Shown one piece after another: positions 1-64,000 of a DNA stretch of 64,000 nt (within the stretch, counting starts at the first letter, position 1; each line of letters opens with the position of its first letter). Both the position numbers and the translations under genes were made by a program. Below the pieces are notes generated by a model. That model worked only from the letters and a program-made list of their open reading frames with translations, made no database searches and had not been told where the DNA came from. Origin of the DNA: Sphingomonas sp. LHG3406-1 (GTDB taxonomy: Bacteria > Pseudomonadota > Alphaproteobacteria > Sphingomonadales > Sphingomonadaceae); NCBI RefSeq assembly GCF_029637485.1, contig NZ_CP069128.1, positions 930,001-994,000 of the forward strand, read 5' to 3'.

Positions 1-2
1 AC

Positions 3-422
3 ACGACGATCCTCAACGATCTTCGCGGCGATCGTCCGGCACGGGAAGTCTTCTTCGACGGAGACCCGCTGACCGGCCAGTCGCGCCACATTGCCAATGC
101 GCAGATCGGAATCGAGAATACCGGCCAGCTGCAGCAGCTCACCCTGCTCTTCAACTATGCCTCCAAGCGCGTCACCAGCCGCGGCCCGGCAAGCGGCGGT
201 GTGCGTCAGGACGACATCTTCGAGCGGCCCGGCTTCACCATGGACCTCGTCGCCCGCCAGGGGTTGAGGATCATGGGCAAGGAGCTGGAGGTGAAGTTCG
301 AGGCGCGCAACCTCACCAACCAGGATTATGAGGAGACGCAGGAGGTCCGCGGCACCCGGCTGTTCGTCAATCGCTACCGCCTCGGCCGCTCCTTCTCGCT
401 CGGCGCCTCGGTAAAATTCTAG
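3..422 (+). CDS. TonB-dependent receptor, C-terminal part (5' end outside the window)
   Basis: Frame 3 is open from the first bases to the TAG at 420-422 and encodes about 139 residues. The text has the features of outer-membrane barrel strands: alternating aromatic and polar residues, ARNLTNQDYEE near the end (a typical TonB-receptor terminal-strand region), and a C-terminal Phe (ASVKF), the signature recognised by the Bam machinery. TonB-dependent receptors import siderophores, vitamins or oligosaccharides across the outer membrane using TonB energy. The plug domain and substrate clues lie upstream of the window, so the substrate cannot be named. The type II secretion locus begins about 110 bp downstream on the same strand. 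Confidence 0.85.
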   Translation, partial: TTILNDLRGDRPAREVFFDGDPLTGQSRHIANAQIGIENTGQLQQLTLLFNYASKRVTSRGPASGGVRQDDIFERPGFTMDLVARQGLRIMGKELEVKFEARNLTNQDYEETQEVRGTRLFVNRYRLGRSFSLGASVKF

Positions 423-529
423 AGGCCGCGCAAGAGGCTAGTCACAAAACCGTCATTTTGGCGTATCCCTTTCGTCACCCCGGCAGTCGAAGCGCTGGGC
501 AGGGAGAGGGACTGGCCTTGCGGCGGACG

Positions 530-1333
530 ATGATTCTCAAGCGGAGGGTGACCGCCCGGCAGTTGCTGCCGCGCGACGTCTACTTCTGGCTGAAGGCGGT
601 CCTGCTCGCCCTGGTCGCCATCCAGGGCGCGCGGCTGTTCTGGACCATCGTCACGCCGCTCGGCCCGGTTGGCCGCTGGCTGCCGGCCGCGCCTGCGACC
701 ATCCCGGAGGCGGCACAGCTTGCACTGCTCTCGACCTTCGACCCCTTCACCGCCGCCCAGGCGCAGGCCGCGTCCGCACCGGCAGCACCGGTGACCGGTC
801 TCGTCCTTGTCGGCACCCGCATGTCGATGGGAGCCGCGCCCGCCTCTGCGATCATCGCCGGGAGCGACGGAATCCAGACCAGCTATACGGTGGGGGACGA
901 GGTCGCGCCCGGGCTGCGCCTGCTGTCGGTCGGCTTCGACTTCGTCCTGCTCGGCGGCAATGGCAGCGAGCAAAGGCTGGCAATGGAGTCGGACGAGCCG
1001 GTCGGCGCCGCCGCGCCGGCTTCGGCCTCCGCTTCGGCGGGCGCTGCGCCTCTGCCCCTCACCGCAGCCGCCATCCGCGACAATGTCGCCCTCGCCCCGC
1101 GCATGGTCGGTGGCCGGGTCACCGGCCTCCTCGTCAGCGCACTTGGCGATCCGAGTTTGCTTCAGCGGGTCGGCCTGCGCGATGGTGACGTGATCACGGC
1201 CGCGAATGGCCGTCCGGTCACCAGCCAATCCGCCCTCCTTGCGCAGCTGTCGCCCGGCGCACGCCTGTCCCTGACGGTGGAGCGCGGCGCCGCGACGGTG
1301 CCGGTCGCTCTGCTCCTCGAAGGAAATCGATGA
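530..1333 (+). CDS. gspC: Type II secretion system protein GspC
   Basis: Inner-membrane clamp protein that links the inner-membrane platform to the GspD secretin. An N-terminal cytoplasmic stretch is followed by one membrane segment (about residues 17-38, LKAVLLALVAIQGARLF), a Pro/Ala-rich periplasmic linker, an HR-type domain and a C-terminal PDZ-like domain (GGRVTGLLVSALGDPSLLQ, then RVGLRDGDVITAANG). Length, about 267 aa, fits the family. The start is uncertain: ATG at 530 is chosen, but TTG at 518 has a better-placed Shine-Dalgarno sequence (AGGGAGAGGG, 501-510). It opens the T2SS operon; its TGA overlaps the gspD ATG. Confidence 0.85.
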   Translation: MILKRRVTARQLLPRDVYFWLKAVLLALVAIQGARLFWTIVTPLGPVGRWLPAAPATIPEAAQLALLSTFDPFTAAQAQAASAPAAPVTGLVLVGTRMSMGAAPASAIIAGSDGIQTSYTVGDEVAPGLRLLSVGFDFVLLGGNGSEQRLAMESDEPVGAAAPASASASAGAAPLPLTAAAIRDNVALAPRMVGGRVTGLLVSALGDPSLLQRVGLRDGDVITAANGRPVTSQSALLAQLSPGARLSLTVERGAATVPVALLLEGNR

Positions 1334-3444
1334 ACCGCTTCCAGCTTCTCCTGGCCACTGCCCTGCTCGCCACAGCGATGCCGGCCCCGGCCCAGTACAG
1401 CATGAACATGCGCGACGTGGACGTGCGCGCGCTCGCCTCCGACGTCGCGAGGGCGACCGGCCTCACCCTCGTGGTCGACGGTCGGGTCAACCAGAAGGTC
1501 AGCGTCACAACACGCCAGTCGTTGAGCCGCAGCGAATATTTCGAGGTCTTCCTGTCGACGCTGCGCGCCAACGGGCTCGTCGCCATCCCGATCCGCGGCG
1601 GCTACCGGATCCAGCCAGTCGAGGGCGCGGCGACCCAGCCCACCCGCATCGGCAGCGCCAATGCCTCGCGCAACCAGGTGGTCACCGAGATCTTCCGGCT
1701 TCGCAACATCGAGGCGGCGAATGCGGTCGAGACCCTCCGCCCGCTCGTTAGCGCGCAGGGGACGGTCACCGCCAACAAGAATGCCAACAGCCTGATCGTC
1801 GTCGACTTCGCCGACAATATCGTCCGCATCCGGCAGCTGCTCGGAAGCATCGACCGGCAGAGCAACACCAGCCAGATCGTCTATCTCCGCAACGCCGGCG
1901 CACGTGAGATCGCGACCTCGCTTGCCAGCATTGCGGGCCAGTCCGGCAATGTCTCGGTAGCGGCGGTCGACAGCAGCAATGCGCTGACCTTCAGCGGCGA
2001 TCCCGGCGCGGTGTCGCGTCTGGCGGCCATCGCCCGCGACCTCGATGCCCGCTCGGCCGCCAACGCCGACATCCGCGTCTACTGGCTCGATCACGCCGAT
2101 GCCGAGCAACTGCTTCCCGTGCTCCAGCAATTGCTCGGCCAGCCGGTGACGCAGGCCTCCGGCGCGCCGAGCTTCATCCGCAGCCAGGAAGGCGAAGGCA
2201 CCGGCGCCGGTCACGCCCAGCCCGCGCCCGCTCCGGTCCAGAGCAGCGGCGGCGAGAACAATGGCATCGCGCGGCGTGGACCGGCCGTGGTCGCGCGCTA
2301 TCCCGGCACCAACGCCATCGTCGTCGCCGCCAGCGCCGACGTGCAGCGACAGCTGGGCGAAGTCATCCGCCAGCTCGACACCCGCCGCGAGCAGGTGCTG
2401 GTCGAAGCCATCATCGTCGAGATCGGCGACAATGCCGCCAAGCGCCTCGGCGTGCAGTTCCTGTTCGGGGGCAAGGACGCGCCGTTCGTCGCGACCAGCT
2501 ACTCGAACGCCGTCCCCAACATCCTGACGGTCGGCGGCGCCATCGCCAATTACGAGCTTGGCCGGACGACCACCACCAGCACCGACGGCACGGTCACCAC
2601 CACCATCGACCGTCCGCTCGGCGAGGGCATTACCGAAGCTGCGGTCCAGTCCGTGCTTCAGGCGACCGGCGGCTTTGCCGGCGGCATCGCCAACATCGGC
2701 CGCAACGCCATCTTCGGTGCGATCATCAACGCGGTGAAGTCGGACACGGAAAGCAACCTGCTGTCCACGCCTTCGATCATGACGCTCGACAATCAGGAAG
2801 CGAAACTGCTGGTCGGCCAGGAAGTGCCGGTCACTACCGGCGAGCGGCTGAGCAACAATTTCGACAATGCGTTCCGCACCGTCCAGCGGCAGAATGTCGG
2901 CATCCAGCTCGACGTGAAGCCGCAGGTGAACAGTTCGGGCTCGATCAAACTCTTCATCCGGCAGGAGGTGTCGAGCGTTGCCGGTCCCGTCGCGCCGCGT
3001 TCCTCGGATCTCATCATCAACAAGCGCGAGTTCAAGACGGTGCTGACCGTCGACGATGGCGAGATCCTGGCGATCGGTGGCCTGCTCGACGAGAATGAGC
3101 GGCGGACGATCGAGAAGATCCCGCTGCTGAGCAGCGTCCCGGTCATCGGCGAACTGTTCAAGTCGCGCAGCCGGTCGAGGGCCAAGACCAATCTGATGGT
3201 CTTCATCCGCCCGACCATCGTCCGCAGCGCCGCCGATGCGCGCCGGGTGACCGCCCAGCGCTATGGCACGATCCGCGCCGACCAGCTTCGCGTCCGTCCC
3301 GGCGAGGAGCCTTCGATCGATGCCCTGGTGCGGGACTATCTCGGCACCGTCCCGCCAGTCGCGCCCGACGTCCGCCCGGGCGATGCGCGCTTCGGCCCGG
3401 CCGCTGCGCCGGCGCCCGTGCCGGCAACCCCGGTCCGGAACTGA
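1330..3444 (+). CDS. gspD: Type II secretion system secretin GspD
   Basis: Outer-membrane secretin that forms the exit channel of the T2SS. It has an N-terminal signal peptide (cleavage likely after PAPAQ, about residue 22), an N0 domain (MNMRDVDVRALASDVARATG), repeated N1-N3 domains (RLRNIEAANAVETLRPLV; VYLRNAGAREIATSLASIAG; VYWLDHADAEQLLPVLQQLL) and the C-terminal secretin core (RREQVLVEAIIVEI to about residue 640, including LLSTPSIMTLDNQEAKLLVG and ILAIGGLLDE). A Pro/Ala-rich tail follows. At 704 aa it is complete. The start ATG overlaps the gspC stop (ATGA), which indicates translational coupling. Confidence 0.95.
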   Translation: MNRFQLLLATALLATAMPAPAQYSMNMRDVDVRALASDVARATGLTLVVDGRVNQKVSVTTRQSLSRSEYFEVFLSTLRANGLVAIPIRGGYRIQPVEGAATQPTRIGSANASRNQVVTEIFRLRNIEAANAVETLRPLVSAQGTVTANKNANSLIVVDFADNIVRIRQLLGSIDRQSNTSQIVYLRNAGAREIATSLASIAGQSGNVSVAAVDSSNALTFSGDPGAVSRLAAIARDLDARSAANADIRVYWLDHADAEQLLPVLQQLLGQPVTQASGAPSFIRSQEGEGTGAGHAQPAPAPVQSSGGENNGIARRGPAVVARYPGTNAIVVAASADVQRQLGEVIRQLDTRREQVLVEAIIVEIGDNAAKRLGVQFLFGGKDAPFVATSYSNAVPNILTVGGAIANYELGRTTTTSTDGTVTTTIDRPLGEGITEAAVQSVLQATGGFAGGIANIGRNAIFGAIINAVKSDTESNLLSTPSIMTLDNQEAKLLVGQEVPVTTGERLSNNFDNAFRTVQRQNVGIQLDVKPQVNSSGSIKLFIRQEVSSVAGPVAPRSSDLIINKREFKTVLTVDDGEILAIGGLLDENERRTIEKIPLLSSVPVIGELFKSRSRSRAKTNLMVFIRPTIVRSAADARRVTAQRYGTIRADQLRVRPGEEPSIDALVRDYLGTVPPVAPDVRPGDARFGPAAAPAPVPATPVRN

Positions 3445-3449
3445 AGCCC

Positions 3450-5039
3450 ATGGCCGAGCCGCACGAGCAGCTGGTGATCGAGGAGCCCGCGAGCATCGCG
3501 GGCGACGATCCCCTGCTGGCCGATGTGCGCGCGGCCGAGATGGAAGCGGTGCCGGTCACCGCGCTTATCGACCTCCCCTTCACCACCGCCCGCGACCAGG
3601 GCTTCATCCCCTTGCCGCGCGAGGATGGCGGGCTGGAGCTGGCAATGCGCGATGGTGCCGACCCGCTGCGCCTGATCGAGCTTCGCCGGCATCTTGGCCA
3701 ACCCTTCGCGCTGCGCCGGGTCGATGCGGCGGAGTTCGACCGGCTGCTTCAGGATCGCTATGCCCTCGAAGGGAGTGCCGTCGGCCTCGCCCAGTCGATT
3801 GAGGGTAGCGACGGCCTCGACGCGCTCGCCACCGGGCTTCCCACTGCCGAGGACCTGCTCGCCTCGGCCGACGACGCACCGGCCATCCGCCTCATCAACG
3901 GCATCCTCGCCGAAGCCGTTCGCGCGGGTGTCAGCGACATCCATATCGAGCCCTACGAAAGCGGCCTGATCGTCCGCATGCGCCGCGATGGCGTGCTCAA
4001 GGAATCCTTGCGCATGCCGGCCCATGTCGCGCCGGTAGTGGTCAGCCGGATCAAGGTCATGGCCCGCCTCGACATCGCCGAGCGGCGGGTTCCGCAGGAT
4101 GGGCGCATCGGGGTGGTCCTCGGCGGCCGCACCCTCGACGTGCGTGTCTCCACCCTGCCCAGCCGGGCGGGCGAGCGCGTGGTGCTGCGCGTACTCGACA
4201 AGCAGCAGGCTGGGCTCAGCCTCGCGCAGCTCGGCATCGACGGCGGAGCCGAGGCGATCCTGCGCAAGGCGCTGGCCGAGCCCAACGGAATCATTCTCGT
4301 CACCGGCCCGACCGGCTCGGGCAAGACCACCACCCTCTATGCCGCGCTCGGGCACCTCAACGATGGCAGCCGCAACATCCTGACCGTCGAAGACCCGGTC
4401 GAATATGCGATGGACGGGGTCGGGCAGACGCAGGTCAATGCCAAGGTCGGCATGACCTTCGCCAGCGGGCTGCGCGCCATCCTCCGCCAGGATCCCGACG
4501 TGGTGATGGTCGGCGAGATCCGCGACCGCGAAACGGCGGACATTGCCGTCCAGGCCTCGCTCACCGGCCACCTCGTCCTTTCGACCGTCCACACCAACGA
4601 TGCGCCCGGCGCCATCACCCGCCTGCGCGACATGAAGGTGGAGCCGTTCCTGCTCGCCTCCTCGCTGCGCGCGGTGCTTGCCCAGCGTCTCGTCCGCCGC
4701 CTGTGCGAGCAATGCAGGACGCCGGAAGCGGGCGACAGCGGAACCGCCGCCCTGTTCGGCTTCGCACCGGGCACGACCATCTATCGCGCTGTCGGCTGCG
4801 AGCGCTGCGGCCCGACCGGCTACAAGGGCCGGATCGGCCTGTTCGAAGCGGTCGCGGTCGACGGCGAGATCCGCCGGCTGATCCTCGAAGGGGCGGACGA
4901 GACCGCCATCGCCGCCCACGCCTTCGCCCGCAGCCCGAACCTCGCCGCTTCCGCGCGGGCGCTGGTAGAGGCGGGCGTGACGACCCCGGAAGAAGCGATT
5001 CGCGTGTCGCGGGCCGGCGCGGAGGAGCCGCTTGCCTAG
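3450..5039 (+). CDS. gspE: Type II secretion system ATPase GspE
   Basis: Cytoplasmic hexameric ATPase that powers pseudopilus assembly. The N-terminal GspE domain covers about residues 30-130. The ATPase domain has Walker A GPTGSGKT (286-293), Asp box, Walker B (about 350-358, DPDVVMVGEIRD) and a His box (VLSTVHTNDA). A metal-binding tetracysteine element is present: CEQC (419-422) and CERC (450-453), typical of GspE rather than PilT. Length 529 aa is close to the family norm. It follows gspD by 5 nt, and its TAG is overlapped by the gspF TTG start. Confidence 0.95.
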   Translation: MAEPHEQLVIEEPASIAGDDPLLADVRAAEMEAVPVTALIDLPFTTARDQGFIPLPREDGGLELAMRDGADPLRLIELRRHLGQPFALRRVDAAEFDRLLQDRYALEGSAVGLAQSIEGSDGLDALATGLPTAEDLLASADDAPAIRLINGILAEAVRAGVSDIHIEPYESGLIVRMRRDGVLKESLRMPAHVAPVVVSRIKVMARLDIAERRVPQDGRIGVVLGGRTLDVRVSTLPSRAGERVVLRVLDKQQAGLSLAQLGIDGGAEAILRKALAEPNGIILVTGPTGSGKTTTLYAALGHLNDGSRNILTVEDPVEYAMDGVGQTQVNAKVGMTFASGLRAILRQDPDVVMVGEIRDRETADIAVQASLTGHLVLSTVHTNDAPGAITRLRDMKVEPFLLASSLRAVLAQRLVRRLCEQCRTPEAGDSGTAALFGFAPGTTIYRAVGCERCGPTGYKGRIGLFEAVAVDGEIRRLILEGADETAIAAHAFARSPNLAASARALVEAGVTTPEEAIRVSRAGAEEPLA

Positions 5040-6264
5040 CTTCGCCTATGTCGCAATCGATCCGCGCGGGCGGGAGCGGAAAGGCACGCTCGACGCGCCG
5101 AGCCGCGAGGATGCGCGCGGGCGGCTGTCGGCGCGCAGCCTCCATGTCGTCCGGATCAGCGAAGGCGGTGCTTCCGCCACGCCGGTTCCCGCGCCCGGCG
5201 AACGATCGCTCCGGCTCAGCCGCACCCCGCGCCTCCGCTTCAAGCAGCTCACGCTCTTTACCCGCCAGCTCGCCACGCTGACGCAGGTGACCCCGATCGA
5301 GGAGTCGCTCCGCACCATCGCCCGCCAGAGCGACAAGGAAGAGGTGCGCGCCATCATCGCGAGGGTTGCCGACGGCGTTGTCGAGGGCCGCCGCCTGGCC
5401 GACGCCATGGCCCGCGAGCCGAAGAGCTTCCCGCCGCTCTACCGCGCCATGGTGTCGGCGGGCGAAAGCTCCGGCAGCCTGCCCGACATCCTCGAGCGCC
5501 AGTCGGCCCTGCTCGAACGGCAGGCGGCGATGCGGTCCAAATTGCTGTCCGCCCTCGCCTATCCCGCCATCCTGACCCTGGTGGCCCTGGGAGTCGTCGC
5601 CGCGCTGATGATCGCGGTCGTACCGCGCGTCGTCGAGCAGTTCGACAATGTCGGCCAGCAGCTTCCCCTGCTCACCCGCATCATCATCGCGCTGAGCAGC
5701 TTCCTCGCCAGCTGGTGGTGGGCGCTGCTGCTGCTGGCCGGAGTCCTGCTCGCCCTGGCGGCGGTTGCGATCCAGCAGCCCGGACCACGGCTTGCGCTGG
5801 ACCGGCTTCTGCTCCGCCTGCCCCTCGTCGGCCGCCTGCTGCGCGACCTCCACGCCGCCCGCATGGCCCGCACGCTTTCGACCATGATCGGCAGCCGCCT
5901 GCCGCTGATCGAGGGCCTGAGGCTCACCACCGAGACGGTCCACAATCGTGCGCTTCGCCAGGCGACCGACGGGCTGGTCGAGGCGATCCGCCGCGGCGGC
6001 AGCCTGTCGGGCGCGCTCGGCCGGGCGCAGGTCTTCCCGCCCTTGCTCGTCTATCTCGCCGCCAGCGGCGAAAGCGCCGGCCGGCTGGAGATCATGCTCG
6101 AACGCGCCGCCGATTATCTCGAACGCGAGTTCGACGCCTTCACCGCTGCCTTCCTCGCCCTGCTCGAACCGATGATCATCGTCGTCCTCGGTGCGATCGT
6201 GGCGGTGATCGTGCTCGCCATCCTGCTTCCCATCCTTCAACTCCAGTCACTGGTCGGAGCCTGA
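5032..6264 (+). CDS. gspF: Type II secretion system inner-membrane protein GspF
   Basis: Polytopic platform protein of the T2SS that contacts GspE and GspL. Two repeated GspF domains are visible (LTLFTRQLATLTQVTPIEES... and LHAARMARTLSTMIGSRLPL...), each followed by hydrophobic segments (about residues 180-205, 225-245 and 375-405). The SAGESSGSLPDILER and AASGESAGRLEIMLERAA motifs are family hallmarks. TTG start at 5032, read eight bases back inside gspE; 410 aa is normal length. Fourth gene of the coupled operon. Confidence 0.94.
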   Translation: MPSFAYVAIDPRGRERKGTLDAPSREDARGRLSARSLHVVRISEGGASATPVPAPGERSLRLSRTPRLRFKQLTLFTRQLATLTQVTPIEESLRTIARQSDKEEVRAIIARVADGVVEGRRLADAMAREPKSFPPLYRAMVSAGESSGSLPDILERQSALLERQAAMRSKLLSALAYPAILTLVALGVVAALMIAVVPRVVEQFDNVGQQLPLLTRIIIALSSFLASWWWALLLLAGVLLALAAVAIQQPGPRLALDRLLLRLPLVGRLLRDLHAARMARTLSTMIGSRLPLIEGLRLTTETVHNRALRQATDGLVEAIRRGGSLSGALGRAQVFPPLLVYLAASGESAGRLEIMLERAADYLEREFDAFTAAFLALLEPMIIVVLGAIVAVIVLAILLPILQLQSLVGA

Positions 6265-6267
6265 CCC

Positions 6268-6723
6268 ATGCTGCGCCTGCTTCTCGCCCTGTTCACCGAT
6301 CCCGCTGTCGCCCGGCCTCGCCGCCGCCAGCCGCAGCGCAACGGCTTCACCCTGGTCGAACTGATGGTGGTCATCGTCATCATCGGCCTGCTGGCGACAG
6401 TGGTGATGATCAACGTCATGCCGAGCCAGGACCGGGCGATGGCGACCAAGGCGCGGGCCGACATCGCGACCCTTTCGCAGGCCATGGAGATGTATCGGCT
6501 CGAAAACATGCGCTACCCCACCGACCTGCAGGCGCTGGCCTCGGCGCGTCCGGGCGGCGGCGGCGGCTATGTGCGGGGATTGCCAAACGATCCCTGGGAC
6601 CGGCCCTACCAGCTCGCCGTTCCGGGTCCCGACAGCGCACCGTTCGATATCTACTCGCTGGGGGCCGACGGGTCACCCGGCGGCGAAGGCGAGAATGCCG
6701 ACATCCGTGGCAACGCTTCCTGA
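6268..6723 (+). CDS. gspG: Major pseudopilin GspG
   Basis: Main subunit of the T2SS pseudopilus. It has the prepilin motif NG|FTLVELMVVIVIIGLL with Gly at -1 and Glu at +5 (leader of 26 residues), then a helix and a C-terminal domain with the GspG signatures MRYPTDLQAL, LPNDPWDRPYQ and the Ca-loop-like DIYSLGADGSPGGEGENAD. The leader is unusually long and begins hydrophobic (MLRLLLALFT) before a basic stretch (RPRRRQPQR). No nearer start codon is available in frame. GspO encoded at 11395 would cleave and methylate it. Confidence 0.93.
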   Translation: MLRLLLALFTDPAVARPRRRQPQRNGFTLVELMVVIVIIGLLATVVMINVMPSQDRAMATKARADIATLSQAMEMYRLENMRYPTDLQALASARPGGGGGYVRGLPNDPWDRPYQLAVPGPDSAPFDIYSLGADGSPGGEGENADIRGNAS

Positions 6724-7162
6724 TCCTCGCCGCGAGGCCGGCTTCACCCTCGTCGAGCTGCTGGTTGTGCTGGCGGTGATGGGCCTGCTCGCGGGCATTG
6801 CCGTGTGGCGCTGGCCGGCGGGCGACGAGCGTGCGCGGACCGATGCCGTTGCGCTCGCCAGCCGCATCGCAGCCGCCCGCGACCAGGCGATCCTCTCCGG
6901 CCGCCCACTCGCGCTCGAGGTCGACCAGACCGGCTATCGCTTCGAGGCTCGGTCCGGTGGCCGGTGGCAGCCCGCCACCGACGCGTCGCTGCGCGAGCGG
7001 CGCTGGAGTGGCAACGTCCGCCCGGCCCTGCCCTCCCCGCGCGTCCGCCTGCGCTTCGACAGCGTCGGACTGCCGGATTCGGCGCTGAGCATCACCCTTC
7101 AGGGCCGCCAGAGCCGGTCCACGGTCGAGATCCTCGCCGACGGGGAGATCAAGGTCGGGTGA
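6695..7162 (+). CDS. gspH: Minor pseudopilin GspH
   Basis: Minor pseudopilin with a type IV prepilin-like N-terminus: AG|FTLVELLVVLAVMGLLAG, Glu at +5, followed by a variable beta-rich domain. The chosen ATG at 6695 gives a 16-residue leader and overlaps the end of gspG by 29 nt; GTG at 6707 is an alternative. About 155 aa, in the family range. The assignment to H rather than another minor pseudopilin rests on gene order (between G and I) and general size. Confidence 0.85.
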   Translation: MPTSVATLPDPRREAGFTLVELLVVLAVMGLLAGIAVWRWPAGDERARTDAVALASRIAAARDQAILSGRPLALEVDQTGYRFEARSGGRWQPATDASLRERRWSGNVRPALPSPRVRLRFDSVGLPDSALSITLQGRQSRSTVEILADGEIKVG

Positions 7163-7515
7163 CCCGCAACGGCTTCACCCTGCTGGAGCTGCTGGTGGCT
7201 CTGGCGGTCTTTTCGATCGCGGCGCTCGCCCTGCTGCGCCTCGATGCCGTCGCGGTCGCCACCACCGCCGATCTCGCCGCGCGCGAGGGGGCGATGCTGA
7301 CCGCCGAGAACGAGGCCGCGCGCCTCCTTACCGATCCCGGCGCGCCGACGATCGGAAGCGCCGACCGCAACGTATCGAACGGCGGCCGTCAATTCCTTGT
7401 TCGCGAAACCATTTCGCCGACGCCTGACAAGAGGCTGGTCCGAATCGACCTGGCAGTCCGCGATGCGCAGGGCGGCGGCCAGGCGGCACTGACCCTGTTC
7501 CGGAGGGTGCCGTGA
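7159..7515 (+). CDS. gspI: Minor pseudopilin GspI
   Basis: Small minor pseudopilin of about 118 aa. It starts at GTG 7159, which overlaps the gspH TGA (GTGA). The prepilin motif NG|FTLLELLVALAVFSIAALAL sits almost at the N-terminus, giving a very short leader (about 5 residues). The C-terminal text (LVRETISPTPDKRLVRIDLAVRD) resembles GspI. GspI, J, K and H form the tip complex that primes pseudopilus assembly. Confidence 0.88.
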   Translation: MTRNGFTLLELLVALAVFSIAALALLRLDAVAVATTADLAAREGAMLTAENEAARLLTDPGAPTIGSADRNVSNGGRQFLVRETISPTPDKRLVRIDLAVRDAQGGGQAALTLFRRVP

Positions 7516-8129
7516 CCCCCCGCCGGTCCGAACTGGGCTTCACCCTCGTCGAGATGGTGGTCGCCCTGCTTATCTTCGCCGTTCTTGCGGGCGCCGGTGT
7601 CGGGCTGCTTCGAGCGAGCGTCGATACGCAGGAGGTGGTCGGCAAGGCTCTTGCCGACCTTGGCGAGGCGGCGCGGCTGCGAAGCCTGCTCCAGGGCGAC
7701 CTTGGTCAGGCGCTGGTTCGACCGCTCGCCGATGCCCCGACCGGATTCGCCGGCCGCGCCGACGGCATGACCCTCGTGCGCGCCTATGAGCCGGCGGAGC
7801 GGAGCGCCGGCTCGATCGATGTCCAGGCGGTGCGCTGGAGCCTCGCCGGCGGGGCGCTGGTCCGCCAGACGGTCGACCCTGATGGCGCCACCGCCGGTCC
7901 GCCCGCGACGCTCGCCCGCGATGTCGCGGCCATCGCGCTCCGCTACCGGGCACCGGACGGCACTTGGCGCGGTACCTGGCCGGGCAGCGCCAGCGATCCT
8001 CCGCTTCCGACCGCCGTCGAGGTTCGGATCGAGCAGCAGGGCAAGGCCCCGATCACCCTGCTCGTCGCGCTCCCGCCGGTTCCGCCGCCACCTCCACCAC
8101 CTGCACCGGCGCCGGGGCAGCCGGCATGA
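7512..8129 (+). CDS. gspJ: Minor pseudopilin GspJ
   Basis: Minor pseudopilin, 205 aa, with motif LG|FTLVEMVVALLIFAVLAG and the GspJ-type body (YEPAERSAGSIDVQAVRWSLAGGALVRQTVDPDG; VAAIALRYRAPDGTWRGTWPG). The C-terminus is a proline tract (VPPPPPPPAPAPGQPA) not needed for function. GTG start at 7512 overlaps the gspI stop; its TGA overlaps the gspK ATG. Confidence 0.9.
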   Translation: MTPRRSELGFTLVEMVVALLIFAVLAGAGVGLLRASVDTQEVVGKALADLGEAARLRSLLQGDLGQALVRPLADAPTGFAGRADGMTLVRAYEPAERSAGSIDVQAVRWSLAGGALVRQTVDPDGATAGPPATLARDVAAIALRYRAPDGTWRGTWPGSASDPPLPTAVEVRIEQQGKAPITLLVALPPVPPPPPPPAPAPGQPA

Positions 8130-9100
8130 TCGTCCACCCCTCCGAACGCGGCGCCGCGCTGCTCACCGTGCTGATGCTGGTCGCGGTGATCGCGACCATC
8201 TCCGCGACGGCGCTCGACCGCCTGACCGTCGCCACCCGCCTTTCCGCCAATGGCGCCTTCGCCGCGCAGGGGCGCCAGTGGCTCGGTCTTGCCGAGCAGC
8301 TTGCCGCCGCCCGCCTCGAGGATCTCGCCAGCGCCGACGCTGCCCGCACCCTCCCCGGGCCGTGGCTCGGCCAGCGGCGCGAGATACGCCTGCCCGACGG
8401 CGGCCTCGTCCGCGCGGAAGTGCGGGATGCCGGCAATTGCTTCAATCTCAACAGCCTGGCGCGGCCGCAGGCGGATGCAAGCAGCATCGCCGACCCGCTC
8501 GCCGTGCAGCAGATGCTCAGCCTGCTGACGCTGCTCGGCGTGGATTCGGGCCGCGCCTCCGGCATCGCCGCCGCCGCCGCCGACTGGGTCGACAGCGACC
8601 GCTCGCCCCTGCCCGGCGGGTCCGAGCAGCGCGCGTCGGGCAGCGGCTGGCCGCCTGCCAACGCCCCCTTCGCCGACGTCGGGGAGCTTGGCGCGGTGCA
8701 GGGAGTCACGCCCGAGATGATGACCATCGTCGCGCCTTTCCTCTGCGCGCTGCCCGAGCAGGCGCCGAGCGCGCTCAATCCGAACACCATGCTGCCGGAG
8801 CAGGCACCCCTGCTCGCCATGCTCGCCCCGGCGCAGCTCGGCCTCGCCGCCGCCCGCGCGCGCATCCTCGATCGTCCGGCGAGCGGCTATCAGAGCAGCG
8901 TCGCCTTCTGGCAGTCCGCGAGCGTCGCTCCGCAAGCCTTGCCGCCGGGCGCGGGCGAGCAGATCCGGCTCAAGTCCCGCTGGTTCGAGTTAAGCGCCGA
9001 AGTTTCGAATGGCGGTCAGTCGCTTGCCAGCACCACCCTGATCGATTTGCGCGAAGCCCGTGCCCGCATCGTCCGCAGGCGCTACGGGGAGGCCGGATGA
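8126..9100 (+). CDS. gspK: Minor pseudopilin GspK
   Basis: Largest minor pseudopilin (324 aa) and cap of the pseudopilus tip. The N-terminus ERG|AALLTVLMLVAVIATIS lacks the Glu at +5, which is the known distinguishing feature of GspK. The body has the expected NCFNLNSL and AAADWVDSD signatures (alpha domain and SAM-like helices) and YQSSVAFWQS near the end. The real start is the ATG at 8126, which overlaps the gspJ TGA; the longer open frame upstream is not coding. Confidence 0.9.
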   Translation: MIVHPSERGAALLTVLMLVAVIATISATALDRLTVATRLSANGAFAAQGRQWLGLAEQLAAARLEDLASADAARTLPGPWLGQRREIRLPDGGLVRAEVRDAGNCFNLNSLARPQADASSIADPLAVQQMLSLLTLLGVDSGRASGIAAAAADWVDSDRSPLPGGSEQRASGSGWPPANAPFADVGELGAVQGVTPEMMTIVAPFLCALPEQAPSALNPNTMLPEQAPLLAMLAPAQLGLAAARARILDRPASGYQSSVAFWQSASVAPQALPPGAGEQIRLKSRWFELSAEVSNGGQSLASTTLIDLREARARIVRRRYGEAG

Positions 9101-10215
9101 CCGACTTGCTTCTCCTCCTCCTGCCCGCCGTCTGCGATCCGGCCGACGCCGCCGTCCACTGGTGGCGGCTGGCGGACGGCAGCGTCGCGGAGCTTGGCAG
9201 CGACGAGCGCTGGCGCGCCTTGGCCGTACCGCCGACGGGCGGCGCGGGTCTGCCGGTGGTCGCCCTGGCGCCAGTCGCGGCGGTCTGCCTCGGCTGGCCG
9301 GAGCCGGAAGGCGCCACCTTGCCCCAGCGGCTCGGCGTGGCGAAGGCGACCGCGCTCGGGGACGCGGTCGGCGATCCTTCCACCCTCCATCTCGTCGCCG
9401 GCATGGTCGAAGAAAGGATCGCGGTTGCCACCGTTGCCAACGGCAGCATGGTCGAGTGGATCGACTGGCTTGGCGGCTTCGGGGTCGACCCCGTCGCCAT
9501 CGTCCCGGTCGGCCTTCTGCTTCCGCCCGCCGACGAGTGGCGCGCAGCCGTGCTCGGCTCCGAGCGGATGATCGGGCGCGGGGGCCTGCTCGCCCCCGAC
9601 GAACCTGCCCTGCGCGAGGCGCTGGTCGGCGAGGCGGAGCTGCCCATGCTGTCCGACGACGAGGTTGCGCAGCGTATCCTTTTCCTCGCCCAGGCGCTTC
9701 CGCTCAACCTCCGCAGCGGCCGCTTCGCGCGGCGGCGCCTGTTCGTCCTCGACTGGCGGCGGGTGCGCGAGCTTGCCGCCCTTGCCCTCCTCATCCCCGT
9801 GCTCGGGCTCGCCATGGCGCTGATCATGCTCTTCCGGCTCGATGCGGCGAGTGACCGGCTCGAGGCGGAGACAGCAAGGATTGCCTCCTCGACCCTTGGC
9901 CGCGAGCTGACGGCGACGGCGGCCGTGGGCGCGCTCGATGCGCGGATCGGCGAGACGCCGGGGGCGAGCGGCTCGGCCTTCGTGCCCCTCACCGCGCTTT
10001 ACCAGCAGATCCAGCAGGTGCCCGGCACCACCGCCATGGCCGTCAACTGGCGCGCCGACGGAACGCTTACCGCGAGTCTGGCGGCTACGCGTATCGAGGA
10101 CGTCAATCGATTGCTGCTCGCGCTGCAGCGGGCCGGCTATCGGGTGACGGCCACCACGCGCGCCGGTACGGGCGGGCAGATGATCGCCGACCTGACCCTG
10201 AGGAGCGCGGAATGA
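9097..10215 (+). CDS. gspL: Type II secretion system protein GspL
   Basis: Bitopic inner-membrane protein (372 aa) that anchors GspE. A cytoplasmic actin-like domain (about residues 1-220) is followed by one membrane segment (ALALLIPVLGLAMALIMLF) and a periplasmic ferredoxin-like domain (LTALYQQIQQVPGTTAMAVN...). Start ATG 9097 overlaps the gspK stop. The open frame runs much further upstream, but that part is a GC-rich shadow of gspJ/gspK. Confidence 0.87.
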   Translation: MTDLLLLLLPAVCDPADAAVHWWRLADGSVAELGSDERWRALAVPPTGGAGLPVVALAPVAAVCLGWPEPEGATLPQRLGVAKATALGDAVGDPSTLHLVAGMVEERIAVATVANGSMVEWIDWLGGFGVDPVAIVPVGLLLPPADEWRAAVLGSERMIGRGGLLAPDEPALREALVGEAELPMLSDDEVAQRILFLAQALPLNLRSGRFARRRLFVLDWRRVRELAALALLIPVLGLAMALIMLFRLDAASDRLEAETARIASSTLGRELTATAAVGALDARIGETPGASGSAFVPLTALYQQIQQVPGTTAMAVNWRADGTLTASLAATRIEDVNRLLLALQRAGYRVTATTRAGTGGQMIADLTLRSAE

Positions 10216-10694
10216 GCGCGGTGCGCGACTGGTGGCTGGGGCGGACCGTGCGCGAGCGCTGGCTCGTCGCCCTCATGCTCGCCATCCTCCTCCCCCTGCT
10301 CGCCTGGCTGCTGGTCGCGCGGCCGCTGATCGTGGCGCTCGAGCAGGCCCAGCAGCGCCATGTGCAGGCGGTCCGCCAGCACGGCCTGGTGCTGGCGCAG
10401 GTCACCCAGCTGCGCTCGGCACCGCGAATCGCGGCCGGCAGCACCGCCGCCGCCCCGATCGCGCTGAGGGTCACCGATGCCGCGGCCCGCGGCGGGATCT
10501 CGCTTTCGGCCAACCAGCCGCTCGGGCCCTCGTCGACCGCCATCACCCTCGCGCCGGCCAGCCCCACCGCCGCCCTTCGCTGGCTCCGGCAGCTGGAGCC
10601 GAGCGGGATCGTCGTGCGCGAGCTCGGCATCACGCCGCAGGGCAACGGCCTCGTCGTGGTCAACGCGACCCTCACCCAGGGTGCTGGGCGATGA
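10212..10694 (+). CDS. gspM: Type II secretion system protein GspM
   Basis: Small bitopic inner-membrane protein (160 aa) that stabilises GspL. A short basic cytoplasmic N-terminus (DWWLGRTVRERWLVAL) precedes one membrane segment (LMLAILLPLLAWLLVARPLIVAL) and a periplasmic ferredoxin-like domain ending LVVVNATLTQG. ATG overlaps the gspL TGA. The assignment combines topology, size and position between gspL and gspN. Confidence 0.83.
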   Translation: MSAVRDWWLGRTVRERWLVALMLAILLPLLAWLLVARPLIVALEQAQQRHVQAVRQHGLVLAQVTQLRSAPRIAAGSTAAAPIALRVTDAAARGGISLSANQPLGPSSTAITLAPASPTAALRWLRQLEPSGIVVRELGITPQGNGLVVVNATLTQGAGR

Positions 10695-11398
10695 ACCGGC
10701 GCTGGGCCGTCTGGACCTCCGGGATCGCGCTCCTCGCGGCGCTGCTGATGCTGCCCTTGCGCGTCGCCTTGCCCGCCTCGGACCTTCAGCAGCTCGGCCT
10801 CAGCGCGCGGCAGGTCGGCGGCTCGATCTGGTATGGGCGGATCGGTGAACTGATGCTCGGCCGCCAGTTGCTCGGCACCTTCGACGTGCGGCTCGATCCC
10901 GGCGCCCTGCTGCTCGGCCGGATCGCCATGCCGTTCGAGCGGCTCGACGCCGTGCAGGGTCCGCTGACCGGCGTGCTCCGCGCCGGCGGATCGCTGCGCG
11001 GAGTCGAGCGCCTCAACGGCTCGCTGCCTGCCGCCAATCTCCTCGGCGGCGCGCCGGTCGATGCGATCAGCTTCACCAACGCCACGATCCTGTTCGAGGA
11101 TGGCCGCTGCAGCGAGGCGACCGGCCAGATCGCCGCCAATCTCGCCGTCCGCTTCGGCCCGCTCGCGCTGGACCGCGGGTTCCGCGGCGCCCTTGCCTGC
11201 GAGGGCGAGCGCGTGCGTGCCCGGCTGGCGAGCGACGCCGGCACCGAGCGGCTGGAATTCTTCGTCAGCAACGAGGGCCGGGTGCGCGGCTGGATCACCA
11301 TCCGGAGCCCGCTTCCCGGCCTCGACACCATCCTGTCGACCTATGGCTTCCGAACCTCGCCGGACGGCCTGACCCTGCCGTTCGAAACGCGCCTGTGA
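10691..11398 (+). CDS. gspN: Type II secretion system protein GspN
   Basis: GspN-family protein, 235 aa, with an N-terminal membrane anchor (WAVWTSGIALLAALLMLPLRVAL) and a periplasmic domain with the family text LGLSARQVGGSIWYGRIGEL and LGTFDVRLDPGALLLGRI. GspN is present in only some T2SS loci and its exact role is not settled. Start ATG 10691 overlaps the gspM stop; its TGA overlaps the gspO GTG. Confidence 0.83.
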   Translation: MNRRWAVWTSGIALLAALLMLPLRVALPASDLQQLGLSARQVGGSIWYGRIGELMLGRQLLGTFDVRLDPGALLLGRIAMPFERLDAVQGPLTGVLRAGGSLRGVERLNGSLPAANLLGGAPVDAISFTNATILFEDGRCSEATGQIAANLAVRFGPLALDRGFRGALACEGERVRARLASDAGTERLEFFVSNEGRVRGWITIRSPLPGLDTILSTYGFRTSPDGLTLPFETRL

Positions 11399-12138
11399 CG
11401 CCACTTCTGGCGGTGCCCGCCGGGCTGCTGCTCGGCGCCATCGTCGGCAGCTTCCTCGCCACCTTGTGCCTGCGCTGGCCGGAAGGGCGAAGCGTCGGCG
11501 GCCGCTCGCAATGCGACGGCTGCGGCCGGCAGCTTGGCGCCCGCGACCTCGTGCCGCTGCTGAGCGCCGCGCTGGCCGGGGGCCGGGCGCGCTGCTGCGG
11601 CGCGAGGATCGACCCGCTGCACCGACACGTCGAATGGGCGGCGGCGCTGATCGGCGCCCTGTCTCTCTGGATCGCGCCGAGCCCTGCCGGCTTGGCCCTC
11701 GCCCTGTTCGGCTGGATGTTGCTGCCCTTGCTTGTTCTCGATCTCAGGCACTTCTGGCTTCCCGACCGGCTGACCATCCTGCTTGGCCTGACCGGACTCG
11801 CCGGCGGTAGCCTGCTCGACCTCGCCAGCCTTGAGCGCCGGCTGATCGGGGCCGTGGCGGCGGGGGCCCTGCTGTTCCTGATCGGCTTAATCTACCGACT
11901 GACCCGCAGGCGCGAAGGGCTCGGCGCCGGAGATCCCAAGCTCCTTGCTGCCATCGCCTTGTGGGTAGGACCGGAACTGACCGTCCTCACCCTGCTCGGC
12001 GGCGCCCTCCTCGGCCTCGCCTTCGCGCTGCGCCATCGTCATTCGGCCACGACCGCCCTGCCCTTCGGCGCCTTCCTCTGTCTCGCCGCCTGGCCGGTCG
12101 CGGCGTTCGTGATGACGGGTGTGGCCTGGAGGCCATAA
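11395..12138 (+). CDS. gspO: Prepilin peptidase / N-methyltransferase GspO
   Basis: Polytopic aspartic protease (247 aa) that cleaves and N-methylates the pseudopilins encoded upstream. The two catalytic Asp motifs are visible: LDLRHFWLPDRLT (first Asp) and GAGDPKLLAAIALWVG (GxGDxK-type, second Asp). The N-terminal cysteine region is partly kept: CDGC and a following CCGA, a degenerate form of the usual pair of CxxC motifs that bind zinc. GTG start at 11395. Last gene of the gsp operon; about 130 bp without a gene follow. Confidence 0.9.
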   Translation: MTPLLAVPAGLLLGAIVGSFLATLCLRWPEGRSVGGRSQCDGCGRQLGARDLVPLLSAALAGGRARCCGARIDPLHRHVEWAAALIGALSLWIAPSPAGLALALFGWMLLPLLVLDLRHFWLPDRLTILLGLTGLAGGSLLDLASLERRLIGAVAAGALLFLIGLIYRLTRRREGLGAGDPKLLAAIALWVGPELTVLTLLGGALLGLAFALRHRHSATTALPFGAFLCLAAWPVAAFVMTGVAWRP

Positions 12139-12271
12139 CGTTCGCCCGGAAGCGCCCTGATCCGGTTTCAGGCGAGTAACATCGGGAACCCTCCTCCGCC
12201 GCAGGACTTCACCCCTGATTGCTTGTTTCTCTTTCCGAACCTTGCCCGAGCGGCCAAGTCGTGTCCCCACG

Positions 12272-14479
12272 ATGAGCGCCAAGATGCTTGAGGCTGCCCG
12301 GCCGACGGGCGACGTCGCGCCGATGTTTCGCCGGCGACTGCTGGCCGGCACCGTCGGCCTGATCGCCTTGTGGGCGGCGCCCGCCGCGGCGGCACAGCCG
12401 ACAAGGCCGCCCGAGGAGCGCCCGCTCTGCCCGCCCGAGCCGCCGACGGCGGCCCCTGCCCCGCCTGCCGGCGCGAACCTGCCCGAGGTGGAGACGATCG
12501 TCTGCCGCGAGGAGGTGGAGAAGGACGTGCCGCCGCTCGGCGCCGACGATCCCGCGCTCGGCCAGCCGCTGGAGAGCATCGCCGAGTTCGAGCAGCGCCT
12601 CCGCGCGTCCGAGGCGCAGGCCGGCGACATCGCGCCCACCGCCGATCCCGAGCTTGCCGTTCCGCTCCCCCCGCTGAACCAGTTCGACGTGCGGGAGGTC
12701 GAACTGGCCCAGCCGGAGCCTGACCGGGCCGCGGCCGAGATCCGCTACCAGGTCCGCGTCGAAGGACTGGAGGCCGCCGACGGCGCCACCGACATCGCGC
12801 TGCGCGACCAGTTCGACGATCTGTCGGCGCTCCGCAGCGGCCGGGCCGCGAACGAAGCGCAGCTTTCCGCGCGGCTGACCGAGGACAGCGAACTGCTCCT
12901 GCGCATCCTCCAGGCCGAAGGTTGGTACGATGCGGCGGTCCGCACCCGCATCGACCGGCCGAGCGGGCCGGACAGCCAGTCGACCGCCGCCGTGCTGCTC
13001 GTGTCACCCGGCGAGCGCTACCGGATTGGCAGTATCGCCATCCAGGCCGATCCGACGGTCCCGGCCAACCTCATCAGCGACACCCTTGCCCTGCAGCCGG
13101 GCGAGCCGATCGTCGCCCAGCGCGTCCAGGGGGCGGAAGCCAATATTGCGGTGACCCTTCCGCAAAATGGCTATCCCTTCGCCACCGTCGGTCAGCGCGA
13201 CGTCCTGCTCGATCCCGAAACGCGGCTCGGCGACTATGTGCTTCCGGTCACGGTGGGTCCGCGCGCACGGTTCGGCGGTATCCGCACCACCGGCGACCTC
13301 GCCTTCGACACCCGGCACATCGGCGTCCTCGCCCGCTTCGACCAGGGCGAGCTCTACGACAGCCGCGACGTCGACGACCTCCGGCAGGCGCTGGTCGCCA
13401 CCGGCCTCTTCTCCACCGTCGCGGTCGCCCCCGAGCGGAGCGGCCAGCTCAACCCCGACGGCACCGAGCAGGTGACCCTGCTCGTCACCCAGGACGCCGG
13501 GCCGCCGCGGACCCTTGCGGCAAGTGCTGGATACGGCACCGGGCAGGGTTTCCGGGTCGAGGGCAGCTGGACACACCGCAACCTGCTGCCACCCGAGGGT
13601 GCGCTGATTGCGTCGGTCGTGGCGGGTACGCAGGAACTCGGCGCAAGCGCCATCTTCCGCCGGTCGAATGCGGGCAGGCGCGACCGCACCTTTCAGGCCG
13701 GCGTCGAGGCGCTTCGCAGCAATTACGACGCGTTCGAGGCGCTGACCGGGCGGCTGTTCGCGCGGCTCAGCTACGACAGCACGCCGATCTGGCGCAAACC
13801 CATCACCTGGGGAATCGGTGCGGAAGTGCTGGGAACGGTCGAGAAGGATTATAATCTGGCGCGGTCCGGCCGCCGCGACCGCAAGTTCCTGATCGGCAGC
13901 CTGATCGGCCAGCTCGGCCTTGACCGCACCGACAGCCTGCTCGACCCCACCCGCGGCTTCCGGGCGCAGATCCTCGCCCAGCCCGAAGCGGCGCTCGGCG
14001 GCGGCTTCAATCCCTATTTCCGCAGCCAGCTCGACGGCAGCGCTTATTATCCGTTTGGCGACAGCATCGTCCTCGCCGGCCGGGCGCGCATCGGGACCAT
14101 CCTCAACGTCGACCGCTTCGACCTCGCCCCGTCCCGGCGCTTCTATGGCGGGGGCGGCGGATCGGTGCGCGGCTTTGCCTATCAACAGCTCGGCCCCAAG
14201 GACCCGGAAGGCGATCCGCTCGGCGGGCTCAGCCTGGTGGAGGGCGCGGCGGAGGTGCGCTATCGCTTCGGCGACTATGGCGTGGTCGGCTTCGTCGACG
14301 TCGGCCAGGTCTATGACCGGCGCGTGCCGACCTTCGACGACCTGCGCGCCGGCGTCGGCATCGGAGCCCGTTATTATACCAGCTTCGGCCCAATGCGCAT
14401 CGACGTGGCGACCCCGCTCGGGCGCCGGCAGGGCGAGAGTCGGCTCAACATCTACATTTCCATCGGCCAGGCCTTCTGA
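12272..14479 (+). CDS. tamA: TamA-like outer-membrane protein (Omp85 family, POTRA plus barrel)
   Basis: Omp85-family protein that works with TamB in outer-membrane insertion and lipid/protein transport. A secretion signal (FRRRLLAGTVGLIALWAAPAAAAQ) is followed by a Pro/Glu-rich linker, POTRA-like repeats (about residues 190-380: RIGSIAIQADPTVPANLISD; RFGGIRTTGDLAFDTRHIG) and a C-terminal 16-strand barrel with the VRGF-type motif (GGGGGSVRGFAYQQLGP) and a terminal Phe. Start is uncertain: TTG 12242, ATG 12272 and ATG 12323 are all in frame and none has a clear Shine-Dalgarno. Its stop overlaps the tamB ATG, supporting the TamA call over BamA. Confidence 0.86.
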   Translation: MSAKMLEAARPTGDVAPMFRRRLLAGTVGLIALWAAPAAAAQPTRPPEERPLCPPEPPTAAPAPPAGANLPEVETIVCREEVEKDVPPLGADDPALGQPLESIAEFEQRLRASEAQAGDIAPTADPELAVPLPPLNQFDVREVELAQPEPDRAAAEIRYQVRVEGLEAADGATDIALRDQFDDLSALRSGRAANEAQLSARLTEDSELLLRILQAEGWYDAAVRTRIDRPSGPDSQSTAAVLLVSPGERYRIGSIAIQADPTVPANLISDTLALQPGEPIVAQRVQGAEANIAVTLPQNGYPFATVGQRDVLLDPETRLGDYVLPVTVGPRARFGGIRTTGDLAFDTRHIGVLARFDQGELYDSRDVDDLRQALVATGLFSTVAVAPERSGQLNPDGTEQVTLLVTQDAGPPRTLAASAGYGTGQGFRVEGSWTHRNLLPPEGALIASVVAGTQELGASAIFRRSNAGRRDRTFQAGVEALRSNYDAFEALTGRLFARLSYDSTPIWRKPITWGIGAEVLGTVEKDYNLARSGRRDRKFLIGSLIGQLGLDRTDSLLDPTRGFRAQILAQPEAALGGGFNPYFRSQLDGSAYYPFGDSIVLAGRARIGTILNVDRFDLAPSRRFYGGGGGSVRGFAYQQLGPKDPEGDPLGGLSLVEGAAEVRYRFGDYGVVGFVDVGQVYDRRVPTFDDLRAGVGIGARYYTSFGPMRIDVATPLGRRQGESRLNIYISIGQAF

Positions 14480-17400
14480 TGAGCGAGCTTACGGCCGAGG
14501 CAGGAGCAGGCGCTGCGCCGGTCGAGGAGCGGATCGTCGTTCGGCAGCGGGCCAACTGGCCGGTGCGGCTCGCCAGATGGCTGCTGGGCCTCGTCATCGG
14601 CTTCTTCCTGCTGGCCGGACTGATCGTCCTCGGCATCAACACCGACCCAGGACGCCGGTTCGTCGCCGACCAGATCGAAGGGCTCGAGTTCGCCAACGGC
14701 ATGAAGATCGGCGTCGGCCGGATCGACGGTTCGATCTATGGCGACCTCACCATCCATGGCTTCACCTTGTCCGATCCAAGGGGCGTCTTCTTCGCCGCGC
14801 CGCTCGTCCGGCTCGACTGGCGCCCATTCGACTATCTCGACAACCATCTCGACATCCGGCGCCTGACGGCCCCGACCGCCACCCTTGCCCGGCTGCCGGA
14901 GTTCCGGGCCACGCCGCCGAGCGACGGCCCGCTCCTTCCCGATCTCGACATCAGCATCGGTCAGCTCAAGATCGATCGGCTGGTGGTCGGCCCGTCGGTC
15001 ACCGGCGAGCGAAGGGTAGGCTTCGTCGAGGGCCGTGCGCGCATCGCCGACCGCCGTGCGCAGGTGGCGCTCCAGGCGTCGGTGTTCGGCGGGGAAGGTC
15101 GCGCCGGCGGGGATCGCCTCGTTCTGGCGCTCGATGCCGTGCCCGAAGACAATCGCCTGGCGCTCAACGCCTTCGTCAGTGCGCCGACCGGCGGCGTGCT
15201 GGCACGGATGGCGGGGGTTGACGAAGCCTTCTCCGCGCGGCTCCAGGGGTCGGGCGACTGGAAGCAGTGGAACGGGCGCCTGCTCGCCGATCTCGACGAT
15301 GCGCCCTTTGCCCGGCTCCAGCTGACCGCGCGCGACGGACGGTTCGGGGTGCGCGGGCCGACCCGCATCGCGCGGCTGGTCGAAGGTCCGACGGCGGCAC
15401 TCCTCGGTCCGATCACCACCATCGACCTTCAGTCGAGCTGGCAGAACCGCCGGGCCGACCTCAACGGGCGCATCGGCAGCGACGCCTTCACCCTCGTCGC
15501 CAATGGTATGGCGGATGTCGGACGAAACCGGTTCGACGACCTCCGGCTGAACTTCGCTCTCCTCAAGCCGAGCGTGCTGGCGCCCAATCTCACCGGTCGC
15601 GAGCTTCAGGGTGTCGCGACTCTGAACGGCGAAATGCGCCGCCCGGCGGTCGACTACCGCCTCACCGCCTCGACGCTCGCCTTCAACGACATGGGCCTGC
15701 AGGGGCTGGTGGCGGAAGGAGAGGCACGCTTCGACGGGCCCCAGCTGCTCGTACCGATCGCCGCCCGAGCCCGCGCCATCACCGGCCTCGACACGGTGGC
15801 GGGCGGAACGCTTCTGAACGTGCGGCTGGACGGCGACCTAGCAGTCGACTGGCCGCGGATCGTGTCGGACAACATCCGCATCCGCTCCGACCGGATCGAC
15901 GCCCGGGCGATCATCCTCGCCGACGTCGGCCGGGGCCTTTACACCGGCGCGCTCGATGGACGGATCAACAATTACCGCGTCGACAGCCTTGGCATCTTCA
16001 ACATCACCACCGACGCCGACGTGAGGAGACTCGCCAGCGGCGGCATCGGCCTCGTCGGGCGGGTGAGAGCCCAGTCGACCCGGCTCTTCAACGAAGGCGT
16101 GCGGGACTTCCTCGGCGGCAACCTCGTTGCCTCGAGCGACGTGGCTTATGGCGCCGACGGACTGATCCGCTTCTCGCGGCTGCGGCTGAATGCGCCCGAT
16201 CTCCGCGTCACCGACGGCCGCGGTTTCTATGCGCCCGACGGCCGCGTCGCCGTCACCGCGAGCGGCGTCTCGCGGCAATATGGACCGGTCGGGGTCGAGG
16301 TGACCGGCACCGCCTCCAACCCGCGCGCGACCGTCACCGCAGCGCGCCCGGGCTTCGGACTCGGCATCGCCGGCCTGCGTGCGGAGATCCGCAGCAGGGG
16401 CAATGCCTATGACGTGCTGGCCCGCGGCCGGAGCGACTATGGCGACTTCACCGCCGACGTGTCCGTCCAGACGGCTGCGGGGCCGCTGACCATCGACATC
16501 CGCCGGGCGACCCTTGCCGGGATCACCGCACAGGGTCGCGTGAGGCAGACGGCGGCGGGTCCGTTCGCCGGCCAGCTCCGCGCCACCGGCGACGGGATCG
16601 GCGGGCTGGTGCGCCTCGACGCGGTCGGCCGCTACCAGCAGGCCGTCATCAACCTGCGCGCGCGCAACGCCGTCCTGCCCGAGCCGGCCGGCATCGCGGT
16701 CGGTGCCGCCATCGTCGACGCTCGCGTGATCCTCTACGACCAGCCGGAGATCGTTGCCGACGCGCAGCTCGCGCAGGCGCGCTTCGGCACCACCGACGTC
16801 TCCGCCTTCCGCGCCATCGTCAATTATCGCGGCGGACAGGGTTTCGCGCGCGGCATTGCCGAGGGCAGTTCGGGAGTCCCCTTCCGCCTCGCCTTCAACG
16901 CCGACCTCCAGCCGAACCTGTGGCGCGCCGCGCTCAAGGGACGGGTAAACGGCGTCGACGTCCGGACCGCCAGCCCGGCGCGCATCGTGCCTCGCGGCGG
17001 GACGTACGAGCTGCTCCCGACGCGCCTCCAGCTCGACCAGGGAAGCGCGCGGATCGCCGGAAGCTATGGCTCCGAGCTTCGCCTGCAAAGCCGGATCGAC
17101 GGCGTCGACCTCACCGTCATCAACATCTTCGCGCCCGACCTCGGCCTCGGCGGACGCGCAACCGGAAGCATCGACTTTGCCCAGCGCGGCGATGCCCTTC
17201 CGATGCTCGACGTGAGCCTCGCCGTGCGCGGGCTGACCCGCACCACCGCCGCTGCCGTCAGCCGGCCGATCGACGCGAATGTGGTCGCCCGACTGAATGG
17301 CGGAAGCGGGTCGCTCAACGCCGTCCTGCGCACCCGCGGAACGGTGGTCGGACGGGTGCAGGCGGCGATCGCCCCGGCGGGCGGCGGAAGCTGGACCGAG

Positions 17401-18723
17401 CGGGTCGCGCGGGCACCGCTGCGCGGCGGCATCCGCTACGTCGGCCCGGCCGACGCGCTCTTCTCGCTGGCGGGCCTTTCGGACCAGAGCCTCAGCGGCC
17501 CACTCGGAGTCGCCGCGGACTTCTCCGGACGGGTCGAGCAGCCGTCGCTGCAGGGCGTCGTGCGCGGACGCAACCTCACTTATACCAATGCGACCTATGG
17601 CACGCGGCTCACGAACCTTGCCATCCAGGGCCGCTTCACCGGCGAGCGGCTGCAGGTGGACCAGCTGACGGCCAGCGCCGGCAGCGGCACCGTGCGCGGC
17701 AGCGGCTATGTCAGCCTGGCGTCGGCGAGCGGCTACCCGGCCGACTTCGACCTCACCCTCAACGATGCGCGGCTCGCCAACAGCGACGCCCTGCGGGTGA
17801 CCGCCACCGGCAATGTCCGGCTGGTCAAGGCCGCCAACGAGGCGCCGGTGCTGCGCGGCACGGTGCGGCTGCCCGCCACCCGCTACCAGATCGTGCGCGA
17901 AGGCGCGGCCGACGTGCCGGTCCTCACCGGCGTCCGGTTCAAGCCGCCGAGGGGCCGTCCCCGGGTCACCGGCGACGCGCCGCCACCGTCGGCGAGCGCC
18001 AGCTTCGGCGACGTTCGCCTCGACCTCACCATCGTCGCGCCGGGCGAGCTGTTCGTCAGCGGCATGGGGCTGGAATCGGAATGGCGCGCCAACCTGCGCG
18101 TGACCGGCACCAGCCAGGATCCGCGGGTCGCCGGCGCCGTCGACCTGGTGCGCGGCACGCTTGGATTCGCCGGCCGCTCCTTTGCCCTCCAGGAAGGACG
18201 CATCCGCTTCAACGGCGGGCGCACCGGCGATGCCACGGTGGCGCTCAGCGCGACCGAGACGATCGACGATGTCGACGTGACGGTAAACGTGACCGGCGCC
18301 GCCACCGACCCGCGCATCAGCTTCACCAGCTCGCCCGGCCTCCCGCAGGACGAGATCGTGTCGCGCATCCTGTTCGGCAATTCGGTCGGCCAGCTGTCGA
18401 CGCTCCAGGCCGTGCAGCTGGCGGCGTCGCTCAACACGCTGCGGGGGTCCGGCGGCGGGCTCAACCCGCTCGGCCAGCTTCGCCAGCTGGCGGGCGTCGA
18501 CCGGCTCCGCATCCTTGGGCCCGACGACACCGACGGCCGCGGAACCGCGCTGGCAGCGGGCAAGTATATCGGCGACGACATCTACCTCGAGGTCATCACC
18601 GATGCCCGCGGCTTCACCGCCACGCAGCTGGAAGTCACGCTCAGCCGGAGCCTGTCGATCCTTAGCCAGGCCGGCGGATCGGGCGGCACCAACGTCAACG
18701 TGCGCTACCGGAAGAACTATTGA
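14479..18723 (+). CDS. tamB: Translocation and assembly module protein TamB (AsmA/DUF490 family)
   Basis: Very large (1414 aa) inner-membrane-anchored periplasmic protein. One N-terminal membrane helix (about residues 35-55, LLGLVIGFFLLAGLIVLGIN) is followed by a long beta-rich repeat region forming the hydrophobic groove. The C-terminal DUF490/TamB domain is well conserved: GTLGFAGRSFALQEGRIRF, DPRISFTSSPGLPQDEIVSR, ILFGNSVGQLSTLQAVQLA. TamB bridges inner and outer membrane to TamA and is implicated in anterograde lipid transport. ATG overlaps the tamA TGA by one base. Confidence 0.93.
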   Translation: MSELTAEAGAGAAPVEERIVVRQRANWPVRLARWLLGLVIGFFLLAGLIVLGINTDPGRRFVADQIEGLEFANGMKIGVGRIDGSIYGDLTIHGFTLSDPRGVFFAAPLVRLDWRPFDYLDNHLDIRRLTAPTATLARLPEFRATPPSDGPLLPDLDISIGQLKIDRLVVGPSVTGERRVGFVEGRARIADRRAQVALQASVFGGEGRAGGDRLVLALDAVPEDNRLALNAFVSAPTGGVLARMAGVDEAFSARLQGSGDWKQWNGRLLADLDDAPFARLQLTARDGRFGVRGPTRIARLVEGPTAALLGPITTIDLQSSWQNRRADLNGRIGSDAFTLVANGMADVGRNRFDDLRLNFALLKPSVLAPNLTGRELQGVATLNGEMRRPAVDYRLTASTLAFNDMGLQGLVAEGEARFDGPQLLVPIAARARAITGLDTVAGGTLLNVRLDGDLAVDWPRIVSDNIRIRSDRIDARAIILADVGRGLYTGALDGRINNYRVDSLGIFNITTDADVRRLASGGIGLVGRVRAQSTRLFNEGVRDFLGGNLVASSDVAYGADGLIRFSRLRLNAPDLRVTDGRGFYAPDGRVAVTASGVSRQYGPVGVEVTGTASNPRATVTAARPGFGLGIAGLRAEIRSRGNAYDVLARGRSDYGDFTADVSVQTAAGPLTIDIRRATLAGITAQGRVRQTAAGPFAGQLRATGDGIGGLVRLDAVGRYQQAVINLRARNAVLPEPAGIAVGAAIVDARVILYDQPEIVADAQLAQARFGTTDVSAFRAIVNYRGGQGFARGIAEGSSGVPFRLAFNADLQPNLWRAALKGRVNGVDVRTASPARIVPRGGTYELLPTRLQLDQGSARIAGSYGSELRLQSRIDGVDLTVINIFAPDLGLGGRATGSIDFAQRGDALPMLDVSLAVRGLTRTTAAAVSRPIDANVVARLNGGSGSLNAVLRTRGTVVGRVQAAIAPAGGGSWTERVARAPLRGGIRYVGPADALFSLAGLSDQSLSGPLGVAADFSGRVEQPSLQGVVRGRNLTYTNATYGTRLTNLAIQGRFTGERLQVDQLTASAGSGTVRGSGYVSLASASGYPADFDLTLNDARLANSDALRVTATGNVRLVKAANEAPVLRGTVRLPATRYQIVREGAADVPVLTGVRFKPPRGRPRVTGDAPPPSASASFGDVRLDLTIVAPGELFVSGMGLESEWRANLRVTGTSQDPRVAGAVDLVRGTLGFAGRSFALQEGRIRFNGGRTGDATVALSATETIDDVDVTVNVTGAATDPRISFTSSPGLPQDEIVSRILFGNSVGQLSTLQAVQLAASLNTLRGSGGGLNPLGQLRQLAGVDRLRILGPDDTDGRGTALAAGKYIGDDIYLEVITDARGFTATQLEVTLSRSLSILSQAGGSGGTNVNVRYRKNY

Positions 18724-18920
18724 TGCGCCCGAGCGCGGTTCCACTGCTTCTCCTCGCCCTCACCGCCTGCGGCGACCGGCGGAGCTTTGACGAGCGCTAT
18801 TCGGACACGAGCGACAAGCTGGAGCAGAAGGCGCGGCAGCTGGACGAGAACCTCGCCGCGGCCGCGAACGCAGCCGACTCGGCGGGCAACGAAGCGGGCG
18901 GCTCAACGCGCACCGACTGA
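18723..18920 (+). CDS. Small predicted lipoprotein, function unknown
   Basis: 65-aa product with a lipoprotein signal: MRPSAVPLLLLALTAC, lipobox LTAC with the acylated Cys at residue 16. The mature part is short, charged and probably helical (DERYSDTSDKLEQKARQLDE), then Ala/Gly/Ser-rich. The ATG at 18723 overlaps the tamB TGA (TGATG), so it belongs to the tam operon. No family is recognised; an accessory role in envelope assembly is only a guess from position. Confidence 0.65.
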   Translation: MRPSAVPLLLLALTACGDRRSFDERYSDTSDKLEQKARQLDENLAAAANAADSAGNEAGGSTRTD

Positions 18921-18949
18921 CGGCGGGTGGCGCTGGCTTACAGGGGTGT

Positions 18950-20440
18950 TCAGGCCTCCTGCCGCCGCATGCGCGCGACCAGCTCGGCGATGCCCGGCTT
19001 CTGTCCCTGGGCGAGCAGGCTGGCCCGGAACAGCCGGCCGAGCAGGACCAGTTCGAGGACGACGAACGCCGCGAGCACGAGGCCGGAGCCGATCACTTCC
19101 CACGCCGGAATGCCAGCGCCGAGGCGGGCAAGCACGGCGAACGGCGTCCACACCGGGATCCAGGTCAGGACAGTGATGCCGATGCCGGTGCCGCCGTCCA
19201 TGATGCCCTGGATCAGGATGGTGATCGGCAGGATGATGAGGAGGATGATGGGCATCAGATAGCCCTGGGCGTCGTTCATCGAATCGCTGATCACGCCGAC
19301 CGCCAGGAAAAAGACCGAGATGGCGACGTAGCCGACGACGAAGAAGTAGATCATCGCCGCAATGGTGCCGGGCGACGTGAGCGGCGCCAGTGCGGGGCGG
19401 ATCAGGTCGGCGATCGCCCCCTGCGTCGCATAGGCCGCGACCACCCCGCACCCGATCCAGACCGCGATCATGGTGAGGCCGACGCCGACCGTGCCGGCCA
19501 GCTTGCCATACATCAGCTCTTCCGGGCTGACGGCGGCGAGCACCGTCTCGAGCAGCTTGTTGGAGCGCTCCTCGACCGTGCCCTGGAGCATCCAGCTGCC
19601 CGACAGCATGAGGCTCATCATCAGGAGGTAGGAAGCGGCGAGCGGCAGGATGGAACGGACCAGCAGCGACTCGCGCGCGCCGCCACCGGGCGGCGGCTGG
19701 GTGATCTGCAGCGCGGGCGTGACCGTCGCGGCCGCCGCCGCGACCTCCGGCGCAACTCCGCGTTCGGTCAGCAGGCTCTGGCGGAGGCTGCGCGTCAGCA
19801 CGTCCTGCACCGTCGAGACGAGCCGCGAGTTGGGCTGCCCGCCCGTCCACAGGCGCACGGCGCCGGTCGCCGCGAAGTCCGCCGGGACCAGCACCACCGT
19901 GTCGATCCGCTTGGCCGCCTCGTCGGCGGGCTGGAGCAATTGCCTGACCCGGCCGTCGAGCTGTGCGGCGGGACGCCGGACCAGGTCGGCTTCGGGCGCC
20001 ACCAGTTCGGTGCGCTCACTCGGCGGCTCGAATTCGGGCGTGCCTTCGGGCAGCGCGGGGCGGAGCTTCGCAGCCGCTGCTTGCCAGCCGCCGGAGGATG
20101 CGAACCGGGCGACTTCGGCGTCGGCAAACCAGCGATCATGCTGCGCCCAGGGCGCACGCGGAGCGACCGCGTCGAGCTTGTGACGCTGGACGTAGCGCGC
20201 CAGGGCATTCAGCACATCGCGCTGATGATCGAGCCGCAGCCGCTCGGTGATGGCGGCCGACGCCGCGCCGCCGCTCTGGTCGATGACCATCACCCGGTCG
20301 GCCTCGTCATTGTCCATGAAGCGCTGGGTGAGCGGTGCGATGGCGAAGGCCAGCGGCAGGATCAGCAGCGTCAGCCAGAAGCTGCGCATGCGGGTGATCT
20401 GGCGGAACTCGCGGGCCGCCACCAGCATGATGTTCTTCAC
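18950..20440 (-). CDS. ABC-2 type transporter permease (NatB-like)
   Basis: 496-aa membrane permease. It has an N-terminal membrane helix (SFWLTLLILPLAFAIAPL), a large extracytoplasmic domain (about residues 45-300) and a C-terminal bundle of five to six helices (LPLAASYLLMMSLMLSGSWML; GVGLTMIAVWIGCGVVAAY; IILLIILPITILIQGIMDG). The signature EERSNKLLETVLAAVSPEELMYGKL is typical of the NatB/ABC-2 family, which exports Na+ or other small substrates. GTG start at 20440 overlaps the stop of the ATPase gene upstream (GTGA), so the pair forms a two-gene operon. The substrate is not deducible. Confidence 0.85.
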   Translation of the reverse strand: MKNIMLVAAREFRQITRMRSFWLTLLILPLAFAIAPLTQRFMDNDEADRVMVIDQSGGAASAAITERLRLDHQRDVLNALARYVQRHKLDAVAPRAPWAQHDRWFADAEVARFASSGGWQAAAAKLRPALPEGTPEFEPPSERTELVAPEADLVRRPAAQLDGRVRQLLQPADEAAKRIDTVVLVPADFAATGAVRLWTGGQPNSRLVSTVQDVLTRSLRQSLLTERGVAPEVAAAAATVTPALQITQPPPGGGARESLLVRSILPLAASYLLMMSLMLSGSWMLQGTVEERSNKLLETVLAAVSPEELMYGKLAGTVGVGLTMIAVWIGCGVVAAYATQGAIADLIRPALAPLTSPGTIAAMIYFFVVGYVAISVFFLAVGVISDSMNDAQGYLMPIILLIILPITILIQGIMDGGTGIGITVLTWIPVWTPFAVLARLGAGIPAWEVIGSGLVLAAFVVLELVLLGRLFRASLLAQGQKPGIAELVARMRRQEA

Positions 20441-21363
20441 TGCTGCGTCTCCTGTGGCCCGACCACGTGCAGGAACACGTCGTGAAGGCTCGCCCGCCGT
20501 TCGTCGAAGCGGCGCAGCGGAATGCCGGCCGCCGTCATGTGCTGCAGGAGGTCGGCGGCCTGGTGGGCGGGTTCGAGCTCGACCGCCCACTCATGCCAAC
20601 CGTCGCCGACTTCCCCGCCCGCCTCCGCCCGAGTCACGCCCGGCAGGCCGGCGGGCGATTGCTGGGCGACGATGGTGAGGCGACCGGGCAGCAGGCCGCG
20701 TGCATCGTCGAGATTGCCTTCGAACTTCTTCTGCCCCTTGGCCAGCAACAGCAACCGGTCGCACAAGCGCTCCGCATGCTGCATGACGTGGGTGGAGAAG
20801 ACCACGGTGGCACCCCCGGCCGAGGCGCGCTTGATCTCGTCCTCGAGCAGGCCCTGGTTGACCGGATCGAGGCCGGAAAAGGGTTCGTCGAGGATCAGCA
20901 GCCTCGGCCTGTTGACCACGGCGGCGGCGAGCTGGACCTTCTGCGCCATGCCCTTCGACAATTTGTCCATGGTCGAGCGCGCATTGGCGGCGAGGCCGAA
21001 GCGATCGAGCAGGGCGAGCCCTTCCGCCTTTGCGTCGCCGGTGGTCATGCCCTTCAGGCGACCGAAATAGATGATCGTGTCGAGCGCCGACATGCTCCGG
21101 TAAAGGCCGCGCTCCTCGGGCAGGAAGCCGAGCAGGGTCCGGTTCTCGCGCCCCGGCGCGCGCCCCAGCACGGAGATGCCCCCTTCGGTCGGCCTGATGA
21201 TGTCGAGCACCATGCGCAGCGAGGTGGTCTTGCCCGCCCCGTTCCCACCGAGGAAGCCGAACACCTCGCCATGACGGACGTCGAAGCTCAACCGGTCGAC
21301 CGCGGTGACCGCCCCGAAGCGCTTCGTCACCCCGCTCAGCGACAGCGCCACTTCTTCCTGCAC
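20437..21363 (-). CDS. ABC transporter ATP-binding protein (NatA-like)
   Basis: Nucleotide-binding subunit for the permease at 18950-20440. Walker A GGNGAGKTTS, Q-loop region LGFLPEERGLYRSM, ABC signature LSKGMAQKVQLAA, Walker B RLLILDEPFSGLD and H-loop FSTHVM are all present. The C-terminal extension (DUF4162-like, after LDDARGLLPGRL) is typical of ABC-2 exporters of this type. GTG at 21363 is taken as start because homologous sequence begins right there (EEVALSLSGVTKRFG); a TTG at 21426 would add 21 residues. Confidence 0.88.
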   Translation of the reverse strand: MQEEVALSLSGVTKRFGAVTAVDRLSFDVRHGEVFGFLGGNGAGKTTSLRMVLDIIRPTEGGISVLGRAPGRENRTLLGFLPEERGLYRSMSALDTIIYFGRLKGMTTGDAKAEGLALLDRFGLAANARSTMDKLSKGMAQKVQLAAAVVNRPRLLILDEPFSGLDPVNQGLLEDEIKRASAGGATVVFSTHVMQHAERLCDRLLLLAKGQKKFEGNLDDARGLLPGRLTIVAQQSPAGLPGVTRAEAGGEVGDGWHEWAVELEPAHQAADLLQHMTAAGIPLRRFDERRASLHDVFLHVVGPQETQQ

Positions 21364-21595
21364 AGACGACCCCAGTTCCGCTCGATGCCGAGGCAGCAAG
21401 GGAGCGGAACGGCCCTGCCCGGTCAACCTCCATCTGCCAGCGATCTACCGACGTCCGCAGGAATTCGACAGGCGATCTCAACCGAACTGCGGACAGCTTC
21501 CGGCCATCGCAAGGGGCCCGATAATCATGAGCGCTGCTGACCATCGACCAGCCAGCTTCACCGCCCTGGCCAGCCGCCCGGAGTGTGCGGCCAAC

Positions 21596-21684
21596 GAAAA
21601 AGCCCCAGAAAACCGCTTGGTTTTCCGAGGCTTTGTAATGGTGGGCGTGGCAAGGATTGAACTTGCGACCCCTGCGATGTCAAC
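21596..21684. repeat. Left attachment repeat: duplicated 3' part of tRNA-Val plus terminator
   Basis: 21596-21633 is identical over 38 bases to 41240-41277 (the tRNA terminator hairpin). 21638-21684 is identical over 47 bases to 41281-41327 (the tRNA 3' part from CCA back through the T arm to the anticodon loop). The two identical blocks are separated by 4 bases here and 3 at the right end. Identity is lost beyond 21688. This is the classical scar of integration into a tRNA 3' end; the copy lacks the tRNA 5' half and cannot be a functional tRNA. Confidence 0.92.
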
Positions 21685-21736
21685 GCAGCGTGGAAAGCGG
21701 GAATGGCGGAAAACTGCGCTTCAGAATGCTGGTTCG

Positions 21737-21808
21737 CACCCGGATTTAGCCCATTTCACCCGCTTTGTGAGCTTTTTCACCCGGATTACACCCGGATCGC
21801 ACCCGGAT
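21737..21808. repeat. Left-end arm-type repeats (CACCCGGAT x4)
   Basis: Four exact copies of CACCCGGAT start at 21737, 21778, 21789 and 21800. The last three are spaced exactly 11 bp apart, about one helical turn. A degenerate copy (CACCCGCTT) starts at 21757. The same motif occurs in the matching position inside the right end. This arrangement resembles arm-type binding sites of tyrosine recombinases or excisionases. Confidence 0.7.
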
Positions 21809-21952
21809 GGATTTCCAGGTGCTCGGTCCTTCCGTCCTTTCACGCAAGACCACGTCTATCTGTTTGATCAAGCGCAGGTTTGCGCTTGCCAGGCTCGCCC
21901 CAAGCAGCTTCAAAGGGGTTGAGATCCCAAGCACGGTCAACCCGAGGTCGCA

Positions 21953-22250
21953 ATGTCAGCTTTGTTAAGGTGGGTTGCCAGCAAGTCACTGCTCTTCGTC
22001 CTGCTTTTCCTAGGAATCGCGGCTTTCACTTTCTTCGGACCTGCCATCCGGGCGGCGCTTACGCCAACACACCTACGCCAAGAGATTATGTCATTGGCGG
22101 ACGTAAGAATGCGCTTGGCAGAATCCCGCGCAGTAACTCAGAACAAGCTTGAGCAAACGGCCAGCACCTTCAAGGCGCAAGGTGTTGAGCAGCTTCAACT
22201 CCGGCTGACCGCAGCCCATCGGGAACTGCAGGGAGCAGAAGCGGAGCGCC
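21953..22250 (+). pseudogene. Truncated membrane-anchored coiled-coil protein, 5' part only
   Basis: ATG 21953 has a GAGG sequence six bases upstream. About the first 99 residues look genuine: one membrane helix (LLFVLLFLGIAAFTFFGPAI) followed by a charged, Gln/Glu-rich helical region (EIMSLADVRMRLAESRAV...). Near 22250 the frame runs into the antisense of a response regulator, and the open frame continues to 22396 as meaningless text. The 3' part has therefore been lost by recombination. No family is recognised. Confidence 0.55.
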
Positions 22251-22870
22251 GCCATCCTGTAGCCTTCACCCCGGACGGTTTCGATGCAGCCGCGTCCGAG
22301 TTTGGCCCGGAGGTTGTGGATGTGCACCTCGACCGCATTGCTCTCGACTTCTTCCTGCCAGCCGTAGAGCCGTTCCTCGAGTTGCGCCCTGGATGACAGT
22401 TTCTGAGGATGCTCCATCAGGGTCTCGAGGACCGTGAACTCGCGGCGGGAAAGGGTGAGGCTCTCCCCGGCCTTGGTCACCACGCGATTGGCAGGATCGA
22501 GGCTCAGGTCGGCCCATTCAAGCACGGGAGTTGCACGTCCTTGGCCGCGACGGACGATGGCGCGAAGCCGTGCCGCAAGTTCGTCCAGGTCGAACGGCTT
22601 GCCGAGGTAATCGTCGGCCCCGCTATCCAGGCCAGTGATCCTATCGAAGGTTGCGTTCCTGGCAGTGAGGAGCAGCACCGGCGTCGAACTTCCGGCCTTT
22701 CGCCACTCCTGCAAAAGGTCCAGCCCGAAGCCGTCTGGAAGGGCGAGATCGAGAACGATGGCGTCGTAGCTCCAGTCGGTCGCAGCCGCCTTCGCATCAT
22801 GCAAATTGTCGACGGCATCGACGGTGAATCCGGCGAGCGCGAGCCCGGCTTCAACCGCCTCACGCAACAT
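22091..22870 (-). pseudogene. OmpR-family response regulator, truncated at the 5' end and carrying a foreign 3' tail
   Basis: Residues 1-206 match an OmpR/PhoB response regulator: phospho-acceptor region YDAIVLDLALPDG (Asp41), Lys91 in LGKPFDLDE, and a winged-helix domain ending NLRAKLGRGCIETVRGEGYRM. The first beta strand and the acidic pair normally at residues 7-10 are missing, because the frame abuts a DsbD fragment on the other strand. After GYRM (about 22253), where the family ends, 50-odd unrelated residues follow, read antisense through the 21953 gene. No sensor kinase is nearby. Likely a non-functional relic. Confidence 0.7.
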
Positions 22871-22916
22871 GGCGACGGCTCTCGGAGCCGCAATGCTGCT
22901 GTCATCGATGGGCGCG

Positions 22917-23636
22917 ATGACGATTTTCCTTGGACTAGGGCTTGGCCTCGCCTTGCCGTTCCTGATCCTCGCCTATGTTCCCGCGAGCCGTCGCTGGCTG
23001 CCCAAGCCTGGACCGTGGATGTTGACCTTCCGCCGCATCCTGGCGCTTCCGATGCTCCTGACGACTGTCGGGTTGCTGTGGCTGTTGGGCCGACAAGGCG
23101 GAACGGCCGCGATGACGGCAGGAGCGCTTGCCGCACTGTCGATCGCGGTTGGTTTGTGGTGGGTCGGCCTGCGCCAACAAGCTGGCCGATCGCGGAGCTG
23201 GCTTCCCCTTGCGGCGTCCGCTTTGGCGATCGGCCTGCTCATTGTGACAGCTCCACCGCGAACGGTCGCCGCCGCGCCTGCGCCTGCGATCGGCGGGATC
23301 GAGCCCTTTACCGAGAAGCGCCTTGCGGAGCTTCGTAGCGCGGGCACTCCCGTTTTCGTCGACTTCACCGCCGACTGGTGCCTGACCTGCAAGGTCAACG
23401 AGAAGGTCGCCATTGAGCGGCCGGAGACGAGAGCCGCGTTCGGTAAGGCTGGCTTAGTGACGCTGCGAGGGGATTGGACCAACGGGGATCCCACGATCAC
23501 CCGCTTCCTGGCCCGCCAGGGCCGCAACAGCATCCCCTTCTACCTCTTCGTGGCACCAGGGAAATCGCCCGAGATCATGCCGCAATTGCTGACATCTCGG
23601 ATGCTCATTGAGCGGGCCGTGGACGCCAAGACTTGA
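22917..23636 (+). pseudogene. DsbD-type thiol:disulfide interchange protein, C-terminal fragment
   Basis: About 239 residues matching the end of DsbD: last membrane helices (IFLGLGLGLALPFLILAYVP, then LPKPGPWMLTFRRILALPML) and a periplasmic thioredoxin domain with FTADWCLTCKVNEK (Cys155, Cys158, counted from 22917). The N-terminal domain and most of the membrane core are absent; upstream sequence is the antisense response regulator. The thioredoxin part is intact. DsbD normally carries electrons from cytoplasmic thioredoxin to the periplasm; this fragment probably cannot. Confidence 0.72.
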
Positions 23637-23660
23637 CACGACATTAGAGAACTCTAAATA
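23633..23660 (+). promoter_or_regulatory. Promoter and palindromic operator of the sulfide operon
   Basis: TTGACA (23633-23638) and TAAATA (23655-23660) are spaced 16 bp, a good sigma70-like promoter. Inside the spacer and reaching into the -10 box lies a perfect inverted repeat, TTAGAG-AA-CTCTAA (23644-23657). An operator between -35 and -10 fits repression by the ArsR-type regulator encoded just downstream. The -35 box overlaps the stop codon of the DsbD fragment. Confidence 0.7.
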
Positions 23661-23671
23661 AGCGATGTCTT

Positions 23672-24019
23672 ATGGAGAGTCGCATGGATACGGAGCTTCT
23701 GGCTCAATTTGGCGCCCAGGCCGAAAAAGCTGTGGGTCTGCTTAAATCGATGGCCAACGAATGCCGGCTGCTGGTGCTCTGTCACCTCGCGGCGGAGGGC
23801 GAGCTGTCGGTCGGGCAATTGCAGGACCGCGTCGGCCTCGGCCAGTCGGCCCTGTCGCAGCACCTCGCCAAGCTGCGCGAGGAAGGCCTCGTCGCCACCC
23901 GCAAGGAGTCGCAGACGGTTTTCTACAGCGTCTGCGATCCCAAGGCGCAGCAGGTGCTCGCGCTTCTCCACGACCTTTTCTGCCCCGAGCTCGGGGCCTC
24001 CAATTCCAGCAGGAGCTAG
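23672..24019 (+). CDS. ArsR-family persulfide-responsive repressor (SqrR/BigR-like)
   Basis: 115-aa winged-helix regulator with the ArsR recognition helix (LGQSALSQHLAKLREEGLV). Two cysteines sit where SqrR and BigR carry their sensing pair: Cys37 (in CRLLVLCHL) and Cys104 (in HDLFCPEL). In those proteins reactive sulfur joins the two cysteines and releases DNA. Cys31 and Cys88 are additional. Genes for persulfide oxidation follow directly, which supports sulfide sensing over arsenic. ATG 23672 is used; ATG 23684 is an alternative. Likely autoregulated through the palindrome at 23644-23657. Confidence 0.82.
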   Translation: MESRMDTELLAQFGAQAEKAVGLLKSMANECRLLVLCHLAAEGELSVGQLQDRVGLGQSALSQHLAKLREEGLVATRKESQTVFYSVCDPKAQQVLALLHDLFCPELGASNSSRS

Positions 24020-24023
24020 TCTG

Positions 24024-24965
24024 ATGACCACCGCTTCAACCAACGATCGCCACATCGAGCACGCCGTCGCGCAGGTCGCCGACGTTATTCACGGGGAGCT
24101 TCGCGCACCGCAGGTGAAGGCGTTCTTTGACGAGCCGACCTTCACCGTCAGCTATGTCGTCAGCGATGCCGCCACCAAGCGGGCGGCGATCATCGACAGC
24201 GTCTGGAACTTCGATCATGCGTCGGGCCGCACCAGCTTCGACAGCGCCGACAAGATCGTCGCCTATGTCGAGGAAGAAGGCCTGACGGTCGACTGGATCC
24301 TCGAGACCCACGCCCATGCCGATCACCTGTCGGCGGCGCCCTACCTCCAGCAGAAGTTGGGTGGGAAGATGGCGATCGGGCGTGAAATCGTGACCGTGCA
24401 GGGCGTGTTCGGGAAGATCTTCAATGAGGGCACTGAGTTCGCTCGCGACGGCTCGCAATTCGACCGCCTGCTCGACGATGGCGACGTGCTCGACATTGGC
24501 GGCATTCCGCTAGTCGCGCTGCACGTACCCGGCCACACCCCGGCAGACATGGCCTATGTCGTCGGCGACGCGCTGTTCACCGGCGATACGATGTTCATGC
24601 CGGACTATGGCTCGGCCCGCGCCGACTTTCCGGGCGGCGACGCGCGGCAGCTGTATCGTTCGGTTCGCCGGCTGATGAAACTGCCGGACGAGACCCGCGT
24701 GTTCCTTTGCCACGACTACAAGGCGCCGAACCGCGACGAATATGTGTGGGAAACCACCATGCTCGCCGAGCGCACCGCCAACGTCCACATCCACGAGGGC
24801 GTGAGCGAGGACGACTTCGTCGCCATGCGCACCCAGCGCGATGCCACGCTGTCGATGCCCAAGCTGATCCTGCCGTCGCTGCAGGTGAACATGCGCGGCG
24901 GGCACCTGCCTGAGCCGGAGGATAATGGCGTGCGCTACCTCAAGCAGCCGATCGACCTGCTGTGA
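24024..24965 (+). CDS. Persulfide dioxygenase (sulfur dioxygenase, ETHE1/Blh-like metallo-beta-lactamase fold)
   Basis: 313-aa mononuclear iron enzyme that oxidises glutathione persulfide to sulfite. Metal-binding motif THAHADH (residues 95-101), further ligands in VPGHTPADMAYVVG and FTGDTMFMPD, and the family-typical GSARADFPGGDARQLYRS and FLCHDYKAPNRDEYVWETT. In BigR operons this domain is often fused to a DUF442 rhodanese-like domain; here that domain is a separate gene at 25849. Shine-Dalgarno AGGAG at 24011-24015. Confidence 0.88.
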   Translation: MTTASTNDRHIEHAVAQVADVIHGELRAPQVKAFFDEPTFTVSYVVSDAATKRAAIIDSVWNFDHASGRTSFDSADKIVAYVEEEGLTVDWILETHAHADHLSAAPYLQQKLGGKMAIGREIVTVQGVFGKIFNEGTEFARDGSQFDRLLDDGDVLDIGGIPLVALHVPGHTPADMAYVVGDALFTGDTMFMPDYGSARADFPGGDARQLYRSVRRLMKLPDETRVFLCHDYKAPNRDEYVWETTMLAERTANVHIHEGVSEDDFVAMRTQRDATLSMPKLILPSLQVNMRGGHLPEPEDNGVRYLKQPIDLL

Positions 24966-25399
24966 GCGCGCTATTCGCCAACGCACAGCCGCTCCACGGC
25001 CTCGTCGGCGGCGTGATGATCGGCCTTGCGGCAGCGCTGATGTTGCTAGGGGCCGGTCGGATCGCCGGTGTTTCAGGTATCACCGCGCGCGCCACCGGCC
25101 TTGCCGACAGCGGCATGTCGCGCAGCAGCGCGTGGATGTTCCTGATCGGCCTGCCGCTCGGAGCGCTGCTGGTCGCTGCGATCATCGGACAGGGCGAGGC
25201 CGAGTTCGCCTCGTGGCCCGTCCTCGTCGCCGCTGGCCTGCTGGTCGGTATCGGCACCCGGATGGGCAGCGGCTGCACCAGCGGACACGGCGTGTGCGGC
25301 GTCAGCCGTCTGTCGCAGCGCTCGATGATCGCCACTGCCACCTTCATGGCTGCGGGCATCGCCACGGTTGCCGTCATCAATCTCATCGGAGGCCTGTAA
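24962..25399 (+). CDS. YeeE/YedE-family membrane protein, first half
   Basis: 145-aa protein with about four membrane helices and the YeeE/YedE (TsuA/PmpA-like) signature [17 protein letters not shown]. The Cys residues in this motif are proposed to relay thiosulfate or other sulfur species through the membrane. GTG start overlaps the dioxygenase stop. Together with the next gene it forms the usual split pair found in BigR-type operons. The direction and identity of the sulfur substrate are not shown by the sequence. Confidence 0.83.
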
Positions 25400-25845
25400 T
25401 GAGTGTCGCACGACGCTTCCTTCCGCCGCTGTTGTCAGGCGCGCTGTTCGGCGGCGGTCTCAGCATCGGCGGGATGACCGATCCCGCGCGGGTACGAGGC
25501 TTCCTCGACCTGTTCGGCGCATGGGATCCGACACTCGCCTTCGTCATGGGTGGTGCGGTGATCGTCATGGCGATCGCCTGGCGATTGCAGGCGCGGATGG
25601 CGCGACCGCTGTTCGGTGAGCGCTTTGCGTTGCCGGACCGGACCGACCTCGATGGCAAGCTGGTCGCCGGCTCCGCTTTGTTCGGCATCGGTTGGGGCAT
25701 TGCCGGCCTGTGCCCCGGGCCTGCCGTCGCTTCACTCGCGCTGGCGCCCACGGCCGTTCTCCCGTTCGTAGCCGCCATGCTCGTCGGCATGGCCCTTCAC
25801 CGTTTCATCCCCGAGCGCCGCGCGCTCGCTGCTCAAGGAGCCTGA
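25399..25845 (+). CDS. YeeE/YedE-family membrane protein, second half (DUF6691-like)
   Basis: 148-aa membrane protein partnered with the preceding gene. It begins with a hydrophobic helix ([19 protein letters not shown]) and contains the paired motif [17 protein letters not shown] with a conserved Cys. Such pairs form one YedE-like sulfur transporter when combined. ATG overlaps the previous TAA by one base. Confidence 0.82.
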
Positions 25846-25848
25846 ACC

Positions 25849-26283
25849 ATGAAGCTCGCCGTCCTCACTCCCAACGTCACCGCACTGGCCCAGCCGTCGG
25901 CCGACGACATCGCCAACCTCGCTGAGCGCGGCTATCGTTCGATCATTGGTAACCGCCCTGACGGCGAAAGCGATGATCAGCCCGCATGGGCCGAGCTCGA
26001 AGCCACCGCGATCCAGCAGGGCCTTGAAGCCCGCCACATCCCGGTCGTCATGGGGCAGATCACCGACGAGCAGGTCGCCGAGTTCCGCGACGCCTTGGAA
26101 ACGCTCCCGAAGCCGATCGCCGTCTTCTGCCGCACCGGGACGCGTGCCGCCCTTCTGTGGGCTCTGGCCAACCAGGCCAATCTCACCGTCGATGAGCGGA
26201 TCGCGATTGCCGCCAAGGAAGGCTACGATCTCGAGCCCTTCCGCCAACGCCTTTCGCGGGAGACCGACGATGCTCAAGCATGA
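25849..26283 (+). CDS. DUF442/TIGR01244-family sulfurtransferase-phosphatase-like protein
   Basis: 144-aa protein with the cysteine loop FCRTGTRAA (Cys94), typical of the TIGR01244 family, and the N-terminal text ADDIANLAERGYRSIIGNRPDGE. In Blh proteins this domain is fused to the persulfide dioxygenase and acts as a rhodanese-like sulfurtransferase handling persulfides or thiosulfate. Here it is free-standing between the transporter pair and SQR. It overlaps the SQR start by 14 nt. Confidence 0.82.
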   Translation: MKLAVLTPNVTALAQPSADDIANLAERGYRSIIGNRPDGESDDQPAWAELEATAIQQGLEARHIPVVMGQITDEQVAEFRDALETLPKPIAVFCRTGTRAALLWALANQANLTVDERIAIAAKEGYDLEPFRQRLSRETDDAQA

Positions 26284-27493
26284 CATTGTCATCGTCGGCG
26301 CCGGTGCGGGGGGTCTCGCTGCGGGGGCGTCGCTGCTGCGCCGTGTACCGAAACTCGACATTGCGGTGATCGAACCACGCGACTTTCACGACTATCAGCC
26401 AGGCTACACGTTCATCGGCGCCGGCGTCTTCAAGCCGCAGGACGTGCGACGCCCAATGGCGAAGGTAATCCCACGGGGCATAACTTGGCTTAAAACCACA
26501 GTGAGGTCGTTTCAGCCGGAAGACAATGATCTGGGTCTCGAGAATGGTCAGCGGCTCGGTTATCGGCTTCTGATTGTCGCAACTGGGAATCGGCTCGACT
26601 TCGAAGCCATTGACGGGCTGACTGGCACGCTCGGGTGCAACGGCGTGACGTCTAATTATCGCTATGACTTGGCGCCCTACACGTGGGAGCTAGTCCGTAA
26701 GCTTCGCGGCGGGCAAGCGCTGTTCACCCAACCCCCGATGCCGATCAAATGCGCGGGTGCGCCGCAAAAGGCCATGTACCTGTCCGCTAGTCATTGGGAG
26801 CGCGAGCATGTGCTCGACAGCATCGACGTCGAGTTCCACACCGCTGCCCCGACCCTGTTTGGGGTCAAAGACTATGTTCCAGCACTCGAAGAAACGGTCG
26901 AACGCTACGGCATTGACGTCCGGTTCGGCAGCACATTGATTGCGGTCGACGGACCCGACGGGACTGCCACCTTCCGGGCAGACGGCGGCGAAGTAACCCG
27001 CGCTTTCGACATGATGCACGTCACTCCGCCGCAGAAGCCGGTCGAAGCAGTGGCAGACAGCTCGCTCGCCGATGCAGCTGGCTATGTCGATGTCGACCAG
27101 TTCACCTTGCAGCACAAGTTGTTCCCGAACGTATTTGCGCTTGGCGACATTGGTGGAATGCCGAATGCCAAAACGGCGGCAGCCGTTCGCAAACAGGCGC
27201 CGGTGGTTGCAGAAAACGCGTTGGCCGTACTTGCAGGCAAGCATTTGGGGGCGGCTTACGATGGCTACGGCAGCTGTCCGCTTACCGTTGAGAACGGCAA
27301 GATCCTGCTGGCCGAGTTCGGTTATGGCGGCAGGCTCCTGCCGAGCTTCCCGAAGTTCGTGATCGATGGGACGAAGCCGTCGCGGCTGGCCTGGCTCCTC
27401 AAGAAAGACCTTCTTCCCGCCATCTACTGGGATGCGATGCTGAAAGGCCGGGAGTGGATGGCCGCTCCCGCCGAGCTGAAGAAGGCTGGGTGA
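26270..27493 (+). CDS. sqr: Sulfide:quinone oxidoreductase, type II
   Basis: 407-aa membrane-peripheral flavoprotein that oxidises H2S to a persulfide and reduces quinone. FAD-binding VIVGAGAGGLAAGASL near the N-terminus; redox cysteines Cys161 (in KCAGAPQK) and Cys336 (in GYGSCPL) match the pair of mitochondrial-type SQR. LHVTPPQ-like text (MMHVTPPQKPVE) and NVFALGDIGGMPNAKTAAA bind the second dinucleotide part. From about 26470 to 27290 codon use is less GC-rich than in the neighbours, hinting at a mosaic gene. Confidence 0.9.
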   Translation: MLKHDIVIVGAGAGGLAAGASLLRRVPKLDIAVIEPRDFHDYQPGYTFIGAGVFKPQDVRRPMAKVIPRGITWLKTTVRSFQPEDNDLGLENGQRLGYRLLIVATGNRLDFEAIDGLTGTLGCNGVTSNYRYDLAPYTWELVRKLRGGQALFTQPPMPIKCAGAPQKAMYLSASHWEREHVLDSIDVEFHTAAPTLFGVKDYVPALEETVERYGIDVRFGSTLIAVDGPDGTATFRADGGEVTRAFDMMHVTPPQKPVEAVADSSLADAAGYVDVDQFTLQHKLFPNVFALGDIGGMPNAKTAAAVRKQAPVVAENALAVLAGKHLGAAYDGYGSCPLTVENGKILLAEFGYGGRLLPSFPKFVIDGTKPSRLAWLLKKDLLPAIYWDAMLKGREWMAAPAELKKAG

Positions 27494-28272
27494 TGCTCGA
27501 TACCGTCCAATACATCCTCGGCCTTCTGTCGGGCAGCCTCGTCGGCTTCACACTTGGGCTGGTCGGGGGCGGTGGATCGATCCTTGCCGTCCCGCTGATG
27601 GTGTACCTCGTAGGCGTCCAGAGCCCGCATGTCGCGATCGGCACCAGCGCTCTTGCGGTGGCCGCCAATGCCGCAATGGGGCTCGCCAATCACGCTCGCG
27701 CGGGCACGGTGAAGTGGCGGTGTGGCCTGATGTACGCGGGTGCTGGCGTCATTGGCGCTTTCTTCGGCTCGACCGCCGGCAAAGCGTTCGACGGGCAAAG
27801 GCTGCTCTTCCTCTTTGCCATTGTGATGATCGTCGTCGGCGTCCTGATGCTCCGCCGCCGCAAGCATGAGGGCGAGGCAGGCGCTCAGTGCGATCGCACA
27901 AATGCCGGCAAGGTGCTCGGGGCCGGCCTTGGCACCGGAGGCTTCTCGGGCTTTTTCGGGATCGGTGGCGGATTTCTCATTGTGCCCGGCCTGATCGCAT
28001 CGACCGGCATGCCGATGATCAATGCGGTCGGGACCAGCCTTGTTGCGGTGACCGCCTTTGGCCTCACGACCGCCGCCAACTACGCCTTCTCTGGTCTTGT
28101 CGACTGGGTCCTCGCTGGTGTGTTCATCGCCGGCGGTGTCATCGGTAGCTTCGCTGGCACGCGCGCCGCCAAGCGTCTGTCGAGCTCGGGCCAGTTGACC
28201 AGCATCTTCGCTGTGCTGATCTTCGTGGTGGCGGCCTACATGCTCTGGAAGAGCGCGGGCGCGGCGTTCTGA
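27493..28272 (+). CDS. TauE/SafE-family sulfite/anion exporter
   Basis: 259-aa polytopic membrane protein with two TauE/SafE repeats: GFTLGLVGGGGSILAVPLMVYL and GFFGIGGGFLIVPGLIASTGMP. These exporters remove sulfite or related anions, the product of the upstream dioxygenase. ATG 27493 overlaps the SQR stop; GTG 27490 directly before it is also possible. A Cys in the central cytoplasmic loop (GAQCDRTNAG) is not known to be functional. Confidence 0.86.
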   Translation: MLDTVQYILGLLSGSLVGFTLGLVGGGGSILAVPLMVYLVGVQSPHVAIGTSALAVAANAAMGLANHARAGTVKWRCGLMYAGAGVIGAFFGSTAGKAFDGQRLLFLFAIVMIVVGVLMLRRRKHEGEAGAQCDRTNAGKVLGAGLGTGGFSGFFGIGGGFLIVPGLIASTGMPMINAVGTSLVAVTAFGLTTAANYAFSGLVDWVLAGVFIAGGVIGSFAGTRAAKRLSSSGQLTSIFAVLIFVVAAYMLWKSAGAAF

Positions 28273-28281
28273 GGAAGATTG

Positions 28282-29088
28282 ATGCCGTCGTCCTTCCAGA
28301 TCGGGCCGTTGATGCTTGCTGCCGACCGGGCGCTGGCCGTTGTTTTAATCGCTGCCTTCATCGTCCTTGCAAGCTTGATCGCCAGGAAGCTGGACCAGCG
28401 GGCTGAACGCTCCAGCTTCTGGGCACTTGTCGCGGGCATCGTGGCGGCGCGTGCCGGGTTCGTGGCGAACAATTGGGACGCGTTCGCTCTGGAGCCAACG
28501 TCGATTCTCGCGCTTTGGCAGGGCGGCTTTTCCTTGATCGCAGGAATAACCGGGGCTCTCGCAGCCATCGTCCTCACCATGCCTCGAAAGCAACCCGCAG
28601 CGGCGCTCGCCCGCTTGGTCGTAATGCTCGGTGGCGCATACTTCATCGGTGCAAGCCAGCTACGGCCTGCTGCGCTACCGCTTCCGGGTCAGATCGCCCT
28701 TGAGGGATGGTCGGGCGAGTCAGTCACCTTAGCCGACTTTCGCGGCCGGCCATTCGTTATCAACCTTTGGGCGAGCTGGTGTCTGCCCTGCCGGCGGGAG
28801 ATGCCGATGCTAATGGACGCGGCCTCACGATCGCCGATCCCTATCCTTCTGGTCAACAGCGGCGAGCAGCGCGCAGCCGCCGCAAAGTTTCTCCAAGCCA
28901 ATCGACTTCCCGAAAAGTCGGTCTACCTCGATCCCGCCGCAGCCCTTGCTGCCTCACTCGGGACGGGCGGTTATCCAACAACCCTCTTCATCAATGCAGC
29001 TGGTGAGATCGAAACCGCTCACCTCGGTGAGATTTCCCGAGCCATGCTCGCAAGCGAAATGCGGGCCTTGGAGAAAGGTCGCCGCTGA
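28282..29088 (+). CDS. TlpA-like thioredoxin with membrane N-terminal domain
   Basis: 268-aa protein. The N-terminal 130 residues are a membrane domain resembling part of prolipoprotein diacylglyceryl transferase (FQIGPLMLAADRALAVV..., about four helices). The C-terminal half is a periplasmic TlpA-type thioredoxin with WASWCLPCRREMPML and cis-Pro in GGYPTTLFI. Such fusions occur beside sulfur-oxidation and Dsb genes and probably reduce periplasmic disulfides or persulfides. Shine-Dalgarno GAGGAAG at 28271-28277 supports the ATG at 28282. Confidence 0.8.
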   Translation: MPSSFQIGPLMLAADRALAVVLIAAFIVLASLIARKLDQRAERSSFWALVAGIVAARAGFVANNWDAFALEPTSILALWQGGFSLIAGITGALAAIVLTMPRKQPAAALARLVVMLGGAYFIGASQLRPAALPLPGQIALEGWSGESVTLADFRGRPFVINLWASWCLPCRREMPMLMDAASRSPIPILLVNSGEQRAAAAKFLQANRLPEKSVYLDPAAALAASLGTGGYPTTLFINAAGEIETAHLGEISRAMLASEMRALEKGRR

Positions 29089-29114
29089 ATGGTTCTGACC
29101 CGCGAGGTAACGTC

Positions 29115-30014
29115 ATGAAGATGTTCGAATTCGGCAAGATCTCCGTCGGTGCCCTGTGGGACGAGCCCACCGGAAGCTGGCAATATGTCCTCACAGACAA
29201 AGCCACGAACAAAACTGCGATCATCGATCCGGTGCTTGATTTCGACCCGAACGCAGGTGCGACGTCCACTGGCAACGCCGACAAGCTGCTAAAGCATATC
29301 GCGGAGCGTGGTCTGGCTGTTGAATGGATCCTGGACACCCATCCGCACGCCGATCACTTTTCGGCCGCGCCCTACCTTGCTGAAAAGCTCGGGGCTCCGC
29401 GCGCCATCGGTGAGAAGGTCGTGGATGTGCAGAAACTATGGACCGACATCTATTGCCTTGAAGACTTCGCTGCCGATGGTTCGCAATGGGACCGGCTGTT
29501 TGCCGATGGCGAAAGCTTTGAGCTCGGGGAAACAGCGATCCGAACGCTATTCACACCCGGCCATACCTTGGCGTCTATCGCCTACGTCACAGACCAGGTT
29601 GCCTTCGTTCACGACACGCTGATGATGCCGGACAGCGGCACGTCACGCGCCGACTTTCCCGGTGGCAGTTCAAGACAACTTTACGCCTCGATCCAGCGCA
29701 TCCTCGCTCTGCCGGAGGAGACAGCCCTGTTCATCGGGCACGATTATACTCCCGAAGGACGCGATGCGCAGTGCTGCGCTACCGTCGCCGAGCACCGCGA
29801 GAGCAACACGCATGTTGGCAACGGCCGGTCGGAGGCTCAATTCATCGCACTTCGCGATAAACGCGATGCGACCCTGCCGTTGCCGAAACTGATGCTGGCC
29901 GCGCTGCAGGTCAACATTCGTGGCGGACGACTACCCGACCCTGAGGCGTGCGGCCGATCGTTCCTGAAGATACCGCTCAACCACTTCGCACCCCGTTGCT
30001 CGGACAAGGGCTGA
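29115..30014 (+). CDS. Second persulfide dioxygenase-like metallo-beta-lactamase-fold protein
   Basis: 299-aa paralogue of the enzyme at 24024. It keeps the metal motif THPHADH (residues 75-81), TPGHTLASIAYV and RADFPGGSSRQLYASI, and the GHDYTPEGRD region. The usual GD pair before the bridging Asp reads HDT here (AFVHDTLMMPD), keeping the Asp but replacing Gly. It has no N-terminal extension like the first copy and lower GC. Probably an independently acquired sulfur dioxygenase with different substrate preference. Confidence 0.83.
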   Translation: MKMFEFGKISVGALWDEPTGSWQYVLTDKATNKTAIIDPVLDFDPNAGATSTGNADKLLKHIAERGLAVEWILDTHPHADHFSAAPYLAEKLGAPRAIGEKVVDVQKLWTDIYCLEDFAADGSQWDRLFADGESFELGETAIRTLFTPGHTLASIAYVTDQVAFVHDTLMMPDSGTSRADFPGGSSRQLYASIQRILALPEETALFIGHDYTPEGRDAQCCATVAEHRESNTHVGNGRSEAQFIALRDKRDATLPLPKLMLAALQVNIRGGRLPDPEACGRSFLKIPLNHFAPRCSDKG

Positions 30015-30349
30015 AGCAGCATGAATTTCTGACGTCACTGATCTCGAGAGAGCCGCAGTGTGAAGACCATACGTGCAGTCTTATAGCCGCCAAGCGAGCC
30101 TTCTAGACGTCAGCCACGTGGTCATCGTGAGGGCGAACACGAATGTCTGCAATTGCCCAAATCAACTCAAAAGCAGACCGGCAGTTGGCGGCCAGTTCCG
30201 GTCACGTCGGCTAAGCGCCCAAAGTCGTCGTAACAGAGGCTTGCCGACGTTCCAGGAAGCAGACCGTCCGGTGCAGCCAACGGGCGAATGCAACCCGTAG
30301 CTGCAACCCGTAGCCACTCCAGCTTCGTTGAGGGGCTGGAGGATCGGAC
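30015..30349. other. Intergenic region with short repeats, no gene
   Basis: 335 bp between the sulfide operon and the flavoprotein. A 75-codon open frame (30073-30300) has no Shine-Dalgarno and no protein-like composition. The segment around 30141-30215 resembles degenerate sphingomonad intergenic repeats. A 12-bp tandem TGCAACCCGTAG occurs at 30289-30300 and 30302-30313, just upstream of the next gene. No terminator or promoter could be assigned with confidence. Confidence 0.5.
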
Positions 30350-31690
30350 ATGAACTTTGATCTCGTTATCATCGGCTCGGGAACGGCTGCGATGGTGGCC
30401 GCCTTCCGAGTCCGCGCCGCCGGGTGGAGCGTGGCGCTCGTCGATGAGAAGCCCTTCGGCGGCACCTGCGCGCTGCGTGGCTGTGACCCGAAGAAGATGC
30501 TCGTTTCCGGAGCCGAAGTGGTCGATGCGGGACGGCGAATGCAGGGACATGGCGTCGGCGGCCAAGTTAGCATCGACTGGAGCGAGCTGATCAGGTTCAA
30601 GCGGAGCTTTACAGATCCCGTTCCTGAAAAGCATCAGCAGCGGTACGATGACAAGGGTATCGCCACCTTCCATGGCCGAGCCCGCTTCATCGGCCCAAAC
30701 TCGCTGTCGATCGACGAAAACGAAGTTCGGGCCCGTTATATCCTGATCGCGTCGGGCGCTGCGCCGGTGCGGCTCGGCATTCCTGGCGAAGATCTTCTCA
30801 TCGACAATGAGGGGTTTCTTGCCATGGAGCAGCTGCCCGCCCGTATCGCCCTGGTGGGCGGCGGCTATATAGCCGCCGAGTTCTCCCACATCGCCGCTCG
30901 TGCGGGCGCCGCCGTCACGATCCTCCAGCGGGGCTCGCGTCTCCTGCCGCATTTCGAACCTGAGCTCGTCGGATGGCTCATGGAATCCTTCGAGGCCATC
31001 GGCGTGGATGTGCGCACCCATACCGAGGTCGTCGCTATCGAGCAGGGCGAGGGATCATTCCTCGTCCATACGAACAGCGGCGGTCACAGGGAGAGCATAG
31101 AGGTTGACCGCGTCGTGCACGCGGCTGGGCGCGCGCCTGCTTTAGACCACCTGAACCTGCCGGCCGGCGGAGTGGCGGCCGAAGGAGGTCGGCTTCATCT
31201 GAACGACTATCTGCAGAGCGTCAGCAACCCCTTCGTCTATGCCGCCGGCGACGCCGCCCAGCTGGGTCCGCCACTCACACCGGTCTCAAGTCACGACGCC
31301 AAGGTTGTCGCAGCGAACCTCCTGAACGGCAACCAGAGCAAGCCGAATTATGCAGGCGTCCCGAGCGTCGCCTTCACCCTCCCGCCGATCGCTTCGGTGG
31401 GCCTGAGCGAAGCGCAGGCGCGCGAGGCCGGGTTGCGGTTCAAGCTGAAGACGGAGAGGACTTCCGACTGGTACACGGCGAGGCGCGTCGCGGAGCGCGT
31501 CTACGGCTACAAGACCCTTGTCGAGGAGGGGACGGGCCGAATTCTCGGCGCGCATTTGGTGGGCCCCCATGTTGACGAGGTGATCAACCTTTTCGGCCTT
31601 GCAATTCGGCATGGCCTCACGGCCGACGACCTCAAGTCCACGATGTTCGCCTACCCGACCGGCGCCTCCGACCTGGGCAATATGCTTTGA
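30350..31690 (+). CDS. MerA/glutathione-reductase-like pyridine nucleotide-disulfide oxidoreductase
   Basis: 446-aa class I flavoprotein disulfide reductase. FAD-binding IIGSGTAAMVAAFR, redox-active pair Cys40/Cys45 (GGTCALRGCDPKK), NAD(P)H-binding VALVGGGYIAAEFSHIAA, and FVYAAGDAA. It lacks the N-terminal HMA domain and C-terminal Cys pair of classical MerA. The C-terminal catalytic His-Pro of glutathione reductase is replaced by Tyr-Pro (AYPTGASD), seen in divergent members. Position next to merR and merT-like genes suggests a mercury/thiol role, but the substrate is unproven. A good GGAGG-type Shine-Dalgarno precedes the ATG. Confidence 0.8.
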   Translation: MNFDLVIIGSGTAAMVAAFRVRAAGWSVALVDEKPFGGTCALRGCDPKKMLVSGAEVVDAGRRMQGHGVGGQVSIDWSELIRFKRSFTDPVPEKHQQRYDDKGIATFHGRARFIGPNSLSIDENEVRARYILIASGAAPVRLGIPGEDLLIDNEGFLAMEQLPARIALVGGGYIAAEFSHIAARAGAAVTILQRGSRLLPHFEPELVGWLMESFEAIGVDVRTHTEVVAIEQGEGSFLVHTNSGGHRESIEVDRVVHAAGRAPALDHLNLPAGGVAAEGGRLHLNDYLQSVSNPFVYAAGDAAQLGPPLTPVSSHDAKVVAANLLNGNQSKPNYAGVPSVAFTLPPIASVGLSEAQAREAGLRFKLKTERTSDWYTARRVAERVYGYKTLVEEGTGRILGAHLVGPHVDEVINLFGLAIRHGLTADDLKSTMFAYPTGASDLGNML

Positions 31691-31706
31691 CAGTGGGCGG
31701 CTGATC

Positions 31707-32135
31707 CTATCGTCCGACCGCTTTCGGCTCGCCCATGGGCTCATGCTCGATCATGTCAATTATCGCGCACTGCGGGACGTGATCGCCAGAGCAGCGGTCT
31801 ATGGTAGAGGCGAGGAGCTTTTCGAGCCGAGCAAGATCCGCCATTTTGCTACGCACCGTGTGGAGGTGGCCGGAAGCGATCTCCCGAACCTCGTCGCAGC
31901 AGGCGTCCGTGGGACCGCCAAGCGCGAGAATCCCCCGAACCTCTTCCGGAGTGAAGCCAAGTTCGCGAGCTCGGCGGATGAAGCCGAGCGCGCGCAGGTG
32001 GTCGTCGCCGTAGACGCGGTGACCACCTTCGGTGCGGGGCGGCGGCTCGATGAGCCCGACCTTCTCGAAGTAGCGGATCGTCTCGATGTTTACTCCCGTG
32101 CTGCGGGAGAGTTGGCCGATGGTGAAGCGGTTCAT
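31707..32135 (-). CDS. merR: MerR-family metal-responsive regulator
   Basis: 142-aa regulator. The N-terminal helix-turn-helix FTIGQLSRSTGVNIETIRYFEKVGLI is classic MerR. Metal-ligand cysteines are present: a vicinal pair in DACCDEV and C-x7-C in CSGDHVPQC near the C-terminus, matching the ligand positions of the thiol-metal sensors (MerR/ZntR/CueR group). Which metal it senses is inferred from the divergent MerT-like gene. The start is ATG at 32135; the longer open frame upstream crosses the divergent promoter and is not real. It ends tail-to-tail with the flavoprotein, 16 bp apart. Confidence 0.86.
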   Translation of the reverse strand: MNRFTIGQLSRSTGVNIETIRYFEKVGLIEPPPRTEGGHRVYGDDHLRALGFIRRARELGFTPEEVRGILALGGPTDACCDEVREIASGHLHTVRSKMADLARLEKLLASTIDRCSGDHVPQCAIIDMIEHEPMGEPKAVGR

Positions 32136-32145
32136 GAGATTTCGC

Positions 32146-32176
32146 TTGATCCTGTAGTGACTACAGGATGCATATA
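32146..32176 (+). promoter_or_regulatory. MerR-type promoter with 19-bp spacer and 9-bp dyad
   Basis: TTGATC (-35, 32146-32151) and CATATA (-10, 32171-32176) are separated by 19 bp. Over-long spacing is the hallmark of promoters activated by DNA untwisting by MerR-family proteins. A perfect inverted repeat ATCCTGTAG-TGA-CTACAGGAT (32149-32169) lies between the boxes. It would drive the MerT-like gene rightward and lies immediately upstream of merR. Confidence 0.8.
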
Positions 32177-32202
32177 GCAGCGAATCGAATTGGAGACGAG
32201 TT

Positions 32203-32619
32203 TTGCCTACTGAAAATACGGTGCTACGGGGCGGCCCGGGGGCGCCCCGGATCACCGCAAATGCTGACCGAGGCGTTGCCACTCTGGGTACTCTGGCGAG
32301 CATCGGAGCCCTATTCTCAGCAGCGGCCTGTTGCATCCTGCCGCTCGGGCTTGCGGCCATTGGCGTTGGCACGGCAGGGCTTGCGCCGCTGGTTCCGTTC
32401 CACTGGCCGATGACGGTTGCCGCGATCGTCGCGGTCGCGGCCGGGTGGCTCTTCTATTTTCGCAAGCGCGCGGCGTGCGCGCGAGATGCGGCCTGCAAAA
32501 TGCCGGCGCCGGCGAAGAGCACCTTCGTCCTCCTCTGCGTAGCGACTGTGTTCGTGGCGATCTCGGCTTGCTGGGGCTTCATCGAGGCGCCGCTCATGCG
32601 CGCGCTTGGAGGCGCATGA
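32203..32619 (+). CDS. merT: MerT-like mercuric ion transporter
   Basis: 138-aa inner-membrane protein with three hydrophobic segments. The vicinal Cys pair in the first helix (AACCILPLGLAAIGVG) and the second pair with five residues between (CARDAAC) on the cytoplasmic side match MerT (Cys24/25 and Cys76/82). MerT passes Hg(II) into the cytoplasm for reduction. TTG start at 32203 is supported by GGAG seven bases upstream and by the MerR-type promoter. No merP is present nearby. Confidence 0.8.
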   Translation: MPTENTVLRGGPGAPRITANADRGVATLGTLASIGALFSAAACCILPLGLAAIGVGTAGLAPLVPFHWPMTVAAIVAVAAGWLFYFRKRAACARDAACKMPAPAKSTFVLLCVATVFVAISACWGFIEAPLMRALGGA

Positions 32620-32843
32620 TGGAACTGCGATCGACGCTTACCTGTCCCAAGTGCGGCGGCGCGTCCACGGAGACGATGCCGACGGACGCCTGTCAGTTCT
32701 TCTACGACTGCAAGCACTGCGGCGAGGTGCTTCGCCCCCTTCAGGGCGATTGCTGCGTCTTCTGCTCGTATGCAGACGTGGCGTGCCCTCCGATCCAGGA
32801 GGCTCGGCGAACCGGTGCAGCAAGTAGCTGCTGCTCCTCCTGA
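32619..32843 (+). CDS. GDCCVxC-domain small Cys-rich protein
   Basis: 74-aa cytoplasmic protein with an N-terminal zinc-ribbon-like CPKCGG, then CQFFYDCKHCGEVL, the family motif GDCCVFCSY and a terminal SSCCSS. The GDCCVxC family often accompanies merT-type genes, and some members carry selenocysteine at the last motif Cys; here TGC encodes Cys. It probably binds or relays Hg(II) or another soft metal. ATG 32619 overlaps the MerT-like TGA; ATG 32616 is equally possible. Confidence 0.75.
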   Translation: MELRSTLTCPKCGGASTETMPTDACQFFYDCKHCGEVLRPLQGDCCVFCSYADVACPPIQEARRTGAASSCCSS

Positions 32844-33456
32844 TAGATCTCGCGAGTGACTGCTTTCTTCTATCGCCGTTAAAGACCAGCCGTTCTGCTT
32901 TCGGCCACATACGGACGCTCGGGGAGCGTATGGTGGGCTGGCGAACCAGCCCACCATCGAACCTCAAATCTCGGTCACTTCGGCCAGTGCCAGAGCATCT
33001 TCGACCTCGACGCCAAGGTATCGAACCGTTGTCTCGATCTTGGTGTGGCCGAGTAGGATCTGTACTGCCCGTAGGTTGCCGGTCTGCTTATAGCTCTTAA
33101 TTCGCATCGCGCCCATAAGTAGACGGTCTACTTCCGGCCGCTTGCCGCCGCTCAGATTAGCTACCCCCCTCGTCTGCTCTTGGTGGGAAGCGGACTGGCA
33201 GCTTTCGAGTAAGCAATGGTGCTTAGCTGCCGTTCGTTCAGGCGGACCTATACGTCGGTTGAGCGCCCATGCAGGTCGTTGATAGAATCGCTAAGGGCAC
33301 CCGATAGCAGACCCTGCAATCCTCGCCGCTAAGATTGGAGGTGCCGGATTGAGGGCATGCACACTGCCGCTGAAGGGCGCTCAATCCGCGTGCTGCCGAG
33401 AAAAAAGCGTTCACAATTTGTCGTGCCTACACCGCCGCACGACGCCACAGGCAAGA
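32844..33456. other. Gene-poor stretch with integrase relic and degenerate repeats
   Basis: About 610 bp between the mercury and efflux modules. It contains the integrase C-terminal relic (32964-33116) and stretches resembling each other and 40957-40993 (around 32882-32922 and 33119-33150; shared text TTCGGCCA-type with CGGACG/CGGGCG). The remainder to 33456 holds no open frame with coding character and no clear terminator. Confidence 0.6.
32964..33116 (-). pseudogene. Tyrosine integrase, C-terminal relic
   Basis: A 50-codon frame ending in TGA encodes the last part of a phage-type tyrosine recombinase: KQTGNLRAVQILLGHTKIET then TVRYLGVEVEDALALAE. The second catalytic His (in LLGHTK) and the nucleophilic Tyr (in VRYLG) are present; the Arg and HxxR of the catalytic core and the whole DNA-binding N-terminus are missing. 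The frame stays open upstream but the text is not integrase-like beyond the TGNLRAVQ region. It is the best candidate for the element's lost recombinase. Confidence 0.8.
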
Positions 33457-34326
33457 TTATCTTCGTTCTAATCTGTCAGCTTTCTCGCCAAGGTCTTGCA
33501 CCGGTTTACGGATATCTTGGATGTCCCGTTCTACCCCATCGGCTTGTTCGTCGAGTCGGCGGACCGAACTGCGCTGCTGCTGGACTGCTTGTCCTACTTG
33601 ATCGGCCTGATTGCCGGCGTTGCGGATCGAACGCCTGACATTTGCGATGTCGTCACGGCTCGAGACCACGTCGCGCTCAAGCTTTTCGGCGCTGCGAGCA
33701 AAGCTGTTGATACCCTCGCTTGCTCCGCGCACCTGCTCAGGGCGCACGCTACCCAACAGCCGCTCTACACTCTGCTGCCATTCTGCTGTCGAACGCCGGG
33801 TCTGGTCCAGCTTCCTTGCCGCGTCAGCCTGGCCCGTCTGATCAAGCGCCCGAACCGCACGGTCGAGCGTCTGCGACACCTGCACTGCTTTCGCGGCAGG
33901 ATCGGTGGCGGTCCCGCCCTGAACGGCGGCAATCGTGCCGACGATGTCCTCATCAGGCGGGTTGATCAACGGTCCGTCGGTTGATGGCAGGAGCACCAGG
34001 ACTGCGGAGCCATCGAGCAGTGACCGGCTGATGTCCGCTCGAAAGCCGGCGTGCACCGGCAGATCAGTGTCGAGCGCTACTTCGACGGTGGGCCCGCCAA
34101 CTTCGCCGGCCGACAGATAGATCTTATCTACCCGGCCGACCCGAACCCCGGACATGGTCACCGGCCCTCCGACTGCCAAGCCCGAAACACTTTGGTTGAA
34201 GGAGATCCTGTACTTCGCACCATAGGTGCTTGTCCCGGCACCGATGTACCAGGCGAAGAAAACCAGTCCGACAACCAACAGCCCGCAAACGATGACGACG
34301 AGCAAACGGTTGGACCGTGTTTCCAT
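33457..34326 (-). CDS. MCE-domain (MlaD-like) protein with long coiled coil
   Basis: 289-aa protein with one N-terminal membrane helix (LLVVIVCGLLVVGLVFFAWYIG), an MCE/MlaD domain (about residues 35-115: YRISFNQSVSGLAVGGPVTMSGVRVG...) and a long helical tail (about 145-289; heptad-like Q/R/D-rich text). MCE proteins form hexameric rings that carry lipids between membranes, normally with an Mla ABC transporter. Here there is none; the gene is the last in an efflux operon and its ATG overlaps the outer-membrane factor stop (ATGA). Confidence 0.82.
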   Translation of the reverse strand: METRSNRLLVVIVCGLLVVGLVFFAWYIGAGTSTYGAKYRISFNQSVSGLAVGGPVTMSGVRVGRVDKIYLSAGEVGGPTVEVALDTDLPVHAGFRADISRSLLDGSAVLVLLPSTDGPLINPPDEDIVGTIAAVQGGTATDPAAKAVQVSQTLDRAVRALDQTGQADAARKLDQTRRSTAEWQQSVERLLGSVRPEQVRGASEGINSFARSAEKLERDVVSSRDDIANVRRSIRNAGNQADQVGQAVQQQRSSVRRLDEQADGVERDIQDIRKPVQDLGEKADRLERR

Positions 34327-35807
34327 CAGTTGCCAAGTCTCGCGGGCACCACCGGAGGTGCCCAGCCTAGTCCAAGCGACTTCTGCACGGCGATGTAACT
34401 GCCGGTGAGCGCCGCTGTGGCGCCTCGCAGGTTCTGCTCAGCAAGGCTCAACTGGCGCTCTGCTTCCAGTAGTTCGGCACGGGCCGTGGTTCCGGCCTTG
34501 AACCGCTGCCGGGTCAGCCTGGCCTGGCGCTCCGCGGAAGCTCGGACGTTCGCGAGCGCTTTCACCTGGCGTCGCTGCTGTCCGAAGCGGGCAAGGGAGT
34601 TTTCCGCATCCTGAAGGGCACCGAGCACTGCCTGCCGGTAGCGCGCCTCGGCTTCCTCGAGACCGCTCCTTGCCTGCCTCACACGAGACGCATTGCGACC
34701 GAAATCGAGAAATTGCCACTGTATCTGCGGAATGGCGATGGCGCTGATGTTGCCGAGATCGAACAAGTCACCCGGCTTGGTGCCACCAAGCCCAAGGATC
34801 CCCATGAAGCTGATCCGGGGGAAGCGCAGGGCTTCGGCGACCCCGATCCGCGCTGTCGCTGCGGCAAGGTTGCGCTCGGCGGCGCGCACGTCTGGGCGAC
34901 GCTGAAGCAATTCGGCAGGATTTCCGACCGACACGACCGCCGGCGGAAGCGGCACTTCGGCCGGAGCAGCCAATAGCCCGTCGACACTGCCGGGGGCGCT
35001 GCCGGTCAGGGTCGCCAAGGCGTTGAGATACACGTCCCTTTCGGCTTCGGCGGCTGCGACTTCGGCCTCAGTGCTCCGGAGGGCGACCTGCGCACGCTCG
35101 ACCTCGTAGGCAGCGGTGGTCCCACGCTGGAAGCGTTGCCGGGCGGTCGCAACGGCTTGCTCTTGAAGCGCCCGAGCGCGGCCCAGAGTGTCGATCCGGT
35201 TCTGCCGTTCGCGCAGATTGACATAGGCCTGACCAACCTCCGCTGTCAGCTGCACCTGAGCGTCGATCGCGTTTGCCTCGGCCGCCCCGAGCTGGGCGTT
35301 TAGGCTCTCGATCTGGCGGCGCGAGGCGCCGGCGAACTCCAGCTCCCAGTTGGCGTTCAGGCCAAGATTGAAGAAGTTGAGGGACGAGATGTCGTCTGAT
35401 CCGCCCTCCGCTGGCGGAGCGCCGGCAGAGCTGCCGTTGTTGTCCGTGCCAAGGTCGACGCCCGGCAACTCGGCGCGCACGTAGGTGCCCTGCGCCGCGA
35501 CGGTAGGATAGCGGTTCGCCTGTTCCTGACGCACCGACTCGCGAGCTTGGCCAATCCGCGCCCGCGCGATTTCGAGCGACGGATTGCTGCTGAGCGCCCG
35601 CGTCTGCAACTCGGTAAGGACTGGGTCGCCGAGCTGCGTCCACCACGAAGACAGTCTGGGCGACTCTGGGGTGACCAAGCCCGCTCCCCGGACGAAGTTT
35701 GCGGAAGGTGTTGCCGCACCAAGAGTTCCCGGACCCTTGTAGTCAGGTCCCGAGGTGCAGCCGGCGAGCAGAAGGGCGGCAGTAAGGGCAATCAGCGGGA
35801 AGCGCAT
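34326..35807 (-). CDS. Efflux outer-membrane factor (NodT/OprM family lipoprotein)
   Basis: 493-aa TolC-like channel. Lipoprotein signal with lipobox LAGC (Cys17), then two OEP repeats rich in coiled-coil text (NPSLEIARARIGQARESVRQ; QRRPDVRAAERNLAAATARIG). The conserved WWTQLGDPVLTELQ and SYIAVQKSLGLGW ends are typical of NodT-type factors. Start ATG 35807 is supported by AAGGA upstream; the longer frame overlaps the pump gene. Provides the outer-membrane exit for the EmrAB-type pump encoded upstream. Confidence 0.9.
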   Translation of the reverse strand: MRFPLIALTAALLLAGCTSGPDYKGPGTLGAATPSANFVRGAGLVTPESPRLSSWWTQLGDPVLTELQTRALSSNPSLEIARARIGQARESVRQEQANRYPTVAAQGTYVRAELPGVDLGTDNNGSSAGAPPAEGGSDDISSLNFFNLGLNANWELEFAGASRRQIESLNAQLGAAEANAIDAQVQLTAEVGQAYVNLRERQNRIDTLGRARALQEQAVATARQRFQRGTTAAYEVERAQVALRSTEAEVAAAEAERDVYLNALATLTGSAPGSVDGLLAAPAEVPLPPAVVSVGNPAELLQRRPDVRAAERNLAAATARIGVAEALRFPRISFMGILGLGGTKPGDLFDLGNISAIAIPQIQWQFLDFGRNASRVRQARSGLEEAEARYRQAVLGALQDAENSLARFGQQRRQVKALANVRASAERQARLTRQRFKAGTTARAELLEAERQLSLAEQNLRGATAALTGSYIAVQKSLGLGWAPPVVPARLGN

Positions 35808-35823
35808 CTCGATCCTTTGGGCA

Positions 35824-37386
35824 TCAATGCATTGACAGCGACATTCCCTTGGGAAGGGGTCGCAGGAACAGGACAAGGGGAACCGACAGCGTGGTAATGA
35901 TGGTCATGCCGAAGAAGATGTCGTTGTAGGACATGACAAAGGCCTCGCGCTGAATGGTACCGGCAAGAGTCCGAAAGGCGGCCTCGAGACTGCCGAGCGA
36001 CTGCTGGAGCCCGCCGAGGTAGGACTGGACGTCCCAACCGTTGGCATTCAGCGACTCCTCCATCCGCCGGCTGTGCAGCCAGCTGCGCTGGTCCTGCACG
36101 GTCGCCAGCCCTGCAAGCGCGAAAGACCCTCCCAGATTGCGCGCGGCGTTGAAGATTCCGGAAGCATCACCGGCATCTTCCTTGGTGACCGATGCTACGG
36201 TCGCCTGGTTCAGGAACAGCATGCAGAAGACGATGCCCACGCCCCGCATCAGCTGGCCCGGGATGAAGTGAGAGCCGGCGGTCTCGGCCGTCAGGCCGGC
36301 GCTGATCCAGCCGCTCCATGCAATGATGGCCAGGCCGCCACCCACTGCAATGCGGATGTCGAGCCTGGGAATAAGGAAGGGCACGATCGGCATCAGCAGA
36401 AGCGCTGGAAGCCCCATGTAGAAGATGATCCACCCGGTCTGAAGCGCATTGTAGTCGGCAATGATCGCGAGAAACTGCGGAATGACATAAGTCGTGCCGT
36501 ACAGCACCATGCCGAGCACGAGACCCATCACCACCACGCTGCCGAACTGCCGGTTGAAGATAAGGCTGAGCTTCAGCACCGGCTTGCGGGCAGTCAGTTG
36601 GCCCCAGGCCAGCATGGCGAAGCCAAGCAGGGTCATGATAGTCAACTGAACGATCAGGGTGGATTCGAACCACTCCTCGCGATGTCCTTCTTCTAGCACG
36701 ACGGTCAGGCCGCCCAAACCCAGGATCATCCCGGCAATGCCGAACCAGTCGGCGAAGCGCAGATAATCCCAGTCAGGCTTTTGGTGCGGCAGGCCGAGCA
36801 GCAGCAGCAGCACCAGCACGGCACAAACCGGCACGTTGACGAAGAATGCATAATGCCAGCTGAGGTTCTCGGTCAGCCAGCCGCCCAACAGCGGGCCCAC
36901 CACCGGACCCAGGATGACGGTGACTCCGAACAAGGCCATGCCGATTGGCTGCTGCCGGGCAGGCAGACGGGTGGCGACGATAGTCATGGCGGTTGGGATC
37001 AGCGCGCCACCCATCAGTCCCTGGCCGGCCCGGCCAATGATCATGGTGGTGAGGTCAGTGGCAATTCCGCACAGCATCGAAAAGGCGGTGAACATCACGA
37101 CGGCGATCAGCAGCAGCGTGCGCAAGCCTAGCAATCGCTCCAGCCAGGCGCTCAGCGGGATGATGATGATCTCCGCGACCAGGAATGACGTCGCGATCCA
37201 GGTGCCCTCCGAGCCGGACGCCCCGATCTCGCCCTGAATGGTGGGCAGCGCGGAATTGACAATCGACACGTCGAGGGTGGCGAGCAGCGCGCCGAGGCTG
37301 CCTGCCGCAACGGCGAGCCAGGCAGATAGGTCGGCCCGTTCCTCTCCCCGTCGGGCAGGAATGGAGGAGGCGGCGGCGGTCGCCAT
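35824..37386 (-). CDS. emrB: DHA2-family MFS multidrug efflux pump (EmrB-like)
   Basis: 520-aa inner-membrane proton antiporter with about 14 helices. DHA2 signatures: LDVSIVNSALPTIQGEIG in helix 1, WIATSFLVAEIIIIPLSAWL, RAGQGLMGGALIPTAMTIV (motif similar to A/B), and GPVVGPLLGGWLTENLSWHY (motif C). Drugs such as hydrophobic uncouplers are usual substrates of EmrB, but the substrate here is not known. It lies 5 bp after the adaptor gene and 16 bp before the outer-membrane factor. Confidence 0.9.
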   Translation of the reverse strand: MATAAASSIPARRGEERADLSAWLAVAAGSLGALLATLDVSIVNSALPTIQGEIGASGSEGTWIATSFLVAEIIIIPLSAWLERLLGLRTLLLIAVVMFTAFSMLCGIATDLTTMIIGRAGQGLMGGALIPTAMTIVATRLPARQQPIGMALFGVTVILGPVVGPLLGGWLTENLSWHYAFFVNVPVCAVLVLLLLLGLPHQKPDWDYLRFADWFGIAGMILGLGGLTVVLEEGHREEWFESTLIVQLTIMTLLGFAMLAWGQLTARKPVLKLSLIFNRQFGSVVVMGLVLGMVLYGTTYVIPQFLAIIADYNALQTGWIIFYMGLPALLLMPIVPFLIPRLDIRIAVGGGLAIIAWSGWISAGLTAETAGSHFIPGQLMRGVGIVFCMLFLNQATVASVTKEDAGDASGIFNAARNLGGSFALAGLATVQDQRSWLHSRRMEESLNANGWDVQSYLGGLQQSLGSLEAAFRTLAGTIQREAFVMSYNDIFFGMTIITTLSVPLVLFLRPLPKGMSLSMH

Positions 37387-37391
37387 CGGGT

Positions 37392-38540
37392 TTAGCGACG
37401 CCCTTCCTGCGCCTGACGCACGCGTTCCAGCTCGCCCTTCGCGCCGCGCGTATCCACCGTCACGTGGACCGACATGCCCGGTATCAGCAGCCGGCGGACT
37501 TCCGGCCCGGCTTGGATCGCGATCCGCACCGGAATTCGCTGCACGATCTTGGTGAAGTTGCCGGTCGCATTCTGCGGCGGAAGCACGGAGAATTGCGCGC
37601 CTGTCCCGGGCGCGAAGCTGGCAACCCGGCCGGTCAGCTCTAGGCCCGGAAGGGCGTCCACTTCAACGCGGACCGGCTGGCCCGCCCGCATTAGCCCGAC
37701 CTGCGTTTCCTTGAAGTTCGCCTCAATGTAGAGCTGCTGCGTCGGAACGATGGTCATCAGCCGCGTTCCAGGCTGCACGAATTGACCGACGCGGACCGCC
37801 AGATCTCCGACTCGGCCCGCGATGCTTGAGCGCAAGACTGTCGATTCCAGGGTCACGTTGGCCGCTTCGAGCTGAGCCTCAGCGGCGCGGCCCTGCGAGC
37901 GGGCTTGCTCGACTTGGGTGCGCAGGGTGCCGAAACGGCGCTGCGCCGCCAGCAGGTCGGCCTGTCGTGTCGCCAGCTGTGCACGAGCCTGCTGCTGCTG
38001 CTGAACCAGCTGGTCCAATCGCTCGCGCGGCTCCGCGCCGGAGGCCGCCAGCGGGCGGTAGCGCGCGACTTCACGATTGGCGAAAGCGAGGTCAGCCTGC
38101 GCTGCCGCCAACTGGGCCTGCGCCCGCTCCGCCGATGCCTGTTGTTCGGCAATCTGCGCCTGGACGGTGTTCGCGCTCGCCCGTGCCGCCTCGATCTGAG
38201 CCTGCAACTGCGAGGTCTGGGCACGGTAATCACGATTGTCGAGCAGAGCGAGCTGCTGGCCCCGACGGACTTCCGCATTCTCCTGGACAAACACCCGCTC
38301 GACGTAACCGCCGACCCGGGGCGCAACGATCACGCTGTCGGCCTGAACAAAGGCGTCGTTCGTGCTCTGTTGGTATTTGCCGTAGCTTTCGTTCCGCAGA
38401 TACCACCACAGGACGCCGCCCGCCACGATGACAGCCAAAATCAGCAGGCCGAGACGCACCTTGGGATTCGACAAGGGCGAGCTGCGCTTCTCCTCCCCAG
38501 TGTCGGCCGCAACGTCACCCGACTGGGTCACCATGTCCAT
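37392..38540 (-). CDS. emrA: HlyD/EmrA-family membrane-fusion adaptor
   Basis: 382-aa periplasmic adaptor anchored by one helix (about residues 29-48, LGLLILAVIVAGGVLWWYL). It has split biotinyl-lipoyl halves (VIVAPRVGGYVERVFVQENA and SSIAGRVGDLAVRVGQFV), a long coiled-coil hairpin between them (residues 95-205) and a C-terminal beta-barrel. First gene of the leftward efflux operon, divergent from marR with 77 bp between. Confidence 0.9.
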   Translation of the reverse strand: MDMVTQSGDVAADTGEEKRSSPLSNPKVRLGLLILAVIVAGGVLWWYLRNESYGKYQQSTNDAFVQADSVIVAPRVGGYVERVFVQENAEVRRGQQLALLDNRDYRAQTSQLQAQIEAARASANTVQAQIAEQQASAERAQAQLAAAQADLAFANREVARYRPLAASGAEPRERLDQLVQQQQQARAQLATRQADLLAAQRRFGTLRTQVEQARSQGRAAEAQLEAANVTLESTVLRSSIAGRVGDLAVRVGQFVQPGTRLMTIVPTQQLYIEANFKETQVGLMRAGQPVRVEVDALPGLELTGRVASFAPGTGAQFSVLPPQNATGNFTKIVQRIPVRIAIQAGPEVRRLLIPGMSVHVTVDTRGAKGELERVRQAQEGRR

Positions 38541-38579
38541 GTGGGTCCTCGATCAAGACTCGTTCGTTTGAAGCCGCGC

Positions 38580-38617
38580 ATTGCACCAAACTCCATTCTG
38601 CCGCAATACCATTTCAT
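38580..38617. promoter_or_regulatory. Divergent promoter region of efflux operon and marR (tentative)
   Basis: The 77-bp gap holds TTGCAC (38581-38586) and CAATAC (38604-38609) with a 17-bp spacer, reading toward marR. An interrupted inverted repeat ATTGC...GCAAT (38580-38584 and 38603-38607) coincides with both boxes and could be the MarR operator. The predicted transcript would start within a base or two of the marR ATG. A leftward promoter was not resolved. Confidence 0.35.
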
Positions 38618-39106
38618 ATGGCACCTCAGCATCGCCCCATTATCGAAATCTCGAAGCAGCTCGCCTGGACCTACCTGCGGCTGCAGCGGATGCTGGATCG
38701 CTGTCTCGCCGGATCGGAGGCGTCGGTCGCGCGGGTGCGGCTGCTCGCCTACGTTGCCGACGGACCCAAGCGTTCCACCGACATTGCATCCTTCTTCGGT
38801 CATGCGCCGCGCACCGTCACCGAGGCGATAGATGCGCTCGAAGCGGCAGGACATTTAAGACGCCGAGTTATTCCCGAAGACCGCCGGGTCAAGCTGGTGG
38901 AATTGACCCCTGCCGGACGCGAGGTGCTCGACCGAGCCCAGCCGGAATATGAGCGCCTGCTCGCCGAAACCGTGGGAACGCTGGAACAGTCCGAACTGGC
39001 CGGACTGGATGCCGCCTTGTGCAAGCTGTCTCAGCGGATCGAAGCCGTGGAAGCCGAGCTCACACGCGCCAGCGATTGCGTAGGGTCGGGCAGGGAGCGA
39101 GAATGA
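38618..39106 (+). CDS. MarR-family transcriptional regulator
   Basis: 162-aa dimeric winged-helix repressor: KRSTDIASFFGHAPRTVTEA recognition region and the wing RRRVIPEDRRVKLVELTPAGREVLD. Divergent to the EmrAB-type operon, which it most likely represses until a hydrophobic ligand binds. There is no Shine-Dalgarno before the ATG, and the putative -10 box is only 8 bp upstream, consistent with leaderless translation. Its TGA overlaps the ATG of the kinase-like gene. Confidence 0.85.
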   Translation: MAPQHRPIIEISKQLAWTYLRLQRMLDRCLAGSEASVARVRLLAYVADGPKRSTDIASFFGHAPRTVTEAIDALEAAGHLRRRVIPEDRRVKLVELTPAGREVLDRAQPEYERLLAETVGTLEQSELAGLDAALCKLSQRIEAVEAELTRASDCVGSGRERE

Positions 39107-40719
39107 ACGAGCGAACTCCCTCCGAGACCAGTATCAGCCGGGCGATCGGCGAACGGGAGCGTTTCGGCCAGATCGTCGGGATCTTCGGACGGCACGGGCT
39201 GAGAGGCTTGGCATCCCGTCTCGGCTTGGGCGGTGCTCGCGACGAGGAGATGGAAACAGCCCGCCCTGAAGCGGTGGTCGCCGTGCTTCGCGACCTCGGT
39301 CCGGTGGCGGTGAAATTCGGCCAGATCCTGGCGATGCGCAGCGATCTTCTCGGTCCAGACTGGATCCGGGCGCTGTCCACCCTTCAGGACCGGGTCCTGG
39401 CCCTGCCTTTCGACCGCGTCCGGCCTGCGGTCGAGGAGGCGATCGGTGGGCCACTCGACAGCTATTTCGCAAGCTTCGACCACGAACCGATCGCGGCCGC
39501 CTCGATCGCCCAGGTCCACGCGGCCACCCTGCCGTCTGGAGAGCGCGTGATCGTCAAGGTCCGCCGGCCGGGGATTGAGCGAACGGTCGATGCCGACCTG
39601 CGGCTGCTCCGCCGCCTGGCGCGCACCGCCGAGAAGCGCGTTCCCGAAATCGCCCGGATGAAGCCGGACGAACTGCTGCGCTATTTCGCCGAAAGCCTCG
39701 ACCGGGAAATGGACCTGTCCGCCGAAGGCCGGGCAAGCGATTCGATCGGCGCCTTCCTCGCCGGCCTCGGAGTGCGGACGGCGCGGTTCGAGTGGGAGCT
39801 GACCGGGCGTCGGGTCAACGTCCAGGAACGGCTGGAGGCGATCCCCGCCACCGACCTTGCCACCGCGCGAGAGCGGGGAATCGACCTCACAAAAGTCGCC
39901 CGCACCTACGCCCAAGCCGTGCTTCGGATGATCATCTTCAACGGTCAGTTCCATGCCGACCCGCACCCCGGCAATGTGCTGATATTTCCGGACGGAAGCA
40001 TCGGGTTCATCGACTTCGGAGCGGTCGGCACCCTGCTTCCCCGCCGGCGGGAAGAACTGGTCCGGCTGGCCCTCGCCATCGCGGCCGACGATCCGGCCGG
40101 AGTGGTCGACGTGCTGATGGTCTGGGCCGGCGATCCGCCGGTCGACCGCATCCGGCTGGAATTCGAGCTGGCGGCGCTGATCGACGAATTTCGCAACGTG
40201 GTTCTGGAGCAGGTCGACCTCGCCCGCATCTTCAACCAGGTGTTCGGCCTGCTGAGGGGCTTCGAACTGGCGCTTCCGCCCGACCTTGCGCTTGTGCTTC
40301 GGACCCTGCTCACCGCCGAGGGCTTCGTCCGTCGTATCGACCCAGCCTTCGACATTGGTGGCGAGCTGGCGCCGATCGCCCGCCAATTGGTGAGCCAGCG
40401 CACCAGCCCCGCCCGGCTAGCCAGGGAGGGGCGCAAGCTGGCGGCCGCGCTCGGCCGGGCGGCGCTCAGCGCGCCCGAGCTTATCGGACAGGTGGAGAAG
40501 GTGGCCCGCACCGGCAGTCTGCCGGTCAGCCTCAATCCGCAAACGATCGAACAGCTTGGTCAGCGACGCTCCTCGCACGTGCGGTCCGATCCCCAACTGC
40601 TGCCCGCCGCCTTGATCGTCGCCGGAGCCATTCTGGCAGGAACCGAACCGCTGCTGGGCTTGGTAAGCGGTAGCCTGGCAGTCGGCCTGCTCGTCTTCGG
40701 GCGCGTGCGCAAGTCGTAA
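39103..40719 (+). CDS. ABC1/AarF/UbiB-family atypical kinase
   Basis: 538-aa protein-kinase-like protein. Family motifs: KxGQ (VAVKFGQILAMRSDLL), Ala-rich loop (AAASIAQVHAA), Lys in VIVKVRRPG, HADPHPGN catalytic loop and IDFGAVG. Two C-terminal membrane helices (LLPAALIVAGAILAG and LLGLVSGSLAVGLLVFG). UbiB relatives act in ubiquinone synthesis or lipid/quinone movement. Coupled to marR (ATGA) inside an efflux island, so it is probably not the housekeeping UbiB. AGGGAG Shine-Dalgarno. Confidence 0.87.
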   Translation: MNERTPSETSISRAIGERERFGQIVGIFGRHGLRGLASRLGLGGARDEEMETARPEAVVAVLRDLGPVAVKFGQILAMRSDLLGPDWIRALSTLQDRVLALPFDRVRPAVEEAIGGPLDSYFASFDHEPIAAASIAQVHAATLPSGERVIVKVRRPGIERTVDADLRLLRRLARTAEKRVPEIARMKPDELLRYFAESLDREMDLSAEGRASDSIGAFLAGLGVRTARFEWELTGRRVNVQERLEAIPATDLATARERGIDLTKVARTYAQAVLRMIIFNGQFHADPHPGNVLIFPDGSIGFIDFGAVGTLLPRRREELVRLALAIAADDPAGVVDVLMVWAGDPPVDRIRLEFELAALIDEFRNVVLEQVDLARIFNQVFGLLRGFELALPPDLALVLRTLLTAEGFVRRIDPAFDIGGELAPIARQLVSQRTSPARLAREGRKLAAALGRAALSAPELIGQVEKVARTGSLPVSLNPQTIEQLGQRRSSHVRSDPQLLPAALIVAGAILAGTEPLLGLVSGSLAVGLLVFGRVRKS

Positions 40720-41239
40720 GGACGCGCGGGCGCAGCGGGGCGTGCTCAACGTAGTTTCTGCCAGCACTCATTTCGAGCAACTCCGCATGTGCTATTTAGG
40801 CACGATGATTTTGCTAGGACCGCTCTCGCAATCGCCCGCAAGCCCAAGCACTGGCAGCGATAACGGTTTCGAGTCAGTGCAGGCTTATGGACTCCGTCTT
40901 CGCCAAGCGGCAGCAAGCGCAGTAAGCGTCCGCATGTGACTGCTAGCTCCTCATAAGCAGACGGTCTTCTGTCGGCCAGATGCGGGCGTTCGCCTTACCT
41001 GAACGACCGTCCTCTGTCCGGCAGCCTCGGTGCAGGGCTGAACGGCCGAGAGTGGGTCTTTCCTGCCGCCACGCACAAGGGCCAGCAATCCATCAATGTC
41101 CTCGAAGGAGGCACTGTCCGAGCCTGATCGCATGCATCAACGGCTTATCTAGGCTGCGCGTCCTCACGATGTTCGCGACCATCAAGGGCGTACACCCGGA
41201 TTTCACCCGGACATCCCCTCATCCCACCGTCCGGGTAAA
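40720..41239. other. Right-end gene-free region of the island
   Basis: About 520 bp between the kinase gene and the tRNA terminator. It holds degenerate palindrome-like intergenic repeats (for example 40957-40993 and around 41001-41058) and the right-end arm motifs at 41193-41236. Short open frames on both strands (for example 40951-41133 minus) have no clear coding character and I do not call them. No integrase lies here, although that is where one is usually found. Confidence 0.6.
41193..41236. repeat. Right-end arm-type repeats
   Basis: CACCCGGAT at 41193-41201 and CACCCGGAC at 41204-41212, again 11 bp apart, plus an inverted copy GTCCGGGT at 41229-41236. They mirror the cluster at 21737-21808 and lie immediately inside the tRNA-derived repeat. 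Confidence 0.65.
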
Positions 41240-41277
41240 GAAAAAGCCCCAGAAAACCGCTTGGTTTTCCGAGGCTT
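41240..41277 (-). terminator. Rho-independent terminator of tRNA-Val
   Basis: Read on the minus strand, a stem AAGCC(TC)GGAAAACC / GGTTTTCTGGGGCTT with loop AAGC is followed by a T run. It lies four bases after the tRNA 3' end. The same 38 bases are present at 21596-21633 as part of the left attachment repeat. Confidence 0.85.
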
Positions 41278-41281
41278 ATGA

Positions 41282-41356
41282 TGGTGGGCGTGGCAAGGAT
41301 TGAACTTGCGACCCCTGCGATGTCAACACAGTGCTCTACCACTGAGCTACACGCCC
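41282..41356 (-). tRNA. tRNA-Val (anticodon GAC)
   Basis: Complete cloverleaf on the minus strand: acceptor GGGCGTG/CACGCCC with encoded CCA, D arm GCTC/GAGC, anticodon stem CTGTG/CGCAG with loop TTGACAT (anticodon GAC at 41322-41324), T arm GCAAG-TTCAATC-CTTGC. 75 nt including CCA. It served as the integration target of the island; its 3' half is regenerated by the island's right attachment end. Confidence 0.95.
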
Positions 41357-41369
41357 ACGCTGGAACGGG

Positions 41370-41398
41370 CCTCTAGCCGCGCCTTGCCGAGGGTGCAA
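41370..41398 (-). promoter_or_regulatory. Putative promoter of tRNA-Val
   Basis: On the minus strand TTGCAC (41393-41398) and TAGAGG (41370-41375) are spaced 17 bp and lie 13 bp upstream of the tRNA 5' end. This fits a strong stable-RNA promoter in the short gap after accA. Confidence 0.5.
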
Positions 41399-41409
41399 GG
41401 CGTTTCGGG

Positions 41410-42351
41410 TCAGCCGATGGCGAGAAATTTCTCGCGGCGCGCTTTGCGCAAGGCTTCGGGCGACAGCGCGCCCAGCGTATCGAGTTCCTCGACGATCGCC
41501 TGCTTGAGATTGGCGATGGCTTCCGGCGCATTCCGGTGGGCGCCGCCGAGCGGTTCGGGCACGATCCGGTCGATGACGTGGAGCGAGAGGAGGTCGGCGG
41601 CAGTGACCTTCATCGCCTCTGCAGCATCTGCCGCCTTGTCGGCGGTGCGCCACAGGATGGAGGCGCAGCCCTCGGGGCTGATCACCGAATAGACGGCATG
41701 CTCGAACATCAGCACGCGGTTCGCGGCGGCGATGGCGACTGCCCCGCCCGAGCCGCCCTCGCCGACGATCGCGGCGACCGAGGGCACCTTCAGCCCCAGG
41801 CCGCGCTCGGTCGCCCGCGCGATGGCCTCGGCCTGGCCCCTTTCCTCCGCCTGGACGCCCGGAAAGGCACCCGGCGTGTCGACCAGAGTGACCAGCGGCA
41901 AACCAAAGCGGTCGGCAAGGTCCATCAGCCGGATCGCCTTGCGATAGCCCTCGGGCTTGGCCATGCCGAAATTGTGCTTGAGGCGGCTCTGCGTGTCGGC
42001 CCCTTTCTCATGGCCGATCAGCATGACCTTGCGCCCGTCGATGCGGGCAAGGCCGCCGATGATCGCCTGGTCGTCGGCAAAGGCGCGGTCGCCGGCCAGC
42101 GGCACGAACTCGTCCGTCAGCCCCGCCACATAGTCGCGGAAGTGCGGTCGCTCCGCATGGCGCGCGACCTGCGTCTTCTGCCACGGCGTCAGGCGCCCGT
42201 AGGTTTCCCTGAGCAGCCGTTCGCTCTTGCCTTCCAGCCGCTCGATCTCGGGGTCGAGATCGATGTCCCCTCCGCGCGCCGTGTCCTTCAGCTCGGCAAC
42301 GCGCGCTTCCAGTTCGGCGATCGGCTTTTCGAAATCGAGATAGGTCCGCAT
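41410..42351 (-). CDS. accA: Acetyl-CoA carboxylase carboxyltransferase subunit alpha
   Basis: 313-aa subunit that, with AccD, transfers CO2 from carboxybiotin to acetyl-CoA in fatty acid synthesis. Recognised by [16 protein letters not shown] at the N-terminus, [16 protein letters not shown], the carboxyltransferase core [20 protein letters not shown] and [17 protein letters not shown], and [14 protein letters not shown]. Full length. Next gene upstream on the same strand is xerD, about 55 bp away. Confidence 0.96.
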
Positions 42352-42406
42352 ACCGGCTGGCGGCTAGGCCCGGCGCGCGGCCTTGGCAAGCATTGCTGCT
42401 GCTGCT

Positions 42407-43285
42407 TCAGCGCCGCGCGAGCGGGTGGACCCGGTTGACCAGTTCGACCAGCCTGCTGGCGTCGACATGGGTGTAGATCTGCGTGGTGGCAATGTCGGCG
42501 TGGCCGAGCAGTGCCTGGAGGACGCGCAGGTCGGCGCCGTTCGCCAGCAGGTGCGTCGCAAAGGCGTGACGAAGGACGTGCGGACTGACCCGTTCGGGCG
42601 CGATTCCCGCCTCGGCGGCCATGGCGCGCACGAGCTGGAACAGTCGCACCCGGCTGATGTGCGCCTTGCCGCCGGGGAACAGCCAGGTGCCGCTTTTCGG
42701 CATGGTCTCCCGCCAGCGCGCGACCGCCGTCCGGGCGCGGTCGGAAATGGGCACCAGCCGTTCCTTGCCGCCCTTGCCGGCGAGGATGAGGAAGGGCTCG
42801 GGCCGAGCCAGCGCGCGAAACGGCAGGCTGACCAGCTCGGTCGCCCGGAGGCCCGAGCCGTAGAGCAGTTCGAGGAGTGCAAGGTTGCGCAGCCGAAGCG
42901 GCTCCCCGCTCGCCGCCCGCGCCTCGGCCTCGGCGAACATGGCATCGACTTCGCTTGGCTCGAGGATGCGCGGGAGAGGGCGGACTGTCCGCGGCCTTGG
43001 CAGCGAGCCGGACGGGTCGTCGCGCCGCAGCCCCTCGTCGACCAGGAAGCCGTAAAAGCGCCGAAGCGCCGCCGAGCGCCGGGCCAGGGTCGCCGGACTG
43101 AGCTCCGCCCAGGCGCCGGCCAGCTTGCCGATCTCCTCCGCCCTGGCGTCGCCAAGCACGCCCATTACGTCGGCGGCGGACGCAAGGTCGCTGCGGTAAG
43201 CGAGCAAGGTGTTGCGCGCGGCGCCCTGCTCGGCCGCGAGCGCATCGGCGAACCGGTCGACGAGGGCCCGATCCTCCGCCCTCAT
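42407..43285 (-). CDS. xerD: Site-specific tyrosine recombinase XerD
   Basis: 292-aa chromosome-dimer resolution recombinase acting with XerC at dif. N-terminal SAM-like domain (NTLLAYRSDLASAADVM), catalytic residues Arg in GSGLRATEL, HxxR in HVLRHAFATHLL, His in LLGHADIATTQIYTHV with Tyr nucleophile. Complete and with high-GC codon use like its neighbours, so this is the housekeeping enzyme, not the island integrase. Confidence 0.93.
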   Translation of the reverse strand: MRAEDRALVDRFADALAAEQGAARNTLLAYRSDLASAADVMGVLGDARAEEIGKLAGAWAELSPATLARRSAALRRFYGFLVDEGLRRDDPSGSLPRPRTVRPLPRILEPSEVDAMFAEAEARAASGEPLRLRNLALLELLYGSGLRATELVSLPFRALARPEPFLILAGKGGKERLVPISDRARTAVARWRETMPKSGTWLFPGGKAHISRVRLFQLVRAMAAEAGIAPERVSPHVLRHAFATHLLANGADLRVLQALLGHADIATTQIYTHVDASRLVELVNRVHPLARR

Positions 43286-43289
43286 GGAA

Positions 43290-45095
43290 TCAGGTTCGGG
43301 CGAGCATCTCGGCGGCGATCATGCGCGCCTGATGGTCGAGCCCGGCGCCCCGCATGGCGCGAAGCGAGCGGAAGAGGTGAGAGGCCGGGATGCGAACGGG
43401 ATCGCGCGCCTGCATGCCGACTGCTGCCAGCAGCATCACGCTACCCGCCTGCCCGCGCTCGCCAGCCTCGTTCATCAGCCGGGTCCAGCTATTTTCGCGG
43501 CCCAGTCCGAAGCCGTATTCGCGGTTGAGGTTGGTCGCGGCTTCCGAACTGATCCGGCCGACCCCAGCAAGGCCCGCCACCAGCAGCTTCGATCGCGCCT
43601 TTCCAGCACTCGTGTCGCGGCCGATGAAGTCGTCGATGCGATCTTCCGACAGGTCGACGTTGGCGTCGGTGCCGAGTGCCAGCAGCGCCCAGGACTCATC
43701 GCCCGCCTTGTCGTCGCCAAGTTCGCCGACCGCGGCCGCCCAGCGTGCCGCCGCCTGGTCGCGCCCACCGGCAAGCAGGGAAGCGATCAGCCTCGGGACA
43801 TCGGATCCGAGCGCCGCATTGGGCCGCACCCGGGCCGCGGCGAGCGACAGCATGGCCTCGCTCGCCAGCTTCTGGATGGGATCGTTCCCCTCTCCCCACA
43901 GGCGCCGCATGGCCTCGATCCGCTCGGCCTCGTCGCGCGCGGCAAAGGCGAGGCGAAGCTGCCAGGCATCGGTTTCGGCGAGGTCCGACGGATCGGTGGC
44001 ATCGTACATCGCCGCGTAAAGATCGGTCAGCGCGGCCGAAGAAAAGACGCCAAGCCCGGTCGCGATCCGCGCCGAGGCGAGCCTCTGCTCGGGGCTCAGC
44101 ATCGGCGCCCGTGCCTGCCAGGCCCGCAGCCGCAGCGGGGCGCGGTTCACGAGATTTTCGGGCGGGACCATGCCGGTCGCCGCCGACAGGCCGAAGCGCC
44201 AGGCGGTGAGCCCCTCGACCTTGTCCCATTCTACCGTCACGGCACGCCCGGTATCGGCCCCTGCGCCGACCACCTTGTCGGCGAGCACATGGTCGATGCC
44301 GGTAATCGGACCGCGCCGCCGCGCCTGCTCGATCCGGCTCGCGGCACTGGTCGCCTCACCTGCAAGGCCGGCGCACATGGCGTCCACCAGCGGCAGCACC
44401 TTGCCCTCGACCCGCTGCATCTTCTCGCGCAGCGGGCAGAGCGCGCCGGGGTCGGCGCTGGCGAGGGCGCTCTGCACCGCCACCTGGGTGAGCTTCGGCG
44501 AAAAATCGGCAACGTCCACGCCAGCGACGAGCATCGCCGCCGCATCGGCCTCGCCCATGCGCAGCAGCAGCCACGCCCGCTCGGCAACCCAGTCGACCGG
44601 ATTGACCTCTGGCGGTGCCGGGCTTCGCGCCAGCAAGGCATTGCGCAGGCCGATGTGCAGCCAGCGATTGGGGATCGGCGTGTCGAGCCGGCGCATCAGC
44701 CCGGACAGGAAGCCGCCGTGCGCCCGCCCCCAGGGCTCGGCCCCGAGCCCCCATGCGGCGGGATCGATCGCTCCGACCAGTCGCGGGTCGCGCCGGGAAT
44801 CGTCCGGGATCTCGACCGGTGGCAAGGGGGCCGGAATCTCGGCCAGATCCTCTTCGGTCAAGCTCTCGGTCTCGACCACCGACGAGCTTTCGCCGCGGCC
44901 CTGGCGCTCGGCCCGGTTCGCCTCGGCAGCGCTGCTGTCGGGCGACTGCCCGCGCGGAGTCGTCTGTTCGGGCGGCGGTGCCGTTTCGTTGAAGCCGGGC
45001 GGAAGCAGGCTCTCCTGCGCCAGCGCAAGCGCCGGCAGCGCCAGTCCGGCGAGCGCCGCCCCGACCAGCAGTGCCCGCTTAGGCCGGGCGGGCAA
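43290..45095 (-). CDS. Large secreted protein of unknown function
   Basis: About 601 aa with a signal peptide (PKRALLVGAALAGLALPALALAQ). A Pro/Ser/Glu-rich linker (about residues 40-100) is followed by a long, probably all-helical repeat region (for example PVDWVAERAWLLLRMGEADAAAMLVAG; AARWAAAVGELGDDKAGDESWALLAL), resembling tetratricopeptide-type solenoids without a clear consensus. TTG at 45095 with AGGTGG upstream is taken as start; the open frame upstream overlaps a small membrane-protein gene. It is 5 bp from xerD. I do not recognise a named family; sphingomonads often carry such a protein here. Confidence 0.7.
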   Translation of the reverse strand: MPARPKRALLVGAALAGLALPALALAQESLLPPGFNETAPPPEQTTPRGQSPDSSAAEANRAERQGRGESSSVVETESLTEEDLAEIPAPLPPVEIPDDSRRDPRLVGAIDPAAWGLGAEPWGRAHGGFLSGLMRRLDTPIPNRWLHIGLRNALLARSPAPPEVNPVDWVAERAWLLLRMGEADAAAMLVAGVDVADFSPKLTQVAVQSALASADPGALCPLREKMQRVEGKVLPLVDAMCAGLAGEATSAASRIEQARRRGPITGIDHVLADKVVGAGADTGRAVTVEWDKVEGLTAWRFGLSAATGMVPPENLVNRAPLRLRAWQARAPMLSPEQRLASARIATGLGVFSSAALTDLYAAMYDATDPSDLAETDAWQLRLAFAARDEAERIEAMRRLWGEGNDPIQKLASEAMLSLAAARVRPNAALGSDVPRLIASLLAGGRDQAAARWAAAVGELGDDKAGDESWALLALGTDANVDLSEDRIDDFIGRDTSAGKARSKLLVAGLAGVGRISSEAATNLNREYGFGLGRENSWTRLMNEAGERGQAGSVMLLAAVGMQARDPVRIPASHLFRSLRAMRGAGLDHQARMIAAEMLART

Positions 45096-45234
45096 CGTCC
45101 ACCTCGATCGGCCGGGTCGGTACTTCCTTCGCGCTGCCGGCCAGCCAGATGGCGAGCGCCACGGCCAAGGCAAGGATGACCAACCAGATGATGAGCCCGC
45201 GCGCCGGGTGCGGGGGACGCCTACGTATCGCCAT
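45079..45234 (-). CDS. Small single-pass membrane protein
   Basis: 51 aa: a basic N-terminus (MAIRRRPPHPARG), one strong membrane helix (LIIWLVILALAVALAIWLAG) and a short periplasmic tail (SAKEVPTRPIEVDVARPA). It overlaps the start of the large secreted protein by 17 nt on the same strand, suggesting coupled expression. Divergent from aroK with 49 bp between. Function unknown. Confidence 0.6.
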   Translation of the reverse strand: MAIRRRPPHPARGLIIWLVILALAVALAIWLAGSAKEVPTRPIEVDVARPA

Positions 45235-45283
45235 GAGGCGGGCTTTTGCCGACTGAGAGCCACGCTGTATAGCCCTGCTGGTC

Positions 45284-45844
45284 ATGGCCAGGCGTCCTCT
45301 CCCCTTCGATGGCAAGCTCGACCGCCCCCTGGTGCTGGTCGGACTCATGGGCGCGGGCAAGTCGACGGTCGGCCGCCGCCTCGCCCGCCGACTCGGACTT
45401 CCGTTCGTCGACAGCGACAGCGAGATCGAGGATGCGGCCGGTCTCAGCGCCGGCGAAGTCTTCCGCCGCTTCGGCGAGCGCGATTTTCGCGACGGCGAGC
45501 GGCGGGTGGTGGCGCGGCTCGCCGGGGGACCGGTGCGGGTGATCGCCACCGGCGGCGGCGCCTTCGTCGATCCGGCCACCCGTCGCCTCCTCAACGACAA
45601 GTGCATCACCATCTGGCTCGACGCCTCGGTCGACCTCCTCGCCGAGCGCACCGCGCGCCGGCCGGAGACCCGCCCGATGCTCGCCAACGGCAGCCGGGCC
45701 GAGACTCTCGCCCGCCTGATCGACGAACGCCGACCGTCCTATGCCGAGGCCCATATCCGCATCATGAGCGAAGGCGGCGCGCACCATGAGGTAGTCGAGA
45801 AGATCGTCGCCGCGCTCGAACGCCACCTTCAGGAGCAAGTGTGA
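45284..45844 (+). CDS. aroK: Shikimate kinase
   Basis: 186-aa P-loop kinase phosphorylating shikimate in aromatic amino acid synthesis. Walker A GLMGAGKS (residues 20-27), shikimate-binding DSDSEIE and FRRFGERDFRDGERRV, GGG in VIATGGGAFVDP, and lid Arg region ARRPETRPML. Its TGA overlaps the aroB GTG, an arrangement common in alphaproteobacteria. Confidence 0.95.
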   Translation: MARRPLPFDGKLDRPLVLVGLMGAGKSTVGRRLARRLGLPFVDSDSEIEDAAGLSAGEVFRRFGERDFRDGERRVVARLAGGPVRVIATGGGAFVDPATRRLLNDKCITIWLDASVDLLAERTARRPETRPMLANGSRAETLARLIDERRPSYAEAHIRIMSEGGAHHEVVEKIVAALERHLQEQV

Positions 45845-46911
45845 AGAACCTTACCGTCGAAGCCGGGGACGAACGCTATGACGTGCTCGTCGGCCGCCTT
45901 GAGGATTGCCGAAGCCGCCTCCTGCCCCTCGCCGCGGGGCGACCGCTGACCGTGGTCACCGAGCCCAAGGTGTGGGGCATCCATGGCGCGCGCCTCCAGG
46001 CCCTGCTGCCCTGCGACCCGGTCCTCGTTCCCGAAGGCGAGGAGGCCAAGGACTGGCCGCACCTGCAGGCGCTGATCGGCGCCTTCGCCGAGCGCAACCT
46101 CGACCGCTCGGCGGCCGTGGCGGCATTTGGCGGCGGATCGGTCGGCGATCTCGCCGGACTTGCCACCGGCCTGTTCAAGCGCGGGCTCCCGCTCGTCCAC
46201 ATCCCTACCACGCTGCTCGCCCAGGCGGACAGCGCGGTCGGCGGCAAGACGGCGATCGACGCGCTCGGGCAGAAGAATCTCGTCGGCATGTTCCACCAGC
46301 CGCGCCTGGTGATCGCCGACGTGACCTTGCTCGACACGCTCGACCCCCGCCAGCTTCGCGCCGGCTATGCCGAAGTCGTCAAATATGGCCTGATCCGCCA
46401 CGAGGCCTTGTTCGGCTGGCTGGAGGGGCATGGGTCGGCGCTGATCGCCGGGCAGCGGGAATATCGCGAGGAGGCCATCTGGCAGAGCGTTGCGGCCAAG
46501 GCCCGAACGGTGGAAGCCGACGTCACCGACCGCAATGGCGCCCGGGCGCTGCTCAACTTCGGCCACACCTTCGCCCATGCGCTGGAAAGCGCCGCCGGCC
46601 TCGGCACCATCCTCCACGGCGAGGCGGTCGGGATCGGCATGATCCTCGCATTCGACCTTTCCGCCGAGCTCGGCCTCTGCTCGCACGACGAGGCAAGACG
46701 GGTGCGCAGGCACCTGGCGGACATCGGCCTCCCGACCACCATCGCCGAGACCGGGGTCGACCGCGCCGCGCTCCTGCCGCTGATGAGGGCCGACAAGAAG
46801 AACGACGGGGGAGCGCTCCGCCTCGTCCTCACCCGCGGCATCGGCGACGCTTTCCTCAGCGAGGGAGTAGAGGAGCAGGTGCTCGCCGCCTTTCTCGATC
46901 GCGCCGCCTAG
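45841..46911 (+). CDS. aroB: 3-dehydroquinate synthase
   Basis: 356-aa NAD- and metal-dependent enzyme converting DAHP to 3-dehydroquinate. NAD-binding GGGSVGD (residues 97-103), PTTLLAQADSAVGGKTAID, metal ligands Glu in YAEVVKYG, His in FGHTFAHALE and HGEAVGIGM. GTG start at 45841, coupled to aroK. Its TAG overlaps the convergent Kef-type gene by four bases. Confidence 0.95.
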   Translation: MKNLTVEAGDERYDVLVGRLEDCRSRLLPLAAGRPLTVVTEPKVWGIHGARLQALLPCDPVLVPEGEEAKDWPHLQALIGAFAERNLDRSAAVAAFGGGSVGDLAGLATGLFKRGLPLVHIPTTLLAQADSAVGGKTAIDALGQKNLVGMFHQPRLVIADVTLLDTLDPRQLRAGYAEVVKYGLIRHEALFGWLEGHGSALIAGQREYREEAIWQSVAAKARTVEADVTDRNGARALLNFGHTFAHALESAAGLGTILHGEAVGIGMILAFDLSAELGLCSHDEARRVRRHLADIGLPTTIAETGVDRAALLPLMRADKKNDGGALRLVLTRGIGDAFLSEGVEEQVLAAFLDRAA

Positions 46912-48647
46912 TCCTCCAGCGGCGCCTGGGCGAAGCTGCGATCCATTCCGCTCCGGAGGTCGCCGGACTCGGTCTGCAGCCGGAAGCGTTCGTGGTCCCG
47001 CTCGCGATATTCGCGTTCGACCCGCGCCACCTCGCGCTCGGCGATGCCAAGGGTCGCCAGCGCCGCGCGGCCCATCGCCACCGCGCTGTCGAACACCTCG
47101 CGCTGCAGCAGCACGACGTCGAGGCCTTCGAGCGCCATCGCCTGGCGGCGATCGAACACCCGCACCATCACCCGCGCCTTCGGAAAGGCCTCGACGATCG
47201 TCTCCAGCTGGTCACGGCCGAAGTCGGCGTCGTCGTGGCAGAAGAAGATGCCCTCGGCCTCGGCCGCGCCCGCCGTCCGGAGCAGGTCGATCCGCGTTCC
47301 GTCGCCATAATAGACCTTGGTCCCGAACTGGCCCGACAGCTCGATCTGGCTCGGCTTCAGGTCGATCAGGGTCACCGGAATGCGCTTGGCCATGAGCATC
47401 TGCGCGACGGTCTGCCCGAAGCGGCCGTAGCCGACGACGATGACATTGGTCGCGGGGCTGAATTCCGGCCCTTCGAGGTCGACGTGCTTCTCCGGCTGGC
47501 GCGCCTGGAGCCAGCCGATGAAGCGCATGAGGAAGGGCGTCGCCACCATCGAGGCGGTGACGACGGCGCCAAGCAGGCTTGCCTGCTCGAGCGTGATCAG
47601 CCGCCCGGCGGCGGCGCTGGCGAACAGGACGAAGCCGAACTCGCCTGCCTGGGACAAGAGCAGGGACAGCGTCGCCGCCCGCCCGGGCACGCTGCCGAAA
47701 GCGCGGGCGATGGGGTAGAGCACGCCCGCCTTGAGCGCGATCACCGCCGCCGCAAGGCCGATGACCAGCAGGGGCTGGGCGGCGATCACGCGCAGGTCGA
47801 GCAGCATGCCGACCGACATGAAGAAGAGGCCCAGCAGGATCGAGCGGAAGGGCTCGATGTCGCTTTCCAGCTCGTGCCGATAGGGACTCTCCGCGAGCAT
47901 CACGCCGGCGACGAAGGCACCGAGCGCGACCGACAGGTGGAGCGCATGCATCAGCGCCGCCGCGCCGATCACCGTCAGCAGGCCGGCGACCACGAACAGC
48001 TCGCGCTCGCCGAGGCGGCCGATCAGCGTGTAGAGCGGCGCAATGAGGAAGCGGCCGGCGAGCACCAGCCCGATCACCGCCGCGATCGTGAGGCCGGTCA
48101 TCTCCAGCCCGGACGGACTGTCCGGATCGCCGCCGACGCTCAGCGCCGCCGTCAGCGTGATGAGCGGGATCAGCGCCAGATCCTGAAGCAGCAGGATGGA
48201 AAAGGCCCGCTCGCCATGCGGGCTGTTCATCTCACCGGTCGAACGCAGCATCGGCAGCACCTGCGCGGTCGACGACAGGCCGAGCGCAAGCCCGATCGCC
48301 AGCGCCGGCCCCCAGGCGAGGCCGAGCACCAGCTTCACCAGCACCGACAGCACCGCGCCGGCGGCAAGCAATTGCGCGAGGCCGAGGCCGAAGATCTCCT
48401 TTTTCATCCGCCACAGCCGCGCGGGCTGCAGCTCGAGGCCGACGAGGAACAGCAAGAGGGCGATGCCGATCTCGCTCACCCGGTTGATCGCCGCCGCGTC
48501 GCCCGACAGGTTGAGCACCGACGGCCCGACCACCACGCCGCCCACGATATAGCCGAGGGTCGCACCGAGCCCCAGGCGGCGGAACAGACCGACGAACAGC
48601 AAGGCTGCGCCGAGGAGGACGGTCATCCAGGTGAGGAAGTCGTTCAT
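46908..48647 (-). CDS. Kef-type cation:proton antiporter (CPA2 family)
   Basis: 579-aa membrane protein with an N-terminal CPA2 exchanger domain of about 12-13 helices (residues 1-380; GYIVGGVVVGPSVLNL, LALGLSSTAQVLPML, LLLSQAGEFGFVLFA) and a cytoplasmic TrkA-N domain (VIVVGYGRFGQTVAQML, then DLKPSQIELSGQFG). Resembles KefB/KefC and YbaL, glutathione-gated K+ efflux systems; the exact gating is unknown. Start ATG 48647 has GGGGAG upstream. Confidence 0.88.
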   Translation of the reverse strand: MNDFLTWMTVLLGAALLFVGLFRRLGLGATLGYIVGGVVVGPSVLNLSGDAAAINRVSEIGIALLLFLVGLELQPARLWRMKKEIFGLGLAQLLAAGAVLSVLVKLVLGLAWGPALAIGLALGLSSTAQVLPMLRSTGEMNSPHGERAFSILLLQDLALIPLITLTAALSVGGDPDSPSGLEMTGLTIAAVIGLVLAGRFLIAPLYTLIGRLGERELFVVAGLLTVIGAAALMHALHLSVALGAFVAGVMLAESPYRHELESDIEPFRSILLGLFFMSVGMLLDLRVIAAQPLLVIGLAAAVIALKAGVLYPIARAFGSVPGRAATLSLLLSQAGEFGFVLFASAAAGRLITLEQASLLGAVVTASMVATPFLMRFIGWLQARQPEKHVDLEGPEFSPATNVIVVGYGRFGQTVAQMLMAKRIPVTLIDLKPSQIELSGQFGTKVYYGDGTRIDLLRTAGAAEAEGIFFCHDDADFGRDQLETIVEAFPKARVMVRVFDRRQAMALEGLDVVLLQREVFDSAVAMGRAALATLGIAEREVARVEREYRERDHERFRLQTESGDLRSGMDRSFAQAPLED

Positions 48648-48750
48648 GCTGCTCCCCTGCTCTCCCGCGAAGGCAGAAGACCGGTGCCATCTTCCGTGGG
48701 ACGCCGACAAGAACAACCGGGCCCCTGCATTCGAAGGGGAGCAAATGGCC

Positions 48751-49158
48751 TCACGAGTCCAGCGCCTTCAGCAAGGCATCGAACGGGAGCAGCGCCGCGC
48801 CGTGCCGCCCGGTCCGTCCCTGCACCGGCGCCAGCGCGGCGAGCGTCTCCGGCAGCTCGCCCCTGCCCTCCAGCCACGCCTTCAGCGCCGCCCGCATGAC
48901 GATCACTTCCGCCCGAAGCCGTCCGGGCGCCCAGCCCTGCACCAGCGCCGCGCTCGCCTGGCCGTAGGCGCAGGCGGTGACCTTCTGCGCAAGCGCCTCG
49001 ATCCGCCCGTCTGCGGTGCGCAGCTCGGCGCGGATGGTCGATCCGCACGTCACCGACCGCGCCTCGCCGGCATGGGTGGCGCCCGCGACGCTCGTCTCCA
49101 CCGGCAGCGATGCGGCCAGCCGGAGGATGTCGAGCGTGTAGGGCGGCTCGCGGGTCAT
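48751..49158 (-). CDS. Iron-sulfur cluster assembly scaffold-like protein (NifU/IscU N-terminal family)
   Basis: 135-aa protein with the IscU-like fold text: ILRLAASLP start, RSVTCGSTIRAEL (first Cys) and VTACAYGQASAALVQ (second Cys). The third conserved Cys of IscU is not evident, so it may be a variant scaffold. Sphingomonads carry this short form near cysS and kef genes. Upstream gap to cysS (49159-49330) shows no gene. Confidence 0.75.
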   Translation of the reverse strand: MTREPPYTLDILRLAASLPVETSVAGATHAGEARSVTCGSTIRAELRTADGRIEALAQKVTACAYGQASAALVQGWAPGRLRAEVIVMRAALKAWLEGRGELPETLAALAPVQGRTGRHGAALLPFDALLKALDS

Positions 49159-49330
49159 GCGCCGGGCAGACGGAAAAAAGGCATAGCGTCCACTTCGTCC
49201 AGTTTCGCGCCAGGGCCCGTTGCCCCGCGGGACGGACGAGGAGCGAGGAGGGCTTCACGAATGGACATGGGACCGCCGCTGGGCTGCGCCAAGCCTTTAG
49301 CCCATCTGGTTCGAAAAGGCAAGCCAGGCG

Positions 49331-50701
49331 TCACGCCCGTCGCCACGTCGTCCCCTGCGGTCCGTCCTCGAGCAGGATGCCTTCGGCCTTGAGTTCGTCG
49401 CGGATGCGGTCGGCCTCGGCGAAGTCGCGCGCCTTCTTGGCGGCGGTTCGGGCCTCGACAAGGCCGTCGATGCGCGCGTCGCCATCGCCGCGGAACCATT
49501 GCTCACCAGTTTGCTGAAGCAGGCCCAGCAACTTTGCTGCCGAGATTGCAGCAGCTGCGGCAGGGCTCTCCATACGGCCAGGAGCCCCGAATAAGTGGAG
49601 CACGCCGTCAAGGCCTGCGTTGATTTTGGCTATTGCTGCGGGGGTGTTTAAGTCATCGCCGAGTGTTTCGAGGAAGTCAGTCTGTGGCTCTGGAAACTCG
49701 GTGCCGTGACCTTCAAGGAGCAGCTTGGCTCTATACCACCTGTCCAGCGTCGCCTTGCTCTGCTGGATCAGCGCTTCCGTCCATGGCAGCGGCGAGCGGT
49801 AGTGGGCGCTGAGCAGGGCCAGCCGCAGCACCTCGCCCTTGTGACCGGCGCCGAGCAGCTCCTCCGGCGTCACCACGTTGCCGAGGCTCTTGCTCATCTT
49901 CTCGGCGCCGAAATCGACGAAGCCGTTGTGCAGCCAGTAGCGCGCAAGCGGCTTGCCGCCGTGGGCGCAGCGCGATTGCGCCGCCTCATTCTCGTGATGC
50001 GGGAAGACGAGGTCGATGCCGCCGCCGTGAATGTCGATGGTCTCGCCAAGGTGGCGCCGGATCATCGCCGAGCATTCGATGTGCCAGCCCGGCCGGCCGC
50101 GGCCCCAGGGACTGTCCCAGCCGACCTGGCCTTCCGCCGAGGGCTTCCACAGCACGAAATCGCCCGGCGCCTTCTTGTAGGGCGCGACCTCGACCCGGGC
50201 ACCGGCGAGCATAGCTTCCCGGTCCCGCCGCGACAGCGCGCCATAATCGAGATCGGAGGCGACATCGAACAGCACATGGCCTTCCGCCGCATAGGCATGG
50301 CCCTTGTCGATCAGCGCCTCGATCATCGCGATCATCGGCGCGATCTCGGCGGTGGCGTGGGGCGCGATGGTCGGCGGCCGGACGCCGAGCGCGCCGGTAT
50401 CCTCGAGATAGAAGCGCTCGTAGCGCTCGGTGATGACCGAGGTCGGCACCCCTTCCGCATCGGCGGCGGCCATGATCTTGTCGTCGACGTCAGTGACGTT
50501 GCGGGCATAGACGAGGCTGTCCTCGCCGTAGCTATGGCGGATCAGCCGGGCGAGCGTGTCGAACACCACTGCCGGGCGCATGTTGCCGATATGGGCGCGG
50601 CCATAGACGGTCGGTCCGCACACATACATGGTGATGCGGCCGGGGTCGGCGGGCTCGAAGGCGCGCTTCTCGCGCGCGGCGGTGTCGTAAAGGTGGATCA
50701 T
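49331..50701 (-). CDS. cysS: Cysteinyl-tRNA synthetase
   Basis: 456-aa class I synthetase. HIGH motif variant ([11 protein letters not shown]), Zn site CGPTVYG and [34 protein letters not shown] ([13 protein letters not shown]) and the C-terminal anticodon region. ATG overlaps the cvpA stop. A roughly 230-bp stretch (49505-49735, residues [20 protein letters not shown] and following) uses AT-richer codons than the rest, though the protein remains intact. Confidence 0.95.
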
Positions 50702-51210
50702 GGCTCGTCGTTTCGCTTGAGGCGGGTCTCGTTCCAGGTGGCGAGCAGGGCGCGGCCGCTGGCGTCGAGCAGGGGAAAGGTCCGGCTCTCGCGCATCCAC
50801 TCCGGCCGCTCGGCGCGGGCGCCATAGACGAGGTCGGTGCCGAGGTTGGCGAGCAGGAAGAAGAGGGTCGCGCCGATCAGGCCCTTGAGCATCCCGAACC
50901 CGCCGCCGAGCAGCCGGTCGAGCGGGCCGAGGGCCGAGGCGCGCGCCTGCTTGCCGAAGCGGTAGGCAAGGAAGCGGATGCCGAGATAGGCGGGCAGGAA
51001 GAGGATGATGAAGGCGAGCGCCGCGGCGCCCGTCGGGCCCTTCGCCACGCCGCTGACCGCTTCGGCGACCGGCGCATGGAAGAGGATCAGCACGACCACC
51101 CCCGCTGCCCAGGCCGCCAGCACCAAAGCTTCCTGCACAAAGCCGCGCACGAACCCGACCAGCGCACCGCCGCCGAGGGCGAGGAGGACGAAGGTGTCGA
51201 GCGCGGTCAT
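50698..51210 (-). CDS. cvpA: CvpA family protein
   Basis: 170-aa inner-membrane protein with about four helices ([70 protein letters not shown]) and the conserved [14 protein letters not shown] motif. CvpA homologues affect colicin V production and envelope stress. Start ATG 51210; translationally coupled to cysS. Confidence 0.88.
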
Positions 51211-51249
51211 GGTGCGGTGCGGGATAGGGTGAGGCCGGTGCCACCGCAA

Positions 51250-51343
51250 CTCCCCTCCCGCTTGCGGGAGGAGTCGGGGGAGGGCCTGTCGCTTGAAAGG
51301 GAGGACAGGCCCTCCGCTAGCCCCTCCCGCAAGCGGGAGGGGA
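51250..51343. repeat. Nested palindromic repeat between radA and cvpA
   Basis: Three stems in 94 bp: CCTCCCGC-TT-GCGGGAGG (51254-51271), a 12-bp stem GGAGGGCCTGTC/GACAGGCCCTCC (51279-51290 and 51304-51315), and CCTCCCGC-AA-GCGGGAGG (51323-51340). The outer two are inverse copies of each other, so the whole can also fold as one long hairpin. Looks like a REP/BIME-type mobile palindrome that may double as a terminator of radA-side or processing signal for the cvpA transcript. Confidence 0.75.
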
Positions 51344-51348
51344 ATCAT

Positions 51349-52710
51349 TCACCGCCCCATCACCTTCTCGACCAGCCCGCGCAGCTGGCCGAAGCGCGCG
51401 ACCTGGATGCCGCTGGCCTCGACCCCGCCCGGCACCCATGCCTGCTCGAAGCCGAGCTTGGCCGCTTCCTTGAGGCGCAGCGCCGTATGGGCGGCCGGAC
51501 GGACCTCGCCCGACAGCGCGACTTCGCCGAGCACCACCGCTTCGGCCGGCACCGGCCGTTCGCTCAGCGCCGAGACCAGTGCCGCCGCCACGGCCAGGTC
51601 GGCCGCGGGATCCTGCAATTTGTAGCCGCCGGCGACATTGAGATAAACTTCGGCGGTGGCGAAGCTGACCCCGCAGCGCGCCTCCAGCACCGCCAGCAGC
51701 ATGGCGAGGCGCGAGCTGTCCCAGCCGACCGCCGAGCGCCGCGGGGTCGCCCCGCTCGCCAGCCGGACGGTCAGCGCCTGGATTTCGACCAGCACCGGGC
51801 GCGTGCCCTCGAGCGCGGGGAAGATGGCGGTGCCGCTGACCGGATCATCGCGGCGGGTGAGGAACAGGGCGCTCGGGTTCGGCACCTCGGCAAGACCCGC
51901 GCCCTCCATCGCGAAGACGCCGATCTCGTCGGTCCCGCCGAAGCGGTTCTTGACCGCGCGGAGGATGCGATACTGGTGGCTGCGCTCGCCCTCGAAGCCG
52001 AGCACGGCGTCGACCATATGCTCGAGCACGCGCGGGCCGGCGATCGAGCCGTCCTTGGTGACGTGGCCGACGAGGATCAGCGCCGTGCCGCGCTCCTTGG
52101 CGAAGCGGATCAGCTCCTGCGTGCTGGCGCGGACCTGGCTGACCGTTCCCGGGGCGCCCTCGATCAGGTCCGAATGCATGGTCTGGACGCTGTCGATCAC
52201 CAGCAGCGCCGGCGGGCTCTCGGCCTGGAGGGTGGTGAGGATGTCGCGCACGCTGGTGACGCTCGCCAGCCGTACCGGCGCCGCGCCGAGACCGAGCCGG
52301 AGCGCGCGCAGCCGGACCTGGTCGACCGCTTCCTCGCCCGACACATAGACCGCGCCCTTGCCGGCCGCGGCGACCGCCGCCGCCACCTGCAGCAGCAGGG
52401 TCGACTTGCCGATCCCCGGATCGCCCGCCAGCAGCATCGCCGAGCCCGGCACCAGCCCGCCGCCGACCGCCCGGTCGAACTCGGCGATGCCGGTCGAAAT
52501 GCGCACCGGCAGCGCGACCTCGGCATCGAGCCCGACCAGCTCGATCGCCCGCCCGCCGCTCTGCAGGTCGTGCTTCTGGCTGAACACGGTCGGCGCCGCG
52601 CTCTCCTGCACCAGCGTGTTCCATTCGGCGCAGTCGGGGCATTGCCCCTGCCAGCGGGGCTGGACCGACCCGCAGGCCTGGCAGACGTATCGAGCTTTCA
52701 ACTTGGCCAT
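51349..52710 (-). CDS. radA: DNA repair protein RadA
   Basis: 453-aa RecA-like helicase that processes recombination intermediates. N-terminal C4 zinc finger (CQACGSVQPRWQGQCPDC), Walker A GDPGIGKSTLLLQVA, RadA-specific KNRFG motif (VKNRFGGTDEIGVF) and a C-terminal Lon-like domain (DPAADLAVAAALVSAL; GEVALSGEVRPA). Complete; divergent from the alpha/beta hydrolase. Confidence 0.95.
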   Translation of the reverse strand: MAKLKARYVCQACGSVQPRWQGQCPDCAEWNTLVQESAAPTVFSQKHDLQSGGRAIELVGLDAEVALPVRISTGIAEFDRAVGGGLVPGSAMLLAGDPGIGKSTLLLQVAAAVAAAGKGAVYVSGEEAVDQVRLRALRLGLGAAPVRLASVTSVRDILTTLQAESPPALLVIDSVQTMHSDLIEGAPGTVSQVRASTQELIRFAKERGTALILVGHVTKDGSIAGPRVLEHMVDAVLGFEGERSHQYRILRAVKNRFGGTDEIGVFAMEGAGLAEVPNPSALFLTRRDDPVSGTAIFPALEGTRPVLVEIQALTVRLASGATPRRSAVGWDSSRLAMLLAVLEARCGVSFATAEVYLNVAGGYKLQDPAADLAVAAALVSALSERPVPAEAVVLGEVALSGEVRPAAHTALRLKEAAKLGFEQAWVPGGVEASGIQVARFGQLRGLVEKVMGR

Positions 52711-52799
52711 CGCCGGCCCGGCCTAAAGATCAGTCCCGGCGCAGGCAACGGGCGGCGATCTGATCCGTTAACGATCCGCAACCCAGCAGGAGAAGACTT

Positions 52800-53681
52800 A
52801 TGCCCTATGCCAAAGGTAAGGATGGCACGATGCTCTATTACAAGGACTGGGGCCAGGGCGACCCCGTCGTGCTGCTTCACGGCTGGCCGCTGACGGGCGA
52901 CACGTTCGACGATCTCGCGATCAAGCTGGTGGACGCCGGCAAGCGCTGCATCATCCCCGATCGCCGCGGCTTCGGCCGGTCCGACCAGCCGTGGACCGGT
53001 TATGACTATGACACGTTCGCCGACGACGTCGCCGCTATCCTCGAGGAGGCGGACATCAACCAGCCGGTGGCGCTGGTCGGCTTCTCGATGGGCGGCGGCG
53101 AGGTCGCGCGCTTCCTCTCCAAGCAGGGCAAGGGCCGGGTCAGCGCGGCGGTGCTGGCGAGCTCAGTGGTGCCCAAGGTGGCGCAGAGCGACGACTGGCC
53201 GGACGGCGTGCCCCAGTCGAAGCTCGACCAGATCACGGCCGAGATGAAGACCGACCGGGCCGGCTTCCTCAAGACCTTCCTTCACCAGTTCTACGGCTGG
53301 GGCGTCTTGTCCCGTCCGGTCAGCGAAGGGGTGATCGACGCCGGCTTCCACCAGGCGATTCAGGCCGGTGCCCGCCCGACCTATGCCGCGGCCGAAGCCT
53401 GGGCGATGACCGACTTCCGTCCCGACCTGCCCGCTTTCGAAGGCGTTCCGACGCTGATCCTCCACGGCACCAGCGACCAGAACGTCCCGATCGAGGGCAC
53501 CGGCCGAAAGGTCGCCGAGGCGCTGCCGCATGCGACGCTGATCGAATATGACGGCAGCCCGCACGGCATCTTCGAGACCGACAAGGAGCGCTTCTGCCGC
53601 GACGTGACGGAATTCCTCACCCGCGAGACGCGCGGCACCAGCGCCGACACCAGCGCCAGCGCCATCCCGCTGAACAGCTAG
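52800..53681 (+). CDS. Alpha/beta hydrolase (non-heme chloroperoxidase-like)
   Basis: 293-aa hydrolase: oxyanion HGWP (27-30), nucleophile Ser96 in GFSMGGG, acid Asp in HGTSDQNVP and His in GSPHGIFETD. Closest to the arylesterase/non-heme haloperoxidase group; the physiological ester is unknown. The tail (TRETRGTSADTSASA) is disordered. AGGAGAAG Shine-Dalgarno. It ends convergently with a four-base overlap with the decarboxylase gene. Confidence 0.88.
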   Translation: MPYAKGKDGTMLYYKDWGQGDPVVLLHGWPLTGDTFDDLAIKLVDAGKRCIIPDRRGFGRSDQPWTGYDYDTFADDVAAILEEADINQPVALVGFSMGGGEVARFLSKQGKGRVSAAVLASSVVPKVAQSDDWPDGVPQSKLDQITAEMKTDRAGFLKTFLHQFYGWGVLSRPVSEGVIDAGFHQAIQAGARPTYAAAEAWAMTDFRPDLPAFEGVPTLILHGTSDQNVPIEGTGRKVAEALPHATLIEYDGSPHGIFETDKERFCRDVTEFLTRETRGTSADTSASAIPLNS

Positions 53682-55069
53682 ACCAGAACCTCCCGCGCGG
53701 CCCCCTGGCTCAGGAATGCCTGGGGGCTCGCGGTGAGGCCGTAGGCCCCGGCGCAGAAGATGGCGATCACGTCGCCCACCTCGGCCCGGGGCAGCATGAC
53801 CTCGTCGGCCAGCAGGTCGAGCGGGGTGCAGAGGCAGCCGACGATGGTCACTTCCTCTTCCGGCTCGGCACCGAAGCGGTTGGCCACCGCCACCGGGTAA
53901 TTGCGCCGAAGCAGCTGGCCAAAGTTCCCGCTCGCCGCCAGCATGTGGTGGAGCCCGCCGTCGACCACGAGGAAGGTCTTGCCGCGGCTGACCTTCCGGT
54001 CGACCACCCGCGTCAGATAGACCCCGCATTCGCCGACCAGCCATCGGCCGAGCTCGACGATGAAGTTGGTGTCGCGCAGGATCGCCGACCGCTCCGCCAA
54101 AGTCTCCTCGAGCGCTGCGCCCACCGCCGCGACGTCGAGCGGCCGGTCGCCCGGGAAATAGGGAATCCCGAACCCGCCGCCGAGGTTCACTTCCGGTGGC
54201 GTGAGGCCCAGCTCCTCGGCAATCTCGCCGGCGAGCGCCACCGTCGCCCGCTGCATCTCGATCAAGGCTTCGGCGCTCAGCGACTGCGAGCCCGCATAGA
54301 CATGCAGCCCGCGCCATTCCGCCCCGGCTTCGACGATCCGCCGCACCAGGCCCGGCACGAGCTCGTGGTCCACCCCGAACTGGCTCGCCAGTCCGCCCAT
54401 CTTCATGCCCGAGCCCTTGAGCCCGAACGGCGGGTTCACCCGCACCGCCACCCGCGGCCGCCGTGCCGCAATTTCACTACCTCCCAAGACCACAGGGGAA
54501 GCCGCAGCCGCAGCCCCGGCCGCAGCCGACCCTCCCGCTGCCGCTGACACCCTCAGCAAGCGTTCCAACTCAGCTTCACTCTCGACTTGAAAGGTGATTC
54601 GCCTTTCAAGTCCGTACCGCAGCTCTTCGTCGCGTTTGCCGGGCCCGGCGAAGCTGACGGGGAAGGCGAAGCGGGTGGCGCTGGTGGGGCCGTACCGATT
54701 GACAGTGCTCGGAGCGTTGGACGGGCCGGGCGGATCGGAGGGGGCGGAGTGCCGGCCAAGCGCTTCCTCCAGGCGCTGCAGTTCGCCCATGCTGGCGAGG
54801 TCGAAGCCGTCCACTTCCCCCGCGAACTTCTGCAGCAGGGGACCGAAGGGGTTGGCCTTCACCGCATAATGGAGCGCCACCTCTGCCGGCATGGCGGCGC
54901 GGAAGCGGTCGATGCGCGCCTTGGCGACCGACCAGTCGTAGGCGAAGACCGGACCGGCGTCGACGGCGAGATCGGTCGCGCGGCGCACCATGCCAGGCGC
55001 GCGCCCGATCAGCAGGTGGCCATCCTCGTCCGCCCGAAAGTCCGTCGGGGTCGGTCCCATCGCCTTCAT
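53678..55069 (-). CDS. PLP-dependent decarboxylase, exosortase-A-associated type
   Basis: 463-aa fold-type III decarboxylase (LysA/ornithine-decarboxylase superfamily). PLP-binding Lys in LHYAVKANPFGPLL, Gly-rich VNLGGGFGIPYFPGDR, and GCLCTPLDLLADEV with the active-site Cys. Together with the ligase and carrier genes it matches the sets found next to exosortase-A loci; the product is unknown. Two low-complexity insertions interrupt the family text: about 30 residues after GELQRLEEALG (ending before SFAGPGKRDEEL) and an Ala/Gly-rich run before RRPRVAVRVNPPF. ATG overlaps the ligase stop. Confidence 0.85.
   Translation of the reverse strand: MKAMGPTPTDFRADEDGHLLIGRAPGMVRRATDLAVDAGPVFAYDWSVAKARIDRFRAAMPAEVALHYAVKANPFGPLLQKFAGEVDGFDLASMGELQRLEEALGRHSAPSDPPGPSNAPSTVNRYGPTSATRFAFPVSFAGPGKRDEELRYGLERRITFQVESEAELERLLRVSAAAGGSAAAGAAAAASPVVLGGSEIAARRPRVAVRVNPPFGLKGSGMKMGGLASQFGVDHELVPGLVRRIVEAGAEWRGLHVYAGSQSLSAEALIEMQRATVALAGEIAEELGLTPPEVNLGGGFGIPYFPGDRPLDVAAVGAALEETLAERSAILRDTNFIVELGRWLVGECGVYLTRVVDRKVSRGKTFLVVDGGLHHMLAASGNFGQLLRRNYPVAVANRFGAEPEEEVTIVGCLCTPLDLLADEVMLPRAEVGDVIAIFCAGAYGLTASPQAFLSQGAAREVLV
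54584..54612. repeat. Perfect 11-bp palindrome inside the decarboxylase gene
   Basis: GACTTGAAAGG (54584-54594) and CCTTTCAAGTC (54602-54612) form a perfect inverted repeat with a 7-base loop. It lies within the coding sequence for GLERRITFQ next to the larger of the two low-complexity insertions, suggesting an in-frame palindromic element. Confidence 0.65.
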
Positions 55070-56541
55070 GGCCGCACCTCCAAGCTCAACGCCGCGCGAT
55101 CGATCTTGCCATTGGGCGACAGGGGCAGCGCCTCCATCCACCGTATCTCGCTCGGCCGCAAATGCGCCGGAAGCTCGGCGGCGAACCAGGCCCTGAGCCG
55201 CTCGTCCGAATGCTCGCCCCTGGCGACCGCCACCAGCAGGATGCGCTGCCCCAGCCGTTCGTCCTTCACCCCGAATGCGGCGCAATCCTCCACCGCACCG
55301 CTCGCGATCGCCGCTTCCTCGACTTCGGACGGCGACACGCGGTGTCCCGACACCTTGATCATCGCATCGTCGCGCCCCCTGATCCGCAGCAGGCGGTCGG
55401 CGCCGATCGCCGCCCGGTCGCCCGACCAGACTTCCTTGCCACCTGGGCCGTCACGGAAGCGCTGCGCCGTGCGCTCGGGATCGTTCCAATAGCCCTGCGC
55501 CACGAGCGGTCCCCCGTGCACCAGCTCGCCCTCCTCGTCCGGCGCCGCAACGCTTCCGTCTGCCCGCCGTACCGACAGCTCGGCGAACGGAATGGCCGTG
55601 CCGACCGAATCCGGCTTCTCGTCGACCAAGGCAGGATCAAGGCTCGCCGAACGGAAGGCCTCGGTGAGACCGTACATGAGGTGAAGCCGCGCCTGCGGGA
55701 ACAGCGCGCGCAGCCGCCGCACCAGCGGTTCCGGCATATGCCCGCCACTGTTGGTCAGGGTCCTGAGGCTCGCCCCTGCTTCGCCCCACGCCTGCTCGGC
55801 GAGCTGCACCCACAGCGGCGGCACGCCGGCGAGCACGGTGGCGCCCGTCCGCTCGACCGCCCGCACGACGTCGCGCGGCAGGAGATAATCGAACCCGATC
55901 GCCTCCCCGCCCGCGGCCCAGGTCGAATGCAACTGGTTCTGGCCATAGTCGAAGGCGAGCGGGAGCACGCACAGGGTGCGGTCGTCGGCCCCGAGCCCGA
56001 GGTAATGCGCCACGCTCACCGCGCCGAGCCAGAGATTGGCATGGCTGAGCATGACGCCCTTGGGCCGCCCGGTCGAACCCGAGGTATAGAGCAGGGCCGC
56101 CAGCCTCTCCGGCTCGCAGGCCGAGGGCGGCAAGGCATCGCTGCCTGTCTCCCACTCCTCCAGCGCGATCGCTTGCTCCGGCCGCTCCTCGAGCGTCTCC
56201 AGCCGCGCCCGGTTCGCCACGAGGAGCCGCGCGCCGCTGTCGGCAAGGATGTGCTCGGCCTGCGCTCGGCGAAGCACCGGATTGATCGGCACGTGCACCA
56301 GCCCGGCGCGGGCGGCGGCAAGCGGCGCGATGCAGGCGAAGGCGGTCTTCCCCATCCAGCTGGCTAGGCGGTCGCCCGGCCGCAGCCCGAGCGCGAGGAA
56401 GCGATGCGCCATTCGCCCGGCCCCCTCGTCGAGCGCCGCATAGGTCCAGCGCTCCGCGCCGACCCGCAGCGCCGGCGCTTGCAGCCCGCCACGCAGGGCA
56501 AGATGGTCGAGCGGCCTCGGACGGGGATCGGGAGCAGCCAT
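55066..56541 (-). CDS. Acyl-CoA ligase (AMP-forming), exosortase-A-associated type
   Basis: 491-aa ANL-superfamily adenylating enzyme. Core motifs: ALLYTSGSTGRPKGVMLSH (P-loop), YGLTEAF, GELVHGGPLVAQGYW, WSGDRAAIGADRLLRIRGRDD (hinge Asp) and catalytic Lys region SPNGKIDRAALS. It probably activates an acid for loading on the divergent acyl carrier protein. Coupled to the decarboxylase (ATGA). Confidence 0.88.
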   Translation of the reverse strand: MAAPDPRPRPLDHLALRGGLQAPALRVGAERWTYAALDEGAGRMAHRFLALGLRPGDRLASWMGKTAFACIAPLAAARAGLVHVPINPVLRRAQAEHILADSGARLLVANRARLETLEERPEQAIALEEWETGSDALPPSACEPERLAALLYTSGSTGRPKGVMLSHANLWLGAVSVAHYLGLGADDRTLCVLPLAFDYGQNQLHSTWAAGGEAIGFDYLLPRDVVRAVERTGATVLAGVPPLWVQLAEQAWGEAGASLRTLTNSGGHMPEPLVRRLRALFPQARLHLMYGLTEAFRSASLDPALVDEKPDSVGTAIPFAELSVRRADGSVAAPDEEGELVHGGPLVAQGYWNDPERTAQRFRDGPGGKEVWSGDRAAIGADRLLRIRGRDDAMIKVSGHRVSPSEVEEAAIASGAVEDCAAFGVKDERLGQRILLVAVARGEHSDERLRAWFAAELPAHLRPSEIRWMEALPLSPNGKIDRAALSLEVRP

Positions 56542-56603
56542 GGCGGGCCCGAAATGGCCGCTAACTTGCGCCTTGGCCAGCCCTCCCCTAGGGGCGGCGC
56601 ACC

Positions 56604-56885
56604 ATGGCGGCCAAGCCCAACCCCTCGCCCAACGCGGGCCATGACGATGCGCTCCGCGCCCTGCTCGCCGAGACGCTCGGCCTGACCGAGGCGCGCGTCG
56701 CCGGCTTCGATGCCGACACCGAGCTGTTCGGCGCCCTGCCGGAGTTCGACTCCATGGCGGTCGCCAACCTCCTCACCGGTATCGAGGAAAGGTTCGGCGT
56801 GCTGATCGAGGACAGCGACGTCGAAGCCGAGGACTTCGCCACCTACGGCAGCCTGCGGGCCTTCGTGGAGCGGCTCGCCGCATAA
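56604..56885 (+). CDS. Acyl carrier protein
   Basis: 93-aa phosphopantetheine carrier with the attachment motif FDSMAV (Ser50). Acidic helices around it (DADTELFGALPEFDS; EDSDVEAEDFATYGSL) are typical. Divergent from the acyl-CoA ligase by 62 bp, so the ligase, decarboxylase and carrier likely act in one modification or lipid pathway. It is not the housekeeping AcpP, which carries DSLD or DSLE and is usually in the fab cluster. Confidence 0.85.
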   Translation: MAAKPNPSPNAGHDDALRALLAETLGLTEARVAGFDADTELFGALPEFDSMAVANLLTGIEERFGVLIEDSDVEAEDFATYGSLRAFVERLAA

Positions 56886-56978
56886 GGCCGGTTCGCCGCG
56901 CCACTCGCGCACCGGCTTTCACTTTCTTGTCATAATCCTGCGAGAAATGGTGAAAGCTTCGTTAACGCTTGGTCGGTA

Positions 56979-58277
56979 ATGGGCGGTCACATGAACTCCC
57001 GCGCGACCTTCCTGACTGAGGCTGAACTGAGCCCTCGCTTTCTCGCCGCAACTGGAACGCTGCGCGAGGCGGTCGCCATGTTCCAGCAGGATGCGGACCT
57101 GCGCCTGCTGGCGGTACTGGATGCGGACAGGCGACCCCGCGGCGCGATCTTCGAGAAGGACGTGCGCCGGCTCCTGCTCAACCCTTATGGCCACGCCCTG
57201 CTCCAGAACCCGACGGTCAGCGCCGACATCGCCTCCTTCCTCCGCCCCTGCCCGACGATGGAGGTGACGGAAGACATTGGCGCACTGGTCGATCATTATC
57301 GCCGCCGCGACGGCCGCGAGGGCATGATCCTGACCCGCCGCGGCCTGCTCCACGCCACCCTGTCCAACCGGCGGCTGCTAATGCTTGCGACCGGGGCAGA
57401 AGCGGCCGCCGCCGCCGCGAGGCTCCGGCGGGCCGAGCGGATCGAAAGCTTCTCCACCCGCTTCGAGGGCCAGGTGGCGTCCCTGTCGAGCCAGATGGTC
57501 GGGCTTGCCAACAGCGTCCAGCGCCTTGCCGAAGCGACCGTGGATCGGGCCCAGATCGCCGGAACGCGCGCGGCCGCGGTGGCCAGCGCCGCGTCCCAGA
57601 CCCGCACCAGCATGGTCGACGTGGCGCGCAGCGGGGTCGGTCTGGCGGCGGCGTTCGACCAGATCGAGCGCAGCCTTGAGCAGAGCCGGGCAGTCGCCCG
57701 CCGGTCGGCCGAACGGGTCAGCAGCGGAGTCGACCGCTCGCGCCGGCTGGCCGACGGCACGCGCACCATCGACCAGGTCATGGCGCTGGTCGGCGAGATC
57801 GCCGGCAAGGTGAACCTGCTGTCGCTCAATGCCAGCATTGAAGCCGCAAGGGCCGGAGCGGCGGGTGCCGGCTTCGGCGTCGTCGCCGCCGAGATCCGCG
57901 GGCTTGCCGACCAGACCCAGGCCGCGACGGAAGGCATCAGCGGTGAGATCGGCGCTCTGCGCAGCGGAATTGCCGACGTCGCCGGTGACTTCGTCGAGAT
58001 CGAGACCGCCATCGAGGAAATGGCCGCGAGCAGCCGCGATATCGACCGCGCCATCACCGCCGAAGCCCATACGACCCGGCTGATCGCCCGGACCGTCGGC
58101 GAGGCGCAGGACGCGGCCGTCTCGATCGAGGATGCGGTCGGAACGATCGTCCACTCGGTCCGCTCGGCGGCGGCGAGCGCAAAGGAACTGGACGCCATGG
58201 CCAACGACCTGCGCCGCGGCGCAGAGCTGTTGCAAAGCGAGGTGGGCGACTTCCTGGGCCTCGTCAGGGCCGCCTGA
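56979..58277 (+). CDS. Soluble methyl-accepting chemotaxis-like protein with CBS-like N-terminus
   Basis: 432-aa signalling protein without membrane helices. The N-terminal 140 residues contain a CBS-like pair ([44 protein letters not shown]). The C-terminal part is an MCP signalling domain with the conserved hairpin tip ([20 protein letters not shown], then [17 protein letters not shown]). It may sense a cytoplasmic nucleotide. ATG 56979 or 56991 could be the start; neither has a strong Shine-Dalgarno. Confidence 0.8.
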
Positions 58278-58324
58278 GCCCAGCCCTCAGTGCCGCCGAT
58301 CGACAGGATCGTCGACCGCGGCGA

Positions 58325-59302
<978 letters not shown>

Positions 59303-59536
59303 TTAGTGATCATGCTCGTGGCCGCCATGACCTTCGGCGGCGGGCGCCTCGGCCTTGGCCTTCATCTTCTCGCAGCAGGGCATGGGCTTGTCGCCCTTGC
59401 AGCAGTCCATCGTGCACTCGCCCTCGTGCTTCATGCCCTGGTGCTTGGCATGGTCCTTGTGGGCGTCGGCGGCAGGCGCCGGGGCGATGGCCGGAGCCGA
59501 AGCGGCGAGCAGTACGGAAGTCATCAATGCGATCAT
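59303..59536 (-). CDS. Secreted Cys/His-rich metal-binding peptide
   Basis: 77-aa product with a signal peptide (MIALMTSVLLAASAPAIAPAPA) and a mature part packed with His, Cys, Met and Lys: HKDHAKHQGMKHEGE, CTMDCCKGDKPMPCCEKMK and a terminal GHGGHEHDH. This composition suggests binding of copper, zinc or mercury in the periplasm. Ten base pairs separate it from trxB on the same strand. No named family is recognised. Confidence 0.7.
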   Translation of the reverse strand: MIALMTSVLLAASAPAIAPAPAADAHKDHAKHQGMKHEGECTMDCCKGDKPMPCCEKMKAKAEAPAAEGHGGHEHDH

Positions 59537-59563
59537 GGTCGGATCCTTCGAAGTTGGTTCGTC

Positions 59564-59752
59564 CTAGCTCAAGCTGTTTCCCTGCGAAAGCTGGGGCCGC
59601 TCGCTTCCTGCCACATCAGCAGGAAGACCGGCTGGCAGCAGCTCTTCAGCCCCGCCGGGCCGCCGTTCGACCCCGAACATCCCCGGCATGCCGAGCGGCG
59701 CAACCGCCAGGGCGATGAAGCCAACGAGGGTGAGCAACAGCCGAATCACCAC
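59564..59752 (-). CDS. Possible small membrane protein (doubtful)
   Basis: 62 codons from GTG 59752, preceded by AGAGG. The first 25 residues are hydrophobic (VIRLLLTLVGFIALAVAPLGMPG); the rest is Pro/Gly/Glu-rich and overlaps repeat-like DNA around 59575-59600. It sits between two same-strand genes. It may be a real short membrane peptide or chance. Confidence 0.28.
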   Translation of the reverse strand: MVIRLLLTLVGFIALAVAPLGMPGMFGVERRPGGAEELLPAGLPADVAGSERPQLSQGNSLS

Positions 59753-59818
59753 GCCTCTGGCCCATGGCGCCGCTCCGCAGGGCCAGGGTTGCCGAGCCGG
59801 CCTTGGTGCGCGACCACT

Positions 59819-60568
59819 TCACATCGCCACCATCCAGACAGCCATTGCGACCATCCCGACATTCTCGGTCAGCGAGACAAAGCCGAGCGGCACGTTGCTC
59901 GATCCGCCGACGCAGGCGCATTTGAGCTCGCGTTTTTCGACATAGACGGCCTTGAACACCGACACCGCGCCGATTCCGCCGATGAACAGGGCGACCGGCA
60001 CCGACAGCCACGTGGCCACGCCGCTCAGCATCAGCACGCCCGCCAGGCCCTCGAGCCAGGGATAGGCATAGGAATAAGGCACCCAGCGCTTCGCCAGCAG
60101 ATCGTAATTGAGGAACATGGAGCTGAACTTCTCTACGTCCTGCAGCTTCAGGAGCGCGAGCACGCACATCGACAGTGCGATGAACCACTCGCCCGAGCGG
60201 ACCGTGAGCGGCGTTCCGTAGACCGCGACGCTCAAGCCCAGCGCCATGGCCGCGGTCATCCCGAACAGCGCTGCCACCGGGCGGTAGCTGGTGGCACCCG
60301 GCTCGGCGACGCGCAGGCCGAGGAAACGGCGAAGGTCGTCGTGACCACCGATACGCTGCCCGTCGATGAACACCTGCGGAGTCGTCTTCACCCCGGCTTG
60401 TGCCTTGTAGGCGTTAACCTCCTCGCGAGTGGTGAGGTGGCGGTCCTCGACCTGATAGCCGCGGCTCTTCAGCAGGTGCAGCGCCTTCAGCCCGAACGGG
60501 CAGACATGGCCCGGCATGACCATGCGGACGAGGGTCGCTTGGGTTCGGGGGGAAGCAGGCCGGTTCAT
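59819..60568 (-). CDS. Glutaredoxin-MauE/DoxX fusion protein
   Basis: 249 aa. Residues about 10-85 are a glutaredoxin with a CPFG monothiol-type site (Cys23) and TPQVFIDGQRIGG. The rest is a four-helix MauE/DoxX-like membrane domain (FIALSMCVLALLKLQDVEKF; PWLEGLAGVLMLSGVATWL; LFIGGIGAVSVFKAVYVE) with a CAC motif (ELKCACVGGSS) typical of MauE. Such fusions are thought to pass reducing power to a periplasmic maturation or metal-reducing step. The neighbouring Cys/His-rich peptide may be a partner. Confidence 0.82.
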   Translation of the reverse strand: MNRPASPRTQATLVRMVMPGHVCPFGLKALHLLKSRGYQVEDRHLTTREEVNAYKAQAGVKTTPQVFIDGQRIGGHDDLRRFLGLRVAEPGATSYRPVAALFGMTAAMALGLSVAVYGTPLTVRSGEWFIALSMCVLALLKLQDVEKFSSMFLNYDLLAKRWVPYSYAYPWLEGLAGVLMLSGVATWLSVPVALFIGGIGAVSVFKAVYVEKRELKCACVGGSSNVPLGFVSLTENVGMVAMAVWMVAM

Positions 60569-60594
60569 GCCGGCCGATATAGGTCGCCCGCCGG

Positions 60595-62238
<1,644 letters not shown>

Positions 62239-62280
62239 TTAGGGATGAACAGGCCGCCGGGGCAAGCCAAATATTTCGTC

Positions 62281-62351
62281 GTCCCGGCGCCGGCCGGGAC
62301 CTCGGAAGATGAAAGCGCTTGATCGCCAAGGGTCCCGGCCTTCGCCGGGAC
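62281..62351. repeat. Pair of inverted GTCCCGG-type palindromes
   Basis: GTCCCGGCGCCGGCCGGGAC (62281-62300) and GTCCCGGCCTTCGCCGGGAC (62332-62351) are similar palindromes about 30 bp apart in inverse orientation. They sit between pyrG and secG and look like the BIME-type repeats common in sphingomonad intergenic DNA. Confidence 0.65.
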
Positions 62352-62359
62352 GAAGACGG

Positions 62360-62713
62360 TTACTGCGCCAGCGGCACCGCGCCATTGTCGGCCGGAGCGG
62401 CGGGAGTCGCCGGCGCCTGCTGGACCGGCGCGGCCGGGGCCTGCGGCAGCGGCGCATTGGCGATCGCCGCGTCCACCTGCTGGCCGTTGTTGCGGGTGCC
62501 GGCGATCGCGGCGAGCGCGATGCACAGGATGATGAAGGCCCCGCCCAGCCAGGACGTCGCACGGCTGAGGAAATCGGCCGCACCGCGCGCGGTCATGAAG
62601 CCCGCCGACGATCCGCCGACGCCGAGCCCGCCGCCTTCCGAGCGCTGCAGCAGGATGACGGTGCAGAGCGCGATGGCGACCAGGGTCTGGACGATGAGCA
62701 GGAAGGTGAACAT
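62360..62713 (-). CDS. secG: Preprotein translocase subunit SecG
   Basis: 117-aa SecYEG accessory subunit: two membrane helices (FLLIVQTLVAIALCTVILLQ and ATSWLGGAFIILCIALAAIAG) linked by the conserved RSEGGGLGVGGSSAGFMTARGAADFLSR. A Pro/Ala/Gln-rich tail is typical for alphaproteobacterial SecG. ATG 62713 chosen over the upstream in-frame start by family alignment. Between tpiA and pyrG. Confidence 0.92.
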   Translation of the reverse strand: MFTFLLIVQTLVAIALCTVILLQRSEGGGLGVGGSSAGFMTARGAADFLSRATSWLGGAFIILCIALAAIAGTRNNGQQVDAAIANAPLPQAPAAPVQQAPATPAAPADNGAVPLAQ

Positions 62714-62814
62714 GGAGGCTTTCGGCAATGGGAAGGTTCGCGCGGGCACTTAGCGGCGGCGGCGGCCAAGTTCAATGACAGCCTCGCTTCCCCCTCGGGC
62801 GAGGGAGCCGCGGC

Positions 62815-63564
62815 TCAGTCCGCCCCCGCCTCGACGATCGGCAGGAAGTCCGCCGCCTTGAGGCTTGCCCCGCCGACCAGCGCGCCGCCGACGTTCGGCA
62901 CGGCGAAGATCTCGCCCGCATTGCTCGCCTTCACCGACCCGCCATACAGGATCCGAACCCCCGCGCCCGTCTCCCCGTAAGCGGCGACCAACCGCTCGCG
63001 GATGGCGGAGTGCATCTCCTCGATGTCCTCGACCTCCGCCACGCGGCCCGTCCCGATCGCCCAGATCGGCTCATAGGCGAGCGCAAAGGTCCCAGTGTCG
63101 ACAGGCCCGGCCGGCAGGGAGGCATCGACCTGCCGCCCGACCGTCTCGACCGCCCGGCCCGCCTCGCGCTCTTCCAGGCTCTCGCCGACGCAGAGGATGA
63201 CCTTGAGCCCGGCGCCGAGCCCCGCCTCGGCCTTGGCCTTCACATGCCCGTCCGCCTCGCGATGAGCGTCGCGACGCTCCGAATGACCGACGATGACGAT
63301 TCCGGCGCCCGCATCGTGGAGCATCGCCGCGCAGACGTCTCCGGTATGCGCGCCCTTCTCCTTGTGGTGGATGTCCTGCGCCCCGATCAGGAAGCCGGGC
63401 ACCGCCTCCGCCGCGCGGTGGATCAGGGTCGCCGGCACGCACAAGGCCACCTCGACCGCGCCTTCGAACTTCTTCGACCATTCGGCGATGGTGCGGACCT
63501 CGCCGAGATCCTCGGACGTGCCATGCATCTTCCAGTTGCCCGCGATCAGCTTCACCATTGTCAT
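62815..63564 (-). CDS. tpiA: Triose-phosphate isomerase
   Basis: About 249-aa TIM-barrel enzyme interconverting DHAP and glyceraldehyde-3-phosphate. Catalytic Lys in AGNWKMHG, His in IVIVGHSERR and Glu in LAYEPIWAIGTG; phosphate loop YGGSVKASNAGE. ATG 63564 follows AGGTGA; ATG 63558 (MVKLIAGN) is equally plausible. Divergent from the foldase gene. Confidence 0.95.
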   Translation of the reverse strand: MTMVKLIAGNWKMHGTSEDLGEVRTIAEWSKKFEGAVEVALCVPATLIHRAAEAVPGFLIGAQDIHHKEKGAHTGDVCAAMLHDAGAGIVIVGHSERRDAHREADGHVKAKAEAGLGAGLKVILCVGESLEEREAGRAVETVGRQVDASLPAGPVDTGTFALAYEPIWAIGTGRVAEVEDIEEMHSAIRERLVAAYGETGAGVRILYGGSVKASNAGEIFAVPNVGGALVGGASLKAADFLPIVEAGAD

Positions 63565-63679
63565 CCGTTCACCTGTCGTTTTCGCCAGCGCGCCTAGCAA
63601 GCCGGTCAACTTGAAGGAAGGCGGCGCGGCCCCTAAAGCGCGTCACCGCATTCTCAGACGATCAGGAACGCCGCACTCC

Positions 63680-64000
63680 ATGAAGACTTTCCGCCGCCTG
63701 TCCAAGTCGAAGTTCGGCACCGGCATCCTGATCCTCTTCCTGCTGCTGATCCTCGCCAGCTTCGCGGTCGCCGACATCGCCAACTTCAGCACCGGCGGCG
63801 GATCGCTGCCGCAGAATACGCTGGCCAAGGTCGGCAAGGTCGAACTGACCGCGGCCGAGCTCGACCAAGCGATGCAGCGGCGCCTGACGCAGGTCCGCCA
63901 GCAGAACCCACAGGCGACCTATGCCGATCTTGCCGGCGACTTCGACGCCATCGTCGATGCCCTGATCCAGGAGCGGACGCTGTGGGCCTATGCCCGCAAG
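63680..64000 (+). CDS. PpiD/SurA-type peptidyl-prolyl isomerase, N-terminal part (cut by window end)
   Basis: 107 codons to the end of the window, still open. A basic N-terminus (MKTFRRLSKSKFGTG) and one membrane helix (ILILFLLLILASFAVADIA) are followed by the SurA_N-like chaperone region (VGKVELTAAELDQAMQRRLT; AIVDALIQERTLWAYARK). This is the layout of PpiD, a periplasmic foldase anchored in the inner membrane at the Sec exit. Beside secG this fits well. Confidence 0.82.
   Translation, partial: MKTFRRLSKSKFGTGILILFLLLILASFAVADIANFSTGGGSLPQNTLAKVGKVELTAAELDQAMQRRLTQVRQQNPQATYADLAGDFDAIVDALIQERTLWAYARK

Follow-up and report, generated by a model that had tools for sequence, protein, structure and literature searches.

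What kind of element lies between the duplicated ends of a tRNA-Val gene in Sphingomonas sp. LHG3406-1, and whether its ends could still be used, is the question raised by this locus, which was analysed within a window of 64,000 nucleotides (the whole stretch of DNA under study). With a probability of roughly 0.85, we regard the 19.6-kb island as CIME-like (CIME, cis-mobilizable element) and as derived from an integrative mobilizable element (IME) that entered tRNA-Val(GAC) and lost its integrase and transfer genes. The features that carry this reading are duplicated attachment site (att) copies, arm-like repeats, no integrase or relaxase found, truncated genes at the left end and a complete element of a congener at the same locus. 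The genome of the window is termed G000 and that of Sphingomonas swuensis G462.

Duplicated tRNA-Val end and probable point of exchange

The two ends of the island are defined by the following features.

41282..41356, minus strand: intact tRNA-Val (anticodon GAC), called by ARAGORN; its 3' part falls within the element-side attachment site
41240..41332, minus strand: right attachment site copy, comprising tRNA 3' part, anticodon loop and terminator (alignment, hairpin call)
21596..21689, minus strand: left attachment site copy, comprising terminator and 3' part of the tRNA, the 5' half of which is missing (alignment, BLAST)

The tRNA-Val(gac), the sole tRNA called by ARAGORN within the window, stands at one end of the island and the repeat of its 3' end at the far boundary, in agreement with the original prediction of an insertion in this gene. 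Alignment of 21596-21684 with 41240-41327 recovered the identical blocks of 38 and 47 bases that had been described, with a small indel between them, and similarity extends to 21689 and 41332 with one mismatch. The 47 bases form the longest exact repeat in the window, against 16-19 bases in the chance controls, 20 first-order Markov sequences as long as the window. Whole-genome BLAST with the tRNA as query matched the left copy to tRNA bases 26-75 only, at 98%, and the claimed lack of the tRNA 5' half was thereby borne out. A terminator-like hairpin was called in the right copy at 41277-41244 on the minus strand, and the left copy holds the same stem-loop sequence, which was not called by the scanner on that strand. 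That the element carries its own terminator, as had been proposed, is sustained by its position within the duplicated segment at the tRNA-proximal end and by a near-identical terminator at both ends of the S. swuensis element, the core of which is fully conserved relative to the window.

At tRNA position 30 the left copy has an element-type C, within CTGCG TTGACAT CGCAG, in which the loop is flanked by a perfect inverted repeat of 5 bp; the same C30 variant is common to this left copy, G462 and another relative, G249. The ending of the left copy at tRNA position 26, together with the C30 variant, places the breakpoint at the anticodon loop. The exchange most likely occurred somewhere in the 7 bp of this loop, ATGTCAA (21677-21683 and 41320-41326), which would give an element length of 19,643 bp; the borders are not, as had been stated, fixed to the base.

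Phased repeats inside the two ends

Phased 11-bp repeats (CACCCGGATNN) lie directly inside both att copies.

21737..21808, plus strand: four CACCCGGAT repeats at the left end, of which three keep an 11-bp phase; probable integrase arm sites
41193..41239, plus strand: two phased CACCCGGA(T/C) repeats and one inverted TCCGGGT at the right end; probable arm sites

These repeats are probable arm sites that an integrase would bind. Repeats related to the left-end CACCCGGAT set were also found in G462, G439 and G249, and the phased pair of the right end is kept in G462. The pattern CACCCGGATNNCACCCGGA, searched with up to 3 mismatches, had three sites in the window, all of them exact and all at the element ends; shuffled sequences had a mean of 0.47 and none of 100 shuffles reached three sites. 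The exact pair pattern was present in 2 of 397 family genomes, and the reversed pattern, used as control, in 0. It is confined to the two ends of the element in the genome of the window, and in the second genome, a relative from another genus, it adjoins a remnant of the same core, at 95 bp from the 22-nt core versus 94 bp here.

Between G000 and G462 the arm sites are identical at 39/39 positions versus 233/305 in their surroundings (Fisher p 6e-5, for a comparison picked post hoc), and equally long segments taken outside the arms were fully identical in 7/180 cases at the right end and 0/70 at the left end. This identity could alternatively stem from gene conversion between the element ends. 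Neither the triple-arm pattern nor the core with arms had a match in viral_contigs, and the tRNA end with terminator had none in genome_contigs, a set from which close neighbours of the window's genome may be missing. The sole genome_contigs match of the core with arms, in a Candidatus Levyibacteriota MAG (L081), was judged to be due to chance because its surroundings hold no tRNA core.

Gene content of the island

The content between the copies had been described as accessory, and both the gene families (Pfam/NCBIfam) and the base composition (G+C of 63.4% in the island vs 69.9% in the flanks) uphold this description.

21953..22249, plus strand: AIM24-like 5' fragment, the first 99 codons of a 546-codon gene (82% amino-acid identity; full length in the S. 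swuensis element)
22250..22870, minus strand: response-regulator fragment, Response_reg profile matched from position 10 onward
22868..23636, plus strand: 3' fragment of a DsbD-like thiol-disulfide interchange gene (transmembrane profile positions 161-214 of 219, below the curated cut-off)
23672..24019, plus strand: ArsR-family regulator (Pfam), which from its position we take to be BigR-like
24018..30014, plus strand: sulfide/persulfide-type cluster (Pfam/NCBIfam profiles)
30350..32843, no single strand: mercury-type cluster of a MerA/glutathione-reductase-like flavoprotein, a MerR-family regulator (minus strand), a MerT-like protein and a small CxxC protein
33457..38540, minus strand: efflux cluster of an MlaD/MCE-like protein, a NodT-type outer membrane channel, an EmrB-type DHA2 MFS permease and an EmrA/HlyD-type adaptor
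38618..39106, plus strand: MarR-family regulator (profile search)
39097..40719, plus strand: ABC1/UbiB-type atypical kinase (profile search)

The left end of the island is a patchwork of truncated genes. The AIM24 name is taken from the annotation of relatives, the query itself having no Pfam match, and the fragment had no match in plasmids; the response-regulator reading frame extends beyond 22250 into the AIM24-like segment, and the DsbD-like fragment has a thioredoxin-like domain above cut-off. The sulfide cluster encodes two proteins of metallo-beta-lactamase fold that are similar to the dioxygenase portion of Blh, a YeeE/YedE pair, a BLH phosphatase-like protein, a sulfide:quinone reductase (SQR)-like protein, a TauE/SafE exporter and a TlpA/DsbE-like thioredoxin, the Blh and SQR models being matched below NCBIfam cut-offs. 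Scores for MerA, MerR (NCBIfam) and MerT (Pfam) were likewise below curated cut-offs, while in the efflux cluster the NodT and EmrB subfamily models were above cut-off and the EmrA/EmrK model below. Judged by gene families alone, the probable role of the cargo is protection from stress of sulfide/persulfide, mercury-type and toxic-compound origin. Megablast of the island against plasmids matched 36 records, none covering 80% of it and the best 30 of the 36 covering at most 10% each; with such low coverage, no recent plasmid source was found.

Search for integrase, relaxase and transfer genes

A search of the island for PF00589 at E values up to 1 gave no match beyond one remnant of 25 positions (E 0.02).

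32967..33092, minus strand: C-terminal remnant, 42 residues long, of a small tyrosine recombinase whose kind differs from that of the S. swuensis element integrase

A comparison of 120 family integrases with the window (E 0.01) gave, inside the element or its att copies, only the tRNA read-through matches of P0021, a homologue of the S. swuensis integrase (57% identical) whose reading frame enters tRNA-Val-like sequence; the remaining matches in the window fall on xerD. P0021 matched two loci in viral_contigs, confined to its C-terminal read-through part. No relaxase family and no conjugation (T4SS) or phage structural gene was found among the 25 island ORFs scanned with Pfam. Other tyrosine recombinases are present in G000, and one at 2183929 shares 33.5% identity with the S. 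swuensis integrase across 157 residues; it is not put forward as a cognate enzyme acting in trans because it is 1.2 Mb distant. The original prediction mentioned neither the arm-type repeats nor the absence of an integrase.

The island thus keeps attL and attR, has no integrase or transfer genes that could be found, and has a complete relative, as a CIME does. It does not qualify as an IME with its own integrase and relaxase, as judged from the integrase searches and the 25 ORFs scanned, nor an ICE or prophage, as judged from the same ORFs against Pfam.

Related elements and comparison of flanks

In G462 (1852963-1944164), a 91 kb element with ends like those of the island occupies the accA-linked tRNA-Val locus. 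It encodes a tyrosine integrase (weak PF00589 match), a MobA/MobL relaxase and defence-type genes (Zorya I/Ssp/TOTE), none of which were found in the 19.6-kb island, and only one of its 72 predicted genes matches the window at E 1e-8. Across 71 genus genomes, the left end of the island was the same in G462 (88% over 202 nt) and related in G439 (74%). The G439 element with related arms has no PF00589 match inside, so the link of the arms to the S. swuensis integrase comes from one genome and the target of P0021. The sulfur cluster of G249 is on the other side of the core from the island here, and that site is therefore no simple second copy of this element. The island ends are those of a sphingomonad family of mobilizable elements. 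An extra, full tRNA-Val(GAC) 3' half is present in at least 12 of the 71 genus genomes searched, which makes this gene a repeated insertion point in the genus.

For the empty site, tRNA-Val loci of 12 relatives, some of them short owing to contig ends, were compared with the window proteins. Only G011 among them has accA beside the tRNA, as does S. swuensis. In both, the ABC side is absent next to tRNA-Val/accA and the left flanks differ; the prediction of a relative in which the ABC ATPase side meets a single tRNA-Val at accA was accordingly not borne out as stated. G011 has its ABC pair at 397 kb and its tRNA-Val at 2530 kb, the latter single, with a terminator, and with no second 3' half found in the searches made; a 17.6-kb region on that side of the tRNA has only short weak matches in G000. 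The ABC ATPase occurs in 4 of 13 genomes (G000, G011, G006 and G002; E 1e-70). Owing to rearrangement of the left flank among the relatives examined, a clean empty site, with the ABC side joined to tRNA-Val/accA, was not found in them, and no same-species strain was found.

Origin of the island and competing readings

An integrative element would have entered tRNA-Val(GAC) through tyrosine-recombinase exchange in the anticodon loop. Its attP would carry the tRNA 3' part and terminator, so that integration would restore a full tRNA followed by its own terminator, while the 3' part and terminator originally present would end up at the far end of the element. Integrase and transfer genes would then have been lost, the integrase presumably by deletion, leaving the cargo between attL and attR, and the att sites may still be usable in trans or by accretion.

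That the island is a dead relic, of ancient integration in a common ancestor with S. swuensis and left with fossil att sites after loss of its integrase and mobilization genes, has about an even chance; it is compatible with the CIME-like origin and departs from it only over whether the sites could still work. The ends have diverged from those of G462 about as much as the neighbouring DNA (left 85/108 and right 179/224 identical; 41000-48658, 78%), third-codon identity is similar for accA (0.658) and the AIM24-like fragment (0.685), and the truncated left-end genes point the same way, whereas the identical arm repeats amid diverged surroundings and the fully conserved core argue against mere fossils. 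An improbable reading is that of a complete element with an unrecognised recombinase type: some small island ORFs have no Pfam match and the related-arm element of G439 likewise lacks PF00589, but the large coding-looking ORFs among the 25 scanned were assigned to other families and the tyrosine integrase of the sister element belongs to a common family. Duplication of the tRNA end by homologous recombination or replication error, with unrelated accessory genes gathered in between, is very unlikely. In its favour, a direct repeat alone could arise without integration and left-flank synteny is broken in relatives; against it speak the inner arm repeats at both ends, the core variant specific to the element and the occurrence of such ends on a mobilizable element of another species.

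Relation to known systems and significance

A review of IMEs defines a CIME by retention of attL and attR after its integration and transfer genes are gone (PMC5704250). The island resembles this type in these respects, in its use of a tRNA 3' part and in a complete relative at the same site, and differs in its arm-type repeats, the terminator inside the duplicated segment and its cargo; it is CIME-like by its genes and sites. With the S. swuensis element it shares the tRNA/accA locus, the terminator-containing att core, the arm-repeat type and the AIM24-like gene, and differs in size (19.6 vs 91 kb) and in lacking the integrase, MobA/L relaxase and Zorya I/Ssp/TOTE genes. Dehalococcoides ssrA islands, too, have direct repeats of the end of an RNA gene at their borders, with a conserved mismatch separating the element-type repeat from the gene; 15 have no integration module and are suggested by the authors to be possible CIMEs (PMC3146451). 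Those likenesses apart, their target is tmRNA and their integrase a serine recombinase. The sphingomonad IME pPDL2 of Sphingobium fuliginis has attP near the int 3' end and a tRNA 3' end as attB (PMC3516476), and differs from the island in its tRNA-Ser target, plasmid form and integrase. No description of a tRNA-Val(GAC) attachment system in sphingomonads was found among the matches listed in the literature search.

Overall, the island is of a known kind of genomic island, ordinary in type and unusually well bounded, and it provides a sequence-level definition of the tRNA-Val(GAC) attachment system in the genus, with core, exchange loop, arm repeats and terminator. We only tentatively suggest, as a doubtful extension, that it is a live integrase-less member of this element family, whose docking ends would be a shared chassis with swapped cargo and an integrase supplied by a related element. 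If so, the chassis would consist of the terminator-bearing core and the 11-bp phased arms, and the cargo would alternate between anti-phage defence (S. swuensis) and metal, sulfide and efflux protection (here). The locus offers a pair of elements, one complete and the other integrase-less, and whether islands without an integrase stay mobile becomes directly testable.

Borders of the island

Alignment confirmed the duplicated tRNA end claimed in the original prediction for the single-contig genome (2.85 Mb) of Sphingomonas sp. LHG3406-1 (G000; the window is G000:C1:930001-994000): the segments 21596-21684 and 41240-41327 share identical blocks of 38 and 47 bases, with likeness continuing as far as 21689 and 41332, and a chance repeat length of 16–19 bases in 20 first-order Markov sequences. 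The sole tRNA detected in the window is tRNA-Val(gac) (41282-41356, minus strand), and the left copy, as had been claimed, lacks the tRNA 5' half, matching tRNA bases 26-75 only. The tRNA-proximal (right) copy has a terminator-like hairpin, and G+C is 63.4% between the copies vs 69.9% in the flanks.

Read along the tRNA strand, the sequence is CTGCG-TTGACAT-CGCAG in the left copy and CTGTG-TTGACAT-CGCAG in the intact tRNA; the copies thus share the anticodon loop together with the 3' half, and diverge in the 5' anticodon stem. Exchange within a 7-bp loop flanked by 5-bp inverted stems is the general rule, and this divergence is what exchange within the anticodon loop (7 bp) would give. From exchange point to exchange point the element measures 19,643 bp.

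Repeats with 11-bp phasing lie directly inside both att copies:

21737, 21778, 21789, 21800: CACCCGGAT repeats, left end
41193 and 41204 (one mismatch): CACCCGGAT repeats, right end
41230: inverted TCCGGGT, right end

They look like arm sites of a lambda-type integrase and are regarded as putative. Approximately 3e-5 exact occurrences of the paired pattern are expected at this base composition, and three were found in the window, each at an element end. Of 397 family genomes searched, two have the pattern, G000 and G249 (another genus), and none has the reversed control. The G249 copy is 95 bp away from a 22-nt core that agrees with the left core of the window at every base, the element-specific one included, and the corresponding distance in the window is 94 bp; the G249 site is a remnant in which most of the tRNA 3' half is missing (27/45 positions). 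A persulfide/sulfur gene cluster (L078 4501-8605) lies about 3 kb from this att remnant, on the opposite side of the core compared with the window. A cluster of the same type directly adjoins tRNA-Val(GAC) in G006 (L033 4955-7537).

A complete relative in Sphingomonas swuensis

A left-end search of 71 genus genomes retrieved the same end in Sphingomonas swuensis (G462; 88% over 202 nt), with G439 giving a less similar one (74%). In G462 tRNA-Val adjoins accA as in the window, with pieces matching window 41000-59036 at 78-90% DNA identity, and att copies 91.2 kb apart carry a terminator and arms of the same type:

G462:C1:1852963-1944164 (loci L112-L118, L128): 91-kb element

It encodes a 468-residue tyrosine recombinase (PF00589 match weak, below cut-off), a MobA/MobL relaxase, a UvrD-type helicase-nuclease with an SbcD-like protein, Zorya type I ZorA-D, SspA/C/D and a TOTE-type pair; the preferred reading of the element, given its recombinase, relaxase and defence genes, is an integrative mobilizable element (IME) carrying defence cargo. 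Integrase homologues are present in several sphingomonads, and the reading frame of one (P0021, 57% identical) extends into tRNA-Val-like sequence, which links the family with tRNA-Val as its target. In G424 a more distant homologue (29%) is located next to tRNA-Val.

Divergence between the G000 and G462 ends is about equal to that of neighbouring DNA, which fits insertion in a common ancestor; later exchange is also compatible. In a post hoc comparison the arm repeats were identical at 39/39 positions vs 233/305 in surrounding sequence, and 7/180 control windows at the right end and 0/70 at the left were likewise fully identical. The contrast is a hint that function was kept or that gene conversion acted, and does not demonstrate mobility.

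Outside the left att copy, right-arm-like repeats are retained in G462 (1852880-1852962) and possibly, in degenerate form, in the window (21540-21595), which suggests an earlier element or tandem at tRNA-Val. In G439 (G439:C1:532196-570000; L120-L122) a 1.4-kb segment at tRNA-Val is followed in tandem by one of 37.6 kb, which has arms related to the window's and, by eye, a DNA-methyltransferase-like ORF; PF00589 gave no match within the 37.6-kb segment.

Proposed loss of mobility genes

The matches of a PF00589 search across G000 fell outside the island, apart from a 25-position remnant within it. The truncated genes concerned are:

32967-33092: small tyrosine recombinase, C-terminal 42 residues left, containing the PF00589 match
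21953-22249: AIM24-like 5' fragment, first 99 residues left, 82% identity

The recombinase remnant is of a different, small type and has the mercury-type cluster on one side and the efflux cluster on the other. Genes resembling it occur in G002, G006 and G004, in the last about 3.6 kb from tRNA-Val. When 120 G462-family integrases were compared with the window, the element and att copies were matched only by the tRNA read-through of P0021, the other 18 match rows being xerD in the right flank. Among 72 genes of the G462 element, predicted with a simple G+C-based caller, one (546-residue AIM24-like) had a window match. Beside its fragment a response-regulator ORF without a start extends into the AIM24-like segment, and the DsbD-like gene at this end lacks its first part. 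The left end is thus a mosaic of gene fragments, as might result from deletions that took the integration and transfer genes.

Cargo genes, assigned from sequence with curated model cut-offs, comprise:

Sulfur cluster: ArsR family regulator; two Blh-like metallo-beta-lactamase-fold proteins of persulfide dioxygenase type (Blh model below cut-off); YeeE/YedE, TauE and thioredoxins; SQR-like enzyme (SQR below cut-off)
Mercury-type cluster: MerR, MerT-like and MerA-like (all three models below cut-offs)
Efflux cluster: EmrAB-type pump, NodT-type channel and MCE protein (EmrB and NodT subfamily models above cut-off, EmrA below)
MarR regulator and ABC1 kinase

Among the matches listed from a plasmid collection, none of 30 records matched more than 10% of the island.

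Flanks and the insertion hotspot

The expectation that relatives would join the ABC pair of the left flank to a single tRNA-Val beside accA was not borne out in G011 or G462. In G011 the accA side is 80% identical and one tRNA-Val with terminator is present, beyond which 17.6 kb gave short weak G000 matches only. The ABC pair is located elsewhere, and window 498-12101 and 12408-18857 map to two further places. The left flank (window 1-21400) is scattered over separate G011 places; this is heavy chromosomal rearrangement between congeners. The G462 left flank likewise differs from the window's. As the tRNA-accA side is common to all three genomes and the other side differs in each, the pre-insertion junction is unreadable there.

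Hotspot sites (20 fetched and nine others) were inspected from candidates hand-picked in the left-end search of the 71 genus genomes. A complete 45/45 tRNA-Val 3' half without the 5' half was found at 14 sites in 12 genomes (G000, G462, G439 twice, G009, G010, G411 twice, G417, G422, G424, G425, G294 and G463), and 10 intact tRNA-Val genes were seen; with candidates hand-picked, 12/71 is a lower bound. Excluded from the count were G165 (38/45), G249 (27/45, outside the genus) and, with unreadable cores, G003, one G448 site and one G463 site. By eye, the sequences inside the half copies of congeners (L134-L153) differ, so that several integrase specificities or element families probably use the same tRNA-Val(GAC) loop. 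G010, G294 and G463 appear to have one inner type in common, G411 and G425 other repeated motifs. In G420 (L134, L135) two tRNA-Val(GAC)-type genes, both complete, are separated by about 12 kb.

Classification

A cis-mobilizable element (CIME), as defined in PMC5704250, retains attL and attR and has lost integration and transfer genes; in the parts that sequence can address, the island fits this definition. Islands of this sort, likewise without an integrase, are described in Dehalococcoides at ssrA (PMC3146451), and a sphingomonad IME is reported at tRNA-Ser (PMC3516476), in contrast to tRNA-Val here. Overall, the window island is a previously unknown, well-bounded case of a known island type.
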